Assembly: GCA_916610825.1 (NCBI GenBank)
Contig: OU744453.1
Span: 8,903,845 to 8,967,844, forward strand
DNA length: 64,000 bases
Reading direction: 5' to 3'
DNA from: Haliclystus octoradiatus
Lineage: Eukaryota > Cnidaria > Staurozoa > Stauromedusae > Haliclystidae
In this document: positions 1 to 64,000 of the stretch, one piece after another
Layout: every line of letters starts with the position of its first letter
Position numbering within the stretch: position 1 is the stretch's first letter
Notes under the pieces: model-generated
What the model was told of the DNA's origin: nothing
What the model saw: the letters and a program-made list of their open reading frames with translations, nothing else
Database searches by the model: none
Made by a program: the position numbers and the translations under genes

Positions 1-3000
1 ATGTTGAGGAAACGTAAGCATTGATTCTTCTGCAAACTTCAGGTGATGTGTTCTCATCATTTCGGTTGCCCCACGCAACTATTCCTGAAGCTCCTAAGTC
101 GGCTGCAACACCAATTGTATTTCGTAAATCTGGCTGAAATAAATATGGATATGCATGGTATTTAGAACTATAAATTAACAATTTTTCATAGCTGCGAATC
201 TCATAATAGTATAGGAGGTAATACTAAATGTGTAATAGATGCCATGCTTACAATGGGAAGGGTGTTTACAGAAAGGTGATACAGTAGTAAGAATAAATTG
301 TGTTTGTACGAAGGGGATGAAGGTTGCTGTGAAAAGGGAGCAGTCAACATTTGAATAACGCCACACCTCCAGATTTAAAACTTTAATAAAAATGTATAAA
401 AGATTTGCTTTTAATATAGTTGTACGAGTTAATCAAGATTTCTTATAAGAATAGCTCATATAGTTCAAGGACTCTTCAAACATTTTGTTGATGCCACTCA
501 CTTGAACGCTCTCGACTTAAAAAGTTATTCATGAATGTATGAAAAGCAGGTCGTGAATTTGGTACCAGGCTGAGAGTTCTCTTATGCGACACCTGAACTA
601 TGGAATAACCCCACCCTCTAGAGCTACTTTCAATCTCGTGCTTACTTTAAAAGCATTAAAACATTGTGCTCAAGCATTTTACAAATGATGAATTCATTAT
701 TGACTATACTCTTAATTCATCCAGACAGATCAATAAAATGATATGTGTCTGTCACTGGAGCATGTATATTTCCATGATAGGATAATCATCTATTATAAAT
801 TATAGCTTCGAAATTTGACTTCAATTCAAAATTCAACCGACCTCCTGCAACAATAGCAAACTAAATTCTGAATTTTATTATATTTTATAAACGAGTTCCT
901 TCTCACTTAACTGCTATGTTTATATCCCAAGGCTATACTCGAAAAAATTGAACGGCATTCGGAGGCTGATTCTTTCAGCATTTCGCTCGTGTTTCCAAAA
1001 ATATCTTGTGCAATAATTATGAATACATGCATGGCAAGTATTTGCAGGAACCTTTATTCTTAAACGACTGAATAGTTTCCATATAGCAATTTGGTTTGTC
1101 GATTAAGCGTATAATATAGGAAAGTACCCCCAAGGTTGCTGAACAACATAATGGATATGAATGTGCATGAACCCTTAATCCCTAGTGTGGCATTACCGTT
1201 CTTTCTTAGGGCTGCGTTGTTTGTTTTCTGTATATATCATGTAGCCTGTGTTTTTTTCAAGGGTTGTTCAATAATTCAATAATTTATATTTTTATAGTTT
1301 TATTATTGAATGCATTGAGAATACAGCGACGCCTATCGTTTTTTATCATCATCACCGTAATCAGTTATTCAGGGCACATAAGCCAAATAGGCCTTTCTCA
1401 CGGTGTTGACATAACAGGAAACAAAATGTCTCAAAATGATATGACTAATTTAGAAAATAAAAGTAGTATTTGCCAATGATGAGAACATTAATTATAATTT
1501 TATAAAGATGAAGTTTTGAAAAAAAAAGAATTTTATTTACAAAATGTCAATACATCCTACTTGCTGCAATTTTTAAAGTTAGCGAAAATTTTGGTTAATT
1601 TTAGACCTGTTATTAGACATGAGTTCCAATAGTGTACACCGGCAGCGTTGAAGGATCGGGGATAAAAGAACTCAAAAATCTTACCGTAACTGAATATCCG
1701 TCATAATAATAATATGAACATGCTGTTAAGACACTCACCTCATCTAGAAATTTGTACTGAGCTGGATTGGTCATATAAATACTTCTGAAATAAGGATAGA
1801 CTGGAACCGTTCTGCTTTGTCTATCGTGAGTCTGCTCTGCCATTCGAAAAGCTTCACGTAATCTACCAGTGACGTAATCACGATTATTAGTGTGCTGATC
1901 AAGGAGGTACATGGAGGGGAAGACGGCTGAGCTAGCATCAAATAACCACGATAAACGGTTGTTCTGTAATTTAACCTTGAAAAAATGGAATGATTTCAAT
2001 AGGATTTAACTTGTTGATATTGATTGATAGATGTGATGCCTTATATAGTTGGAACCCTTAAAATATCGATGCATATACGCTGCTAATAAATTTGCATTAT
2101 TTGTATTATTTGTTTTATTTCAATAAATAATAAAGAAGGCAGCAGACATATCTTACGATAGGTTTAGGTTTTCCTTCATTGTATTATTCAACAGTGTGTT
2201 ATTGATCGAAAGCGAGGTGAATATCGGCTATATTGAACGAGGTCGACCATCGAATTTTAGCCAATGGCTTACAGGTCAACTTTGAAACTTGTCATACCAT
2301 GAATTAATGATATAATGCATCAAAAACGCAATTATTCGCTGAGTCTTTTCTTCAGAATGATCAATATCCTAAAGAACGATAACCTGGCAAGATTAATATT
2401 CTTACAAGAACATACTTTTCCGAGATTTGCAGAGCCTGAAATTATGTATTGCACAATTACCAAATACGAAATATATTCAGATAGTTCTTGAAAATCAGTC
2501 TTTGTCCAAGATAGATTATATGATTGTAACATGCATGCTAGCATCTATTAATCCCAACTTTTCTAAACTGGTTGAAATTTTCACTAGATTCAAATCTGTT
2601 GAGAAATCAATTCATCAAATATCCTTAAAATGGTAGATTCATACTCAAGTTGTGTCGAAGAGATTTGAATTCATTTAACGCCTTATTTTTACACTATTGA
2701 TTTTCAATTCCAGTATCAATTACTGTTAGAATATATCACTAATTGTATCCATCATTAATATCATACTTCGTCATTGCATTGAAAACGATGGTTTCCATGA
2801 CCAAAACAGTCAGGAAAACCATAAAATCCCCATAATGCATTGGGACGCAGCCTCCTTCCAGTTTTAATAGTCTCTTCGAATAATGCTCGACCTGATCTTT
2901 CAAAGGCACCTTTTGCTTCAGCTTCTAGTTTATTCAATGGCCAATCCGGATGCTGTGAACGGAGTAAATCTATTGATCTTGTTTGGTACATGCGTTTTTT

Positions 3001-6000
3001 ATTCCAGTTCCGTTCCCATAATGGTCTCCATGGTTCCCAGTCAATGACTGCCAATCCAGTGTAATTTGGATCGGGGATCTTTGCCTTAATATCTGCCTCT
3101 GATTTTCGAAGGTGATGTGCTAGATCCACCAACTGAAACGATGAAAAACAGTAAATAGTTAGTAGCTTTCTCTTAAACCTGTAGTGTGAAATACATAAGG
3201 GTTAATATTTATAATGGAGAGTCGAAAATTGTTTTGCCTATTCTACTGTGCAACACTGAGTTACATCTTGAAGTGATACAAACGCTTGAAAAACGGATGA
3301 ATTACAAACGTTCTTAAGCAATATAGATTGAATTCCTTATGTGTGATGTATATAGAATGTTTTTTTCATTAATGTTTTTTCAAAATTTCAGCAGACAGAC
3401 CCAGAATAATTGCTGTTCAACATTGTTTTTCTTTCAAATTATTGATGCAATCTATATCAGGTTTAGGTCTATACTTTTTCACGTTCATACACCTATTGAA
3501 GTTGCCAGTCTGTTTTCTCTACTGGTCAGTACGGTAGTTTGTGTTCATAATTTTAAACTCTAATTCAATACAATATAACCACAAAGTAACACGATAGAAA
3601 AACGATGTCTTGACAAAAATATGTCAATATCAGCCTTTAGCTTCAGGAAAGCAATAATCTTGATGGCCCAATAACAAATCTACACTTGCAACACATACGT
3701 TAGATTATCATGTAAAAAAATGATGAAAGAAACATACGAATGGTAATGTTATATGTGTTACACCATGCCAAAGGCTACATGATCAATAATTTCTGGATGA
3801 AAATATCAAATGAATGATTGGATAGCTTGTAAGCACTTTCTTCGTTCGCAGTCTAATATAGTAGATTTACATGGATCACTCACTAAGAATACCGTAAAAG
3901 CCAGTGAATGGGACCTTCCAACCTCTAAATAAAGTAATGTAGATGGTGTTGCCCTACCGAAGGCACCCGTACCACTCCTCGATTTCTAGAGGAGTGGCTC
4001 TTTTCGCTAAGAGCAATGATTTTAAACGCTAATTACTGATCTCGGCCGTGACACTGCAGAATTTCAACAGATTTTATGGCAGACAGGTCTAGATTGTCAA
4101 TGCACAACGATGCGCCGCAGCTTTTCACAATGCAATTCCCTCTGAACTATTCCATCCACCATCCGTTGCTTGCATTCCTTCGTGATTATAATTTCTCATC
4201 ATTCGCAAATTGAAGAAACCAGGGAATTAATGACTTGCTTTTGCATAACATTTCTTATGTTGACAGTTGGCATTTATCTGGCATAGGATTTCTGTTGTTA
4301 AAATCAAATCGAGGATTAATTCGAAAATCTAAAAATTTCACAATTTCACAAAAGTTAATAATTATTCAAAAATTCAACAACTGTTTAACAGCTGCATTTG
4401 CAATTTATGCCATTTATGTTAACATTATCATCGAATATTCAGATAAGCCTATCCGAACGTTGCAGCGATTACTATGTTAATTTACCGTATTTGCTTATCG
4501 CCAGAACGGAGGGTAGGTTATGTAGCCCTATTCATATGTGACAATTAGAATAATTAGCACATCCTACTGTTGCTCCTGTTTGCTTTCATGATTTAAAATA
4601 GACCTTGATTTAAGAAAAGTTATCCTTCTAAGATCTCTTGCAAACTTTTCCTTGTTTACTTGCACACAAAAAATATTTGTGCATAAATTGAGACTGTTGC
4701 TTGAAACAAGAATAATCCCATTATTTCATATACAGCTAGAAAATGTTTTCAAGTTTATTTTTCTTAAACTCTTGTCACATTTTACTCAAAACGAAAATTC
4801 TCAAACAAAGAAAATAGACCATGAGTTTTCCTGCGCAAAGAAGCGTGAGAAGATACTTAGTCAAGCATTCAGCCATATCATTTGCTTCGGAGCAAACGCA
4901 AGTGTGTAATTATTCAATGAATCCAATGATTTCAATTTAACAACCTTTAAAGTTTGTACACAGAGAAAAGAAAACGCGTCTTTTACCTAACAAATAACAA
5001 CGTGGCTAAGAATGATTGAAGCTCATCAAGGTTGCTCCAAATAATCCAGTCGATGCTTACTCCTGAGCTATCCTGGTTATTTGCATAGTTTGTAGTTGCA
5101 TTCACCCGTATATTCTACATCATCAGTAATTTCCTTAGCAGTACCACAGCAGTATTTTCAGTAGATTTTCTTTTCATTTGCATCGTTGTACCTTCTCGAA
5201 TAATTGTAATTTCTTATGATATTTTTATTTATTTTCCCGCGACTTTGCTTGTAAATAGGTAATTCAAAATATGCATAATAATATTGGGGTTAATCAAGGG
5301 TTCTGAATAAACTGATCAAGTAGAACAAAGGCAAATAGTAATTAATTATATATTAAATCATAATAATATAGTCTATATGTTTGTAATAACCGTGTTTAAA
5401 TATTACCCTTGGCAATCAAATCGCAGAAGAAAAAACAGTATTTTGTAATAAAAAAATATCAATTGGGTAATATTCTCGAAGCTCATTTGCGATGATTAGT
5501 CTGCCGATTGGCGAGGTTAGAGTTTGTCACAATTATCCCATAGTATTCAACTTGAATATTTCAAAATCCTTCTTAATGATTATGGTCATTACGGTCATTC
5601 AAACAATTGTTCAAGAAATCACACGAAGTGATCATGTCTCGTGTAGAGAATAGGATTACTATATAGACGCAGTCTCATCATTAATATTACGAATGCGAGT
5701 ATATAGAGTACTAGAAGGCATCAAAACAAATAATTTCACTATTCCGTTATGGTAATTGTTGTTGTATAACTGATTAATAGTTATAGACATATCTCCGCGT
5801 GCGTTTATTTTTGCAGTCACCAAAGGAGCAGTAGCGATTCATTAACCGAAGCGAGATTTGAGTTGCTTAACCATATTTGCTCATCTATCTGCACGATATC
5901 ATAAGTACGGATGTGCATTCGCACAGAGCATTGTGCATACATGTATTAACCGTAATACAATGTATTAAACGATTATTTTTAGTTCTAACATATATTTACC

Positions 6001-6374
6001 TGAGGTAACCCATTGTTATAAGCATATCTTCCATCTTCTGTATAATAAGGGTATAATCCTAATTGTGCCCCATAGAATACAGTAATAGCTTTACCATTCC
6101 ATTCTTGATTTTCATTCTCTTTAATATCATATTTGGTTAATTCAATTGGAATACTAAAGTTCTTTTGACATCCTCCAGTAGGTGAATTCCATACAACTGA
6201 AAATGGTTTTTGTTTGATCAAATGGGAGGAGTCTTGTGGCGAATTACATTTGCAGAGCGGTTTATCTATTTGGGTTAGTACAACAGGCCGCACTTTGAAA
6301 TTTGTTAATTGTAAAAATATCCATACAATTATAATTGTAATTGATTTATGTATATTCGTTCGCCAGATTGCCAT
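1..6374 (-). CDS. Hyaluronidase (GH56), four exons, 3' end beyond the left edge
   Basis: Secreted or lysosomal endo-hexosaminidase that cleaves hyaluronan or chondroitin. Exons on the minus strand: 6374-6000, 3132-2767, 1963-1739 and 133-1 (continues off the window). Every junction has a GT donor and AG acceptor, and all three introns are phase 0. Exon 1 begins with a hydrophobic signal segment (IIIVWIFLQL) and carries FSVVWNSPTGGC and FYGAQLGLYPYY, the family's N-terminal landmarks. Exon 2 holds AVIDWEPWRP, with the catalytic Asp and Glu (DxE) kept, and LLRSQHPDWPL/LWGFYGFPDC. Exon 3 has LSWLFDASSAVFPS, and exon 4 has DLGASGIVAWG. The start ATG sits in a good Kozak context (A at -3, G at +4). 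The C-terminal Cys-rich part is not in the window. The family call is secure; the orthologue within it is not. Confidence 0.95.
3931..4115. repeat. Dispersed hairpin repeat, copy 1 (SINE-like, unnamed), in a hyaluronidase intron
   Basis: A unit of about 185 bp inside the large first hyaluronidase intron. It contains two adjacent stem-loops: CACTCCTC/GAGGAGTG and GCTCTT/AAGAGC. They follow the block CTACCGAAGGCACCC. The same block order and hairpins recur at 7636-7798 and, truncated, at 16549-16617. I do not recognise a tRNA, 5S or snRNA in it. It is called a repeat because of its copies; transcription is not shown. Confidence 0.7.
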
Positions 6375-6921
6375 TTCTTCTTAAATAAAACACTAAACCT
6401 CCAATCAATCATTTTAATTAACCTTTAACTAATTCGAGTGTATTATGGCGTCATCATCCACAAACTATTAAATTTGAACCCCTAGATCTAAATTTTCAGA
6501 ATTCTGAACTAACCGTTTGCACTGCACTTTGGATTAAATTTATGTTCAATACTTCCATTCCGTAGCTGTTAAAGTCATGTGAATTTATTCGCAATAACAG
6601 CTGTAAAATATTGGTGATGTCACTTTTGTGCAGGTGATATTGATATTGTCTAGTGAAGGTCTAGCCAATGGTGCGCTAAGAGAAATCGCGACGGATTAAT
6701 CAAGGGTGAAGGTCAATGAACCCACTGTAATTCTCTACACGGTTACACAATCAATTGTGCAGCAGCTTCATTTGTTAATCTATACATATAAATTGCAAGT
6801 CTGCGTGTGTTGTATGTGAGATCCAGTTTCTGTTGTCTTCATGACGGGTATTGAGGAAGGGCTTTGATTTTTTATCATTTCTGTTCCGCGTAAACGAAAG
6901 AAAATATGATGGTTCAGGCTC

Positions 6922-6995
6922 GGCATCTCAAAGCATCTCATATCTTCCGGATTTACAGCTGAAAATCGTAAATTTCACAGCAGGGAACCAATTAA
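6922..6995. repeat. Diverged direct repeat, unit 1
   Basis: About 74 bp that starts GGCATCTCAAAGCAT and includes CGTAAATTTCACAGCAGG. It matches 7440-7509 in the same orientation with scattered mismatches. Its origin is unknown. Confidence 0.65.
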
Positions 6996-7439
6996 TTGTA
7001 CTGCTTTCATTTTCGATAACAAATTACAAGAACACACGGGAGAACACATCACAGTTCTGTTATTTAAATTAACATCACTGCAACCCGAAGACTTCAGGTG
7101 CGATGCTTTACGAGCTACGACAAACGACACAGATAGATTCCTTGTGAGTAGATTTACAAGAATGAAACACGTTTCAGATCAGTACCTCAACGAGAAAAGT
7201 TGAAATCAAATCTACTAAATTGGATCTAAACGAGGTTACCTTGATTGTGAGAAATTGACTCCAAAGGATCATGTCCCGAAGGTAATTCAGAACTTTTGTA
7301 CGGAGTGTACCATCTTGAGAATCCTGTGAGCACTCGTACATTGCATGCTTTATACTGGAAATGATATCCCAATATTGCAAAAAAAAATATTTCATGATTT
7401 TTACATTGAAAATACCATTTGGGCACCAAATGGAGACTG

Positions 7440-7509
7440 GGCATCTCAAAGCATGATATTTTTCGGATCTACAGCTGGAAACCGTAAATTTCACAGCAGG
7501 AAGCCAATA
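7440..7509. repeat. Diverged direct repeat, unit 2
   Basis: Second copy of the 6922-6995 unit, about 520 bp downstream in the same orientation. Confidence 0.65.
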
Positions 7510-7635
7510 TTTAGATTCGTTACTGTAGCTGAGCATTGCCATAATGAGACATGCATTGTGATTGATTGGGGCTTCGTATTGTCATGTGATTAGTAACTAG
7601 AAGTTATATATAAATCGTAGTAAGTTATTAAGACG

Positions 7636-7798
7636 ATACACTCTACCGAAGGCACCCTATCACGCGGAAGAGTTGCTCTTTTCGCTAAGAGCAATGATGT
7701 TAAACGCTCTTTATTGATCTCAGCCGCGACACTGCCGATCAATTTCAACATATTTCATGTCAGTTAGGCTTCGATTGTCAACGCGCAACGATGCGCCT
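7636..7798. repeat. Dispersed hairpin repeat, copy 2
   Basis: Same order of blocks as copy 1: CTACCGAAGGCACCC, the GCTCTT/AAGAGC hairpin, an ATTGATCTC-type block, and a CGATGCGCC end. The first hairpin is damaged in this copy. It lies between the two host genes. Confidence 0.7.
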
Positions 7799-8086
7799 CA
7801 GAAAATTGGTTTGCTAGTTGCTACGCGTGCACATGCCTTGATAAGAAGGTATATTGCTGATTGGTTCTTGAGATGCTGACTGTGAGAATTAAAATAAAAA
7901 CGAAAAAGGAATTACAGAACCGACCGAAAATCAATATATAATTCATATATTGTTCGCTGTATTATTATAATTGTGTTTTTATATTTGTTTACTGTAAGAA
8001 GTATTTCTATACCATTAATTCATAATCTCCTCTAATAATAAAAATTATGACGTCAAACAGTGTGACTGATGACTGAAAACAAGTTG

Positions 8087-9102
8087 TTAAACCGGTAATG
8101 TTGACCCAATGGTTTTTGTAAATGCAGATGTGAATAATTTGGTAAAGAATTTCAATCCAGTTGTTCCACCAGGGACATAGCTGAAGATGTACCTAATGAA
8201 AAAAATAAAGATTTGCTTACATTGTCTCATTCTGGAGAGATGTAGACAAATGTTAAGCAGGAACGCGGGATGAACTTTCTATAATTCAACAAACAACAGT
8301 AAGTCAGAAACAACAATAAAACAAAACATGGGACATTCTACCTGTGTATGCTATTCGACGCATCGGTACCAAACCTAATGGCGTAATCCTGCGGTTTACC
8401 AAACATCCGCGGTTTATGAATGTTAGCCGCTATTATGAACATCTAAGCACTTTTAAACTTGTAAACACTTTGCAGTTATAAACAGCATACATAGTGAAAA
8501 TAAATAATGACCATACTTAGGACTTGAACTGGCATGAGCTGCACCCTTTCCGTACTTTGACATATTATGGTTCGATAACAACATTCTGAAATCTGAACTT
8601 GTCTTAGAGTTGCCGATATATCTGATGTCTGGAGCCGATGTAAACTTTGCTTCTTCGATATTAACAAGTTTAATGTATAACAATCATCGATGATTTCTTT
8701 ATCGTTTCGAGCCTCTACATAAATTTTGCTTCAAACTTACAATATCCGAATTGTATTGGATAAGATCGGTTATAGAGATCTCAACATGAAATAGGAAATA
8801 TTGATAATTCATAAACCATATTTAATGGCAGATTTTGTTTGAAATCGAAAAACAACACCAAACAGGGATAAAGAATTATTTTCGTAATTGAGGCAATAAT
8901 AAAGCCCATTCCTGTGGGAGAATCCATTACTTTGAAATCCAACGATACATATGCTACAATACTGTTAAAGATGATCACAAAATTACAGTAACACGATTCA
9001 AAAACAGTAAAGAACAATTGAAGAATGATAAGAAAAGACTCACCAGACCAATGACACAATCTGAACTGTTGCAAAACCGAGTGTGATCAATGTACTTCTA
9101 AG
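8087..9102 (-). CDS. SFT2-family vesicle transport protein, last two exons
   Basis: Small multi-spanning Golgi/endosome protein; SFT2 proteins act in endosome-to-Golgi trafficking. Exons on the minus strand: 9102-9044 (59 nt) and 8192-8087 (106 nt, ending in TAA). The first encodes RSTLITLGFATVQIVSLVW. The second begins by completing that Trp codon and encodes YIFSYVPGGTTGLKFFTKLF, the diagnostic SFT2 C-terminal motif (SYxPGGxxGLKFF). The phases join exactly to the exon ending at 34646, which stops in phase 0 after LYSALI. The 25.5-kb intron in between contains a nested TE block, so the gene looks fragmented unless both ends are read together. Confidence 0.93.
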
Positions 9103-9442
9103 CTGTAAAGTAAATTTAGATTATTATACTATTGAGATCAGTATAGCACTGAGGTATTTTAATATACATTTTGAATGTCACATGCAATGCACACAATCCG
9201 AATGCATCTGGAAATTAGTAACGGTACAAATCTGTGTACGCCTCTTGTCTACTCGTAAATCAAGTCGTTAACTTTCATTTAGTAAGGTTGGTACTGTCAT
9301 CATTGTTAATCACCGTTTCACGTGACAAATACATCCTTTTTTTGACAGTGGTCAACCTCTAACATTATATATCAAGTATATATTTAGCAAAAAAAGCTGA
9401 GTAACTCATTTATGTTACAGCCAGCCAACCAGCCAACACTAC

Positions 9443-9520
9443 AAATCAACTTCAACCTTCGTGGGATATAAGCTTTGATTGTCAATTCTACCATTCACCG
9501 CAGCATCGATTATCTGAGAT
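9443..9520. repeat. DIRS left inverted terminal repeat
   Basis: Contains CAATTCTACCATTCACCGCA, whose reverse complement is present in the right end at 33667-33744. The outer third is less well matched, so the exact outer base is uncertain. Confidence 0.85.
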
Positions 9521-9635
9521 ATTAGCGTGTGCGCAGGATCTAATTCAATTTTTAACGCATGCTTGCCAAAAGGGCTGTCTAATTGTTATTGAATAAAAAA
9601 TCTTATTACATCTTTAACATCCTTGACTGTTTTAT

Positions 9636-9663
9636 AAATATACTATACTATACTATACTATAC
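9636..9663. repeat. (TATAC)n microsatellite
   Basis: About five pentamer units just downstream of the DIRS left repeat. Confidence 0.85.
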
Positions 9664-9768
9664 GTTGGTATTGTATTAATTAAACATTTCTTTTAATTTT
9701 TATATTTTATTGAGTTTATATATATATTTCTTCTATTTAATTAATTTCAACAATCAGCTATATTTATT

Positions 9769-10990
9769 ATGGCCGAATCAACGTCGAATGTAATGGGCGA
9801 AATGGTTTTATCCACAGTTAATCAAGGAAAAAAGTCAAAACCTGAACGTGCTTCGTGTAACGAAGCTGTTACTGACGATCAAAGTATTACTCAAAACTTC
9901 GTTGTTTTGAGAACAATCAATCGTGATGAAGATTCGTCACTTGTGTAAAATCGACCGAGAAAAAACTCGACACATTGATTGACGTATTCAATTCAATGGC
10001 ACCAATCGTAAAGAATGTACACGGGGCATCACTCATGGATGATTCAGTAGATAATATTATCTCTGATGATGATGATGATGATGATGATGAGGTAAATGAA
10101 CCTCCTCAGAAGCGACAATGTATTGACGCTGATGTCGCTGACATTAACACTGAGTCAAATCCAATGCCTGTTGTGCCATTATCATCAAGTCAGTGCCAGC
10201 ATATGGACTCTCTGGTGACAGAGATAGCTGGCGAAGAAGCTACAGATGATGCTGTCCACGAAACAATTGCTATTGCAGTTAACAATACATTATCGAATAC
10301 AATAGCAGCTCAAAGCAAAAATGGATGGAATTTTGCGGCCATCCAATGTAAAAATGCTATCAAACATTAAAGCAAACAGCGAAATATGGAACGCAATGAA
10401 GCCACAGTCTCACTCAGTGGATACGAAAATTCAAGCGTCGCAGGACATTTTAATACGGGGACTTATCCCCTTGATAACTGTTGTTGGTAAGATTGGTGAG
10501 GCTCTAGACTTAGGTACACCTCTTCCATCTACCAAGGAGTTATGGGATCCACTGTCCAAATATGGTCCTTATTTCGAATGCCAATCATTCATTAAACTAA
10601 TGTCGGTGGGATTTTATAAAGACCGATTTAGACAAACAATATCAGAATTTGTGTTCTCACAAATCACCTGTTAACGAAAATTCATTCGATGACGATGTCC
10701 CTGAAAAGCTAAAAAATATTAATGAATCAAATATTTCTAAAAGAAAACTGTGGAAATAAAAGTACTAATTCTTATTTATCGAAAACGGGCGACTACCACA
10801 ACAGTCGTCCCAAATGTATCGTCAAAGTTACGACAATTACAATGCAACAAAGCATTATTCCAACGACAGAAAGACCGTCCATTACAAGAACAACAGCAAT
10901 TTCAAAAATCGAAAATACCCAAGTCAACATCAGAAAGAGAAGGGGAAGTTTCCTTCAAAAAATTAGAGGCAAGAAAATGCATTGGTGGTA
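9769..10990 (+). pseudogene. DIRS gag, frameshifted
   Basis: The gag-like region starts at ATG 9769 (MAESTSNVMGEM), breaks near 9945, resumes around 9960 (KLDTLIDVFNSMAP), and shifts frame again near 10330 into MDGILRPSN...NSEIWNAMKP. This matches the DIRS gag pattern of an ILRPxNC-type motif followed by NxxIW. An acidic run of eight Asp comes from a GAT microsatellite at about 10065. After the stop near 10674, other frames continue with an EKLKNINE motif and a basic Asn/Lys/His-rich tail up to about 10960. The product would be a nucleic-acid-binding capsid-like protein. At least three frame breaks make it a pseudogene. Confidence 0.75.
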
Positions 10991-11503
10991 AAATAAAGTA
11001 TCATTATTCTCGTTGGCAAAGTCTGAAATCTGATAAATTTATCCCTGGGACTGTCTCAGGCTATAAGCTGGAATTTGATTCCATAAAACCTATTCAATTG
11101 AAGCCTGTAAGGCAAATTAGGTTCACAGCCGACATAAGTAAAACCATGGATCTACAAATCCACGACTACCCGACTCGGAAAATAATTTCCTCAAGTGTCC
11201 ACGAAGTCGATGAATTTTTCTTCTGTATTTCTTCGTGAAAAGAAGCAGGGTTCTTATGGACTCATTTTCAATCTTAAGGAGGTAAATAAGTATATTGAAT
11301 ACAACCATTTTAAAAAGGAAAACATCAATACATGTATCACCTTGATGAAAAAAGATTGTTATATGGGATCAATAGATCTGTCTAATGCATACTTTTCTGT
11401 CCCTGTTCATACAGAATACCAGAAATATCTGAAATTTATTTGGAGAGATAAGTTATATAAATTCACATGTTTACCTCAAGGACTTTGCAGTGGTCCCCGC
11501 ATA
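10990..11503 (+). pseudogene. DIRS reverse transcriptase, N-terminal half (interrupted)
   Basis: Begins with SGYKLEFDSIKPIQ, the region just before a DIRS RT domain. It breaks near 11200, then gives SYGLIFNLKEVNKYIEYNHF, the RT A-domain SIDLSNAYFSVPV with its catalytic Asp, and YKFTCLPQGLCSGPR. The ISL2EU element interrupts the gene directly after this. On the far side, at 16518, the sequence resumes with the family's KLLKP motif after a one-base slip in a C run. The other half is at 16618-17528. Confidence 0.85.
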
Positions 11504-11572
11504 ATAAGCGAGTTCGGAGTTTTCAAGCGAATGCGCCATCTTTGGGGATTGGGCGCTAGAGCGGGATAAAAT
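11504..11572. repeat. ISL2EU left terminal inverted repeat
   Basis: Sixty-nine bp ending in GAGCGGGATAAAA. It pairs with 16447-16515; most differences fall in the middle (a CGCGCATGCGT-like patch on the right arm). Confidence 0.9.
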
Positions 11573-12155
11573 TCCCAAAAACATTTATTTCCTCAAAGGT
11601 TTTGACTGCGAATCGTACTATTCTATCGTGTTATTTACCATCGTTTAACTGTCTATATGCAATTCATCTTCAGTTTGTTTCTTGATTATTCAATTGCAAG
11701 GTAAGAAATCTATTTCTGATAAACATTTTTATTCTTCCATTCGTTTATTTTATGAAAAATCGTTGATTCAAAACTTCAAATGGAATCAACTAGTTTGTCT
11801 GTCTTGTTGTTGTACAATTAAAAAGTTGAACTTTATAGAATGTGTTGAATCTGCATGTCATTGAGCACCAATTATAATAGGAAGGCATAATTATTTTATT
11901 TAGTTTGCTTAATAGCCAATGCCAAATGTAGATACTTTATGAGGAGATATAAACTTTAATTTAAGAAAGATAACAATTTTTAATTTCATGTCAGCGTTTT
12001 TGCATGTTTTCCGAATTACACAGGCCAATGTTAAGTTTTGCAAGTCATGATTACCAAATCATACGTTTTATTTCTGGATAGTTTATAGTTTATAGTTCTG
12101 TGGGCTCCCACAGGCCAAGAGAGTTATTTTTTATTGTTTAACTTTTCTATTATAG

Positions 12156-13949
12156 ATGAGAATCTGTGCTTTCACTAACTGCTCAAATGGTACATACCAG
12201 ATGGATAAATGGAAACTTATTATATGTTCTATTCATTCTGAAGAACATGGCAAATGTGAATGTCCTTGTCCATGGAAACTGTTCACATTCCCTTTGGTAA
12301 AGGTTGACCCAGTCCTCAGGTCAGATTGGATAAAAGCAGTCAATAGAAAAAATCCTGTTACAGGCAAGAACTGGCACCCTTCCAAGGACGATAGAGTCTG
12401 TTCAGACCACTTTGTTGAAAAAAAACCCACTGAAGGGTTTCCAGTTCCATCAGTGAATTTAGAATCACTTTTGACGTTATCATCAACATCTGTTAAATCT
12501 GCTAAGCCTCAGAAGCGTAGACGACGACCACCAAAAGCAAGGAAACCAATGCAAGCACTTAAAAAGTCTAAAACTTCAACAAACAATCAGCCTCAATCTA
12601 TCTTATCGGTTATGGTGAATGATATGTCCAGTTCTATATCTACTGAAGAATTGTCAGACTCCATTTCAGAACCAACATGCAATGAGCCTGAACCTGCTAT
12701 GATAATTATTGATAATCAAGTTACAGATATCACAACCGAAAGTTATACATTGTCTGAATCAACATGCAATGAACCTGAACCTGCTACAATAGTTATTGAT
12801 AATCAAGTTACAGATATCACAACCAGAACTTATGCATTATCTGACCACAACTATTATTACAAATGTAAGTGCAGAATTGATTGTGACTGTAATGGATGCA
12901 CTGAAAAGGATAATATTATTGAAAAGCAGATCAAAGTTATAAAAATGTTGCAATTTAAAACGTTATCTAGTAAAAGACTAGCAAAAAAAAGAATGTTGAA
13001 ACAACAGAGGATTGCTTATAAATATCTTAAGTCAGACTCAAAAGTTAAATTTTATACTGGTTTGCCGTCATTAAAAGTATTTCAAGATCTGCATCAACAC
13101 ATCAAGGTAAAGGCAACAAAAATGAGATACTGGAGTGGTCGCAAAAAGACGTATGCATCTAAATTTCCAAGAAAATTGACAACACCACAGAAGAGAGGAC
13201 CAAAGAGAAAGTTGTCTATTGAAGATGAGATGTTTCTCACATTGGTCAAACTACGACAAGGCATAGCCAATGAGCTGTTAGCTGACATGTGTGGTGTGAG
13301 TGTTGGACTTGTTTCCCAAATATTCAATACATGGATCAAATTTCTGTCCCAGCAATTGAAACCTTTGTTATTCTGGCCTTCTCGAAGTTCTATTCGTCAC
13401 TCTCTTCCACAATCACTAGCAGGATATCCCAAGCTCACATGTACTATTGACTGTAGTGAAGTTTTCATACAGCGGCCACGAGATTTGGAATTACAAGCTC
13501 AAACTTGGTCTGACTATAAAAAGCACAACACAATCAAATTTTTAGTTGGCATTGCACCAAATGGTATGATAAGCTTTCTTTCTGAAACATGGGGAGGTAG
13601 AGCCTCTGATAGACACATAACTCTAGACTCAGGATTTCTTGATCATGTAGAAAAAGGAGATCTTATCTTAGCAGATAGAGGATTTAATATTAGGGAAGAT
13701 TTAATCATTAGGGGGGCAACCCTTGAAATACCCCCAGCTAGCTCTGGGCAGGAGCAAATGATAACACAAAATGTCCAGGCAACAAAAAAAATAGCAAATG
13801 CCCGGATCCACGTTGAAAGGGCAATTGGTAGAATAAAACATTATTTAATTCTGAAGACTGTCCTTCCCCTTACGTTAGTAGCAAACAGAGATGATATTTT
13901 AATAGTTTGTTGTTGCCTTTGTAATTTATTGCCACCACTTGCAGTTTAA
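12156..13949 (+). CDS. THAP-domain DDE transposase of the ISL2EU element (597 aa)
   Basis: Cuts and pastes the element. The N-terminal THAP zinc-binding domain (residues about 4-100) shows CAFTNC, a Trp, VCSDHF and the FPVPS motif. A Ser/Thr- and Lys-rich linker follows, which contains two near-identical segments around TCNEPEPA. A Cys cluster (CKCRIDCDCNGC) and a basic coiled region come next. A helix-turn-helix (LADMCGVSVGLVSQIF) precedes the DDE_Tnp_4 nuclease: Asp in TIDCSEVFIQRP, Asp in LADRGFN and Glu in HVERAIGRIK. The frame is intact from end to end. A pyrimidine-rich AG (TTTTCTATTATAG) sits directly before the ATG, so a 5' untranslated exon may be spliced on. Confidence 0.93.
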   Translation: MRICAFTNCSNGTYQMDKWKLIICSIHSEEHGKCECPCPWKLFTFPLVKVDPVLRSDWIKAVNRKNPVTGKNWHPSKDDRVCSDHFVEKKPTEGFPVPSVNLESLLTLSSTSVKSAKPQKRRRRPPKARKPMQALKKSKTSTNNQPQSILSVMVNDMSSSISTEELSDSISEPTCNEPEPAMIIIDNQVTDITTESYTLSESTCNEPEPATIVIDNQVTDITTRTYALSDHNYYYKCKCRIDCDCNGCTEKDNIIEKQIKVIKMLQFKTLSSKRLAKKRMLKQQRIAYKYLKSDSKVKFYTGLPSLKVFQDLHQHIKVKATKMRYWSGRKKTYASKFPRKLTTPQKRGPKRKLSIEDEMFLTLVKLRQGIANELLADMCGVSVGLVSQIFNTWIKFLSQQLKPLLFWPSRSSIRHSLPQSLAGYPKLTCTIDCSEVFIQRPRDLELQAQTWSDYKKHNTIKFLVGIAPNGMISFLSETWGGRASDRHITLDSGFLDHVEKGDLILADRGFNIREDLIIRGATLEIPPASSGQEQMITQNVQATKKIANARIHVERAIGRIKHYLILKTVLPLTLVANRDDILIVCCCLCNLLPPLAV

Positions 13950-14193
13950 TTAATCATTACAAACTTGTATTTACCTGATTTAAAGTTTTTAATTGTAAAA
14001 TTATAAGACACAGTTATCACAACAGAAATTTGTTCATATTTGTTTATTTCCAAGTGTATACTTTATTAGCTGTTTTACTTTTAACTCTTTCAAAATTTCA
14101 CAGAAAAAACACTCTTTATGGATGATCATTTATATCAAAGTCAAATAATGAATAGTAATACTAAAGATATTATTACTGCTTTTATTAATAATG

Positions 14194-16363
14194 TTAATAA
14201 TCATTTGTAAGTGTATTGCATTCGCTACAGATGTATTCAACATCTTTCTTGTACAAGGGTTCATCAAACCAGCACAAGCACAAACTGCAACATGCATTAA
14301 GCATTTCTTCGTTGTTATTGGTAATTACTTTATTACTATTAAGCAATTCTGGTATAATATAATGTAGGAAAAAGTATTCTGCTGAATCGGATAAGCTAGT
14401 CCAACTGTTGTCATCATAATAAATTCTTTCCAAATAATGTCCATGCTTTGAGTATACGAAAAAGTCACACCATTTGATTCCAGTGACTCCCATCTGGAAT
14501 TGGACCTGGCTATAGTAAGGATGCGTTTTCTTTAGGTGAACATCATTGTCTGTGACTTTTAAATAATCTAGCCCTGCTTCTAATGGGTGCAAATTTGAAC
14601 TTTTATATGGGCATTTAATTTCAAGTAAGCCTTGACCACAGCAACAACAAGTAACAGTTCCATCTGGGCTAGCACCAATAAATGGTCGTTTTTGACAAAC
14701 GACAAGTCCACAAGACTCAACAAATAATTGTTTGTGTTTTTTCTTCATCTCTTTCACATAAGCTGATCTTGCTTCATCCTCCATCTGCTGTCCATAAAGG
14801 AGGGGGACAATGATGTTTGTGTATGTACGCGGAGTTGAACAGATAGAAGAAAGCAATGAAGTTACAGGCCCATTTGGATTTCTACTTAGTGTTTCTACTT
14901 TTGTCATCACTCTGCGGGATATCGAAACTGTGATCCTGCCAATTCTCTGATTTTTCCAGCTATGGTTTTCATTTTGGCCACGAGTACCAGATTCGATGGC
15001 TTTAATATCATCGTTTGTAAAGCATTGTAGCCTCCCGAGTAAACCTATAGCTGTGCCTTCTGCTTTAGCAATTTCTATTATACTTTGGGGAAGGCCAGGA
15101 AGAGCATCTACGGTTACCTCAACATTGAGATCATGTTCTACAGGTATGACATCAGCAATAGGCCTTTCAATATCAGCACATTGAAATGCACAAGATGAAG
15201 TAGCACTACAGTACAAGGATGACATGATACCAGCTAGGGTAGGAGGGACCTCCGTCGTTTTGCTTTTCTTTGGATGAAATAGTCGTCGAGCAGGTGGGTT
15301 TATTTGGTGTGATTTACCTTTCTTCTTGTAATGTGGCTTTTTTATTGACATGTCACATACTTTTTGGAATTTGGTTGGTTGTCTTGATGAACCATATTTA
15401 TTCCATTGGCATTCCATTGAAGTACATGACTTTTGTTGCATCCAACCATTCATCCAAGCATGCTCAACTTTGAATAATATTGCTGCAACATGATTACATG
15501 TGGAACCAAGCCTGTGATATAATAAAAAAATAATAATAATGATTAATAGTCTGCATAAACACATAAACGTTGGCACAGCTTTTTTTATTTAAATGACTAA
15601 GCTACAACCGCAAGCTAGCCTACAACTTTCCAATTTTATTCCTATCCCAAATTTCACATTTATGTTTATATATTTATATTTAACTTAATTTGTCAATACA
15701 GGGATCCATTGAAAATCACACGTGTGGGTTGGCCTTCTATTAAAATAATAAATTTAATGAAATGTACACTCACCCAGCAAAACAAGTACAATAAGCAGAG
15801 GCAACATGTCCACTCTTTTTTTCGATGCATACCCACATCTCGTGAGGGTCGTTGTTTATTCGCTGTGATGGTGTTGACATCGATTTGAGGAAGCAATGCG
15901 AGTGATTAGGAGATATCTCATGATATAAAACATCTTTTAACCATTGGCAATCAAAATAACTGTAGGCTTTGCCTTCCTTATAATCGGAAAGAAGTCTTTT
16001 ACTCAACTCAACCGATTGCATTGCGCTCAACAAAAACTTCGATAATCGAGGAAGAAATACAGGCGGCCATTTTGCAATCCCTTCTTTCTCTTGGATCCAA
16101 GTGTCTTCCTTGAGATGTAATGGATCAGGTAATGTAAACTTTGGAAGATTGAGAAGATTTTTATATTCCAAGTCTTTAAGGCGACATTCTTCGACAGCAC
16201 TTGGTTTCAATGGTACACCAATTTGAGAAGCACCAAAAGCGAGAGCAACTAATTCTTCCTTAGGCCCTGATACTTTAAGCCCACGTTTTTTCAAATAATC
16301 TTTCAGCTCCTTACATTTCCATAGTTTCAGCTCATTAAAATTTAACGGTTCCAGAGTACTCAT
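14194..16363 (-). CDS. SAP-SWIM-YqaJ exonuclease-like protein of the ISL2EU element, two exons
   Basis: Exons 16363-15774 and 15511-14194, with a GTGAGT donor and TCACAG acceptor, give about 635 codons. A SAP DNA-binding motif lies near the N-terminus (LKDYLKKRGLKVSGPKEELV). A SWIM zinc finger CxC...CxH is created exactly across the splice (YCTCFAG, then GSTCNHVAA). A lambda-exonuclease/YqaJ fold follows: GASPDG, LEIKCP and VQFQMG hold the expected D, ExK and Q residues. A Cys-rich C-terminus ends in ICSECN. The precise role in transposition is not settled; the family are recombination-type 5'-3' nucleases. It converges on the transposase gene with a gap of about 240 bp. Confidence 0.9.
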
Positions 16364-16446
16364 GGTTGGATTGTTTTGAGATAAAATAAGATAACATCGA
16401 GTACTTTACCAAGGTTTTCAACTAAACGACCGAAGCAATTTTGTGT

Positions 16447-16515
16447 TTTTATCCCGCTCTAGTGCCCAATCCCCAAAGATGACGCATGCGCGCGAATAAC
16501 TCCGAACTCGCTTAT
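16447..16515. repeat. ISL2EU right terminal inverted repeat
   Basis: Inverted match of 11504-11572; it ends CTCGCTTAT directly before the TA duplication. Confidence 0.9.
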
Positions 16516-16548
16516 TAACTCCCCAAACTTTTGAAGCCCATTTATGTA

Positions 16549-16617
16549 AAAAGTAATGTAGACGGTGTCGCCCTACCGAAGGCACCCGTACCATTCCTCT
16601 ATTTCTAGATGAGTGGC
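16549..16617. repeat. Dispersed hairpin repeat, copy 3 (truncated), inside the DIRS RT
   Basis: The first ~66 bp of the repeat family (AAGTAATGTAGA through the first stem-loop). It sits between the KLLKP region and the RT catalytic YLDD motif of the DIRS gene, and interrupts the coding sequence. Confidence 0.7.
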
Positions 16618-17528
16618 TTCTCTAGTGCATATCTAGATGATTCTTTTTTACAAGGAGATACAAAACTAGAATGCAATAAAAATATTGAGGCAACTATGAA
16701 TTTGCTAGAACAATTAGGGTTTATACCAATTATAGCCAAATCTATCGCTAAACCCGTACAATGCATAGAACATCTTGGTTACATATTAAACTCAGGGGAT
16801 ATGACTATATCAATTTCGCTCAAGAAATTTGAGAATTTCAAGAAGATAGCACAGTATTGTTTTGATAATACCAATATAACTATTCGAGATACTGCTAGAC
16901 TGTAGGTACCATGGTGTCTTTCTTTCCTGCCGTTGAATATGCACAGCTCTGCTACCGCCAATTAGAAAAAGAAAAGGCAAACGCTCTGGATATGTCCAAT
17001 TGGTGTTTTGACAAGTCAATGGCACTATCTGATAGAGCAAAAGCTGACATTTATTGGTGGCTTAATAATGCACTCATTTGCAAACGTAACATTCACCATG
17101 GTCCTATAGTGCATGAGATATACACAGATGCTTCCAAACAGGGTTGGGGTGCATATATAGATAAATCTATAACAGGTGGCAGATGGCTGGAAAACGAGGT
17201 TAACTTACATATAAACTGTCTCGAATTATTAGCAATTTGTATGGGCCTTAAGTCACTGCCATCTGATGCTGTAAATACCCATGTCAAGATTTCTACAGAT
17301 AATACTACAGCTTTATCATACATTTGGAATATGGGTGGCTGCCATTCTGAAGAGTGTAATAATATTGCCAGAGAAATCTGGCTTTGGTGTAAGGATCAGG
17401 ATATATGGTTATCGATTACCCATATAGCAGGAAAAGACAATGATATTGCAGATTCTGCATCCCGCATTTTTGATGATAGAACAGAATGGCAATTATTGCC
17501 CAGCATAACTATGCCAAATCATATTTAA
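16618..17528 (+). pseudogene. DIRS reverse transcriptase C-terminal half and RNase H
   Basis: Opens with FSSAYLDDSFLQGDT, the DIRS form of the RT active-site motif, then the thumb region (HLGYILNSGDMTISI). After a stop at 16905 a new frame carries RNase H: IYTDASKQGWGAYI (first Asp), HINCLELLAI (Glu), STDNTTALSYI (Asp) and DNDIADSASR (Asp). It is the downstream half of the gene split by ISL2EU. Confidence 0.88.
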
Positions 17529-17532
17529 ACGT

Positions 17533-17785
17533 ATGGGAACTCCTGACATTGACTTATCTGCCTCTCGTTTGAACAGGCAATTACCCATATATGTTGCCTG
17601 GATGCCTGATCCAGGTGCAGTACTGATTGATGCCTTTACAGTTTATTGGGGAAAATATTATGGATATGCTTTTCCTCCTTTTAGCTTAATGCCAATCATT
17701 CTACAGAAGATAGAGGAGGAACAGGCCGAAATGTTGTTGATAGCCCCTATTTGGCCTGCACAAGCATGGTTCGTAAAATTGTTGA
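17533..17785 (+). pseudogene. C-terminal domain of the DIRS RT-RNase H polyprotein (cut by Gypsy)
   Basis: Pattern DIDLSASRLNRQLPIYVAWM...DAFTVYWG...YAFPPFSLMP is typical of the segment after RNase H in DIRS polyproteins. It is broken after AWFVKLL by the Gypsy insertion. The matching continuation (LLISEP, then HPLGKNLKLMACRLSG) starts just past the second copy of the target duplication, at 21815. Confidence 0.8.
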
Positions 17786-17927
17786 TTTCACATATCATGA
17801 ATGACACTTTTATAGTTAATCATGAATGTGTTAGTTTTACACGTGTATTAGAATGTTATGATTAGATTCTTGTTGGCTAGGCCTGAGTCAGGTTGACGTT
17901 TTATGTCTCTCATTTAATATTATGACA
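17786..17927 (+). repeat. Gypsy 5' LTR
   Basis: Starts TTTCACATATCATGAATGA (the right copy has TGTCACAT, so the terminal TG is mutated here) and ends TTATGACA. Confidence 0.92.
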
Positions 17928-17941
17928 TGGTGTCAGATGTA
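17928..17941 (+). promoter_or_regulatory. Gypsy tRNA primer binding site
   Basis: TGGTGTCAGATGTA directly follows the 5' LTR, the place and form expected for a Gypsy minus-strand primer site. Confidence 0.75.
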
Positions 17942-17978
17942 AAATCGTTAACGTTATTATTGTACTAGTTAAATAGAG

Positions 17979-19215
17979 ATGGCAAGATACGAAAAGCCCC
18001 CAGAGTTTAGTTTCCAAGCAGAGGAATGGGAGGACTGGATAGAAAATTTTAATAGATTTCGTTGCGCCTCAAAGCTGAATACGGAAGAAGGTCAATGTCA
18101 GCGTGATTCTCTTATTTACTGCATGGGCAGCAAAGATGCATCCAAGATTTTAAAGACATTTACATGGGGAAAAAGATTTACATGGGGGGAAAAGACCGTT
18201 GTCAATGGGGATGAAAATAAGGAAGAAGATGAAAAAGACACGTGCTATGAAGATGTTATAACAAAAATTTACAGCTTATTTTATTCCAAAGAGGAACATA
18301 ATTCATGAACGTGCCGTGTTTCAACAAAGAAAGCAGAAAGACGATGAAACAGTAGAAGAGTTTGTGAGATGCTTACAAACGTTATCACACTATTGTAACT
18401 ATGTAGATGTCGATGATAAAATAAGAGATAGGTTGGTCATTGGTCTGCGCAATCGTCAGCTATGTGAAAAACTACAATTGATGTCAAATTTAGCATTGGA
18501 AAAGGCTATCAGAGTATCTCGACAGACTGAGTTAGTAAAGGAAAATATGATTATTCAAGATAATAATACCGATGATACAGCATTGGTACAAGCACTACAA
18601 AAGAAAGCTTGGGGAAATAATAATTATCGCACTCAGGGATCTCAGAGTCAACAACAAGGCAACGGACGACACAATCAAACTGGGTGTGGTCATTGTGGCA
18701 CAAAACATGCAAGAGGGCAATGTCCCGCATACAACAAAGAATGCCGCAAGTGGAAAATGAAAAATCAGTTTGCCAGAGTATGCAAGAGTACAGCTGTAGA
18801 AGATGTATCAGTTAAAACCAACGAAAGCTTTAGTATTGATACTTTGATTAATAGTAGTTCAGGAAAGAATTGGACAGTGGATATTAAAGTTCTGAACGAA
18901 GACATATGTTTCAAAATTGACACAGGGGCTGATGTCACACTTCTATCAGCGGAGTCGTACAGCAAATTAATACAAACACCGATCTTAATGTCAACACAAA
19001 CTACGCTATCTTCACCTGGTGGAAAGGTTAGGTGTTTCGGAAAGTTTACAAATGTATTGCGTCACAAAGGCAAAGAAGAAAGTACGACGATGTATGTAGG
19101 TGACGGACCGAAGAATAATTTACTTGGTAGAGAGGGATGCGTATCACCTGGTTTAATTGCTAGATTAGATAACATCGATGATATTTTTGACACTCGTGGT
19201 TTGATGAACACTGAA
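17979..19215 (+). pseudogene. Gypsy gag and protease
   Basis: Gag-like start (RYEKPPEFSFQAEEWEDWIE) with a frame break near 18308. A retrotransposon-gag core follows (EFVRCLQTLSHYCNY), then a CCHC-like knuckle region (CGHCGTKHARGQC) and an aspartic protease active site (FKIDTGADVTLL, ending NLLGREGC). In the second knuckle the usual Gly/His positions look altered (CRKWKMKNQFARVC). Confidence 0.85.
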
Positions 19216-20422
19216 CCTGTTGTTATTAATTTTAGAGACGATGCTCAATCTTTACTGCATTCCGGTACCCCGTCGTGTCCCGTTTCCAATGATGGCTAAA
19301 GTCAAGAAAGAATTGGAAAGGATGAAAAAAGAGTATGGAATTATAAGAGAGATACCAATTGGTGAAGCTACTGATTGGTGTGCACCGATGGTGCCGGTTA
19401 TTAAAAAGAACGGATCTGTTAGAATCTGTGTCGATTTCAAAAGGCTAAATTCAAGTGTAAAAAGAGAACATTACATGATACCTAATTTAGACGACATTGC
19501 ACCACAGCTTGTAGGCTCAACATTGTTTACAGCATTAGACGCTGCGGGCGGTTATTATCAAATACCGTTAGACGAACAAATCTCACTTCTCACAGCATTT
19601 ATTACACCGTTTGGACGGTTTTATTTTAATCGGATTCCGATGAGAATCTCTCTTCGGCTACGGAAATATTCCAAAGAAAGATGTCTCAACTATTAGAAGG
19701 TTTACAGGGGTGTGCAGTTATTATGGATGATATCTTAATTTATGGAAAGACTGAGGAAGAACAAGATATGCTAAACTACTATGGGTATGCTAAACTACCT
19801 AGGGAAGTTCATACCGGATCTTGCATCCAAGGCGGCACCGATTTCAGAACTGTTGAAAGCAGATAACACCTGGATGTCGACTGAAACACAAGACGCAGCA
19901 TTTGAAACATTAAAGAACGAGATTTGTAAACTTCCATCTTCATCATATTTTAATTTAAATAAAGAAATTATTGTGAGTGCTGACGCTAGCTCGTATGGAC
20001 TTGGAGGAGTGTTAATGCAACGGGAGAATGGTTATTTAGTACCAGTTTCGTTTTGCTCTCGCAAATTATCAACAGCACAGGAAAGATATGCCCAAATAGA
20101 AAAAGAATGCTTAGCATCAGTGTGGGATTGTGAAAAATTTTCAAGATATTTAATTGGTTTAGAAAAGTTTGAACTGCTAACTGATCACAAGCCACTTGTA
20201 CCACTTATGATGACAAAAGACATTTCTGACAATCCAGTCAGGAGTCAGCGCTTATTGGTGCGATTGCTGCGTTTTAATCCTGTTATTAAACATGTACTTG
20301 GTAAACAAATGTTCATTTCAGAGGCTTTGTCACGTAGCATTGCAGACGCAAACGAATTGGAAATATCTCAAACAGAAGACATTGAAATCTATATTGAAGA
20401 GTACAAGAAGGATTTCCAGTAA
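19216..20422 (+). pseudogene. Gypsy RT and RNase H with internal deletion
   Basis: RT begins around PRRVPFPMMAKVKKEL and has DWCAPMVPVIKKNGSVRICVD and TALDAAGGYYQIPL. After a break it shows the IMDDILIYGK form of the catalytic motif. The thumb is then missing: the 13-bp string TATGCTAAACTAC occurs at 19767 and again at 19786, and the sequence jumps to the RNase H connection (LGKFIPDLASKAAPI). RNase H follows (SADASSYGLGGVL, LTDHKPL). Confidence 0.85.
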
Positions 20423-20442
20423 GTGAAACTAGACTTAAATTA

Positions 20443-21414
20443 ATGAAAGATGCTATTCTAAAAGATCAAGTAATGACTCAGGTAAAAGATTTTATATTAA
20501 AGGGATGGCCAAATTCAACTAAACAATTACCAATTAGCGTACAGCCATTTGCAAAAGCCAAAGGAGAGTTGTCGGTATTAAATGGCGTGGTGGTTTATGA
20601 AGATCGAGTAGTTATACCTAGCTGTCAGAGAGAAGATATATTAACAAAGTTGCACGCAGGTCATCAGGGTATATCAAAGACGCGCGAGTATGCTAAAACA
20701 TCAGTATGGAGGCCTTACATCAACCGTGACATAGAAAGAATTATCCAAATATGTACGTTATGTGAAAAGTATCAGGCTGCATTACCTAGAGAACCATTGA
20801 AATCTACCGAGCTACCAGATCGGCCATGGCAGAAGATCGGTATGGATTTATGTGAGTACAACGGTATTAAATATTTAGTTGTAGCAGATTATTATTCAAG
20901 ATGGATTGAACTACATCGACTTTTATGCACAAAAAGTGCAACTATTATAAATAAGCTGAAAAATATATCTTGTTACCACGGTATCAAGAACGAAATTGTG
21001 AGTGATAATGGGCCACAATTTGATGCCGATGAATTTGCTAGGTTTGCCGATCAGTATGGATTTTATCACAATCCGTCAACGCCCTACTTGCCGCAATCAA
21101 ATGGACAGGCAGAGAAAGCGGTAAATATAGCTAAAATATTGCTACATTCTCCTGACGTGGAGGTTGCATTGATGACATATAGAGCTACACCACATTCATC
21201 AACTGGGATGAGTCCAAGTGTTGCCCTGATGAATAGACAGATCAGAACATTATTACCGGCTTTACCAGAGAGCTATAAGTCAAAAGCTGATATCGCGAAA
21301 ATTATTAAACAGTCTGATGCAGCAGCAAAAGTGAATCATAGTTTTTACTATAACGATCGTCATGGCGCAAAAGATTTACCACCACTACGGTTGGGCGACT
21401 ATAGGCTATACTAA
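20443..21414 (+). pseudogene. Gypsy integrase
   Basis: An N-terminal HHCC zinc module (HAGHQGISKTR...CTLCEKYQ) precedes the DDE core: MDLCEYNGIKYLVVADYYSR, IVSDNGPQFDADEF and SNGQAEKAV. The reading frame is open across this 323-residue block. It belongs to a polyprotein that is broken upstream, so it is labelled a pseudogene. Confidence 0.88.
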
Positions 21415-21661
21415 CAAAGACTGACGAAGAAAAATATTGGGTTAAATGTTAATTTACAGGCAGCTATGCCTTTGTCAGACTCAGATAAGTTAATAACTAG
21501 GAAAGGTCGCATAATAAATGCACAAGACTATTATGGACATTAATAAATATGATTTGGATAAATAATTATTAATAATGATAAATGTTAACAATGTTCGAAG
21601 ATATAAATAGTTTTCAGTTAATTTGAATTTACGTTAAAAGTTAAAAGTTGAAAAAGGGAGA

Positions 21662-21809
21662 TGTCACATATCATGAATGATACCTTTATAGTTAGTCAGG
21701 AATGTGTTAGTTTTACACGTGTATTAGAATGTTATGATTAGATTCTTGTTGGCTACGCCTACGCCTGAGTCAGGTTGTCGTTTTATGCCTCTCATTTAAT
21801 ATTATGACA
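21662..21809 (+). repeat. Gypsy 3' LTR
   Basis: Starts TGTCACATATCATGAATGA and ends TTATGACA. Paired with 17786-17927. Confidence 0.92.
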
Positions 21810-21814
21810 GTTGA

Positions 21815-22449
21815 AACTTTTAATATCGGAACCAATAATGATTCAAAATCAGCCAACTCCACTAATACTACCGTTTGCGAAATCAAATACACACCCACTG
21901 GGGAAAAACCTCAAACTGATGGCATGCCGTTTATCCGGCAATATTTCAAAAACATCAATATTTCAAGCAGAACTCAGGAAATTTTGCAAGAATCATGGAG
22001 AGGTACAACTCAGAAACAGTATAGAGTGTATTCAAAAAGATGGTCAAGTTACTGTTCTGAACGGGATACAATTCCCTTCAGCCATCTATAAATATTGTGT
22101 TAGATCTTAGCTTGCCTTTATGATACTGGATTAGGCTACAGTGCCATCAATACTGCACGTTGTGCACTTTCTTCATTTACAATATTAGATAGCGATAAGA
22201 CAATTGGTTCTCATCCACTTGTAAATAGACTCTTGAAAGCAGTGTTCAACAACAGACCCGCATTTTCACGGCATCAGAGTACATGGGATACAAAAATTGT
22301 CTTAAATTACCTCAAAACATTTCCACATCTTGATAAACTAAGTATGAAGCAATTATCAATGAAAGTTGTTATGATTATTGCTTTGATCACTGGCCAAAGG
22401 TGCCAATCGATATATTTAATGAGTTTGAAGGACGTATTTGCAACTGATG
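21815..22449 (+). pseudogene. DIRS polyprotein end and tyrosine recombinase, N-terminal part
   Basis: Two overlapping frames. One ends the RT-RNase H polyprotein (HPLGKNLKLMACRLSG). The other starts the tyrosine recombinase with SSRTQEILQESWRGTTQKQY and, after a break near 22090, SAINTARCALSSF, HPLVNRLLKAVFNNRP and ALITGQRCQSIYLMSL, where the Arg is the first catalytic residue. The Copia insertion cuts it after the 5-bp site TGATG. The rest is at 33058-33498. Confidence 0.87.
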
Positions 22450-22731
22450 TGTTGTGAATATAATAGATATCTGTGATGAGACCGCTGATTAGTTATTGGC
22501 TGTAACGTATATGACTAATGTGCGCTGATTGGTGGACTGCTGATCCATTGTTCTTGTGTAATTACCTCATGCGTCTTTTTGTGTTATGTTTATATTCTAG
22601 AGTTACAGAATATGAAGTTGTACGTTTTAATCATTATAATAAAGTCTTCTGTTTATCATACTTTGAGTGTTAATAATATTAGTGCAAGTTAGTACTATTA
22701 TTGGATGTTGTATTGATAACAACTTTTAACA
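22450..22731 (+). repeat. Copia 5' LTR
   Basis: TGTTGTGAATATAATAG...TTTTAACA, 282 bp; very few differences from 32771-33052. Confidence 0.95.
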
Positions 22732-22747
22732 GGTTATGGGCCCAGAC
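22732..22747 (+). promoter_or_regulatory. Copia primer binding site
   Basis: GGTTATGGGCCCAGAC directly follows the 5' LTR. GTTATGGGCCCAG-type sites are usual in Copia elements, which prime with a tRNA fragment. Confidence 0.8.
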
Positions 22748-22809
22748 ATTATTTTACTGGATTAAAACTAAGAGAATTACTGCAGTACGTTGTAAAACGG
22801 TGAAACAAA

Positions 22810-23590
22810 ATGGCGACGACTGAGGTTAGTTTACGGATTGAAAAATTCAATGGTACCAATTATTATGATTGGAAATTCAAAATGCGAATGTTGTTACTGG
22901 ATAAAAATTATTGGGATATTGTATATGGCGTGGAAACACTTTCAAGTGAAGCGAATGATCAAGTCAAAAGTGTTTTCAATCGCAAAAATGAGCGGACATT
23001 GGCCACAATATGTTTGTCCGTTGCAGATAGTCAACTGATGCATGTGAGGAATGCTAACACAGCAAAGGAAGCATGGGATAGCCTACAAAACCATTTCGAG
23101 AGGAAGACTTTGAGTCAAAAGCTATATTACAGACGGGAATTTTTTACTGCAAGAATGGTTATACGACAGTCAATGCTAGAACATATCAATCACATGAGAA
23201 CAATGGATGATCAGTTACGTTCGATTGGAGCTCCTATCGAGGAAAGCGATTTGTAATTACGTTGTTGGGCAGTCTACCACAATCATATGACACTTTAATA
23301 ACAACTTTAGAGAACATTGACGAAGATAAACTTTAATACAATAAAAGCAAAATTATTACATGAGGAAGCTAAAAGACATCAAAGTGAAGTATTTGTTGCA
23401 ACTAATGGCGCACTTTATACGAAAGGGGGTGGCTCATATACAGGAACTACGTATAGGGGAGGACAAAGTAAAGGGAAATGTCATTATTGTGAAAAAGAAG
23501 GACAGTTTATCAGAGAAAGTTGACAAAAAACAAAAGATGACGACAAGAAAAGGAGTAAATCAAAATGTAGAAATGCAGCATCAATAGCTG
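22810..23590 (+). pseudogene. Copia gag with degenerate zinc knuckle
   Basis: Starts MATTEVSLRIEKFNGTNYYD, the Copia gag signature, with KEAWDSLQNHFERKT. Stops or frameshifts occur at about 23256 and 23330. The knuckle CHYCEKEGQFIRES has lost the usual His and last Cys. Confidence 0.87.
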
Positions 23591-23655
23591 TAAGTTCAAA
23601 TAATTATACAGATGATAACACAGAGTGCGAATCTGACAGCGAGATAGCATGTGTA

Positions 23656-25089
23656 ATGACAGAAGATAACCCACAATGCTGGTTTATAGATTCGGGTGCC
23701 TCAAGACATATGACTAGTGATAGACAATATATGAAAGATATTGTCACCCACAGCAAACATTCCCCAATTTATCTCGGTGATAACCGTGTAGTTATGGTAA
23801 TAGGAGAAGGAACAGTCAAGCTACCAATTTTTGATAATAAAAAAAAACTTGTATTGAAACTTACAAACGTTCTACTTGTTCCTGACTTAAAACGGAACTT
23901 ATTATCTGTTCTAATGTTAACAAAGGCTGGTATTGCAATAAAATTTGTTGGCCAAAATTGTCAAATATCGTATGCAAAATGATGTATGAACATTGGAAAA
24001 TTACACGACAAGTTGTACCAGGTAAATACTTACACCAATACAAGTCACAATGCTATGATATCTAGTGAGATGTGTGAAACATCATTAAAGTTATGGCATC
24101 AAAGATTTGGCCATCTGGGTATAAATAACTTAAGAGCATTAAAAGACAATGATCTCGTTGATGAAATGCTATGTAATACAAAGGAAATTTTTGAGAAGGA
24201 ATGTATAGGATGTGTACTAGGCGAACAACATACAAAAGAAATTTGCAAAAGAAAAGAGTAAAAAGTCAACAGAAAAACTTGGAAGAGTCTACAGTGACGT
24301 GTGTGGCACTATGGAAATCCAGTCTCAAGGAGGGTCAAAATATTTTGTTACCTTTATCGACGAACATACAAAATATGTAACTGTTTCTTTCCTAAAGCAC
24401 AAGGATGAAGCGTTTGACAAATTCAAGGAGTTGGTAGTCAAGGAGGAGACATCCTCTGACTTGAAAGTAAAAATTATACACTCAGATAATGGTGGAGAGT
24501 ACACATCGTCAGCATTTAAATATTGCAAGGACAAAGGTGTGAAAAAGGAAGTCTCCATACCTAAAACACCTCAGCATAATACAGCTGAACGTTTAAATAG
24601 AACACTGCTTGAGACTGCTACATCAATGCTACACCATGCTGGTCTTCCAACTTCATTCTGGGCAGAAGCAATATTGACGGCAGCATATCTTATTAAAAGA
24701 TCACCATCAACATCATTGAATGGAAGAACTCCCTACGAGCGGTATACAGAGTGTAAAGCTAATGTAAAGAATCTACGTGTGTTTGGATGTGACGCTCTCG
24801 TTCATATACCAAAAGATGATAGAACAAAACTGGCACCAAAATCAAAATTGTGTTGTTTTGTCGGCAGGATGGCATCAATTTCTATGACCCGAAGAAGCAA
24901 AAGTTTTTTAGATCACGGGATGTAATCCTCAGAGAAAGTAGTTTCACAATATTCGGAGAAAAGAAAGCATGTAGCAATTTACCACTGAGAACGTTTTTAG
25001 AACATGAAGAACTACACTCTCATCCCATAGGGTACAAATCGTCTCTTGGAAGGGAACAAAAAATAATTGTGCCCCTGATAGATCAATGA
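23656..25089 (+). pseudogene. Copia protease and integrase
   Basis: Protease WFIDSGASRHMTSDR. After a stop near 23980 comes the GAG-pre-integrase zinc module (LWHQRFGHLGINNLR...CIGCVLG), then the integrase core with FVTFIDEHTKY, IIHSDNGGEYTS and NTAERLNRTLLE (D, D, E all present). The C-terminal VFGCDALVHIPK...SKLCCFVG region follows. It is broken at 24925 and stops at 25089, near where foreign sequence begins. Confidence 0.88.
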
Positions 25090-25862
25090 TTGTACCCCTG
25101 CAGTATGGAACAAAATATAAACAATGAATCTATTGTTCATTTCAAACACTAGATTGAGTTTTCCTTTTGTTTCTAGATATTTAGAAAAGGCGCGTAAATT
25201 CTTCCCAACTGACGTGTTTCTTTCGATCAACATGGCGGCTATCGCTGGATTTATTTTGAAATATACCACTGCCCGTTTATTTGGTTGGTTTGGCTATAAC
25301 TTGCATATGATGCATCAAACTGGGTCAATTGGTCGCAAGTTTGCAGGTTTGATTTATGTGTTGCCTAGTTTGTTTTCAACAAGATGCCTTTTCGGTTTTG
25401 TTATTTGCCTTTTTAGGGACGCTGTTTTACTGCTATCCGATTCATTTTTGGCATGTATGTTCACAGAATCACAGTACTCTTTGCTTAGCCAAATCCGAAT
25501 CATTTTCAATTTTGTTTAAATTTATTAAATGCATACATTCAACGATTTGATTTTGACATGGTTTGAATTAACACTGATTTTCATATTTTACTAAAATGAA
25601 TGAGCTTGTTTCGAGATCGTCATTTGAAATTCCTTCCATGATTCAACTTCCCGTTTGCATGAGTTTGAATACTTAGATGTTGTTTATTCCTGTTTATTTG
25701 TATTCCAAACCGTATTTGCTGACGAAATAATTGCCAAAATGACCTTGAATGAATTGTTTTAAAAAGCTTAGGAATTTGAGTATGCTTATGTTTCCCTGTT
25801 ACGAACAGAAATTAACATAGACCTACGTAATGAAATCAAGCACAATCAACCATACCAGTGAC

Positions 25863-25870
25863 TATAAAAT
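25863..25870 (+). promoter_or_regulatory. Putative TATA box of copy A gene 1
   Basis: TATAAAAT about 180 bp before the first ATG (26045). It lies in a block also kept in copy B, where TATAAAT is at 53165. The shared flanks TTACGAACAG/TTATAAACAG and CGATTCGAA(C/T)TGGTTGAG support a conserved core promoter and leader. Confidence 0.5.
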
Positions 25871-26044
25871 ACCTCGAATTTCCGAAATAATCATTCAAGT
25901 TTGGTGTTCGATTCGAACTGGTTGAGCAAAGCAGTACACGCAATCAACCCTAGTCAACCATTAACTACAGTTAAACAAGAAGAAGCCTTGATAAAGCCAA
26001 GTTCATTTTACACAGGTGAGACTTTACTGATTTTGATTCATACT

Positions 26045-28596
26045 ATGCCATTTTATTGTGGTATATGTTCCACAGGTTTTTTAACCTTTTGGAAGTTATA
26101 CAGTCACATTTCATTTGCTCATTCTGATATTCAAAATTTACAAATAACTTGTGGCATTAACGGCTGCCTAAAAACAGTACATTCTGCTGAAGCGCTCCGT
26201 AGTCATGCCAGGCGAAACCATAGGATAGCAATTGTAAATAGTTTGAATGGGGAGAGCGATTTTGATTTAGATAGACCTACTGAATCAGTTGATGGAGAGA
26301 TTGGGCAAAATGAATCCATTGAGGCAGCCTCCATCAATTCTGAATCCCACTGTTCACCGGAATCAAACTCTGATCAAATAACTGATTGCAATTCTGTATC
26401 TCACTCTTCACTTGAGCAAATCAATAGCCTCCACTCCCTGCTATGTAAACAGATTTGTAACTTCTTTATACCACACGGGAACAAAATTCTTTACCTTACT
26501 CTGTTGTAGGATCTGTGTTTGATAAATTTTGTACTTTCCTGACATTTTACCATTCCAATATTTTTAAACTTTTCAGAAGCATTTTGCGCGAAAATAGTAT
26601 TGATCTACCTGATATAGATTTATTAAATGTTTTAAGCAATGGAAATTTTGTGACTCAGCTATTCGAGCCAATCTGTAGTGAGAAAAAGGTTAGCTCTTAC
26701 ATTGAGAAAAATTTAAAATTCGTAGCTCCAAAGGGAGTCAGTATTGGAATATTAGATAATGGTAAATCTGTGCAGTTACAATATATTTCTCTGCGCTCTT
26801 GAAACTATTTTTTTTAATGATGAAGTGTTTTCTGAATGCTATAAATACTCTAGCAGGAACCCTTCTAGCTCTGAGTATTCTGATATATTTGATGGGACAG
26901 AAATTCATCGCTGTTTTGCTGGTGAAAATTTCAAAGTCCCTCTAATTTTTTATACTGACGAATTCGAAGTCTGCAATCCCATAGGCAGTAGTAAGAAAAA
27001 GCACAAAATATGTGCTGTTTACTACCAAATAGGCTGTTTACCGCCTCATCTCAGGCATAAGAGATGTTTCACTTTTCTGAGTTCTCTTTGTTTAGATCGA
27101 CATAGAAAGCATTTTGGGTATGATGAAATGTTTAAACCTCTAATCCAGGAACTGAAAGATCTGATATCTATGCCTTTGTTCATTCAAGGTCAAATATGTT
27201 CTCCCAAGCTCTTTTTTATTTGCTCTGATAATCTAAGTGCGCATAGTCTTGGTGAATTCCAATGTTCATTCAGCTCAGGGTTGATATGCAGGTTTTGCAT
27301 GGCATCCTACAATGAATTGAAATTAAAGTTTTTTTCCAGTCAATTGCTAGCAGGCCACCTTGTACTGTTGAAAATAATTCACAAGCTCATACTGGAATGT
27401 CAAATGATGTCCAAGTCCAAGAGCCTGGTAGGCCTACAGTTCTTAAATGCTGCTTTGCTGGTGTTTCTCAAGTAGACCCTGATTTCAAGGTTTCTACACT
27501 TTTCCCCCCAGATATTCTTCATGACTTTCTTGAGGGTGTTATCCCAATTGTGCTCATGACAGTTTTGAGAATATTGATAGATAAAAAAGTAATTAAATTA
27601 ATTGAGTTTAATACACTTATAAACAATTTTTTTCACTTGAAGGAAATATCTTCAAAAGATGCGTTTACATGTGAAATCACTTACAGAAACTTGCTAGATA
27701 ATAGGTTTAGTGGTACTGCTTCTCAAAAGTGGAATTTACTCGTGTTTGCGCCATTCATTTTTTCCAACAGTGTAAATAGAAATGAACAATGCTGGATTTT
27801 GCTATTGAACTGTAGAGAGTTAGGAGATATACTGCTAGCTCATAAAATATCTAAAGATCAAATTTGTTACATGCGACATTTAATCAATGAGCATCATTCA
27901 TTACTGGCTGAGCTTTCTCAGCGTAATTTCACCCCTAAACTTCACTATATAATTCATTACCCAGATTATACTGAAATGTATGGTCCACCAAGATGTTTTT
28001 GGACTATGAGATTTGAAGGATTTCATCAGTACTTCAAAAATCTATCTAGACGGATTAGTAATTTCACTAATCTTCCTTTAACTTTGGCAAAAAGATGCCA
28101 AAGCCTCTTAGCAGGGTTGCACGGCTCGTACTCTTTGTTTACTGATCATGACTTCGTTCAAGTTGGTCCTGGTAAAACCATTATCCTTTGTGAACTTGGT
28201 ACTGAATTATGTGAACAAGTGAAGAATATAGGAAATTTGAGTTTGTATGATGATGGTATTGAGGTTTTCAGTGTAAAATGGATAAAGAGAAAGGGAATGC
28301 ATATCAAGGTTGGCTCAGTTGTGTACACGTTTGTTACAGAGGATGGGGCTCTTTCAATATTTATGGAGATATCTCACATCTTTTGTTTACATGGGTCTTG
28401 GGTTATCGCTGGAAATGACATTATTCCTAGGATTTTTGATCAGCATTCTTGGTCATATCTTTGTGATAAGAAAAATTCAGTTTTTGCTATGCATGTAGAT
28501 GACCTCCCTGAGTTTAAGGTAGTCTCAATGGTGCAAAGACATGGACAGTATCATGTTATTGTACCATACCAAATTCTGTCTCAAAAAGTAATTTAA
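26045..28596 (+). pseudogene. Copy A gene 1: C2H2-finger, putative RNase H-fold (CMC-like) transposase
   Basis: Two C2H2 fingers open the protein: CGICSTGF...HISFAH and CGINGCLKT...HARRNH. An acidic Ser-rich linker follows, then a large domain. Candidate catalytic residues are Asp in LIFYTDEFEVCNPIGSS, Asp in FICSDNLSAHSLGEF and Glu in FWTMRFEGFHQYFKN. Between the last two lie CRFC and DILHDFLEGVIP, a CxxC and DxxH arrangement like that of CACTA/EnSpm-type transposases. Frame breaks near 26500, 26795 and 27330-27400 kill this copy; the last 399 residues are open. The transposase role is inferred from motif layout and from the repeated copies. Confidence 0.6.
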
Positions 28597-28671
28597 AATT
28601 TGTGTAAAAGTGTTGTTTGTTTGTATTAGGATACTATTGTAAGTTTAATTTGTGTTCATTTTATTTTCAGA

Positions 28672-31265
28672 ATGGATTTACAAAGTAGCAGACTGGCTGT
28701 TTCAAAATTTGATGATGCTTCAGTGAGAAAGTTTGCTCGTACAACTGACTACTTCACCATGATTTCTGATGGTTTGTTTTGCTTTGATGTTATGAACAAT
28801 CACATTATGCTTTTACAACATCGTCTGATGTATGTTTTATCTCTTTTTCAGTGCTGCGGCGGTTTAAGTTGATCTGTGACGCGTCTGAAGTCGTTCTGTA
28901 TGCAACTGAAAGTCTTGGGTTAGATACAGTAGTTGAAGAAGAAGATTTTGATGACATTGTGAAAAATGGAAGCCTGATTTCATTGCGTGCTTGGTGGCCT
29001 GGGTGTGCTCCAGTTAAATCAGTAGAGGATAGCTAGTAGGTTTCTGACTATATTTGTGATTATCTCTTATCAAGACATATATGATCACTGACATGCATCT
29101 GTTTGTTTTATACAGTTCACAATTAACACCGACATCTAGCCATGGTATATCCACACATAGCCCCTTTGTGCGACCTGCATATGAACATTCAAGAACGGAT
29201 AGAACTTCTGTGTAAGTAGAAATTCTATTTATATATGTAAGATTCAATATTATTTTTTTTGAATAATCAATTTATATTTTTAGCCTTCCTCAAACTCTTG
29301 CCTGTCGCGACCATGGTGCTTCCAGTACTACTGATGGCTCTTCTTGTCAAGACTCACTACCAAGTTGCACTGCAATGTAAGTACCAGTAAGCTACCATCT
29401 CCTCATAAATGAGAATTCTCAGAATTTGCTTCTTTTGAATCTGATGTGCAAGTATTACGTGCCTAAATTCCACATTGAGATATGCTGCAGTCAAATATGC
29501 TATGCAACCCACCTCTTATTAGCGGCCACCTTCCTGAAGTGGACAATATTGTTTTGAATCAACCTTGTGTATAAGGGACACATGTATGTATTAGTCAAAT
29601 TTTGTAGAACTTCCAAGTGGTTGTTATATTCTGTTTTTTTTTTCTTAAAATCTTATTTAGACCAGTCATCTCTGATCACCTTCTACATTAATGTTGTTGT
29701 GTCTGTCTATTGTCACATCTAAATATTAGAGTTCATAGTTTTCTTCTGATGGATATTATTTGTTTGTTTATCAGATCATCACATACTCTTGCATCCGGCA
29801 GTGCTGGTGTTCCAATGTGTTCACCGCATGAGGAATCAGTACAGATAAGCTGTTCCAACAATCCCACAGAGTAAGCTTCAATTGAAAGTGTTTTATATAA
29901 TAAATGTTATAAATGTGTTTTGTTTGTTGTGATGACCGTTTGATTACATAATAGTACAATACTCAGAGGACTTCGACAAGCCTGGTAATGATGTAACTTC
30001 ACTTTAGGAAATTGATTTATATTCAAACTAATGCTGAATTTAGCTCTCATTATCACCCTTGATTTTACAAAAAGTCAAGTAAGGGTAACAAGCGACAATT
30101 AAGTTCCAATATTTGTTTGAGTTTGTGATGTGAGCAAATCAATAAGTGTAGGCCTACATTTCTGTTTATATCCATCTATATCGAGAATTTGTGTTTCCAT
30201 AGATCAACCATTACTCCTGAATCAAATCCTGGACCTTCTATTCGACAACCAACCGAACAGCGCAATTTGTATGTGTCAACCTGTTAATATGTAGGCCTAT
30301 GCATACAATATATTGTATGAGATTAATTATCTACTTCATTGATACTTACTTTCAGTTGCAACACTTATTTTGTAGGCTCCCCATATATATTCTTTGCCAG
30401 TATTCCCTGCTTGGGTTTGTACAGCTTTGTCAACAAAAGATAGTGAATGTAAATCCATGGCCAAAGTCACATCTAAGATCATTGACTGTTTGATGAAGGA
30501 CATGATTAGCAAATTGAACACAGCGTAAGTATTTCACATTCGCTAGACCCATTTTTTATATACGGAATTTATTGTGTGCATTGCAATATATATTTTTTTA
30601 TCATTTCAATCTTAGATATCCTGATTCAGAGGAGTACACCAAAGTGTGTAAGGCTCTTGTAGCAAAGTATCCATATTTGGCAGACAACTCGGCAACATGT
30701 AAAGGAATGTGAGTTGACTTATTGACAATTTTACAAAATATAACTGCTGGTATTAGCTGCTTTATAATTATATAACTATTTTTTTGCTTGACTTTTAGAA
30801 CTCTGTGGAGAACCAAGCTGGTAAGAAAATTTAAGTATAACAGAGAAATGACAGATAAAGCAACACAGGAAGTTATTGAAGCTCGTGCTAAATTTGCAAG
30901 TTCAGGGGGGCATAAACGTGCACAAAATCTAAATACTGCTACTCCTGCATCACCAAAAAAGAATGTATATTATATACTGGTTCTGCAATTTCATATGCAT
31001 GAATAGTGTTGTTAATGTGGAGCATGGTTTCATATCTACTGATAATTATTTTTAGGCTGCTTCCCCCATAATTATTGACCGTCCATCAGAAGCCCACTGC
31101 GATATCATATCATCGATGAAGGCAGAGTGCCGTAAGAGCATTCCTAATGAATATGTTCTATCAGAGCTTCTTTCTAAATGTCGCAGTGTCCGCTTTAAAA
31201 GACTAAAGTCCGAAGATTTGAATTCTGAACATCAATTGTGGCCTGCATTCAAGTTTCCAAATGTT
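28672..31265 (+). pseudogene. Copy A gene 2: UBL and Ser/Thr/Pro exon ladder, SAMD3-like, truncated
   Basis: Exons: 28672-28771, 28852-29032, 29116-29211, 29284-29376, 29775-29870, 30203-30268, 30376-30524, 30616-30708, 30799-30964 and 31056-31265, with the start of a next exon at 31446. Exon 2 encodes a ubiquitin-like or PB1-like fold (LRRFKLICDASEVVLY...DFDDIV). The following four exons are 96, 93, 96 and 66 nt, all in the same phase. Later exons encode YPYLADNS, TLWRTKLVRKFKYNRE and LLSKCRSVRFKRLK, as in animal proteins annotated 'SAMD3-like'. Defects: a missing GT donor after exon 2 with an in-frame TAG, and one base lost in exon 7. The last exons are absent. Confidence 0.6.
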
Positions 31266-31445
31266 GTGAGTAAACCTTTTGTATAGCATAGTATGTTTTA
31301 ATGTGATAATAACATCAAAACAGTAGGCTATTTTCCCTTATTCAGCAAATAATACTTGGCATGTAGAGAACGTTTAATCTCTCTTCCTGTTTTTTGTTGC
31401 TTATTGTTTGGATTAATTTCTGCGGTCTGCTTTATTTTGGTGTAG

Positions 31446-32600
31446 GTATACAAGAATGATTATTTTGGTGTAGGTAGATTTGAATGTTCATCAGATAGAT
31501 GTACAAACTGCTTATTTGAATGGAATCTTGGAAGAAGACATCTACATGCGCCAACCTGATGGATTCCAAGATGAGCAGCACCCTAAAGTGGTATGCAAAT
31601 TAAACCGAAGTCTCTATGGGCTAAAACAGTCAGCGCGATGCTGGAACAAGACAATTGATATCTACTTAAAAGAGCTAGGATATTCTCAAAATAAAGCAGA
31701 CCAATGCGTTTATGTGAAAAGAGAAAACAGCAAGATGGTTATTATTTGCCTATATGTAGAATGAAAATCGAAAGGAATCACGGAAAGCAAAACTTGAAGA
31801 TAAGCCAAAGTCAATATTTGCAAAAGATCCTAGAAAGGTTTGGCATGAATGATTGCAAAGCAATATCTACTCCATTGGAGACAGGAGCAAAATTTTGCAG
31901 AAAGACTGATGATGATGAAGGTACTGATATTAAAAATTACCAGGCCGCAATTGGCTGTTTAACATACGCAGCATTGGGTACAAGGCCAGATATCGCAATT
32001 GCTGTCAATATGCTGAGCCAATTCATGGCTAATCCAGCAAAGTTTCATTGGCAAGCGGTAAAGCGTGTCTTGCGATATGTAAAGGGCACATTAAACTATG
32101 GAATTTTATTCAGTGGGAGCAAAGAAGTAGTTGTAACTGGTTACAATGATTCTGACTGGGCATCAGATGTGGACAGCAGGAAATCCTATTCAGCATATAT
32201 TTTTGAATTGTGTGGAGGTCCAATAAGTTGGAGATGCAAAAAGCAATCAGTAGTAGCATTATCAAGTACGGAGGCAGAGTATGTTGCTTTAAGCATGGCA
32301 TCACAGGAATCTCTATGGCTAAGACGCTTATTTAATGGAATGGGATTTATTCAGAAGACTGCAACAAACATCAAAGAAGACAATCAAGGCGCAATATGTC
32401 TTTCAAAAAATCCCACAGAACATCCACGGACAAAACATGTGGATATTAGACATCATTTCATTCGACAAATGATCGAAAACAAAGAAGCAAGTTGAATATT
32501 GCCCAACAAATGAAATGCTTGCAGATGCACTGACGAAAGGATTACCAAGAGAAAAATTTGAGAAGATGAGAAATTCTATGCATATGGTATCCACATAAAT
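31446..32600 (+). pseudogene. Copia RT (partial) and RNase H
   Basis: Enters in the middle of RT at MNVHQIDVQTAYLNGILEED, then SLYGLKQSARCWNK. The frame then stops right after ICLYVE, so the second and third residues of the YVDD site and the following stretch are gone. It resumes with ISQSQYLQKILERFGM and the RNase H part (DWASDVDSRKSYSAYI, ALSSTEAEYVALS). A last frameshift lies near 32490 before the DALTKGLPREKF tail. Confidence 0.9.
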
Positions 32601-32770
32601 GTTATACATTGTTATACTACAACATATTGGTTATTGTCTTGACATTCAATACTAATTGAATTGCGAAGTCTATGTTATTTGATCTTAAAGGGTCGTTGTT
32701 TTCTTGACCTTTCTTGTTATTAATTATTAGTTGTTATACATAATGATAAAGGATCACTATTAAGTGGGAG

Positions 32771-33052
32771 TGTTGTGAATATAATAGTTATCTGTGATGA
32801 GACCGCTGATTAGTTATTGGCTGTAACGTATATGACTAATGTGCGCTGATTGGTGGACTGCTGATCCATTGTTCTTGTGTAATTACCTCGTGCGTCTTTT
32901 TGTGTTATGTTTATATTCTAGAGTTACAGAATATGAAGTTGTACGTTATAATCATTATAATAAAGTCTTCTGTTTGTCATACTTTGAGTGTTAATAATAT
33001 TAGTGCAAGTTAGTACTATTATTGGATGTTGTATTGATAACAACTATTAACA
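32771..33052 (+). repeat. Copia 3' LTR
   Basis: 282 bp, begins TGTTGTGAATATAATAGTTA and ends TATTAACA. Followed by TGATG, the same five bases that precede the 5' LTR. Confidence 0.95.
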
Positions 33053-33057
33053 TGATG

Positions 33058-33498
33058 AATTATATAAATTTACAATTATGGATCTAGTTAAACAATCAAA
33101 GCCAGGACGTTGTCAGCCAGAAATGATATTACCAAGGTTTAATGATGATAAACAGTTATGCGAATATTCAGCGTTACAGGAATATATTAAACGCACTAGT
33201 GCCATCCGTGGATCAGAAAAGAAATTATTTATTGATTAATCCTTATAAAGCAGTATCAAACGATACTACATCTCGCTGGAAAAAAAATGTTATGATAGAT
33301 GCCGCTATTAATTGTGATCTGTTTGAACCACATATCACTAGATCTGCATCTACTAGTAAAGCTTTGTCAACTAATGCACCACTGACATCTATTCTTAAAG
33401 CAGCGTCATGGAGTAATGATTGTACGTTTAGAAAATTTTACAACAAGCCAATTACTATTGATACCACATTTGCAGAGGCAATTATTAATGGAAGCTAA
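33058..33498 (+). pseudogene. DIRS tyrosine recombinase, C-terminal part
   Basis: Picks up where 22449 ends: IMDLVKQSKPGRCQPEMILP, then YIKRTSAIRGSEKKLFI. After a frame break come SNDTTSRWKKNVM, the HITR box (HxxR, second and third catalytic residues) and TFRKFYNKPI with the nucleophilic Tyr. All catalytic positions are visible across the two fragments. The frame break and the Copia insertion abolish function. Confidence 0.9.
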
Positions 33499-33666
33499 CT
33501 ACATATCTTATCATATCATATCTATTATACAATAGTTTTGTTTCATATTTTAAATTTGAAACATATCTTACAGTTTTTCATAAACTTCTTGAAGTTAAAA
33601 TCGATTTTTTATTGATTTCTGTGTGGACATTTTACATTGTGTTTCTTGTGTCCTCGTTGCTTTAAA

Positions 33667-33744
33667 ATCTCAGATATTCTATGCTGCGGTGAATGGTAGA
33701 ATTGGAAATTAAACGAGACTTCCCTGTAAGGTGAAGTTTGATTT
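33667..33744. repeat. DIRS right inverted terminal repeat
   Basis: TGCGGTGAATGGTAGAATTG and its flanks are the reverse complement of the left end. The segment AAACGAGACTTCCCTGTAAGG resembles terminal sequences of other DIRS elements. Confidence 0.85.
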
Positions 33745-33977
33745 AGATTCTATCAGTCACCACAGCAGCATATATTATATGCCCCCCCTATAACGATTAT
33801 CCTACCCACAAATAAATTTTTTGCTTATCAGTTCCTTCGTTCACAAAAAACACCGACTTTCAATACTGAATTAGATACTGCGCATGCGCTAATATCTCAT
33901 ATAATCTATGAACCCATGTATTTTCAACAAGAGAGTTTACACCGCAAAAAGCACTAAATATTTTACTCATGTGTCAG

Positions 33978-34138
33978 TAAATAAAAAACGGCAGAAACAA
34001 ATGACAATCTGCTTTCGGAATGAAGTTTTCAACATTCAGCTGAAGATTTAGAGCTATATTTGATCAATATTCAAGGTCAAGGTAGTCCAGGATCATTCCG
34101 AAAGCAAATTGCTTTTTGGTTCAGCCGTTTTTTATTTA
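33978..34138. mobile_element. MITE with ~45-bp inverted repeats
   Basis: Left arm 33979-34023 begins AAATAAAAAACGGC and ends CTTTCGGAATGA. The right arm 34093-34137 is its reverse complement with a handful of mismatches. The ends read TA-AATAAAA and TTTTATT-TA, so a TA duplication (Tc1/mariner-like) fits. It is noncoding and lies in the long SFT2 intron. Confidence 0.8.
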
Positions 34139-34645
34139 GAGACAATTAAGTAAAATGTTTAGTGATTTTTTTTATGTAAACTCTTTTGTGGAAAATAAGC
34201 GGGTTCCTGTTGGAGAAAAAAGCCAAAATATGATAAAACCCAAATTTGAATCGAGATACGAACACAAGCAAACAATCAGGACGTATTATAAATAAACTGA
34301 AATGAACAAAATATTGATGAAAGGAATTTCTGTTAATCGACCCTATCCTAATCATCGCATGTAATGTATAGTTGTAATGTTACTTTAGTTGTTATGAAGT
34401 AGGTCGTATGGTAGAGTAACAATATGCTATTTACAGCGGGCCATGAGGGCTCCATTTAAATGAGGCTTTACTTTGTAAAAAGGCTACAAGAAGTTACGAG
34501 GACAAATATGAAACTAATACGGAATCAGTCTGGCAAGTTCACTTGAATAATATTCATTAATATATCTTATATAAATCAATTTAAGCTAGGGTGTGTAGTT
34601 TGGTTTGTGAGTTGAACTGGTTTTCTGGTGAAAACAAATACTTAC

Positions 34646-35696
34646 AATAAGGGCTGAATATAGTGTGCCAAAAAGTGTGCCGAAATAAGCAACAGTAAAT
34701 GGTAATCGTGCATATGAAAACAAATGCTTGATATGATTCATTGGACCCCACAGCAATGAAAAACTGAAACAATGACAAAGAATTAAAAATAACACCGCAA
34801 TAATGAAAGCAAAAATATCTAATATATATAAATATAAATATATATTCTGAAGAAAGCTTATTGGTAAGACATTTGATCAAAAATGTCAGTGGCAATAATG
34901 AGTTTTTATTTTTTATTTTATTTTTTATTTATTTTTATATTTTATTTACTTTTATTTTTAAATATATATTCACTATTGCCACTGACGGTTTTGATCAAAT
35001 GGATATATTCACAACAGATATTGCCACATATCGTAATTTAACATACCTGCAAGCAAAAGAGCAGTGGACGAATAATTTGCAGGTAAATCATTGTACAGAA
35101 ATTTAGACAATTGCAGAAATGAAAACAATTGAAAGCTTGATTTGATTGTGAGAACATTGTTCATAAGAAGTATACGCATATTACGTTTCTATCAGTTGCC
35201 ATGAAAAACAAGGAATACTCTATAAGAATAAAATCACTAAACAAAAAGAACCAATCAAATAACCGGGCAAATGACAACAATCTTGCTCCAGCCGAACTAC
35301 AACACTTCCATAAACGCTCGCTACATAACAATCGGTTTTGAAGTTGAATACTACAGTTCAAGCACTAGGTGACACATGAAATGATTATAAAGGGATATCA
35401 GTCAGATATTGTGAAGTTGGTAAAATGGAGAATTCTGTTTCACCCTGGCAGAAGACTGTCTTACAATTTTTTAAGGCAATTGCTAGTTCATCTTTGAGAA
35501 ACCATGCAATATTTCATTAATCAACTTGCTGTACGATTAGCTTTAATTTAAGAGCCTAGCCTTCTAGTTATTTAATTACAACTGGATATAAAGTTGTTCC
35601 ATTTACACACCTTCCAATCGTAAAGACGCTTCCCATTGAGTAAAGCATCACAAATTTCCTTGCACGTAATAATATAAATGGAGCAACAAGACCAGC
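34646..35696 (-). CDS. SFT2-family vesicle transport protein, two upstream exons (5' part missing)
   Basis: Exons on the minus strand: 35696-35611 (86 nt) and 34763-34646 (118 nt). They encode AGLVAPFILLRARKFVMLYS and SLLWGPMNHIKHLFSYARLP followed by FGTLFGTLYSALI. The RARKF and GPxxxxKxLF motifs define SFT2 proteins, and the LLLRARKF form is closest to SFT2D3. Phases join precisely (AG+T = Ser at the first junction, phase 0 at the second) and continue at 9102. The preceding exon(s), with the cytosolic N-terminus and first membrane helix, could not be found between 35697 and the TE patchwork. Confidence 0.92.
34870..35001. repeat. Foldback repeat with T-rich loop
   Basis: A 32-bp arm at 34870-34901 (CATTTGATCAAAAATGTCAG...) pairs with 34970-35001 with three mismatches around a 68-bp T/A-rich spacer. 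It sits in an SFT2 intron and could be a small foldback element or MITE. Confidence 0.75.
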
Positions 35697-36049
35697 CTGT
35701 AAATATAAAACACAATAAAGCTATTGAAATCACATTGATGCAACACAAGTTATTTAACGTATTTGAAATTGATATACAAAAGGATAAAAATTTTTTCATG
35801 AAACTGTAGGGAACACCTACTTGGTCGAAGTCGTAATTAATTTTGTTTAAAAGCCTGTCTATCGATAACCTCTTTATCGATGCAGCTATCCCTTGGTGCA
35901 TTGCAAGCCTTGAACTTCCTTGTTGTTTTCATATCAGTTGAATTTTGTTCTTGACGATGACGATGAAAGTTTTGAGAGAAATTTTAGACTAATTTTAGAC
36001 CACTTTTTAGACTATCTTCAAAAAGACAAAATCCCTATACAAAAAATCA

Positions 36050-36520
36050 ATGGAAAAATACAAACGAATTTTATTAAATGATAGCATTGGAAAATGCCCA
36101 ATGTACAGAGGAAATTTTGGAAAAACCACGAAAGAGAGACGGAAAGAAAAGAAAAACGACATACATGGCTTCAAAACGGAAAGAAATGAGACTGTAATGT
36201 TTGTCGATGCGTTACCCGGCAGCCAACTGGCTTAAAACTGCAGACGAATATAAAAACAAACGAAACAGAAAATAAAGGTAGTTGAACGCGCAGGATAAGC
36301 ACTCAAGCGACACTTATCGAAGTCAGATTCTTTCAAATCACCAAATTGCAGAAATACTGAAACTTGTACCCAGTATGTATCTGAAACATGCGGAGAACAT
36401 GGCATAGGTGAGACTGCCAGAAGCATAAGTGAAAGATACAACGAACATGTAAATAAATTAAATAGAAAATATCCATCGTCAATACTATATCTCAACACAT
36501 GAAAGAGCAACATAATGGGA
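36050..36520 (+). pseudogene. GIY-YIG endonuclease TE fragment
   Basis: In broken frames: VMFVDALPGSQLA (cf. the xxFVPxTPGxxLA motif of a TE protein family), then CGEHGIGETARSISERYNEH. This last resembles the GIY-YIG form YxGETxRSxxxRxxEH, with the Tyr degraded. It may come from a Penelope-like or related element. It shows multiple stops. Confidence 0.5.
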
Positions 36521-37084
36521 CGACAAAAAACCTGAAATTATCATTCCTAAAGCTGCATGCAGCTATAAAATATTTAATGGGTACGCCTATACAATACAGT
36601 GTAGGAGATTGGTGACGTGATGTCAATCATTTACAAACGCAACGTAGAATATTCTGGATTATCTAGAACGCTAACATTTTATTACGTCATTGTGCTATTG
36701 ACGTAATAACTTCTTTGTTGTAATGCCGCCTATTGTTTTATAGAACTTTAAAGAACTTTGATGTTTCCTTTTATGATTTATGTATGCTAAAAATAACTTA
36801 GAAAACCATATAAATACCGCTTGTAACAAAAAATGGATTGGAACAAATAACTTCAGACTTTGATGAATAAACTGTGAAAATACAACTTGGAATGGTTTCT
36901 TACAATTATAGCTGTGGTACTAAGTAGTAGATTAAGGTCTACTACTGGGTTCATCTGGGCGACTACACAAGTACGTATCAAGGTAACTCTTTGATAGCGT
37001 ACGAATAACAAAATTATTGGCGGGGGTAACTAATTCCCGACAACAGTAAGAAATTAGCAGATTGTAAACGAGCTGTAAACGAAA

Positions 37085-37805
37085 GCATGGTAGATTTTTG
37101 GATGCGAGTTTACATATAGTTGCTCAACAAAAAGAAGAATTTGTTGATGATGTTTTTAATTTACCATTGGATGATAGAGTCACTCATAAATGGAAAGAAG
37201 AGGAGTGAGAAGTAACATTAAACTTGGTAATCATTTCTCAACTGCTGAGAAAGGTGAACTACTTGATGTTATATTTACTTATAAAGATATTTTCGTTCAT
37301 GATTCTGGTGATGTAGAACAAGCTGCAAATGTTAAACGTTGCATTGAGACCGGAGATAATGCGCTAATAGGAAATCAAGGTATACCAAAAATCACAGTGA
37401 CCTGTTGTTGACAAACATATTAGATTGATGCTCGATAAAGGAATTATGGACAAATCAGAAAGCTCAGATTGGAGATTTAGACCTGTATTTGTACTAAAAA
37501 ATGGTGAGATTCGTTTTTATATTGATTTCCGTCTATTAAATGCTATTACAAGGAATAACGCCTTTCCATTACCACGCAGTGCTGATCTATTGGCTAGTAT
37601 TCCTAATCCACCTGATGAACATTCTCGTTTTTTTGCATCATTATTTGATTGCTTATCTGCTTGTTGGAACATATCGATTAATGATTCGTATCGGTGCAAG
37701 ACAGCTTTTGCAGTTCATAAAGGCTTATTTCAATTTAAGAGAATGTCATTTGGATTTGGTTGCGTTATTATTACACTAACTAAGTTTATAAAAACATTTA
37801 ATCAT
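37085..37805 (+). pseudogene. Gypsy-like pol fragment
   Basis: Two frames. One has STAEKGELLDVIFTYKDIFV, and the next has IMDKSESSDWRFRPVFVLKN, IRFYIDFRLLNAIT, FPLPRSADLL and TAFAVHKGLFQFKRMSFGFG, the N-terminal RT blocks of a Gypsy element. It stops before the catalytic box. It differs clearly from the Gypsy at 17786. Confidence 0.8.
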
Positions 37806-37810
37806 TATTA

Positions 37811-38103
37811 AAGCTCGGGTCGAGTTTCTTTTTGAGGCGGAAGATGTGATAAGTTAATTGTATTATAAAGGATTGTATTAAAGACTTCCTGTCTGTAGTT
37901 ATTTCAAGTAATTGTTTATAGTTCACTGTGTATAGTTGATTGTTTATTGTGTAGTAATAAGTCTTCCTGTCTGTAAATGTAGTATAAATATGAGTTGGTT
38001 ATAATATTAATGTTACTTACATTTTGGTTGATATAAGTCATTGTATATTTATACTACTCAATCAATTGCCTCATTGTCATCTAAGAAATCTGTTCACAAC
38101 ATG
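37811..38103 (+). other. AT-rich noncoding stretch, possible decayed LTR
   Basis: Follows the pol fragment. It has two similar blocks containing ACTTCCTGTCTGTA and TCTTCCTGTCTGTA about 75 bp apart, and a TATAAATA-like motif. No partner LTR was found, so the LTR idea is weak. Confidence 0.3.
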
Positions 38104-38357
38104 GAAGTTTATGTAACTGAAGGTCAAACTGATAAAGGTCTTGCTGACTTGCAAACTATAACAGCTGAGTCAATGGCTACATCAAAACAATCTTGTCAAG
38201 CACTATCTGCAAACTGTCGAGACTTGAGTGATCAGATTAAAACCTTACATACCTGATAAAAGAAAAACATACCCTGGTCTCGTAAATTTGCAACAAGCTA
38301 TGATAAAGCAGCTGGTAAGTCTGAAGGATAAATGCAGATCGTGATAATGGTCTTATT

Positions 38358-38615
38358 TTGGAAGCTGAACTATTACAAGAAAACGAATCAAAAATAAGAA
38401 TTGAGACTACGACTGCAGCCAAAAAGTCACTAGAATTATCTAGTAAACATGCAAGTACCAGCAAACTCTATCCTATCAAGACAAAAGAGCTCCCAAAGCA
38501 ATCACAAAAACAAAGAAAGAGACGTTATGGTGCTCTCTATGAAGAAAGAATGGAGCATTACAATGTGATGATCAATCTTGAGACAGGGCTACCAGGTACA
38601 CAAATGATAGAATAG
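38358..38615 (+). other. Unrecognised ORF, probably TE remnant
   Basis: 85 codons rich in Glu, Lys and Ser (AELLQENESKIRIETT, then QKQRKRRYGALYEERMEHYN). A smaller ORF with helix-prone sequence precedes it (38101-38256). I do not recognise either; neighbours are all TE pieces. Confidence 0.35.
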
Positions 38616-38879
38616 ATATATATGTCTTGATACACCAAACATGAATATAACATTTATTCACTATTTTCTACAATGCTATAGTGCTATATATGCTGCATGC
38701 TGTCGAAATGATTACGTGGAAGAAAAAACAACGATACGATGCACTGATGAGCATGTTAATGACTTAATTTTACATGCATGAAACTCCCTTCAATAGAGCA
38801 ATTGTTCATGGTTCTTCATAAAATAAGGCTTAGGTCATTAAATCAGGAACTTACGAACAATTACCGTAACCCTCTGCAT

Positions 38880-39265
38880 GATGGGTTCACAACCTTTATG
38901 GCCATCAAAAGAGCAGGTGCTGAAGTCCATGCCTGATTCCTTTCAATCAATGTCTCCTTCAACTAGGGTTGTATTAGACTGCACTGAATTGAAGGTCCAG
39001 CCACCGTCCAGTTTAGTTCTTAACTCCTAATTGTTCTCCCACTACAAAGGGACAACAACTTTCAAAGGGTTGCTTGGCATTACCCAATCTGGCTTGGTTA
39101 CATTTGTTAGTTAGTTATATGCTGGTAGTATTTCAGATATTAGTATCACAAAGATACCTGGGGTACTTGATTTGTTAGAACCTGGGGATGGTCTCACGGT
39201 TGACAAAGGCTTCAAAATCGAGGAGATGTTAGAATCAACCGATTGTTCGTTGGACATTCCATAAT
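38880..39265 (+). pseudogene. DDE_Tnp_4 (THAP/ISL2EU-like) transposase fragment
   Basis: Degenerate reading PLWPSKEQVLKSMPDSF, TRVVLDCTELKVQPPSSL, YKGTTTFKGLLGITQSG, PGVLDLLEPGD and VDKGFKIEEML. The first two Asp positions are recognisable (the LDCTE and DKG motifs). Internal stops are present. The matching C-terminal piece appears 5.6 kb away at 44922. Confidence 0.8.
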
Positions 39266-40089
39266 TTTCTATCGAAGAGAATTCAATTTACAAGGAAGGA
39301 GGTATACCATAAATGAAAAATTGTGAATTTAAGGGCAGGGTAACCCCAGAAAATACAAACATTTCTAAAACGAATCGAATTCTGTAAACTATTTTTTACT
39401 ATGAAGTTGGTATATTGTAGAAAAAAGCGTTTCTGTTACCTTATTGGAGATAATTTGATAACTTTCCGCAAAACCTAAGCAATTTTCCTGTTCATTTTCA
39501 ACTTTTACCATTTCACCTACGAAGGCTCAAAAACAACATGGCGCATATCATTTCGTTGCTTAGACTTTGAACTTAAAAACAATCGTATTCTCAGTTTGCT
39601 GTTTACAGCCATTGAGTAGCTACAAGCTGTCAAATATTGGCTGCTTCTCATTCCTAAACAATAGGCCAATATTTATAATGAGATGCACGTGAAGCTGATT
39701 GGTTCAGAGTCTGTCACTTGATAGAATGCGTTGGAGTTCATAATGGCGGATCTTCGTTTTCATCATAGCTGATTTCATTCCCACCCTGTTTTGACAGCGA
39801 AATAAAGAATAAAAAGTGGCTTGTTAGCATTATAGTAGAAGGAATTTTCAGTTTAACAATTTCAAAACATTTAGAAATCATTTGAAAGTTTTATTTCTCA
39901 ACATTTTGCTTGCTTCTTTGAATTTTTCAAGGCTGAGCATCATAAAGGTCAGAATTTATCTCTGATATAATTGTTTCTTATTTGATCTGCTTATCATATA
40001 AAGTGTTGCTCTCAACTTGTGTTTTCCTTTTGCTTGTGATATTGTAAAGTTTCTAGCATATATACATATCTATTATATTGATATTTTCT
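39266..40089. other. Noncoding stretch upstream of the Mutator-like transposase
   Basis: No ORF of note. It probably contains the 5' end of the Mutator-like element, but no terminal inverted repeat was recognised. A splice-acceptor-like TTCTAATGTAG lies at about 40102 just before the coding region. Confidence 0.4.
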
Positions 40090-41850
40090 ACCTTCTAATG
40101 TAGGATGAGTTGAAGAAAGAGCAATACTCGTAAATTCCATGAAAATCGTTTCACTGGACGTCTTACACGATCAACTTCAAATTTATCAAGTGACAGTCAA
40201 CAGTCATCAACATCGAGTTCATCGTCAAGAATGTGAAAAGGAATATGACAATCAACCATCTACGTCATTATCAATATCAACAGTGCCAGCAGATAGCCAA
40301 CCTTCAGGAACATCTGCAACAGCATCAGCTTCAAAACTACCAACACTTGAATTCTTGTCTGCATTTACTGAAAACCATGACACCATCACTGGCAATCGAA
40401 TCTTCAATGTGTGCACATTAATTTCATTTATAACAAACCTATGTTGCCAATACTGTGGATGCAAGTTAGAATTCGACGAAGAACGTCTCATTGGAGTTGC
40501 ATCTACACTGAAATCCACGTGTGCTTGTGAGGAAAGTAACAAAAATCTTTTATCTTCGTCGGATTCAGAAGGCACTAGGAGGAGGCAAATAAATGACCGA
40601 CTACAATTTGCCACTTATGAAAATGGGTTGCATTATTCAGGTGCAAAACGATTCTGTGCCCTACTTGATCTCCCATGTCCAGTCACGAAACCACACTGGG
40701 ATGACAATAAGAATAGAATCCTGAGAGCTTTCGATGTCATTGCCAAAAAAGTATGAACGCTGCAGCGGATGAAGTCAAGGCAGAAAAAGGTAACGAAGTT
40801 ACAGTGTCGTGCGATGGTACATGGCAGAAGCGTGACTTTGTCAGCAAAAACGGAATAATTACTGTGGCAACTGTGAACGGAAAATCGTCAAAGTTAGTTG
40901 ATTACGAGGTTCTTACCAACTATTGTTCAATTTATGCCCTTGGTGAAAAGCTCTCACAGACCGCATATGCAAGAAACATCATACTGGTTCAGCTGGGGCA
41001 ATGGAAACTATTGGGGTCGCAAACATTTCCAATCGATCTGAGGAACAGTATGGCTTGCAATACACAGGTTACCTTGATGACGGCGACTCAAAGAGCTATG
41101 CTAGTGTGTCAGGTGCAGATCCACGAATTAATAACAACAAAGAATTTACTAAGTTAGAATGTGTAGGCCATATTCAGAAACGTATGGGTCGTCGACTAAT
41201 GACTCTTGTAAATGATTGCAAGAAAAAAAAGTACAAATTAAAAAAAGGAAAAGTAACGAAAGGGATTAGTGGTAAAGGAAAATTGACAGTAATTCATCGT
41301 ATACAGGGGCACTATGGAGCGGTAATAAGAAAGCATTGTGGAGACGAAAACGAAATGTGTACAGCCATTTGGGCAATATACAATCACAAGGCCGGGGATC
41401 ACAAAAAGTGCAGAGAAAGTGGACAAGTGAAAAAGTGGACAGCGTACCAACTCTGCCATCATAATGTCATCAAAGAAATGAAACCTGTCTTTGATGGCTT
41501 GGCGCACACCGATTTATTGTCCAAGTGCCTGCACGGTGGGACAAAAAACGTCAATGAACGCTTTCATCACCAAATCTGCTCTCTGTGTCCGAAAGAAGTG
41601 TTTATTGGTATAGACCGTATACGTTTTGCTGTTGCTTCTGCTGCTATACAATATAACAATGGAAAATTAGCCAAGCTTCCTGTACTAACCCATCTTGGTG
41701 TAAGTGACAGTATATACAGAACAGAGTACCTACGAGCTGGAGGTAAACCAAGATAGAAAACTCAGAAGTTTATGATAAAAAAACGCAAAACCAATCAGGA
41801 GTGCTTATGCCAGTAGAAAGGAGTATGCTCCAGGACTTGTAGCCGATAAT
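40090..41850 (+). pseudogene. Mutator-like transposase (MULE), frameshifted
   Basis: Starts KSNTRKFHENRFTGR in one frame, then shifts near 40228, 40750 and 40990. Landmarks: Cys motif CCQYCGCKL, SCDGTWQKRDFVSKNG (first Asp), YLDDGDSKSYASV (second Asp), LECVGHIQKRMGRRL, GKGKLTVIHRIQGHYGAVIR, HGGTKNVNERFHHQICSLCP (Glu). This is the animal Mutator-like transposase family. After 41757 a basic tail continues in broken frames. The element ends were not found. Confidence 0.85.
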
Positions 41851-41864
41851 GAAAATTAATTATT

Positions 41865-41914
41865 TAACCTTACATATTTAACCTTATATATTTAACCTTA
41901 TATATTTAACCTTT
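41865..41914. repeat. 14-bp tandem repeat
   Basis: Unit TAACCTTATATATT, three full copies plus a partial one, directly before the LINE. Confidence 0.9.
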
Positions 41915-41917
41915 AAC

Positions 41918-44370
41918 TTGCCGAGCATTGACTGGACAAAGGAAATATCATCTCCAGATGGTACTTCTGTTGCTAATCGCTTTGTTACTTTATTTTATAA
42001 AAATGCGCTCACACAATACATACAAGAACCTACAAGAGGCTCTGCCATCTTAGATCTCATTTTATCAAATGACGAGTTAGCTATCATTGATGTTTCAGTC
42101 TGTGAACCTTTCTCAACCAGTGATCATGCATCTATAACATTTTCAATGAATTTTACACCAAGTATTTTAAAACCAGTATCTTATTACGATTATCCAAAAG
42201 CAAATTTTGTTGAAATAAACCGTCATCTTGCAGATATTGATTGGATAATGTTTTTCTCTGTTTGTGCCTCTGTTCAAGACTGTTATGAACATTTCTTATC
42301 CTTATTGTATAGCCTAATTGAAATTTATGTTCCTGTGAAAATTATTAATCACAAGTCAAAGACATATCCAGATTATATAAATCGTCTTCTTAGAAAGAAA
42401 AATCGTTTATGGCGTGCACGTCATCAAGTAAATGGCAAAGAAAAATACAATGAGTGCGCTAAAAAATGTAAGTTCAAGATCAAAAAATACCATCAAAACA
42501 TTGAAAAGAACATTGTCAAAAAGCAAAATATGAGATCATTTTATTCATTTGTAAACATGTCTTTGAATAAGAATAGCGGTGTTGCACCTCTACGTGATCA
42601 TAATGGTAATCTTACAACTGATAATTTATTGAAAGCTAGACTTTTATGTGAACAATTTTCAAGTGTTTTCACCGAAGAGAACAATGATATACCTAGCTTT
42701 TCAAACCGTACAACGAAGGTTCTGAACAATGTTAAATTTGAATTCACTGATGTGCTTCATGCTATTAAGAAATTGCCCAGTAAATTATCAGGTACTTCGG
42801 ACGATGTCCCTGCTTTCTTTTTTAAACATACAGCTGATACTATTGCTCAGCCATTATCTTATATCTTCAATTTATCATTTATGTCTGGGAATCTTCCAAG
42901 TTCATGGAAAACTGCTATTGTTTGCCCACTGTTTAAGAAACGCCCAGCTGAGATACCGTCAAACTATCGACCAATTTCACTCACCAGCGTCTTTTGTCGT
43001 CTGATGAAGTCCGTCATTAAAACAACAATGATTGAATTTTTATTATCAAATGGTCTTATTTCCCCAGAGCAGCATGCTTTTCTTGAGAAAAAATCTACCA
43101 CCACACAGCTCCAAGAAACATTGAATGATTGGACAATTGTCCTTGAATGTAGAGAATGTGTGGACGTTATGTATATCGACTTGGCAAAGGCCTTTGATAC
43201 GGTGTCTCATAGTAAACTGCTTCTGAAGCTTAAGGCCTATGGTATCCAAGGAGCTTTACTTGAATGGATAAAAGAATATTTATATAATCGATCAATGCAG
43301 ATTTCTGTGGGTGACAAGCTATCAAAATCATCTCCTTGTGTCAGTGGTGTCCCACAGGGATCTGTACTTGGACCTCTTTTGTTTTTGGTGTACATAAATG
43401 ATGCCCCTGAAAATTTTCCTTTTGCCAAATGCAAACTATTTGCTGACGACATGAAACTATATTCAATCTACAACCTTGATAGTCAATATTACAAGGACAT
43501 TGATTTGTTCCAAAGTGCTATCAAAGATTTTATTAAATGGGCGGAAACCTGGCAGCTTCGAGTTGCGGTTGAAAAATGCTCTACTCTCCACATTGGAAAC
43601 AGAAACCCAAATACTATTTACCGTATGCTTGATTGTTCTATATCTAACGTTACTTCATCTGTTCGTGATCTTAGTATACATATTACTTCTGACCTGAAGT
43701 TTTCTACACATTGTAAGATTATCACTCGTAAAGCCTATTGTTTGACAAATTATATCCTGAAAACTTTGAACTGGAATGATGCAACCCATCTTATGAAAGC
43801 TTTTCTTGTTTATGTACGCCCTATTTTGGAGTATGCGTCTTCTATTTATTCACCTTACTTGAAAAAAGATATAAATACAATTGGAAATGTTCAACGGAGA
43901 TTCACAAAGAAGGTCTTTCTTCGGTGTTTTGACGACAACGAATCATCATATGACGAATGATTAAAACATCTTAATTTGACAACCCTGGCTAGCAGGCGTT
44001 TATATTTAGATCTCTGCCTGTTTTACAAAATTATATATTGAAAAACTCACATGGAATTACCAGAGGGTATGATCCTCAAGGGCACTAACACAACTAGGAG
44101 CCGTAATTTAGTTTATCGCATTGACCTCGCAAAATGCGATGTACGTTACAATTTTTTTTTTAATCGCGTTATTCGACATTGGAATACTCTCCCCCAAGAC
44201 ATTGTCATGGCAAAATCTTTATCAAATTTAAATGGAAACTTTCCCTTTACAAAGAAAATTAAATCGTGTAATATTATAAATAGAAAATTTAATGTAAACC
44301 GCATAGTGCAAGTGTATCTAACTCCTTCTATGCGTGTATTCTTTGATTAAATTTTTATATTTTATCAATA
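41918..44370 (+). mobile_element. 5'-truncated non-LTR retrotransposon (CR1/Jockey-like LINE)
   Basis: A 680-codon open frame (41918-43960) starts in the C-terminal part of an apurinic-type endonuclease (GSAILDLILSND, STSDHASITF). It continues through RT: IVCPLFKKRPAEIPSNYRPI, MYIDLAKAFDTVSH, GVPQGSVLGPLLF and FADDMKLY (FADD catalytic box). A TGA at 43958 interrupts it. The C-terminal tail (VIRHWNTLPQDIVMAKSL) runs in another frame to 44350. A 3' AATAAAG and AT-rich tail follow. It lacks the start of the endonuclease and any ORF1, so it looks 5' truncated. Confidence 0.9.
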
Positions 44371-44921
44371 AAGACACATATATATATATTGCTCCTGGAG
44401 TTTATTTATCATATACAATACAAACAACTTACATTTATCAATATAGTTTTAGTTTTTCAATTACTGTCTTATAGCTGTTTCTGTTTTTTCTCAACAATTC
44501 GTTATTGCGTGTTTCCGCGGGTTTAACTTGATAAAGCTCAAGAACCAATTGTGCTATGTAGCTGAAATTTTGGTTTATGTACTGATATAGTGTTTATCAT
44601 TTTTTTCTATAATCATGCTGATATGCTGACAAAATTTGACAATTACATCGAGGTAAAAAATTCTTGATTTTCTAAAATTCCAATAATTTCGAGAATGCTT
44701 GAGGTACATGGAAACTTTTAGTTCAATTTGGAGCTATTCTAGTACCAAAGCTTGCACAGAAGTTTAATTAACATCGATTCATAAAATTTTGAAGTAGTCG
44801 AAGGTTTTCAATTTTGAAAAAATGATGAGTCAGCAGAAAAATAGGGTTAATGAAACAATAATTTCAATTTTTTCATATTCCACTATTAGAGGTTCTACTT
44901 CACAATTTCTGACCATTTTAA
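44371..44921. other. Noncoding AT-rich stretch
   Basis: After a (TA)n run at about 44377 no coding or repeat structure is clear. It separates the LINE from the transposase fragment at 44922. Confidence 0.5.
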
Positions 44922-45130
44922 TTGAGTTTACATCAGAATTGTGGATTTAATTTTTCTGGGAGTGTTCATGTTGAGCGTGCAATCCGACGTATGAAGGAAT
45001 ATCATATGTTTGATACATATGTTGCTTTAAATCTTGCTGGGACTGCTCAACATCTAAAGTCAGAATCTTGTTTAATAACTAATTTTATGTCTTACGTCTT
45101 TAATTCGTATATTGACACCACTGGTAAGTC
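44922..45130 (+). pseudogene. DDE_Tnp_4 transposase C-terminal fragment
   Basis: VHVERAIRRMKEYHMFD carries the catalytic Glu of the ISL2EU/Harbinger family, and LAGTAQHLKSESCLITNF is the conserved final block. It may be the missing end of the fragment at 38880, separated by the Mutator-like and LINE insertions. Confidence 0.75.
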
Positions 45131-45685
45131 CACAACAGGTAGTCCGACGTATATATGGGTACTTTCAAACGCTGTGCTTTACAATCAAAAAAATGCTTCC
45201 ACACACACACAGTTAAAAATAATAAAACAAAATTGGGAATGTCACGTTATCAAAACAAATGAGACTAAGTACTGCTGAAACTAAAGAATTTGAATCCATA
45301 GATCTCGGAGAGATAGTGGTCAAGGAGAAGCAAAGGGAACCAATTCAGACATTGCTGTCTCCATTGACGATGGAGCTACTATCCACTGGGAGCAAATATA
45401 AAGATATGATGGCATAACAAATGAAGAAGTGAATCAGTTTTCTGTGAAGGAATTTATTGAGCCTTAGAAACCTCGGATGGAGAAAAATGTCTGGATTATA
45501 GCCAATGAACTTGCGTCACGTATAGATGGTGCGCCTGTCTTGGGGGAATACATCAATTGCACACTTTCCAAAAGTAGGAAGATATGTTCTTCTTCGTTAA
45601 CAAAGAAAATCTTGCCAAATATCAAAAAAATACAAAGCTACAGAAAAGAAAAATGGATGTACCTGGGGTCTAAGGTCTAAAAACA
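45131..45685. other. Unassigned stretch with short ORFs
   Basis: Holds a 67-codon ORF at 45477-45680 (VWIIANELASRIDGAPVLGE...) and helix-like fragments upstream. No family was recognised; it is likely TE debris. Confidence 0.3.
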
Positions 45686-45689
45686 GTAA

Positions 45690-46044
45690 TATTCTGAATT
45701 TTAAATTGTACAAACTATGCCGTTATGGCGGAAGAATGTTTACCCATGCTGCCCCGCCGTGTGGAACAATCTCGCAGTAGAAGCAAAATATGCAATAACA
45801 ATTGAAACTTTTAAACAACTAATAAAAACGAGTCTTTTTAAAATTGCTTTTAAATGTTAAAGTATTTACAGTATATTTCTTTCTTAACCAACTTTTAACT
45901 TATTTACACCACTGTTTGAAGTAATAAAAAATAAAATACAATATATATATATTTATAATATTATAACATGTAAAGCGCTATTGAGCAACTATTGGGAATA
46001 GCGCTCTATAAATAAATAAAGTTTATTATTATTATTATTATAAA
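45690..46044 (+). mobile_element. 3' end of a second LINE with stem-loop and (TTA)n tail
   Basis: The C-terminal coding end AVWNNLAVEAKYAITIETFK is followed by a 3' UTR ending in a perfect 9-bp stem-loop (AGCGCTATT at 45974 and AATAGCGCT at 45997). A (TTA)n tail comes next. A 3' hairpin plus short tandem tail is usual for CR1/L2-like LINEs. Confidence 0.8.
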
Positions 46045-46071
46045 CTTCAGAAACCATGCAAACAAAGGGAC

Positions 46072-47240
46072 TTGCGGGTTGTAATTTTGCAAGAATCAAT
46101 TATCAAAGTTTCAGCTGTTTTAGCAAGCACAATCGACGAATTGCTGATAAGCAAAACTTCTGGGAAGGCAATAGACCCCAAAAACATTGCAAGTAAATTG
46201 TTTAAAAAGCTGTTATTTGGCAATGACTTATCGAAACTTTTTACTGATTCTAAACCGGAGCATAAAATCCTTGCCTCTAGCACATCCCACAAGTGTTCAC
46301 GTTTTACTCCATATCCTTTACCAATATCTACTTCTCCTCATCCCTTTTAATCCCACAGGGGGAGGGGAGCAGCATCAGCTTCCTTTCCTTCCCATCGTCA
46401 CCCGTACCAGAACCAACCTCGGCGGGGTCAATATCGACGAAGTCCCAATAAGCGGTTCAACAGTCATCAGTCCAAAAATCAACGATCCTAAATTCATATT
46501 TTACAATATTTATAAACCTCCAGTTAAAACCGTTCTTAATTGAAAAAGTAAAACAATTTACAGGGGGGACAGCTTAGCAAAAATTATTCAAAATGAAAAA
46601 CCTTGACATCTGATTTAACTATTCTTCAATGGGTAAAAGGTGACATAATTGATTTTCCAAATTCAATGCCACTCAATAGTAAAATTTCACCTAACTTTAT
46701 TCCTAGAGATCATGTTGGCCTTGTTTGAGTCTAATGAAATTGCATTGCTAGAGTCAAAAGGTATTATTTCCAAGTCATATGATGAATTGGACAGTATGCC
46801 TCACCTATTTTCCCCGTACTTAAGAACGATAACAAAATTCAATTAATTTTAAGATTAAAATCCTTCAATCAACATTTAGAATACATCCACTTCAAGATGG
46901 ATTCCATTCACACAGTCTTGCGTTTGATTTCTTTGAATTGTTGGATGCTTCAGTGGATTTAAAGGATGCATATTACATTGTAAAATTCGCAGTGATCGCA
47001 GAAAATATTTTAACTTTTCCTTCCAAGGACAATTATACCATTACATGGTTTACCAAACGGGTTTGTCATTTTGTCTAAGTAGATTTACGAAACTTCTGAA
47101 GCCCCTATTTTCATACTTAAGACAAAAAGGATTTATGATATGTTCCTATATTGATGATTTGTTTCTAATGGCATTTTCTTATGAGGGTTGTATTGATGCA
47201 GTTTTAGAAACCACTGCTGCTCCAAAGTTTGCACTAGGTT
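46072..47240 (+). pseudogene. Second, decayed DIRS fragment (gag end and RT)
   Basis: Broken frames show gag (FKKLLFGNDLSKLFTDSK), RT N-terminal VKGDIIDFPNSMPLN, ALLESKGIIS, and RFTKLLKPLFSYLRQKGF followed by CSYIDDLFLMA, the RT active-site motif. It is a different lineage from the DIRS at 9443 (YIDD rather than YLDD). It abuts the LINE tail at 46044. Confidence 0.8.
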
Positions 47241-47484
47241 AAACAAAAAATAACTGTTCCTCCGTCCCAATAGCTTGCAATGCAACAGTATACACACTGT
47301 TCTGAAAATCAACTTTACAATGCAAGAATTATAACATTGATGATGTAAATGCTCATGATAAATATAAGGGGGCAAATGCAAACAAAGTTTAACAATAACA
47401 GCAGTTAAATATTTAGAGGTGCGGGTATAAACATCCTGAAATAGACATATGTGTGAACGATCTAACCCCTTTTCTATTTTTATT

Positions 47485-47665
47485 AATTTATAAAAAAAGC
47501 ATCTGTGTAATATGCCTGGATTGGCAAGTGGCATGTGCTGTTGTGCCATGTGGCCACGTGCGTATGTGCCTTCAATGCAGACAGACGATCTTACAACAGC
47601 AAGAGCTATTGACCTGCCCATTGTGTAGGACACCGCGCAGAATGTTCATGTCACTATTCCTGTGA
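47485..47665 (+). CDS. Orphan RING-HC finger exon
   Basis: SICVICLDWQVACAVVPCGH, then MCLQCRQTI and TCPLCRTPRRMF form a complete C3HC4 RING: CxxC, C, H, CxxC, CxxC in order. RINGs of this type sit at the C-terminus of E3 ubiquitin ligases. The stop codon follows 26 bp after the last CxxC. There is no upstream coding exon in reach; an AAAAAAAG before the Ser codon is a poor acceptor. It could be the last exon of a host gene or captured cargo. Confidence 0.6.
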
Positions 47666-48151
47666 GATATTTTTTGTGTTTAAAGTTATTAATTTGATAT
47701 ATTTCTAGTAAATATGTTTGACTATTGAGATTCAAATAATTTGATTCCTCATAATTTCATCATACAAGAGACGGAGTAACTTCGTTAATTATTCTAACTA
47801 CATACAGGTATAATAGAATTGTAAATATAATTGAAGATATCTAATCAGTCCTTATATCGCAAGAAAATAGAAATAAATGTATAAATCTTAGAACCTTATA
47901 TCAATCATAGTTTTGGAAATATACCTTTTGAAAATTTTGTCATGTCTTAATTCAAACCGTGTTTACTTGTGAAACTCAGTGCTCAGTAAAATGGGGATTC
48001 CCATATGCATGCACATTTCGAGAATACTAGAATTACTGCAGGTAAAACTTTCAAATTGCAAATATTTCAGCACTTTGAAGGATTTTTACAGGTTTTTCGT
48101 AATTAAAAAATGTTGATCACTTTAAATTAAAGCATGTTCTAATCAAGCATT
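47666..48151. other. AT-rich stretch without recognisable features
   Basis: Nothing supported was seen between the RING exon and the Harbinger-like fragment. Confidence 0.5.
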
Positions 48152-48436
48152 TTGAGAAAAAAGCGTATGATACTAAAGATGCGGTTATTTTCAATGTTAT
48201 TATTATTATCAAAGAAGCCTGAGACGATACGTACTCTACGTTCATGCAGGCGTTTACCTCGTGCTCGTGGCTGGTGGGCAAATGTTGTAGCCACGTATTC
48301 CGATGAGCGATTCAAAAAAACTTTCAGAGTTAGTAGAAGTACCTTTGATTTGATATTGAAAAAAATTGAAAGTCGTTTAACGAAGGAAGTAGTAGTAGTA
48401 TACACACAGCAAAATTTGAAATCAGGCATATCCTAA
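48152..48436 (+). pseudogene. PIF/Harbinger-like nuclease, N-terminal fragment
   Basis: RGWWANVVATYSDERFKKTF and RVSRSTFDLILKKIESRL match the region before the nuclease core of Harbinger proteins (WW...FRxSxxTFxxLL). The rest is missing here; a later part is at 51040. Confidence 0.65.
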
Positions 48437-49294
48437 ATTTCTTGATTTTAGTTCCATATTTCTTAAAATATAGCATTTAACACTAACGGTTTTACGCTCA
48501 GTTTAGCATATCATCGATTCACTTCAAATAAGAAAAAATATTATTGTTTATGAAAAATAGCTGAAATCACCCAAATTTATCATTTATTTTCTAATTTTTC
48601 AAGCCTACAAACTACAATGGAAACTTTTATTTCGCTTGACTGACTGAACTATTATAGCATACAAAACTGATATATATATACTCCGATATTCCGATACAGT
48701 ATTCAGAAAGGAAAATGTTTGGTTTCGAGACCAATTTTACATCTAACCTAACCATGTATATTTTAATAGCCTCAGCACAATATCAATGCTAAGATTAATC
48801 ACATCATACTTCAATTATGTTGATAAATAGTATTTATTGATTCATAAAATTGAAAAAATCAAAACTTTGAGCACTGGAGTTGGTAAGATTGGAAAGCAAT
48901 TACACAATAATTATTATAAACTATATATAGTTATTATTTGCATACAACCAACAGCGTAGGTAAAGTTCAAAAGTAATTATTCGGTTATTTAAAGCTATTC
49001 CCGAACAATATAGATCTAGTTCGTTGCTCCTGGTACCTTTGCATTTATGTTACAATGTAACCACGTTGATATCACAACGCGTTTATTACTACTATTATTA
49101 CTATTTAACTACTTCAACCCGGGTAATATCTCGACCCGCTCAATATCCTGATTTTTTACGCCCTGTGACACTGATATTAACAGGGTTACACTGTACTGTA
49201 ATAAATCTATATACATTATGATTAGATGGTAGTGCTATAAAGAAAATCTAATTATTACAATCTGAACTTCACAAATAAATAAGATATATAATGT
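48437..49294. other. AT-rich stretch without recognisable genes
   Basis: No supported gene. A short (TTAC/TTA)n patch lies around 49085-49105. Confidence 0.5.
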
Positions 49295-50227
49295 CTATGA
49301 ACGACACAATGGATTGCAATCCAACGAGTGAAGTTCAATGATATCGTTCATATAATATTTAGGAATAATATAGTTGTCTTTATTTACGTCCTGTTTAATA
49401 TGGAAGACATTGTAATCAACCAATGTATCTGCAGCACAAATGTAAGTTTGGTCCTCCCTTTCATTTTCAACACAGTATCCATGGCGACTAGAATCGAATG
49501 AAATTGTACGTAATTTGCTGCATTCAAAATAAATAAAACCATGTACTACATATATTTTGGTTATGCAGCCAAACACTGGAAGGAGTGGTGAAGAGCTAGT
49601 ACAATTTATAACAACAATAGCCCCTTTTGCATACTTAGTACCGTACCGCACAACCCAGCTTACTTTGTACATATTTTGCAATGCAACACCAGGAAGTAAG
49701 CAAGAGTGATTAAATTTTGATTGCAATAGTGCACAGTCATCATTATTCAGCAATTTCAATACACCATAATTGAGTTCATTTGAAAATAATGGATTAGAAC
49801 TAAAAGACTCAGTGCTTGATTTTTTTGGATCACCAAAGCTGGCACATTCATTAAGCTGGTGCCTTTTTGCTAAAGATTTGTGTAAGCTTTTGAAGTTTTG
49901 CTTCCTTGCAAGTTGCTTAAAATAACAATGCGCTGATTCAAAGCTGAAGCAAGATGACCGGATCATTGGTCCAAATAATTCAATTGCTGAAGGAATATGT
50001 AATAAATAGTGATGCTTAGGTAAGATATTTGAATTCGGAAATCTGAGGCAAAAGTTCCGTAAGTGATCACGTATAAGAATTCTGAGCATATCAACAGTTT
50101 CCTTTTTTATCACTGGTGCAAAAATAACACTGTTCAAATGAACCAACTCCAAAAGAAATATATAATATGGGTCATGTTCATCAATGAAAGGTGATAGCAA
50201 GATTGGAAGAATTCTTAAAAATAACAA
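49295..50227 (-). CDS. Copy C: C-terminal part of a CMC-like transposase, open frame
   Basis: 310 codons on the minus strand, similar in order and motifs to the second half of gene 1 in copies A and B: LPKHHYLLHIPSAIELFGP, FSFESAHCYFKQLARK (candidate catalytic Glu and a His-YFK motif) and SLAKRHQ. A C-terminal module of small beta-rich blocks follows (VSWVVRYGTKYAKGAIVV...YVVHGFIYFECSKL). It is much diverged from A and B, which suggests an older or separate subfamily, yet it has no stop or frameshift. The N-terminal fingers and the first two acidic motifs are absent upstream. It may be a truncated copy or part of a spliced host gene. Confidence 0.6.
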   Translation of the reverse strand: MLFLRILPILLSPFIDEHDPYYIFLLELVHLNSVIFAPVIKKETVDMLRILIRDHLRNFCLRFPNSNILPKHHYLLHIPSAIELFGPMIRSSCFSFESAHCYFKQLARKQNFKSLHKSLAKRHQLNECASFGDPKKSSTESFSSNPLFSNELNYGVLKLLNNDDCALLQSKFNHSCLLPGVALQNMYKVSWVVRYGTKYAKGAIVVINCTSSSPLLPVFGCITKIYVVHGFIYFECSKLRTISFDSSRHGYCVENEREDQTYICAADTLVDYNVFHIKQDVNKDNYIIPKYYMNDIIELHSLDCNPLCRS

Positions 50228-50469
50228 GGAGTTGGCCTTGTATCATGAATACAAAAATATGTAATCCGTTGATTTTTCCTCTATATTAATCATGTTGTCG
50301 CATACTCTATATTAATCACGTTGTTCTTATTTCAAATTAAATATAATATGATGTAATATGATATTTGCCTGTTATATTTATGTTTGTTATACGGCTTTCG
50401 GTGACAGGATTCTTTCTGTTCTTAATAATCAAGGTATTCTCTGAAGAAGGTAAATCACCCTTAAATAAA

Positions 50470-50735
50470 GAGATATCTCCACAAAATTTAACATCTTATC
50501 ACTAAAAACAGCGAGAAGAATTATCAAGTTATTCTCCAAATGAGAGAAATCCTCGTGAAATTGAACATATTATTACTAAAAACAGCGACAAGAATAATGA
50601 ATTTATTCTCCAAATGAGAGAAATCCCTATAAAATTTAACATTTTATTACTAAAAACAGTGAGAACGAAAATCAATATATTCTCCAATTGAGAGAAATCC
50701 GCATGAAGTTTAACATATTATTACTAAAAATACTA
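50470..50735. repeat. 74-bp tandem repeat, about 3.5 copies
   Basis: CTAAAAACAG(C/T)GA recurs at 50502, 50576 and 50650, and a last CTAAAAATA at 50724: exact 74-bp steps. Each unit carries ATTCTCCAAATGAGAGAAAT with few changes. Confidence 0.92.
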
Positions 50736-51039
50736 GATAGTACTGTTCCAATTTATATTATATTTCTTTCATTAAGAAAATCATGTCGAAAAATAGTTAT
50801 AATCAACTAAAACGGTATCTTAGGCATTGAAAATATTTACTAAAAATTAGTCATTATTTTATAATTAAAATCCAAATTTTTTCACTACACGGAAAATCAT
50901 AAAAACTCTTGTTTCAACAAAATATTCTCTTGATTATGAGTTAAATTTTCTAAAAAGTCACAGGAAAAATTTTGCTGTGTAGAAGAACAAATCCCTTCTG
51001 CTTCCATACTGACATACTGGTTTTGTGCCGCCTTGGAAA

Positions 51040-51480
51040 AGGTGATTAGTTCTTCATTATTGGAGAGATGGTTGGATTACGAGCTTCTACCGTATCCACT
51101 ATTGTTGACGACGTAAATGAGGTGTTAGCTTCTTGTTTGTGTGAAGAGGCTGTGGAATCTCATTTCCCTCACAGACTGAAACTCCCATGGAATCTAAAGT
51201 AAAAGTTATGGATGACAAGTGGCAATTTCCAGATGCTTTAGCATCATTGGACGACTGCCACATTGCAATGAATGCCCTACAGGTGGACTACAAGCAGCCA
51301 AAGAGTATCACATTTTCAAGAATTTTTATTCCTTTATGTTGATGGCATTGGTTGATGCAAATCATCGTTTTGTTTGGGCGAGTTGTGGCTTCCCTGGAAA
51401 TTCTCGTTTCTCCTTTATTTTCCAGTCAACAAAATTAAGGACTGATATTAAGAAATCATGGAGGCCTAATAATTTTACAC
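51040..51480 (+). pseudogene. PIF/Harbinger-like nuclease, core fragment
   Basis: Frames MVGLRASTVSTIVDDVNEVL, DKWQFPDALASLDDCHIAM (first Asp), then TGGLQAAKEYHIFKNFYSFM and FVWASCGFPGNS. Several frameshifts. Lineage fits the N-terminal piece at 48152. Confidence 0.75.
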
Positions 51481-51519
51481 AATCACCAAACACTATTAGT
51501 ATGCCTAATAATTTAAATT

Positions 51520-52310
51520 TATGTTGTCAGCCGGAGAGTATGTCACATCTTATGAATGCTGCTATGGTAAAAAGCCAGATTCAAAAGAAATGAAAGTGTT
51601 TGGTTGTACAGCCTATGCATTAAAACCTTATAGAAAAAAGTGTGATACAGAATCTGTTGAATTGAAATTTATTGGATATGATAATGGTACACATGCATGT
51701 CGTTTATAGAATTCAGAATAAAGAACGTTAGTTGTGCTTAGAAATTAGTCTTCAATAAATATGATTTTGGTGGCATTGGTAAATAAATCAGTAGATGAAA
51801 ATTATGATGTTCCTATATATCTGATGTACAATCTATTACTTTGAACAATGATATTGTACTATTCGTACCCACTCAACCTTCTTTTGATATTGAATATGAA
51901 ATTGTAACTTTACATAGACGTACGGTGAGAGCAATGAATGAATTTAGTAAATATGGTGAATGGGTTACTGGCGATGATATTGAGTCACTTAATATAACTG
52001 ATCATTGTTTTTATTTGCTTTATTTTGCTAGTGGCATCGCTGAACCTGAATCCATAAGTGAAGCTATGGCATCTGATCATTCTGTTAAATAGAAGGAAGT
52101 GATAGACAACGAATTTGGATCTATAAAAGAATTGAAAAAAATATGGAATTTGGTTAATTTCCTTGATAACAGAACTACTATTGGATGTAGATGGGTGTAG
52201 AAAGTGAATAAAAAAATGGTGTTGTTGAAAAGTTTAAAGCAAGATTAGTTGCAATAGGCTACTCACAGACATTTGGTATTGATTACAATATTATTACAAA
52301 TTTACAATAA
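51520..52310 (+). pseudogene. Decayed Copia pol fragment
   Basis: Integrase end YECCYGKKPDSKEMKVFGCT with SVELKFIGYDNGTH, then after stops the RT start EPESISEAMASDHS, ELKKIWNLVNFLDNRT and KKMVLLKSLKQD-type debris. The order is as in Copia; it is unrelated in sequence to the Copia at 22450. Confidence 0.75.
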
Positions 52311-52393
52311 AATTTTGAATGGCGGTCAGACGTGTATGAGCTTTGAAAGGACGAATTTCAGAAGTGCATCGGTTTGAATAATATCTATTTTTC

Positions 52394-52612
52394 ATGATGT
52401 CTGACAAAATTTGTTGCTTGGCATGTACTTTGCCAATCGAATTAGAACATGGTATTGATTATGATGGTTGTAATTTTGCAGTTCATTTTAGCTGTTTACT
52501 TTTAGGGAGATATTTAGATGCTAGCTGTAATTCAGAAACTAGTGATTGGTTTAAGCAACTATGTAAAAGCAAATATTGGTCATTCACATGCAAAATCTGC
52601 GTTGTAAATTGA
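52394..52612 (+). CDS. Small PHD-like zinc-finger ORF
   Basis: 72 codons with CCLACTLPIE, DGCNFAVHFSCL and WSFTCKICVVN: CxxC, C, HxxC, W, CxxC, a PHD-finger layout seen in several TE-encoded proteins. It ends at a TGA and has no adjoining coding sequence. It lies about 550 bp before the copy B promoter block and may belong to that unit or to the neighbouring TE debris. Confidence 0.5.
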   Translation: MMSDKICCLACTLPIELEHGIDYDGCNFAVHFSCLLLGRYLDASCNSETSDWFKQLCKSKYWSFTCKICVVN

Positions 52613-53164
52613 ACAATTTCAACTAGCTATACATTAGCTGGCAAGTATACTGTTGTCGTAGTTTTTGAGTTTTTAACTCGTTATCTTTTTGTTTGGTGTG
52701 GTTGTTTGTTAGGGACGCTTGCTACCAAGACTTTCGCTCTCCTAATACTTTCAGACTTGTAGGTAAGTTTACTGAGCTCAACCGATTCGAATCATGGTCA
52801 TGCAGTAAATCAATTTTATTTATAACTTACATTTAACATTATAACTGTTATAACAAGAAAATTCTGATTTGGAAGTTTGAAAATGAATGAGTTTGTTGAA
52901 GTTTTAATTTTGATCGTTTGAAATTCCTGTCTGATGAAGCATCGTTTTCGTCACTAGCACTCCCCTCTCTCGTACGTGAATGTAATGAATTTTCCGGCTT
53001 TAATAATGTTTTCGTTTGAAAAGTGTTATTAATAGTTGTTTGACGTAAACGTACATCATTTGAATCAGTTCTGGAATTTAAAATACCGATATTTTCCTGT
53101 TATAAACAGCAATTAATTTTAGACCGACGTAGTAATGACAGGAACAATCAAGCTCCCAAAGAAG

Positions 53165-53171
53165 TATAAAT
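53165..53171 (+). promoter_or_regulatory. Putative TATA box of copy B gene 1
   Basis: TATAAAT 210 bp before ATG 53375, in the block shared with copy A (TATAAAAT at 25863). Confidence 0.5.
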
Positions 53172-53374
53172 TGCCGTGTATTTAAAAATTCGTCAGTCTT
53201 CTTCGATGTGCGATTCGAATTGGTTGAGTAAGCAAGATAGAGTCTGTGAAGAGAGAAAATCAAGTGAAGTGCTGCTTGAAAGTCACTACAGTTTGCAAAT
53301 TCACTGGTGTATTAATAATTAATAAACAGGTAGGTTCTTAATGAAAGTAGCATAGCTTCCTACCTATTACTATA

Positions 53375-55973
53375 ATGTTGTTTAAATGCTCTTTATGTCC
53401 CAGTGATACTAATTTTTCCACTTTCTGGCGATTATATAGTCATCTGTCATTTGCTCATTCTGACATCCAGAATATGACTATAAATTGTGGGATTAACGGG
53501 TGTATAGAAACAAAACATTCTATTGAAGCATTTCGCAGCCATGCTAGGCGAAAACATAGAATAGAAATAGTGAATAGTCTTAACGGAAACAGTGATTTTG
53601 ATATAGGTACTGAATCTTGCACCAATTCAATCCTTGATGAGCTAGACCAAAATTGCATTGATCCTAATTCTGAAATTCATTCTCCATCTGAAAATCAATT
53701 GCAGCAGATAGCAGGAGCTGAAAGCAATTCTGAATTTCATTCTTCAGTAGAACAAATCAATAGCATACATTCTCTTCTCTCTAAGCATGTTTGTAATTTT
53801 TTTATTTCAACAAGAGAACAACATTCACTACTTTATTCTGTAGTAGGATCTATTTTAGATAGATTCTCTACTTTTCTGGGCTTTTATCATACTAATCTTT
53901 TCAAACTTTTTACAAGTGTTTTACGTGAAAATAATATTATTTTACCAGATATAGATTTATTAAATTTTTTAAGTGATGAAGAGTTTGTACAAAAATTGTT
54001 TGCGCCAATCTCTAGTGAGAAAAAAGTTAGCTCTTATATTGAGAATAACCTGAAATTTGTGGCCCCTAAGAAAGTTTGTCTTGGGCAATTACCTAATGGT
54101 AAAACTGTGTATTTTCAATATGTATCTCTTCGTTCAACCCTTGAAACTATTTTTAGTAATGATGAAGTGTTTGCTGAATGTTATAAATACTCATCAAGGG
54201 ATCCATCTGATTCAGCTTATACTGACATATATGACGGGACAGGAATATATCGTTGTTTTTCGAAAGAAAATTTCAAAGTTCCTCTTATATTTTACACTGA
54301 TGAATTCGAAGTGTGTAACCCTATTGGTAGTAGTAAGAAGAAGCATAAAATATGTGCCGTTTATTACCAATTAGGTTGTCTAACTCCTCAACTTAGGCAT
54401 AAGAGGTGTTTCACCTTTTTAAGTTCTCACTGTTTGGATCGCTATCGAAAGCATTTTGGTTATGATCTGATGTTCAAGTCAGTTATTGAGGAACTGAAAA
54501 CTATGATTTCTACTCCCCTTGTTATGCAAGGTCAAATATTTTCTCCCAAGCTGTTTTTCATTTGCTCAGATAATTTGAGTGCTCATAGTCTTGGTGGTTT
54601 TCAATGTTCTTTAGCTCAGGGATGATATGTAGATTTTGAACTGCTTTATACAGTGAATTGAAGTCAAATTTTTTTGCTAGTGATTTTCCTATTCAACCAT
54701 CTCCTAGTACAGTTGTAGAAGGAATTCACAAAATGATGCTGATGATCAGGACCCTGGTTCAGAAAATATACAGGGTGATACTGATGATCAAGAGCCAGAT
54801 GCAGCTAGTACTGTTGTTTTAAAATGTTGCTTTGCTACTATTTCTCAAGTAGATCTCAATTTCCAGGTTTCTTTCCTTTTTTCACCTGATATTCTACATG
54901 ACTTTCTTGAAGGTGTCATCCCGATTGTTTTAATGACAGTTTTTAGGATATTAATAGAAAGAAAAATTGTCAAATTAAGTGAAATTAATAAATTAATTGC
55001 AGATTTTTTTACAATTAAAGGAAATTTCGTCGCGTGATGCATTCACATGTGAAATATCATATAGAAATTTGTTAGACAATAGATTTAGTGGTACTGCCTC
55101 TCAAAAGTGGAATTTGCTTCTGTTCTGTCCGTATATTTTTTCTGACTGTGTAGGCCTAAATAGGAATGAGAAATGTTGGTTACTATTATTAAAATGTAGG
55201 GAATTGGGCGACATACTGCTTGCACATAAAATAAATAAAAATCAAATGTGTTATCTGCGGCATTTGATTCATGAACATCATTATTTGCTGGCCAAGCTTT
55301 CAGCGCGTAATTTTACACCAAAGCTGCATTATCTTATACATTATCCAGATTACATAGAAATGTATGGCCCCCCAGATGTTTTTGGACGATGCGTTTTGAA
55401 GGTTTCCACCAATACTTTAAAAATTTGTCTAGGAGGGTGAGAAACTTTAGAAATCTTCCTCTAACTTTGTCAAAAAGGTGCCAGTCTCTCTCAGCAGGGT
55501 TATTTGACTCGTACTCATTGTTTTCCGACAGCGATTTTGCCGAGGTAGGTCCAGGCAAAACCAATCCCATTTGTGAGCTTGGAATTGATTTATGTGAACA
55601 AGTAAAGAATATAGGGAATTTGGGTTTTTATGATGATAGTCTGGAGGTCTTTAGTACTAATTGGATTAAAAAAAAGGGGATGCATATTAAGATGGGTTCA
55701 GTGGTATGCACATTTGTTGCTGAAAATGAGGTATCTTCAATGTTTTTAGAGATAACTCACATTATATCTTTACAAGATTCTTGGGTTATTGCTGGAAATG
55801 ACGTCATTCCTACAGTATTTGATACTCATTCCTGGTCATACCTTTGTGATAAGAAAAGCTCCGTATTTGCGATGTATGTGGATGACCTTCCAGAATTTAA
55901 AGTAGCGTCTATGGTTTCAAGACATGGCCAGCACCATGTAATTTTACCATACCAAATTATGTCATCTTCATAA
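53375..55973 (+). pseudogene. Copy B gene 1: C2H2-finger, putative RNase H-fold (CMC-like) transposase
   Basis: The first 416 codons are open: two C2H2 fingers (CSLCPSDTNF...HLSFAH and CGINGCIET...HARRKH), an acidic linker, FYTDEFEVCNPIGSS and FICSDNLSAHSLGGF. The frame breaks at about 54622, right at the CRF(C) motif, whose last Cys is lost. It breaks again near 54735 and 55015. A one-base loss in a C run near 55370 sits just before the candidate catalytic region (MRFEGFHQYFKNLSRR). The rest (55389-55973) is open. Copies A and B are broken at different places, so each shows the other's intact sequence. Confidence 0.62.
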
Positions 55974-56044
55974 CCCTTATTTATTCAATTTTTAATTCTA
56001 ATTAGATGGTTCCATTTCAATGTATATTTGTTTTTATTTTCAGT

Positions 56045-59000
56045 ATGGACCATCAAAGTAGTAGAATTGCAGTTTCTAAATATGACGATTCTTCTGTGAG
56101 AAAATATGCTCGGACCGATGATTACTCCACTATGATATCTGATGGTTTGTTGATGATTTTTATTGTGGGTGATACATTGCAGTTTAAGTAGGAACTTATT
56201 CCTCCAGTAATATTTTAAGCCTAAACTTTTATCTTCTTATTAGTGTTGAGAAGGTTCAAATTGACTTGCGATCCATCTAATGTAATCCTCTATTCCACTG
56301 ACAATGATGGAATGGATACAGAAATTGAGGATGAAGACTTTGATGATATTGTCAAAAATAGCAATCTAACTGCATTGCGTGCTTGGTGGCCGGGATGTAC
56401 CCCAATAAATCAACTTGGAGGAAATAGGTAGGCCTGCTAGTTTGCCCATTGGCTGTGCTTGTGAAATTTTTTCATACGCTCAATCCATGAATTGTCAATC
56501 CATGTAAATGTTTTTTAGCTCACAACCTACACCTGAAAATCTACTAACTCCATCATCATTAAGCCATGCTGTTGATACACATAGTAGCTTTGTCCTACCT
56601 ACAGCTACAGATGAAGAATCATGGCCTCACAACTTTTCTTTGTAAGTAATAAATTTGTTAAATCAAAAAATGTATCACATTTTAATTGTTTGTTGAAATG
56701 CTGTGTTACCGCATTAAGACTTTTACTGTTATTATCATTATCACATCCGTTTAATATCATTACTTTTTCAAAACCGCTTTCTGTCAAACTCGAGTACTCC
56801 ACCAAGTTTAATATTTTAACGCACTTTTTATTTATTATCACGGTTTTGGTAGCACCAGGAAGCACCAGGACAGTGATGTTAATGAGGAACATTGTACTAC
56901 CGATTTTAATTTTTGATTTTGTTTCTTAGATCCACTCTCCATCCTCCGCCCAACAACACTAAAACTATTTCTGTACCAATTCAACAAGAAATAATGTCAA
57001 GCAACACTTCATCGTAAGTAACATCTTTCTTATATTGACAGTTGTTATTTTTATGCGTAGTTTGGCCGATTACAGGTTATGTTATGCTCTTTTTAATTGC
57101 TTAATGTCTGTATGTGATTGTCATTGACAATGTTGACCATATTTGTATTGCTATTAAATAATGATATTTCTTAAGAAGTCACCACCCTATCATCACCAGT
57201 ACTCCACAATCTCCCATTAGCTATTACACATGTTTCTCTGCACTGTGTGTGTTTTTTAATGATCATGCTGTTTATTCTATTTATCAGATCATTTCAAAAT
57301 CTGGAATCCAGCAGTGCTACTGCGACGCTTATTAGTTCTTCTGTACAACCTCCTCAAGATCTGCAGGAAGGGTCAAGTAGCTGTTCAATGTAAGTTAAAA
57401 TTCAAGATACACAATTTCATACTGCAGAACTACACGTATGCAATACTACAAGTAACTTGGAATAGTCCTTTGATTTGGAACAAAGCAGCTTCTTATTGCA
57501 TTTTGCCTGTGGCCTGTGAAAGTACATGACACATAAATTCAAGGCCGGAAATAAATTGGTATCATATTATTGTGTTTGAATTGCATTTGAAAAATAAGAG
57601 TTTAGTTGATATTGCTTGTTGTATTCTGATCACCTTGCTTGATTTTATTTATCAGATCACTTCTGACTCCTTTATCAAATGCTACTCCTATGCTAATCGG
57701 TTCTTCTGGTCCACCTGTTCAAGAATTTGAATCTGGGCCAAGCAACTCTTCAGTGTAAGCCGCAGCTTCAATTCAACAGTTTAAGGAGAAGGTTAACTAT
57801 ACATTTTATTGTTTTGTGATTTTGCATGTTTGCTTTTCCAGCTCACCTTCAACATCCTCATCAAATCATGTACCATTGCTCAGACAACCAATGCAACGCC
57901 ATACGCAAGTGCCATAATTTGATTTCAAACAATCTGATAGTGTTATTCAATTTGTCATGGCCTTTTCTTATTTTCTTTTTCAATCAATTTGTAGGCTTCC
58001 TCTAATATACACATTGCCAACGTTTACTACTTCTATTTATAGGAGCTTAAAAGAAAAAAAAAGCCTCTGTAAAAAGTTGGAAAGTGTTTCTAACGGGATT
58101 ACATCATGTTTGATGGAAGACATGCTAAAGAAGCTGAACACAAAGTAAGTGCATGTTTTTTGTTTAGGTGTAGGGCGGCCTATGCTTTGATGAAAGGATA
58201 TTTGTTTTCATATCCAATTGATTTTTTCACTACTTCAGATGAGTATTTTTTTTCACTTCTTCAGATGAGTATAATACAGTCTGCAAGGCTTTAATAACCG
58301 AATATCCTTTCCTGGCTGATAACTCTGTAACTTGCAAAGGAATGTAAGTTGATAACTTCAGTAACTTCTTTTTTCCGTTATTGATTGTTATTGAAATGAG
58401 AATTATTGTCAGGTGTGATGGGTAATTTTTCTTTTCCTGCTAGTACCCTATGGATATCAAAACTATCAAGGAAATTCAAATACCATAGAAAAATAACACC
58501 TGATGTCACCCAAGATATTATTGATGCACGTGAGAAATACACTAGTTCTGGTGGGAAAAAACGTGCTCAAAGTATGAATGCTGTCACCTCGTCATCATCA
58601 AAGAAAAAAGTAATTTATTATTTAATTTGCTTCAGATGCATGTCTGTTGTTTGCCTGTGTGTCAAACAGGATGATAATGTCATTCTGCATTTCTTCTAGA
58701 TTTCCACATCAACAATAAGTAAGCCTACAAATCAACCAGGCGACTGCTTGGAGACTTTAGCGCTCATGAAAGCCGAATGTCGCAAGAGCATTCCAGATGA
58801 ATATGTAATGTTTGAATTGCTTTTCAAGTGCCGAAGTGAGCGATTAAAGAGACTTGAATCAGCTGAGTTGGTTGCAGAACATCAGTTGTGGCCTGCACTC
58901 AAGTTTCCAAATGTTGTGAGTAGACTTTTCTTGTTATATCATGTTTATGTGTTGAATGCAGTTTTGTCAACATTCTTAGATTAGCAGCCTTTACATTATA

Positions 59001-60704
59001 AATATTGCTCAAATTCCTCCCTCTTATTTAAGGTCACCTGTCTAGAGTGGTCAAATTGTCAATATTCCCTAAAATATTCCCTAAATATTCAATATTCCCT
59101 AAAAATGTAGTCTTAGCGTGATTTTTGTTATTCAACAGACAATTTTTATCATTATTTATTGATGTAGGTATACAAAGAAGCTCTAGATCTAATGAAGTCG
59201 ACAGTTGCATGGGACAACCTGGAGAAAGCAATTGAGAGCTTGCTCCAGATTTTAGGAGAGAAATTGGGATCTAAATTAATAGCTTCAGAAATTTATCAAG
59301 AACTCGCTGCTACTTATTCTGCAGGTGAGTCCATAACTTACGTAATGTTGCTATTCATGACTAGATCATCATATTGTAGATTTCAGATATCCCTGGCATT
59401 CAAAATAACGTAAATACCTACGAGTTGTCGAACGTCAGTCCTTGAACTGTTCATACAATGTTTCAGAGCATCAAACAAGTATCGATGAATAGTTCATGAA
59501 CTTAATTTGTCAATGGTGTAGGCCCAACATTATTTAGTTCCTACATTGCCTAGCAAATGTATCAAGGGATCATTCACAATTAATGTAAACTAATTTTGTG
59601 TCAATTTTTGACCCACCTCTCCTTTCTGTCAACTTTGTTAATGGGAGTTTTGCACATTTAATACAGGCTGTCAACTTTCGCACAACCCCATCCCCCCACT
59701 CTATCTCCAATATTATTACATACTGTTCTGTCTAAAACTGCCATGAAGCACTATTTTATCTGCTATTGAAATCTACACCTGGAAGAGCTGCATCATTGCC
59801 CTGCTATAAAAAAATATTTTGACATCAGCACTTTGAGACAGTATGAGCTCAACTATAAAAAACATTTCTGTGGGTATATTTCATAGTCGCCTTTTCATTG
59901 ATTTATATTACTTTTTCAGATCCTCAAAAGCTTGGTTACACTTCATTGCCACTTTGCTTTAAAGAAAAAAGTGACAACCTCTTCTGTAAAAGAGAAGTGT
60001 TTGACAGCAATGTGGTAAGTTTGAAACGATTCTCACAGCTTTGTTTACATGTAAGCACATGTCTTGATCGGAAATACTATTACGTTTGCAAAGGAGCAAG
60101 GCAATAACACCATGAGTATGGCGTCACATAAGATCCTAAATATGCTTCGATACATATGACAATTAAGCTGTATCATCTGCAATGCTTCATATTAATGGAG
60201 CAATGCTCTTTTCAATTGCTGCATGTAGCTGTGATCTAATGATTAATTCTTTATGTTAGACAATTAGACGTACTTATCAAATTTCGTTGGACACAGGAAC
60301 TTTATCGTCACACGATTTGACAACATAATTATAATCCTAATAGCTTGACATCAAGTCAAGACGAAAGAGGATTTATAGTAAAGTATTGTACTCGTATACA
60401 ACATTGTGTGATGCAATTTATATTTATGTTTCAGAACGAAGTATCAAAGCAGCTCGTTGTGTGTTTCAATGAAGAAAAGCATACATACGACATAATTTTT
60501 AACAGGCAACTGCTGTATGAAGATTTGCCAAAGTTATCAACTGCTGTTTCTCTGCAATTGTGCAACCATTATGTTCTTAACATTGAATATGGTTGCCCTA
60601 CAAGCTTCGCAGTTATCGAAAGATACCTAGGCTGCGCAGTTAAAAGTAAGCGTGCTCTGACGCTATGCACAAAGCATGACATCCACCCATACTTTATCCA
60701 TTAA
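56045..60704 (+). CDS. Copy B gene 2: 14-exon UBL, Ser/Thr/Pro-ladder, SAMD3-like protein
   Basis: Exons: 56045-56144, 56244-56427, 56519-56641, 56930-57013, 57288-57389, 57656-57754, 57842-57904, 57995-58144, 58265-58343, 58444-58609, 58700-58915, 59168-59324, 59920-60014, 60435-60704. All acceptors are AG; donors are GT except exon 7, which has GCAAGT. Exon 2 encodes a ubiquitin/PB1-like domain (LRRFKLTCDPSNVILY...DFDDIV). Exons 3-7 are all multiples of three in one phase and code for Ser/Thr/Pro-rich linkers. Exon 8 is a predicted coil (LMEDMLKKLNTK). Exons 10-14 give LWISKLSRKFKYHRK, LFKCRSERLKRLESAEL and HYVLNIEYGCPTSFAVIERY. Exon 9 is damaged by a local duplication around ACTTCAGATGAGTAT. 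Function unknown; a protein partner of the transposase is one guess. Confidence 0.6.
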
Positions 60705-61059
60705 AATAGCTCTATTTTCCATACAAAGAAAAAAAACAGTTGATAATTTGGTAAACCGTCATACAGTAATTCCCTGTTAAATACTATATATGTCCCCAGA
60801 TGTTATTTTGTTATGATTGACTGGAAATAATCAAATAATATTATATAAATAATTATTAATTATATTATTATCTTACATGTATGTTGCTGATTATTTAATA
60901 AATATACATGAAAATTATTTTTATTGATATTTTATTACTTTTGTTTCCTTCCTTCCAAACATTACATACAGTCAACATCCGTCAACTTACTATAGAGTTC
61001 ATGGATTTCGTAGGAGGGTAAATATTTTCTGAATATGTTTCAAGTTTATTCTGAATAAG
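60705..61059. other. AT-rich stretch after copy B
   Basis: No coding sequence. It should contain the copy B right end, but no terminal repeat was recognised. Confidence 0.45.
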
Positions 61060-61235
61060 AAACTTTAATCGTACCATGTTGAAAGGAACAAAATGTAGAC
61101 TGTACCCTGTCAAAGGGAACATAAGTGTTCCCTATAGAGGGTACAATCAAAATAGGGTACACAATATGTACCGCGGGGTCCAATATAGGGGCCACGCTAT
61201 ATGTACCCTTTAGGGAACAAAGTATGTACCCTTCG
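61060..61235. repeat. Cluster of GTACCCT palindromes
   Basis: GTACC(C) / (G)GGTAC words repeat about ten times in both orientations. The core 61102-61144 is a 43-nt nested hairpin: GTACCCT/AGGGTAC outside and AGGGAACA/TGTTCCCT inside. It precedes the TE-like ORF at 61292. Confidence 0.8.
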
Positions 61236-61291
61236 GTCTTGCAGATCTGCACGTGGGTCAAGCTCTCTTGAGTCGTCTGATCTGCACATGA

Positions 61292-61995
61292 ATGGATTCA
61301 TTTCTGGTTAGATTTCCTAATTGCAAAACAAATTCAACATGTTTTCTAGACCACATAAAACAGATGATACAGACAAGATGTTTTGTTTATCTCTCAGGGA
61401 AATCTGCTAACGCAAGCAACATGCAAATGTACCTTTTAGATGGATTAGTGAGATGGAACTCTAACCGGTCATTTTCGATCCATCATCCTGACCAGCCATC
61501 CTCTATGATGCATCAGTCTCAAGATATAAAACTAGCTTCTGTTGTTGATGACCTGAATATGACCTTGCTTGGTGTTAGTATTCCAAATACAACTCCACGT
61601 GTTAATAGATACAAAGGTAAAAAATGGATTTGCAATCAAAATTTGTTATTAAACTACGAATTCTTGAGCCACTTTCTACCTGCACTAAATCCTATTCATC
61701 CTCACACAGTCATATTACCATCAAACACGTGTGCACAAAGAACAAATACACAAAGAAGATCAAATGCAAGTCCTGCAAGTACATTTTGCCCTATTAGCTG
61801 AGGAACCATGTACAGGCGGCTGAAAGAAGCTGCATGCATTACCAATATCATGACAACAGGTACGGTACGTATAGTGGATAATATTGTGGTGCATGTGGAC
61901 AGCCGAAGAATAAAGCAACTGGCCATTCCCAGATAAAAAGAAAATGGTACTGCCCAAGTACCACAGGCATGTCTCTCGATGGACCAATCGAAGGA
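61292..61995 (+). pseudogene. TE-like ORF with a zinc-ribbon-like tail
   Basis: An open frame 61292-61801 contains YLLDGLVRWNSNRSFSIHHP, DIKLASVVDDLNMTLLG and PNTTPRVNRYKGKKWICNQN. In another frame CKSCKYILPY and then CGACGQPKNKATGHSQIKRK with WYCPST follow, a CxxCGQP...GH...YCP module often seen in TE-derived invertebrate proteins. I cannot assign a superfamily. Frames are broken near 61760. Confidence 0.45.
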
Positions 61996-62013
61996 ATCCT
62001 TAATGTAATACAT

Positions 62014-62789
62014 TTAATTTACCTATCCATAATAACTAACCTAATTCATCATTTATTTACCAGAAATAATTCATATTATAATTTGGTTTATTTGAAATAT
62101 CTTGTCAATATTCATTAATCAATAATTATTATATATATAGTCATTATCTATTTTTTCAAAATAAATTGCTGCTTTTGTTGCGGTTGCAAGTAAATATATA
62201 AATATTATTGATTATTTTGAAATGATTAATTTTAATTATCCTTGCCATTATGTAAAATTTGGAATTGCAACAAAACTAAATTATTTTACTTTTGGATAAA
62301 TGGCGTATGAGTTAAATGCCATAGAAATAAAATAGAAAACATTAACTGTTGGTATTTGTGGGGGGATTTGAGCCATTACTGCTTCCCTACTCCTTCCTCA
62401 TTCCCCTGTGGCGAGAACATCATTCCCTGTTTTTTATACTAGCAAGTGTTATTGCCCACGAAAAAATTTACATCAATTTGCCATTTCGTCTCTCGAAGAG
62501 ACAATCTAATTACTTTCAGAGCAACGCCAACCTTTTGGTTAGTTGGTGACATGAATGTTAAGGCGAGGACTAAAATGTATCAATTCATTGACTAAAGATG
62601 GATAAGAAGAGGAATATCTCATTACTTAACAACCAATACTAGATATTCAATCGAGATGCTATATGTTTATGAGCAAGATTTGGTGTACTATTTTGACAAA
62701 ATTCGCCATATGAGATTATCCATTATCCATCATAAAAACTTCTAGTTTTAAAATAGATTACCAGATGATGTAGATGATGCATATTTGCC
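62014..62789. other. AT-rich stretch without supported genes
   Basis: No supported coding region or repeat was seen. Confidence 0.5.
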
Positions 62790-63790
62790 GATCTAGTCCC
62801 AGCATACTGGGGAGCTACTGATACATTCAATCACAATTTGTCCGGGTTAAGCTATTTTCTTCAATGTTCATTGGGGATGCATGGAAAGGTGATATCTAGT
62901 GGATCATCTGGCTGCTTGTTCAATTCTGGGAGCGTCTCTTCATTTGCAGTGGCTTCGGTATTACTAGATAACGTCAGCCTAACAGCTCTTTTTGGCTCCT
63001 GCGATTGGTGGAACAGTTCTCGAATGGCTCAAATTATATCTATCAAGCTTGAGTCAAAGGTGTATGGCGCCGAGGGAAATAAAATTTACTGTTCATACAG
63101 TGAGTGCTTTAGCATATTCATGGTTTTAGCTACACCATAAAGGCGCAGCCAATATATAATAATTTAATTGAATTATTCATACTACAGTACTGAAAAATGA
63201 TGACGATTATGGAGGAATGTGTCGCAGAAGTTAAAAAGTAGATACTAGAGGATAAATTTTCTTTGAATGCTGATCCGACATGAGTTATTTTGATTGGTGA
63301 GAGACAACAGCTTAAACAAGTTGACAAAAAAAATTATCTATAACCACGGACGACAATCAAACATGCCCAGTCTCCAGTGCAAGGAATCTAGGTGTCTGAT
63401 TTGACAGTAAAATATCTAGACATATTTCTAAGATTGGCAGTGTTGTGTTTTTTCATTTGCATACTGTAATTGCACAATATCAGCAGGATAATGAAACATT
63501 TGTCAAAAGACATCCTCTGTATCCTCATACATGGATTTATAACAACAAAGTCGACTACTGCAATAGCTTAATAAGGACTTCCAAATAATCAAATTCAGAA
63601 GCTGCAAAGAGTGCAGAATGTTGCCGTCAGGTTAATAAGTAATTACGAATAAATCAAAATTCAGCCCCATCACTCCAGTATTAAGGGAACTTCATTGGGT
63701 GTTTATAAAATTCATTTTTTACAGAGATACTTTTAAATTTCTTATGCCAACTTTCAAAGCGATATATGGAGTGGCACGAGAATTTTCAAG
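62790..63790 (+). pseudogene. Decayed L2/CR1-like LINE fragment
   Basis: Stop-ridden reading that still shows GGTVLEWLKLYLSSLSQR (the RT block before the FADD box), a VSSARNLGV block, NNKVDYCNSL, QNAAxRL-type KLQRVQN, and a final SIKGTSLGV/ANFQSDIW block (cf. PVLRELHWLPV and MTFKAIYG). This order is typical of L2/CR1 LINE C-termini. The FADD box itself is lost. Confidence 0.75.
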
Positions 63791-64000
63791 TGATTTAGTT
63801 ATCTTGAAAACTAAGACAAAGTACAATATTAGATCAAACGAAGTATCCTATTTTTTGGACGTTGAAAAACTTTGGATCAATTTGGATACTAATCATTTTA
63901 AACTTAATTAACATATAAGCATTACAGCATTACGCTAGATATTATTTTCGACTGACTTACCAGTGCAAAACAGAACAGGCCAAGGCAAATGAAAAAGAAA

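Follow-up and report, generated by a model that had tools for sequence, protein, structure and literature searches.

A probable animal CACTA-type transposon with a conserved second gene in Haliclystus octoradiatus

Within a 64-kb window of Haliclystus octoradiatus contig OU744453.1 (that is, the whole stretch of 64,000 nucleotides analysed), we find two homologous plus-strand units, copies A and B, each with two genes (Table 1). We consider them probably two old and defective copies of an animal CACTA (EnSpm/CMC) DNA transposon in which gene 2 takes the TNPA role. Gene 2 seems to have accompanied the transposase gene (gene 1) over a long time, in a layout much as in maize Spm. Our sample comprises two full units from this one window.

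Table 1. Coordinates of the features discussed (positions within the window)
Feature	Position	Strand	Details
Copy A of unit	25010..31459	+	left end about 25010-25140; Copia frame open to ~25087; right end lost
Copy B of unit	52300..61250	+	both ends approximate; left = end of decayed Copia RT piece; right = AATAAA at 60897 and GTACCC cluster
Copy A promoter and leader (predicted)	25840..26015	+	TATAAA 25863, CAG 26013-26015, donor-like GTGAG from 26016; part of block 70% alike in B
Copy B promoter and leader (predicted)	53140..53329	+	TATAAA 53165 (another 53101), CAG 53327-53329, donor-like GTAGG from 53330
Copy A gene 1, putative CACTA/CMC-type transposase	26045..28596	+	one exon, three frame breaks
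Copy A gene 1 motifs	YTDEF 26951, CSDNLSAHS 27221, CRFC 27287, HYIIH 27943, MRFEGFH 28006	+	
Copy B gene 1	53375..55973	+	one exon, at least 4 frame breaks and one stop
Copy B gene 1 motifs	YTDEF 54293, CSDNLSAHS 54563, HYLIH 55327, MRFEGFH 55389	+	
Gene 2 first acceptor TTTATTTTCAG	28660-28670 (A), 56033-56043 (B)	+	
Copy A gene 2	28672..31459	+	11 exons identified, the last truncated; phase broken once, at 30268/30376
Copy B gene 2	56045..60704	+	14 exons identified; phase broken once, between exons 8 and 9
Copia LTR retrotransposon holding copy A	22450..33052	+	LTRs 22450-22731 and 32771-33052; flanked on either side by the target duplication TGATG
28-bp direct duplication at copy A-Copia RT junction	31432..31487	+	82% alike
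Third, distant gene 1 relative, C-terminal fragment	49295..50242	-	HYLLH and SFESAH; tblastn E 9e-19, 25% identity
GTACCC/GGGTAC cluster	61102..61231	.	5 of the window's 17 hexamers

Results

Two copies of a two-gene unit

The initial annotation had described a two-gene unit in at least two copies, which is borne out by a self-comparison of the window. The largest DNA match between the copies (26077-29021 vs. 53413-56412) is 72.8% over 3037 columns, and further matches cover the gene 2 exons as well as a 144-column upstream block (70%). As also described, the copies agree in promoter block, gene order and the splice borders of gene 2. The same self-comparison gives no match between the flanks outside the unit. 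The characterization as intron-rich holds for gene 2 (14 exons in B) and has to be dropped for gene 1, which is a single exon and broken in both copies. Copy A is present as a unit but incomplete, i.e., it ends about 14 nt into the exon starting at 31446, such that most of exon 12 as well as exons 13-14 of B are without counterpart in A. It is furthermore nested in a Copia retrotransposon that the annotation did not mention.

The pairwise divergence of the copies was computed per gene. For gene 1, we obtain a dN/dS of 0.098 (bootstrap 0.07-0.14; 654 codons, dS 1.6), and for gene 2 a value of 0.134 (bootstrap 0.07-0.22; 328 codons, dS 2.1). Both genes were under purifying selection while A and B diverged. 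Given this selection at near-saturated dS, A and B represent long-separated lineages, each of which retained both genes. With conservation at protein sites despite almost saturated synonymous sites, the likeness of the copies goes beyond chance.

Gene 1

Gene 1 begins in a C2H2-like manner and carries the acidic motifs, both as reported for it before. In copy A, D, D, CxxC, HxxxH and E are all present in the CACTA/CMC order, across one frame break, while a stop following CRF disrupts the C(2)C of copy B. The order D, D, C(2)C, H(3-4)H, E is the signature of EnSpm and its relatives according to PMC12730594. Both CxxC and DxxH are found, as previously proposed; the metal-site pair, however, is CxxC and HxxxH (HYIIH in A, HYLIH in B).

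Pfam matches of gene 1 remain below the respective cut-offs. Transposase_21 (tnp2) matches one piece of copy A only (E 0.0024, 17.5 bits, cut-off 28.6) and the joined gene 1 reading more weakly (E 0.019). DUF4218, which we take to be linked to plant CACTA transposases, matches copy A at E 0.15 (below the curated cut-off) and has no row for the joined reading at E 1. Neither model matches the four copy B gene 1 pieces at E<=1, and PDB profile searches of gene 1 against solved structures returned 0 matches. The motifs, complete and in order in copy A, together with the sub-threshold matches to both Pfam models support the prediction of gene 1 as a CMC/CACTA-type transposase, in line with the type assigned at the outset.

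A third, distant relative of gene 1 is found on the minus strand (Table 1), which matches DUF4218 at E 0.021, again below the cut-off. Using the gene 2 exons of A and B, 41 weak same-strand matches are obtained next to it (44000-49294) compared to 23-46 in 20 shuffles. That is, gene 2 is not detectable beside this relative, which does not bear out the claim that the transposon always carries its partner, though the relative is only a fragment. An earlier tblastn gave a gene 2 match at E 4.5 (45485-45610), within the region where the shuffle comparison showed nothing.

Gene 2

The spliced reading of gene 2 has 618 aa (split codons left out). Among those compared between A and B, exons are 47-77% alike and six introns 29-49%, with 20 random pairs showing a mean of 32% and a maximum of 45%. 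The ubiquitin-like N-terminus once attributed to gene 2 was not recovered: at E<=5, Pfam reports neither a SAM nor a ubiquitin-like domain for this 618-aa sequence, and the only rows are two DUFs below cut-off (E 0.18 and 0.24). NCBIfam gave no match for the 4 pieces tried, two gene 2 exons among them. Because no family matches gene 2, it is its position that suggests a DNA-binding role, and a TNPA-like function is proposed by analogy.

The label SAMD3-like, which the initial annotation gave to gene 2, is presumably borne by many animal genes without a SAM domain. Within the open-licence literature (titles and abstract starts), none of the matches listed links SAMD3-like genes to CACTA elements, and nothing was found there for sterile alpha motif together with EnSpm and transposase. 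'SAMD3-like' occurs in a zebrafish transcriptome paper, and among the matches listed a parrotfish paper names SAMD3 alongside transposable elements. Elsewhere, no relatives were confirmed in viral and prokaryotic contigs or in phages (the latter with one gene 2 exon as query); these contig collections comprise viruses and prokaryotes and thus have no bearing on animals.

Promoter, splice sites and proposed mechanism

In both copies, a donor-like sequence precedes the gene 1 ATG, and a candidate acceptor is separated by 1 nt from the gene 2 ATG downstream. The genes are spaced by 75 nt (A) and 71 nt (B), and neither spacer holds an AATAAA or ATTAAA signal. On the plus strand of the 64 kb, CAGGTRRG occurs four times (immediately upstream of gene 1 in either copy, at one gene 2 donor, and at 15291), while TTTATTTTCAG occurs twice, both times as the first acceptor of gene 2; these patterns were chosen after the sites had been seen, and common descent accounts for part of their identity. 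TATAAA is found 71 times on the plus strand of the window.

From this layout, we infer that both genes may be expressed from one promoter with a TATA box and a leader exon of ~120-135 nt. Two mRNAs would result. One would retain gene 1, with the gene 2 exons behind it on the same mRNA. In the other, the leader donor would be spliced to the acceptor just before the gene 2 ATG, such that gene 1 is removed as an intron of 2.65-2.71 kb. Gene 1 would encode the DDE transposase of the element and presumably provide catalysis. By analogy, the gene 2 protein would most likely bind the subterminal region, join the ends and aid the gene 1 protein, and perhaps it regulates the promoter as well.

Element ends

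We searched both units and their flanks for repeats and aligned the end regions locally, relating each score to 500 two-base-block shuffles (five comparisons, without correction). Neither terminal inverted repeats nor a target duplication could be identified for the unit, with the right end of copy A lost and the ends of copy B approximate. The score of copy A left vs. the reverse complement of copy B right is reached by 0.178 of the shuffles, that of copy A left vs. copy B left by 0.39 (0.022 once extended to the TTAGGGAC stretch). For copy B left vs. the reverse complement of copy B right, the fraction is 0.026; this match is located past the GTACCC cluster and was rejected as a terminal inverted repeat. 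In direct orientation, copy A left vs. copy B right yields 0.004, perhaps due to common GTACCC repeats.

The 5 hexamers of the GTACCC cluster are reached in 0/300 mononucleotide shuffles, given a hexamer picked after seeing the cluster. Two more GTACCC/GGGTAC sites are located near the left end of copy A (25030, 25092). The cluster possibly represents candidate subterminal repeats of the right end of copy B; it could also be another small element.

Discussion

Relation to known two-gene elements

In maize En/Spm, the transposase ORFs lie inside an intron of the intron-rich second gene. Two-gene CACTA elements comprise TNPD and TNPA in Spm as well as PrC and PrA in SmTRC1 of Schistosoma (PMC1636069). 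Since a pair of genes is already known from CACTA elements, we consider gene 2 to be probably the element's own second transposition protein rather than the new cargo system initially suggested. Following PMC1636069, the tnpA and tnpD proteins of maize En/Spm derive from one transcription unit by alternative splicing, SmTRC1 gives rise to transcripts that omit the transposase ORF and code for a second, shorter protein resembling TNPA, and animal TRC elements have matches in sea urchin, Ciona, zebrafish and Aedes.

The unit resembles SmTRC1 in its putative animal CACTA-type transposase (with a Transposase_21 domain in SmTRC1, sub-threshold here) and in the candidate splice layout around it. Compared to the second protein of SmTRC1, gene 2 stands out by its greater length (618 aa), its 14 exons and its conservation across two lineages; no terminal repeats were found here. 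Maize En/Spm shares the two-gene plan and, if the candidate splice sites are used, the splicing around the transposase; it differs in that gene 2 here is without Pfam model match, that no CACTA termini were found here and that the subterminal sites here are candidates.

Alternative explanations

Gene 2 may instead be cargo of host origin, captured by a CACTA element and maintained for something unrelated to transposition, e.g., countering silencing. Several fungal transposon lineages including EnSpm do carry TET/JBP genes, and such EnSpm and Plavaka elements share with the unit the CMCT transposase signature and an extra gene in the element (PMC12730594). Gene 2 also matches no known transposon protein family (Pfam; two exons in NCBIfam). 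The fungal extra gene, however, is a dioxygenase (PMC12730594), a domain that Pfam does not find in gene 2. Moreover, the position, intron richness, pre-ATG acceptor and apparent common promoter of gene 2 fit the place of TNPA in Spm and of PrA in SmTRC1, and gene 2 is retained under selection in both divergent lineages. We thus regard captured cargo as rather unlikely.

The LTRs of the Copia element around copy A (282 bp, 5 mismatches) are 98.2% alike, and its target duplication is intact. Pfam identifies gag, Pol_BBD, rve and SH3_retrovirus left of copy A and RVT_2 to its right, with no family match for the piece 31695-32492. Copy A and the Copia RT meet at about 31474, after the exon remnant, and part of the RT is missing there. 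The introns of gene 2, on the same strand as the Copia, are retained. Being located with its introns inside one young Copia, copy A arrived recently as DNA. The idea that the two genes moved together as a unit is backed by this nest as well as by the similar dS and dN/dS of both genes.

A Copia that picked up the two-gene unit and moved with it would fit a decayed Copia RT piece at the left flank of copy B (about 52030-52290, assigned by eye), and a beet Tnp2 gene is placed within putative LTRs in PMC2426827. Still, passage through RNA is expected to remove the same-strand introns that copy A has kept, no LTR pair surrounds copy B within the window, and the RT loss at the junction looks as after a deletion, which leaves such a chimera with very little probability. 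Least probable of all is that two adjacent host genes simply underwent segmental or tandem duplication, since the arguments for this (same orientation and gene order, 27 kb apart) face a copy A within a single Copia with target duplication and near-identical LTRs despite A-B synonymous sites near saturation, flanks without A-B match, and decay of both copies.

Implications

For TNPA-like proteins, the SmTRC1 paper (2006) states that no relatives were found in the genomes searched and urges an experimental test of their role (PMC1636069). If the unit is a CACTA-type transposon, as we favour, gene 2 is a conserved candidate for this role: it has remained next to an animal CACTA transposase gene, under purifying selection, while synonymous sites came close to saturation, which makes the question of the role testable. 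More tentatively, and as a possible rather than probable extension, SAMD3-like animal genes without SAM domain may largely encode the second protein that animal CACTA elements use for transposition; the Spm plan, with a single promoter and the transposase gene within an intron of a TNPA-type gene, would then be common to plants and animals, and such proteins would be a source for host gene recruitment. If the SAMD3-like label is true, this would also account for a repetitive gene family that animal annotations list without a known function.

Two homologous units

A self-comparison of the window aligns copies A and B of the two-gene unit piecewise between 25788/53089 and 31279/58929, with the best DNA match showing 72.8% identity over 3037 columns. 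Gene 1, the transposase candidate, is a single exon in both copies (successive open stretches in differing frames). It is damaged by 3 frame breaks in copy A and by at least 4 breaks and one stop in copy B, with differing break positions.

Gene 2, in contrast, is split into exons, such that the intron-rich two-gene unit of the initial annotation holds for this gene only. Its exon borders were set by eye using the A-B alignment, which yields 14 exons and 13 introns for copy B (13/13 AG acceptors; 12 GT donors and 1 GC donor; phase kept at 12/13 joints). For copy A, 11 exons and 10 introns are found (10/10 AG acceptors; 9/10 GT donors, the one after 29032 being ambiguous; phase kept at 9/10 joints), and the copy breaks off about 14 nt into the exon starting at 31446. 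Within copy B, the neighbouring exons 57288-57389 and 57656-57754 are 70% alike over 80 nt including a donor, a likeness that suggests an exon duplication inside gene 2.

Coordinates of the units' features and of neighbouring elements
Feature	Position	Strand	Remarks
THAP + DDE_Tnp_4 transposase gene facing SAP-domain and YqaJ-nuclease gene	12156-16405	+ / -	
Young Copia (LTR retrotransposon) hosting copy A	22450-33052	+	LTRs 282 bp, 5 mismatches (98.2%); TGATG at both flanks (TSD)
Gene 1, copy A	26045-28596	+	
Fragments of Mutator-like transposase (PF20700)	40717-41756		two frames
Third gene 1 relative	49295-50242	-	E 9e-19 to gene 1 C-terminal part
Decayed Copia-like reverse-transcriptase piece	52030-52290		adjoins copy B on its left; identified by eye
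Gene 1, copy B	53375-55973	+	
Inverted stretch with 80% likeness to part of the final gene 2 exon	60727-60787	-	directly past copy B gene 2 stop codon

The window has a G+C content of 31-39% (per 2 kb). It is regarded as animal DNA from a hyaluronidase gene at its left end and a high density of eukaryotic transposable elements. Among these, the facing gene pair at 12156-16405 may be one two-gene element of the ISL2EU type.

Divergence and mobility

Between copies A and B, dN/dS is 0.098 for gene 1 (bootstrap 0.07-0.14, 654 codons) and 0.134 for gene 2 (bootstrap 0.07-0.22, 328 codons from nine exon pairs), where the respective dS values of 1.6 and 2.1 are so high that they are rough estimates. 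Identity is 73% for gene 1 and 47-77% for seven gene 2 exons, compared to 29-49% for six introns and a mean of 32% (maximum 45%) for 20 random pairs. Both genes thus share a long joint divergence under protein-level selection. Since the present copies are broken, this selection acted on the ancestors of A and B.

Copy A is nested in a young Copia element. Directly past the 5' LTR of the latter follows GGTTATGGGCCCAG, which resembles a primer-binding site. Gag, integrase and associated domains are located left of copy A, while the reverse transcriptase (RT) picks up again to its right at model position 77 of 244. Judging by its LTRs, the Copia is much younger than the A-B split. Copy A must have inserted later still, and must have done so as DNA, since introns on the Copia's strand are retained. 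This counts against a plain segmental duplication of the two-gene region, which we disfavour. The unit is a real mobile unit, as initially proposed.

A subsequent deletion spanning the right junction is suggested by three features: the absent stretch of RT, the loss of copy A's 3' end and a 28-bp duplication where copy A meets the RT. Given the RT piece beside copy B, both copies touch Copia RT sequence, either by chance or by target preference.

No terminal repeats were found by a repeat search of both units with flanks or by local alignment of the end regions. CACTA elements have subterminal repeats. Here, the window contains 17 GTACCC/GGGTAC hexamers, 5 of which fall within 61102-61231 (0/300 mononucleotide shuffles with more than 3 per such span, for a hexamer picked after being seen), and two are near the left end of copy A (25030, 25092). 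These hexamers could represent such repeats or belong to another small element.

Gene 1 as a putative transposase

In copy A, gene 1 shows the motif order YTDEF, CSDNLSAHS, CRFC, PDILHDFL, HYIIH, MRFEGFH. Pfam matches below the curated cut-offs are a C2H2 finger at its start (E 0.0042), Transposase_21 in one piece (E 0.0024) and DUF4218 in the next (E 0.15); none of the three is found in the four copy B pieces. For the joined copy A reading, Transposase_21 is the sole match (E 0.019). Based on motif order and these sub-cut-off matches, we take over the earlier CACTA/EnSpm-type assignment and treat gene 1 as a putative CACTA-type transposase.

The third gene 1 relative also matches DUF4218 below cut-off (E 0.021). 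On its strand, a search within 44000-49294 detected no gene 2, with 41 weak matches vs. 23-46 in 20 shuffles; for such a distant and incomplete fragment with other elements around, the result is compatible with a partner being present or absent.

Candidate promoter and splice layout

TATAAA, with 71 occurrences on the window's forward strand, is found at 25863 (copy A) and 53165 (copy B, with a second at 53101), followed by a donor-like CAG/GT after 153 bp (26016) and 165 bp (53330), respectively. From there, the gene 1 ATG is 29 nt (A) or 45 nt (B) away. CAGGTRRG occurs four times on this strand, i.e., at both sites, at the gene 2 donor 59322 and at 15291. In both copies, the acceptor TTTATTTTCAG is placed 1 nt ahead of the gene 2 ATG; this 11-mer is absent from the rest of the strand, and the intergenic spacer holding it is 49% alike overall. 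The genes are 75 nt (A) and 71 nt (B) apart, without AATAAA/ATTAAA between them in either copy; the first AATAAA past gene 2 in copy B is at 60897.

Since the shortest gene 2 intron has 72 nt, the acceptor ahead of gene 2 probably pairs with a donor that lies within gene 1 or ahead of it. Using the leader donor, candidate introns of about 2655 nt (A) and 2714 nt (B) would enclose the whole of gene 1. The splice-site patterns, chosen after inspection and alike between copies partly by common descent, are consistent with a leader splice around gene 1.

A candidate role for gene 2

PMC1636069 describes maize Spm as expressing tnpA and tnpD from one transcription unit via alternative splicing. Transposition requires both products. 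The promoter is acted on by TNPA, whose binding to DNA is stabilised by TNPD, its interaction partner. For SmTRC1 of Schistosoma, the same paper reports that most ESTs skip the transposase ORF and that the shorter transcripts yield a protein proposed to act as TNPA does, for which the authors found no relatives in the other genomes they examined. Plant CACTA elements carry a second ORF, which in specific families aids excision and transposition, as stated in PMC4158355.

The place of gene 2 in the unit fits that of the second gene in Spm, SmTRC1 and plant CACTA elements. By analogy, its protein would probably play a TNPA-like part in transposition, while a cargo gene with another use is unlikely. 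No SAM domain was found in gene 2, for which the SAMD3-like label of the initial annotation is tentative. The unit is likely a new variant of animal CACTA element, with a conserved second protein of so far unassigned kind.
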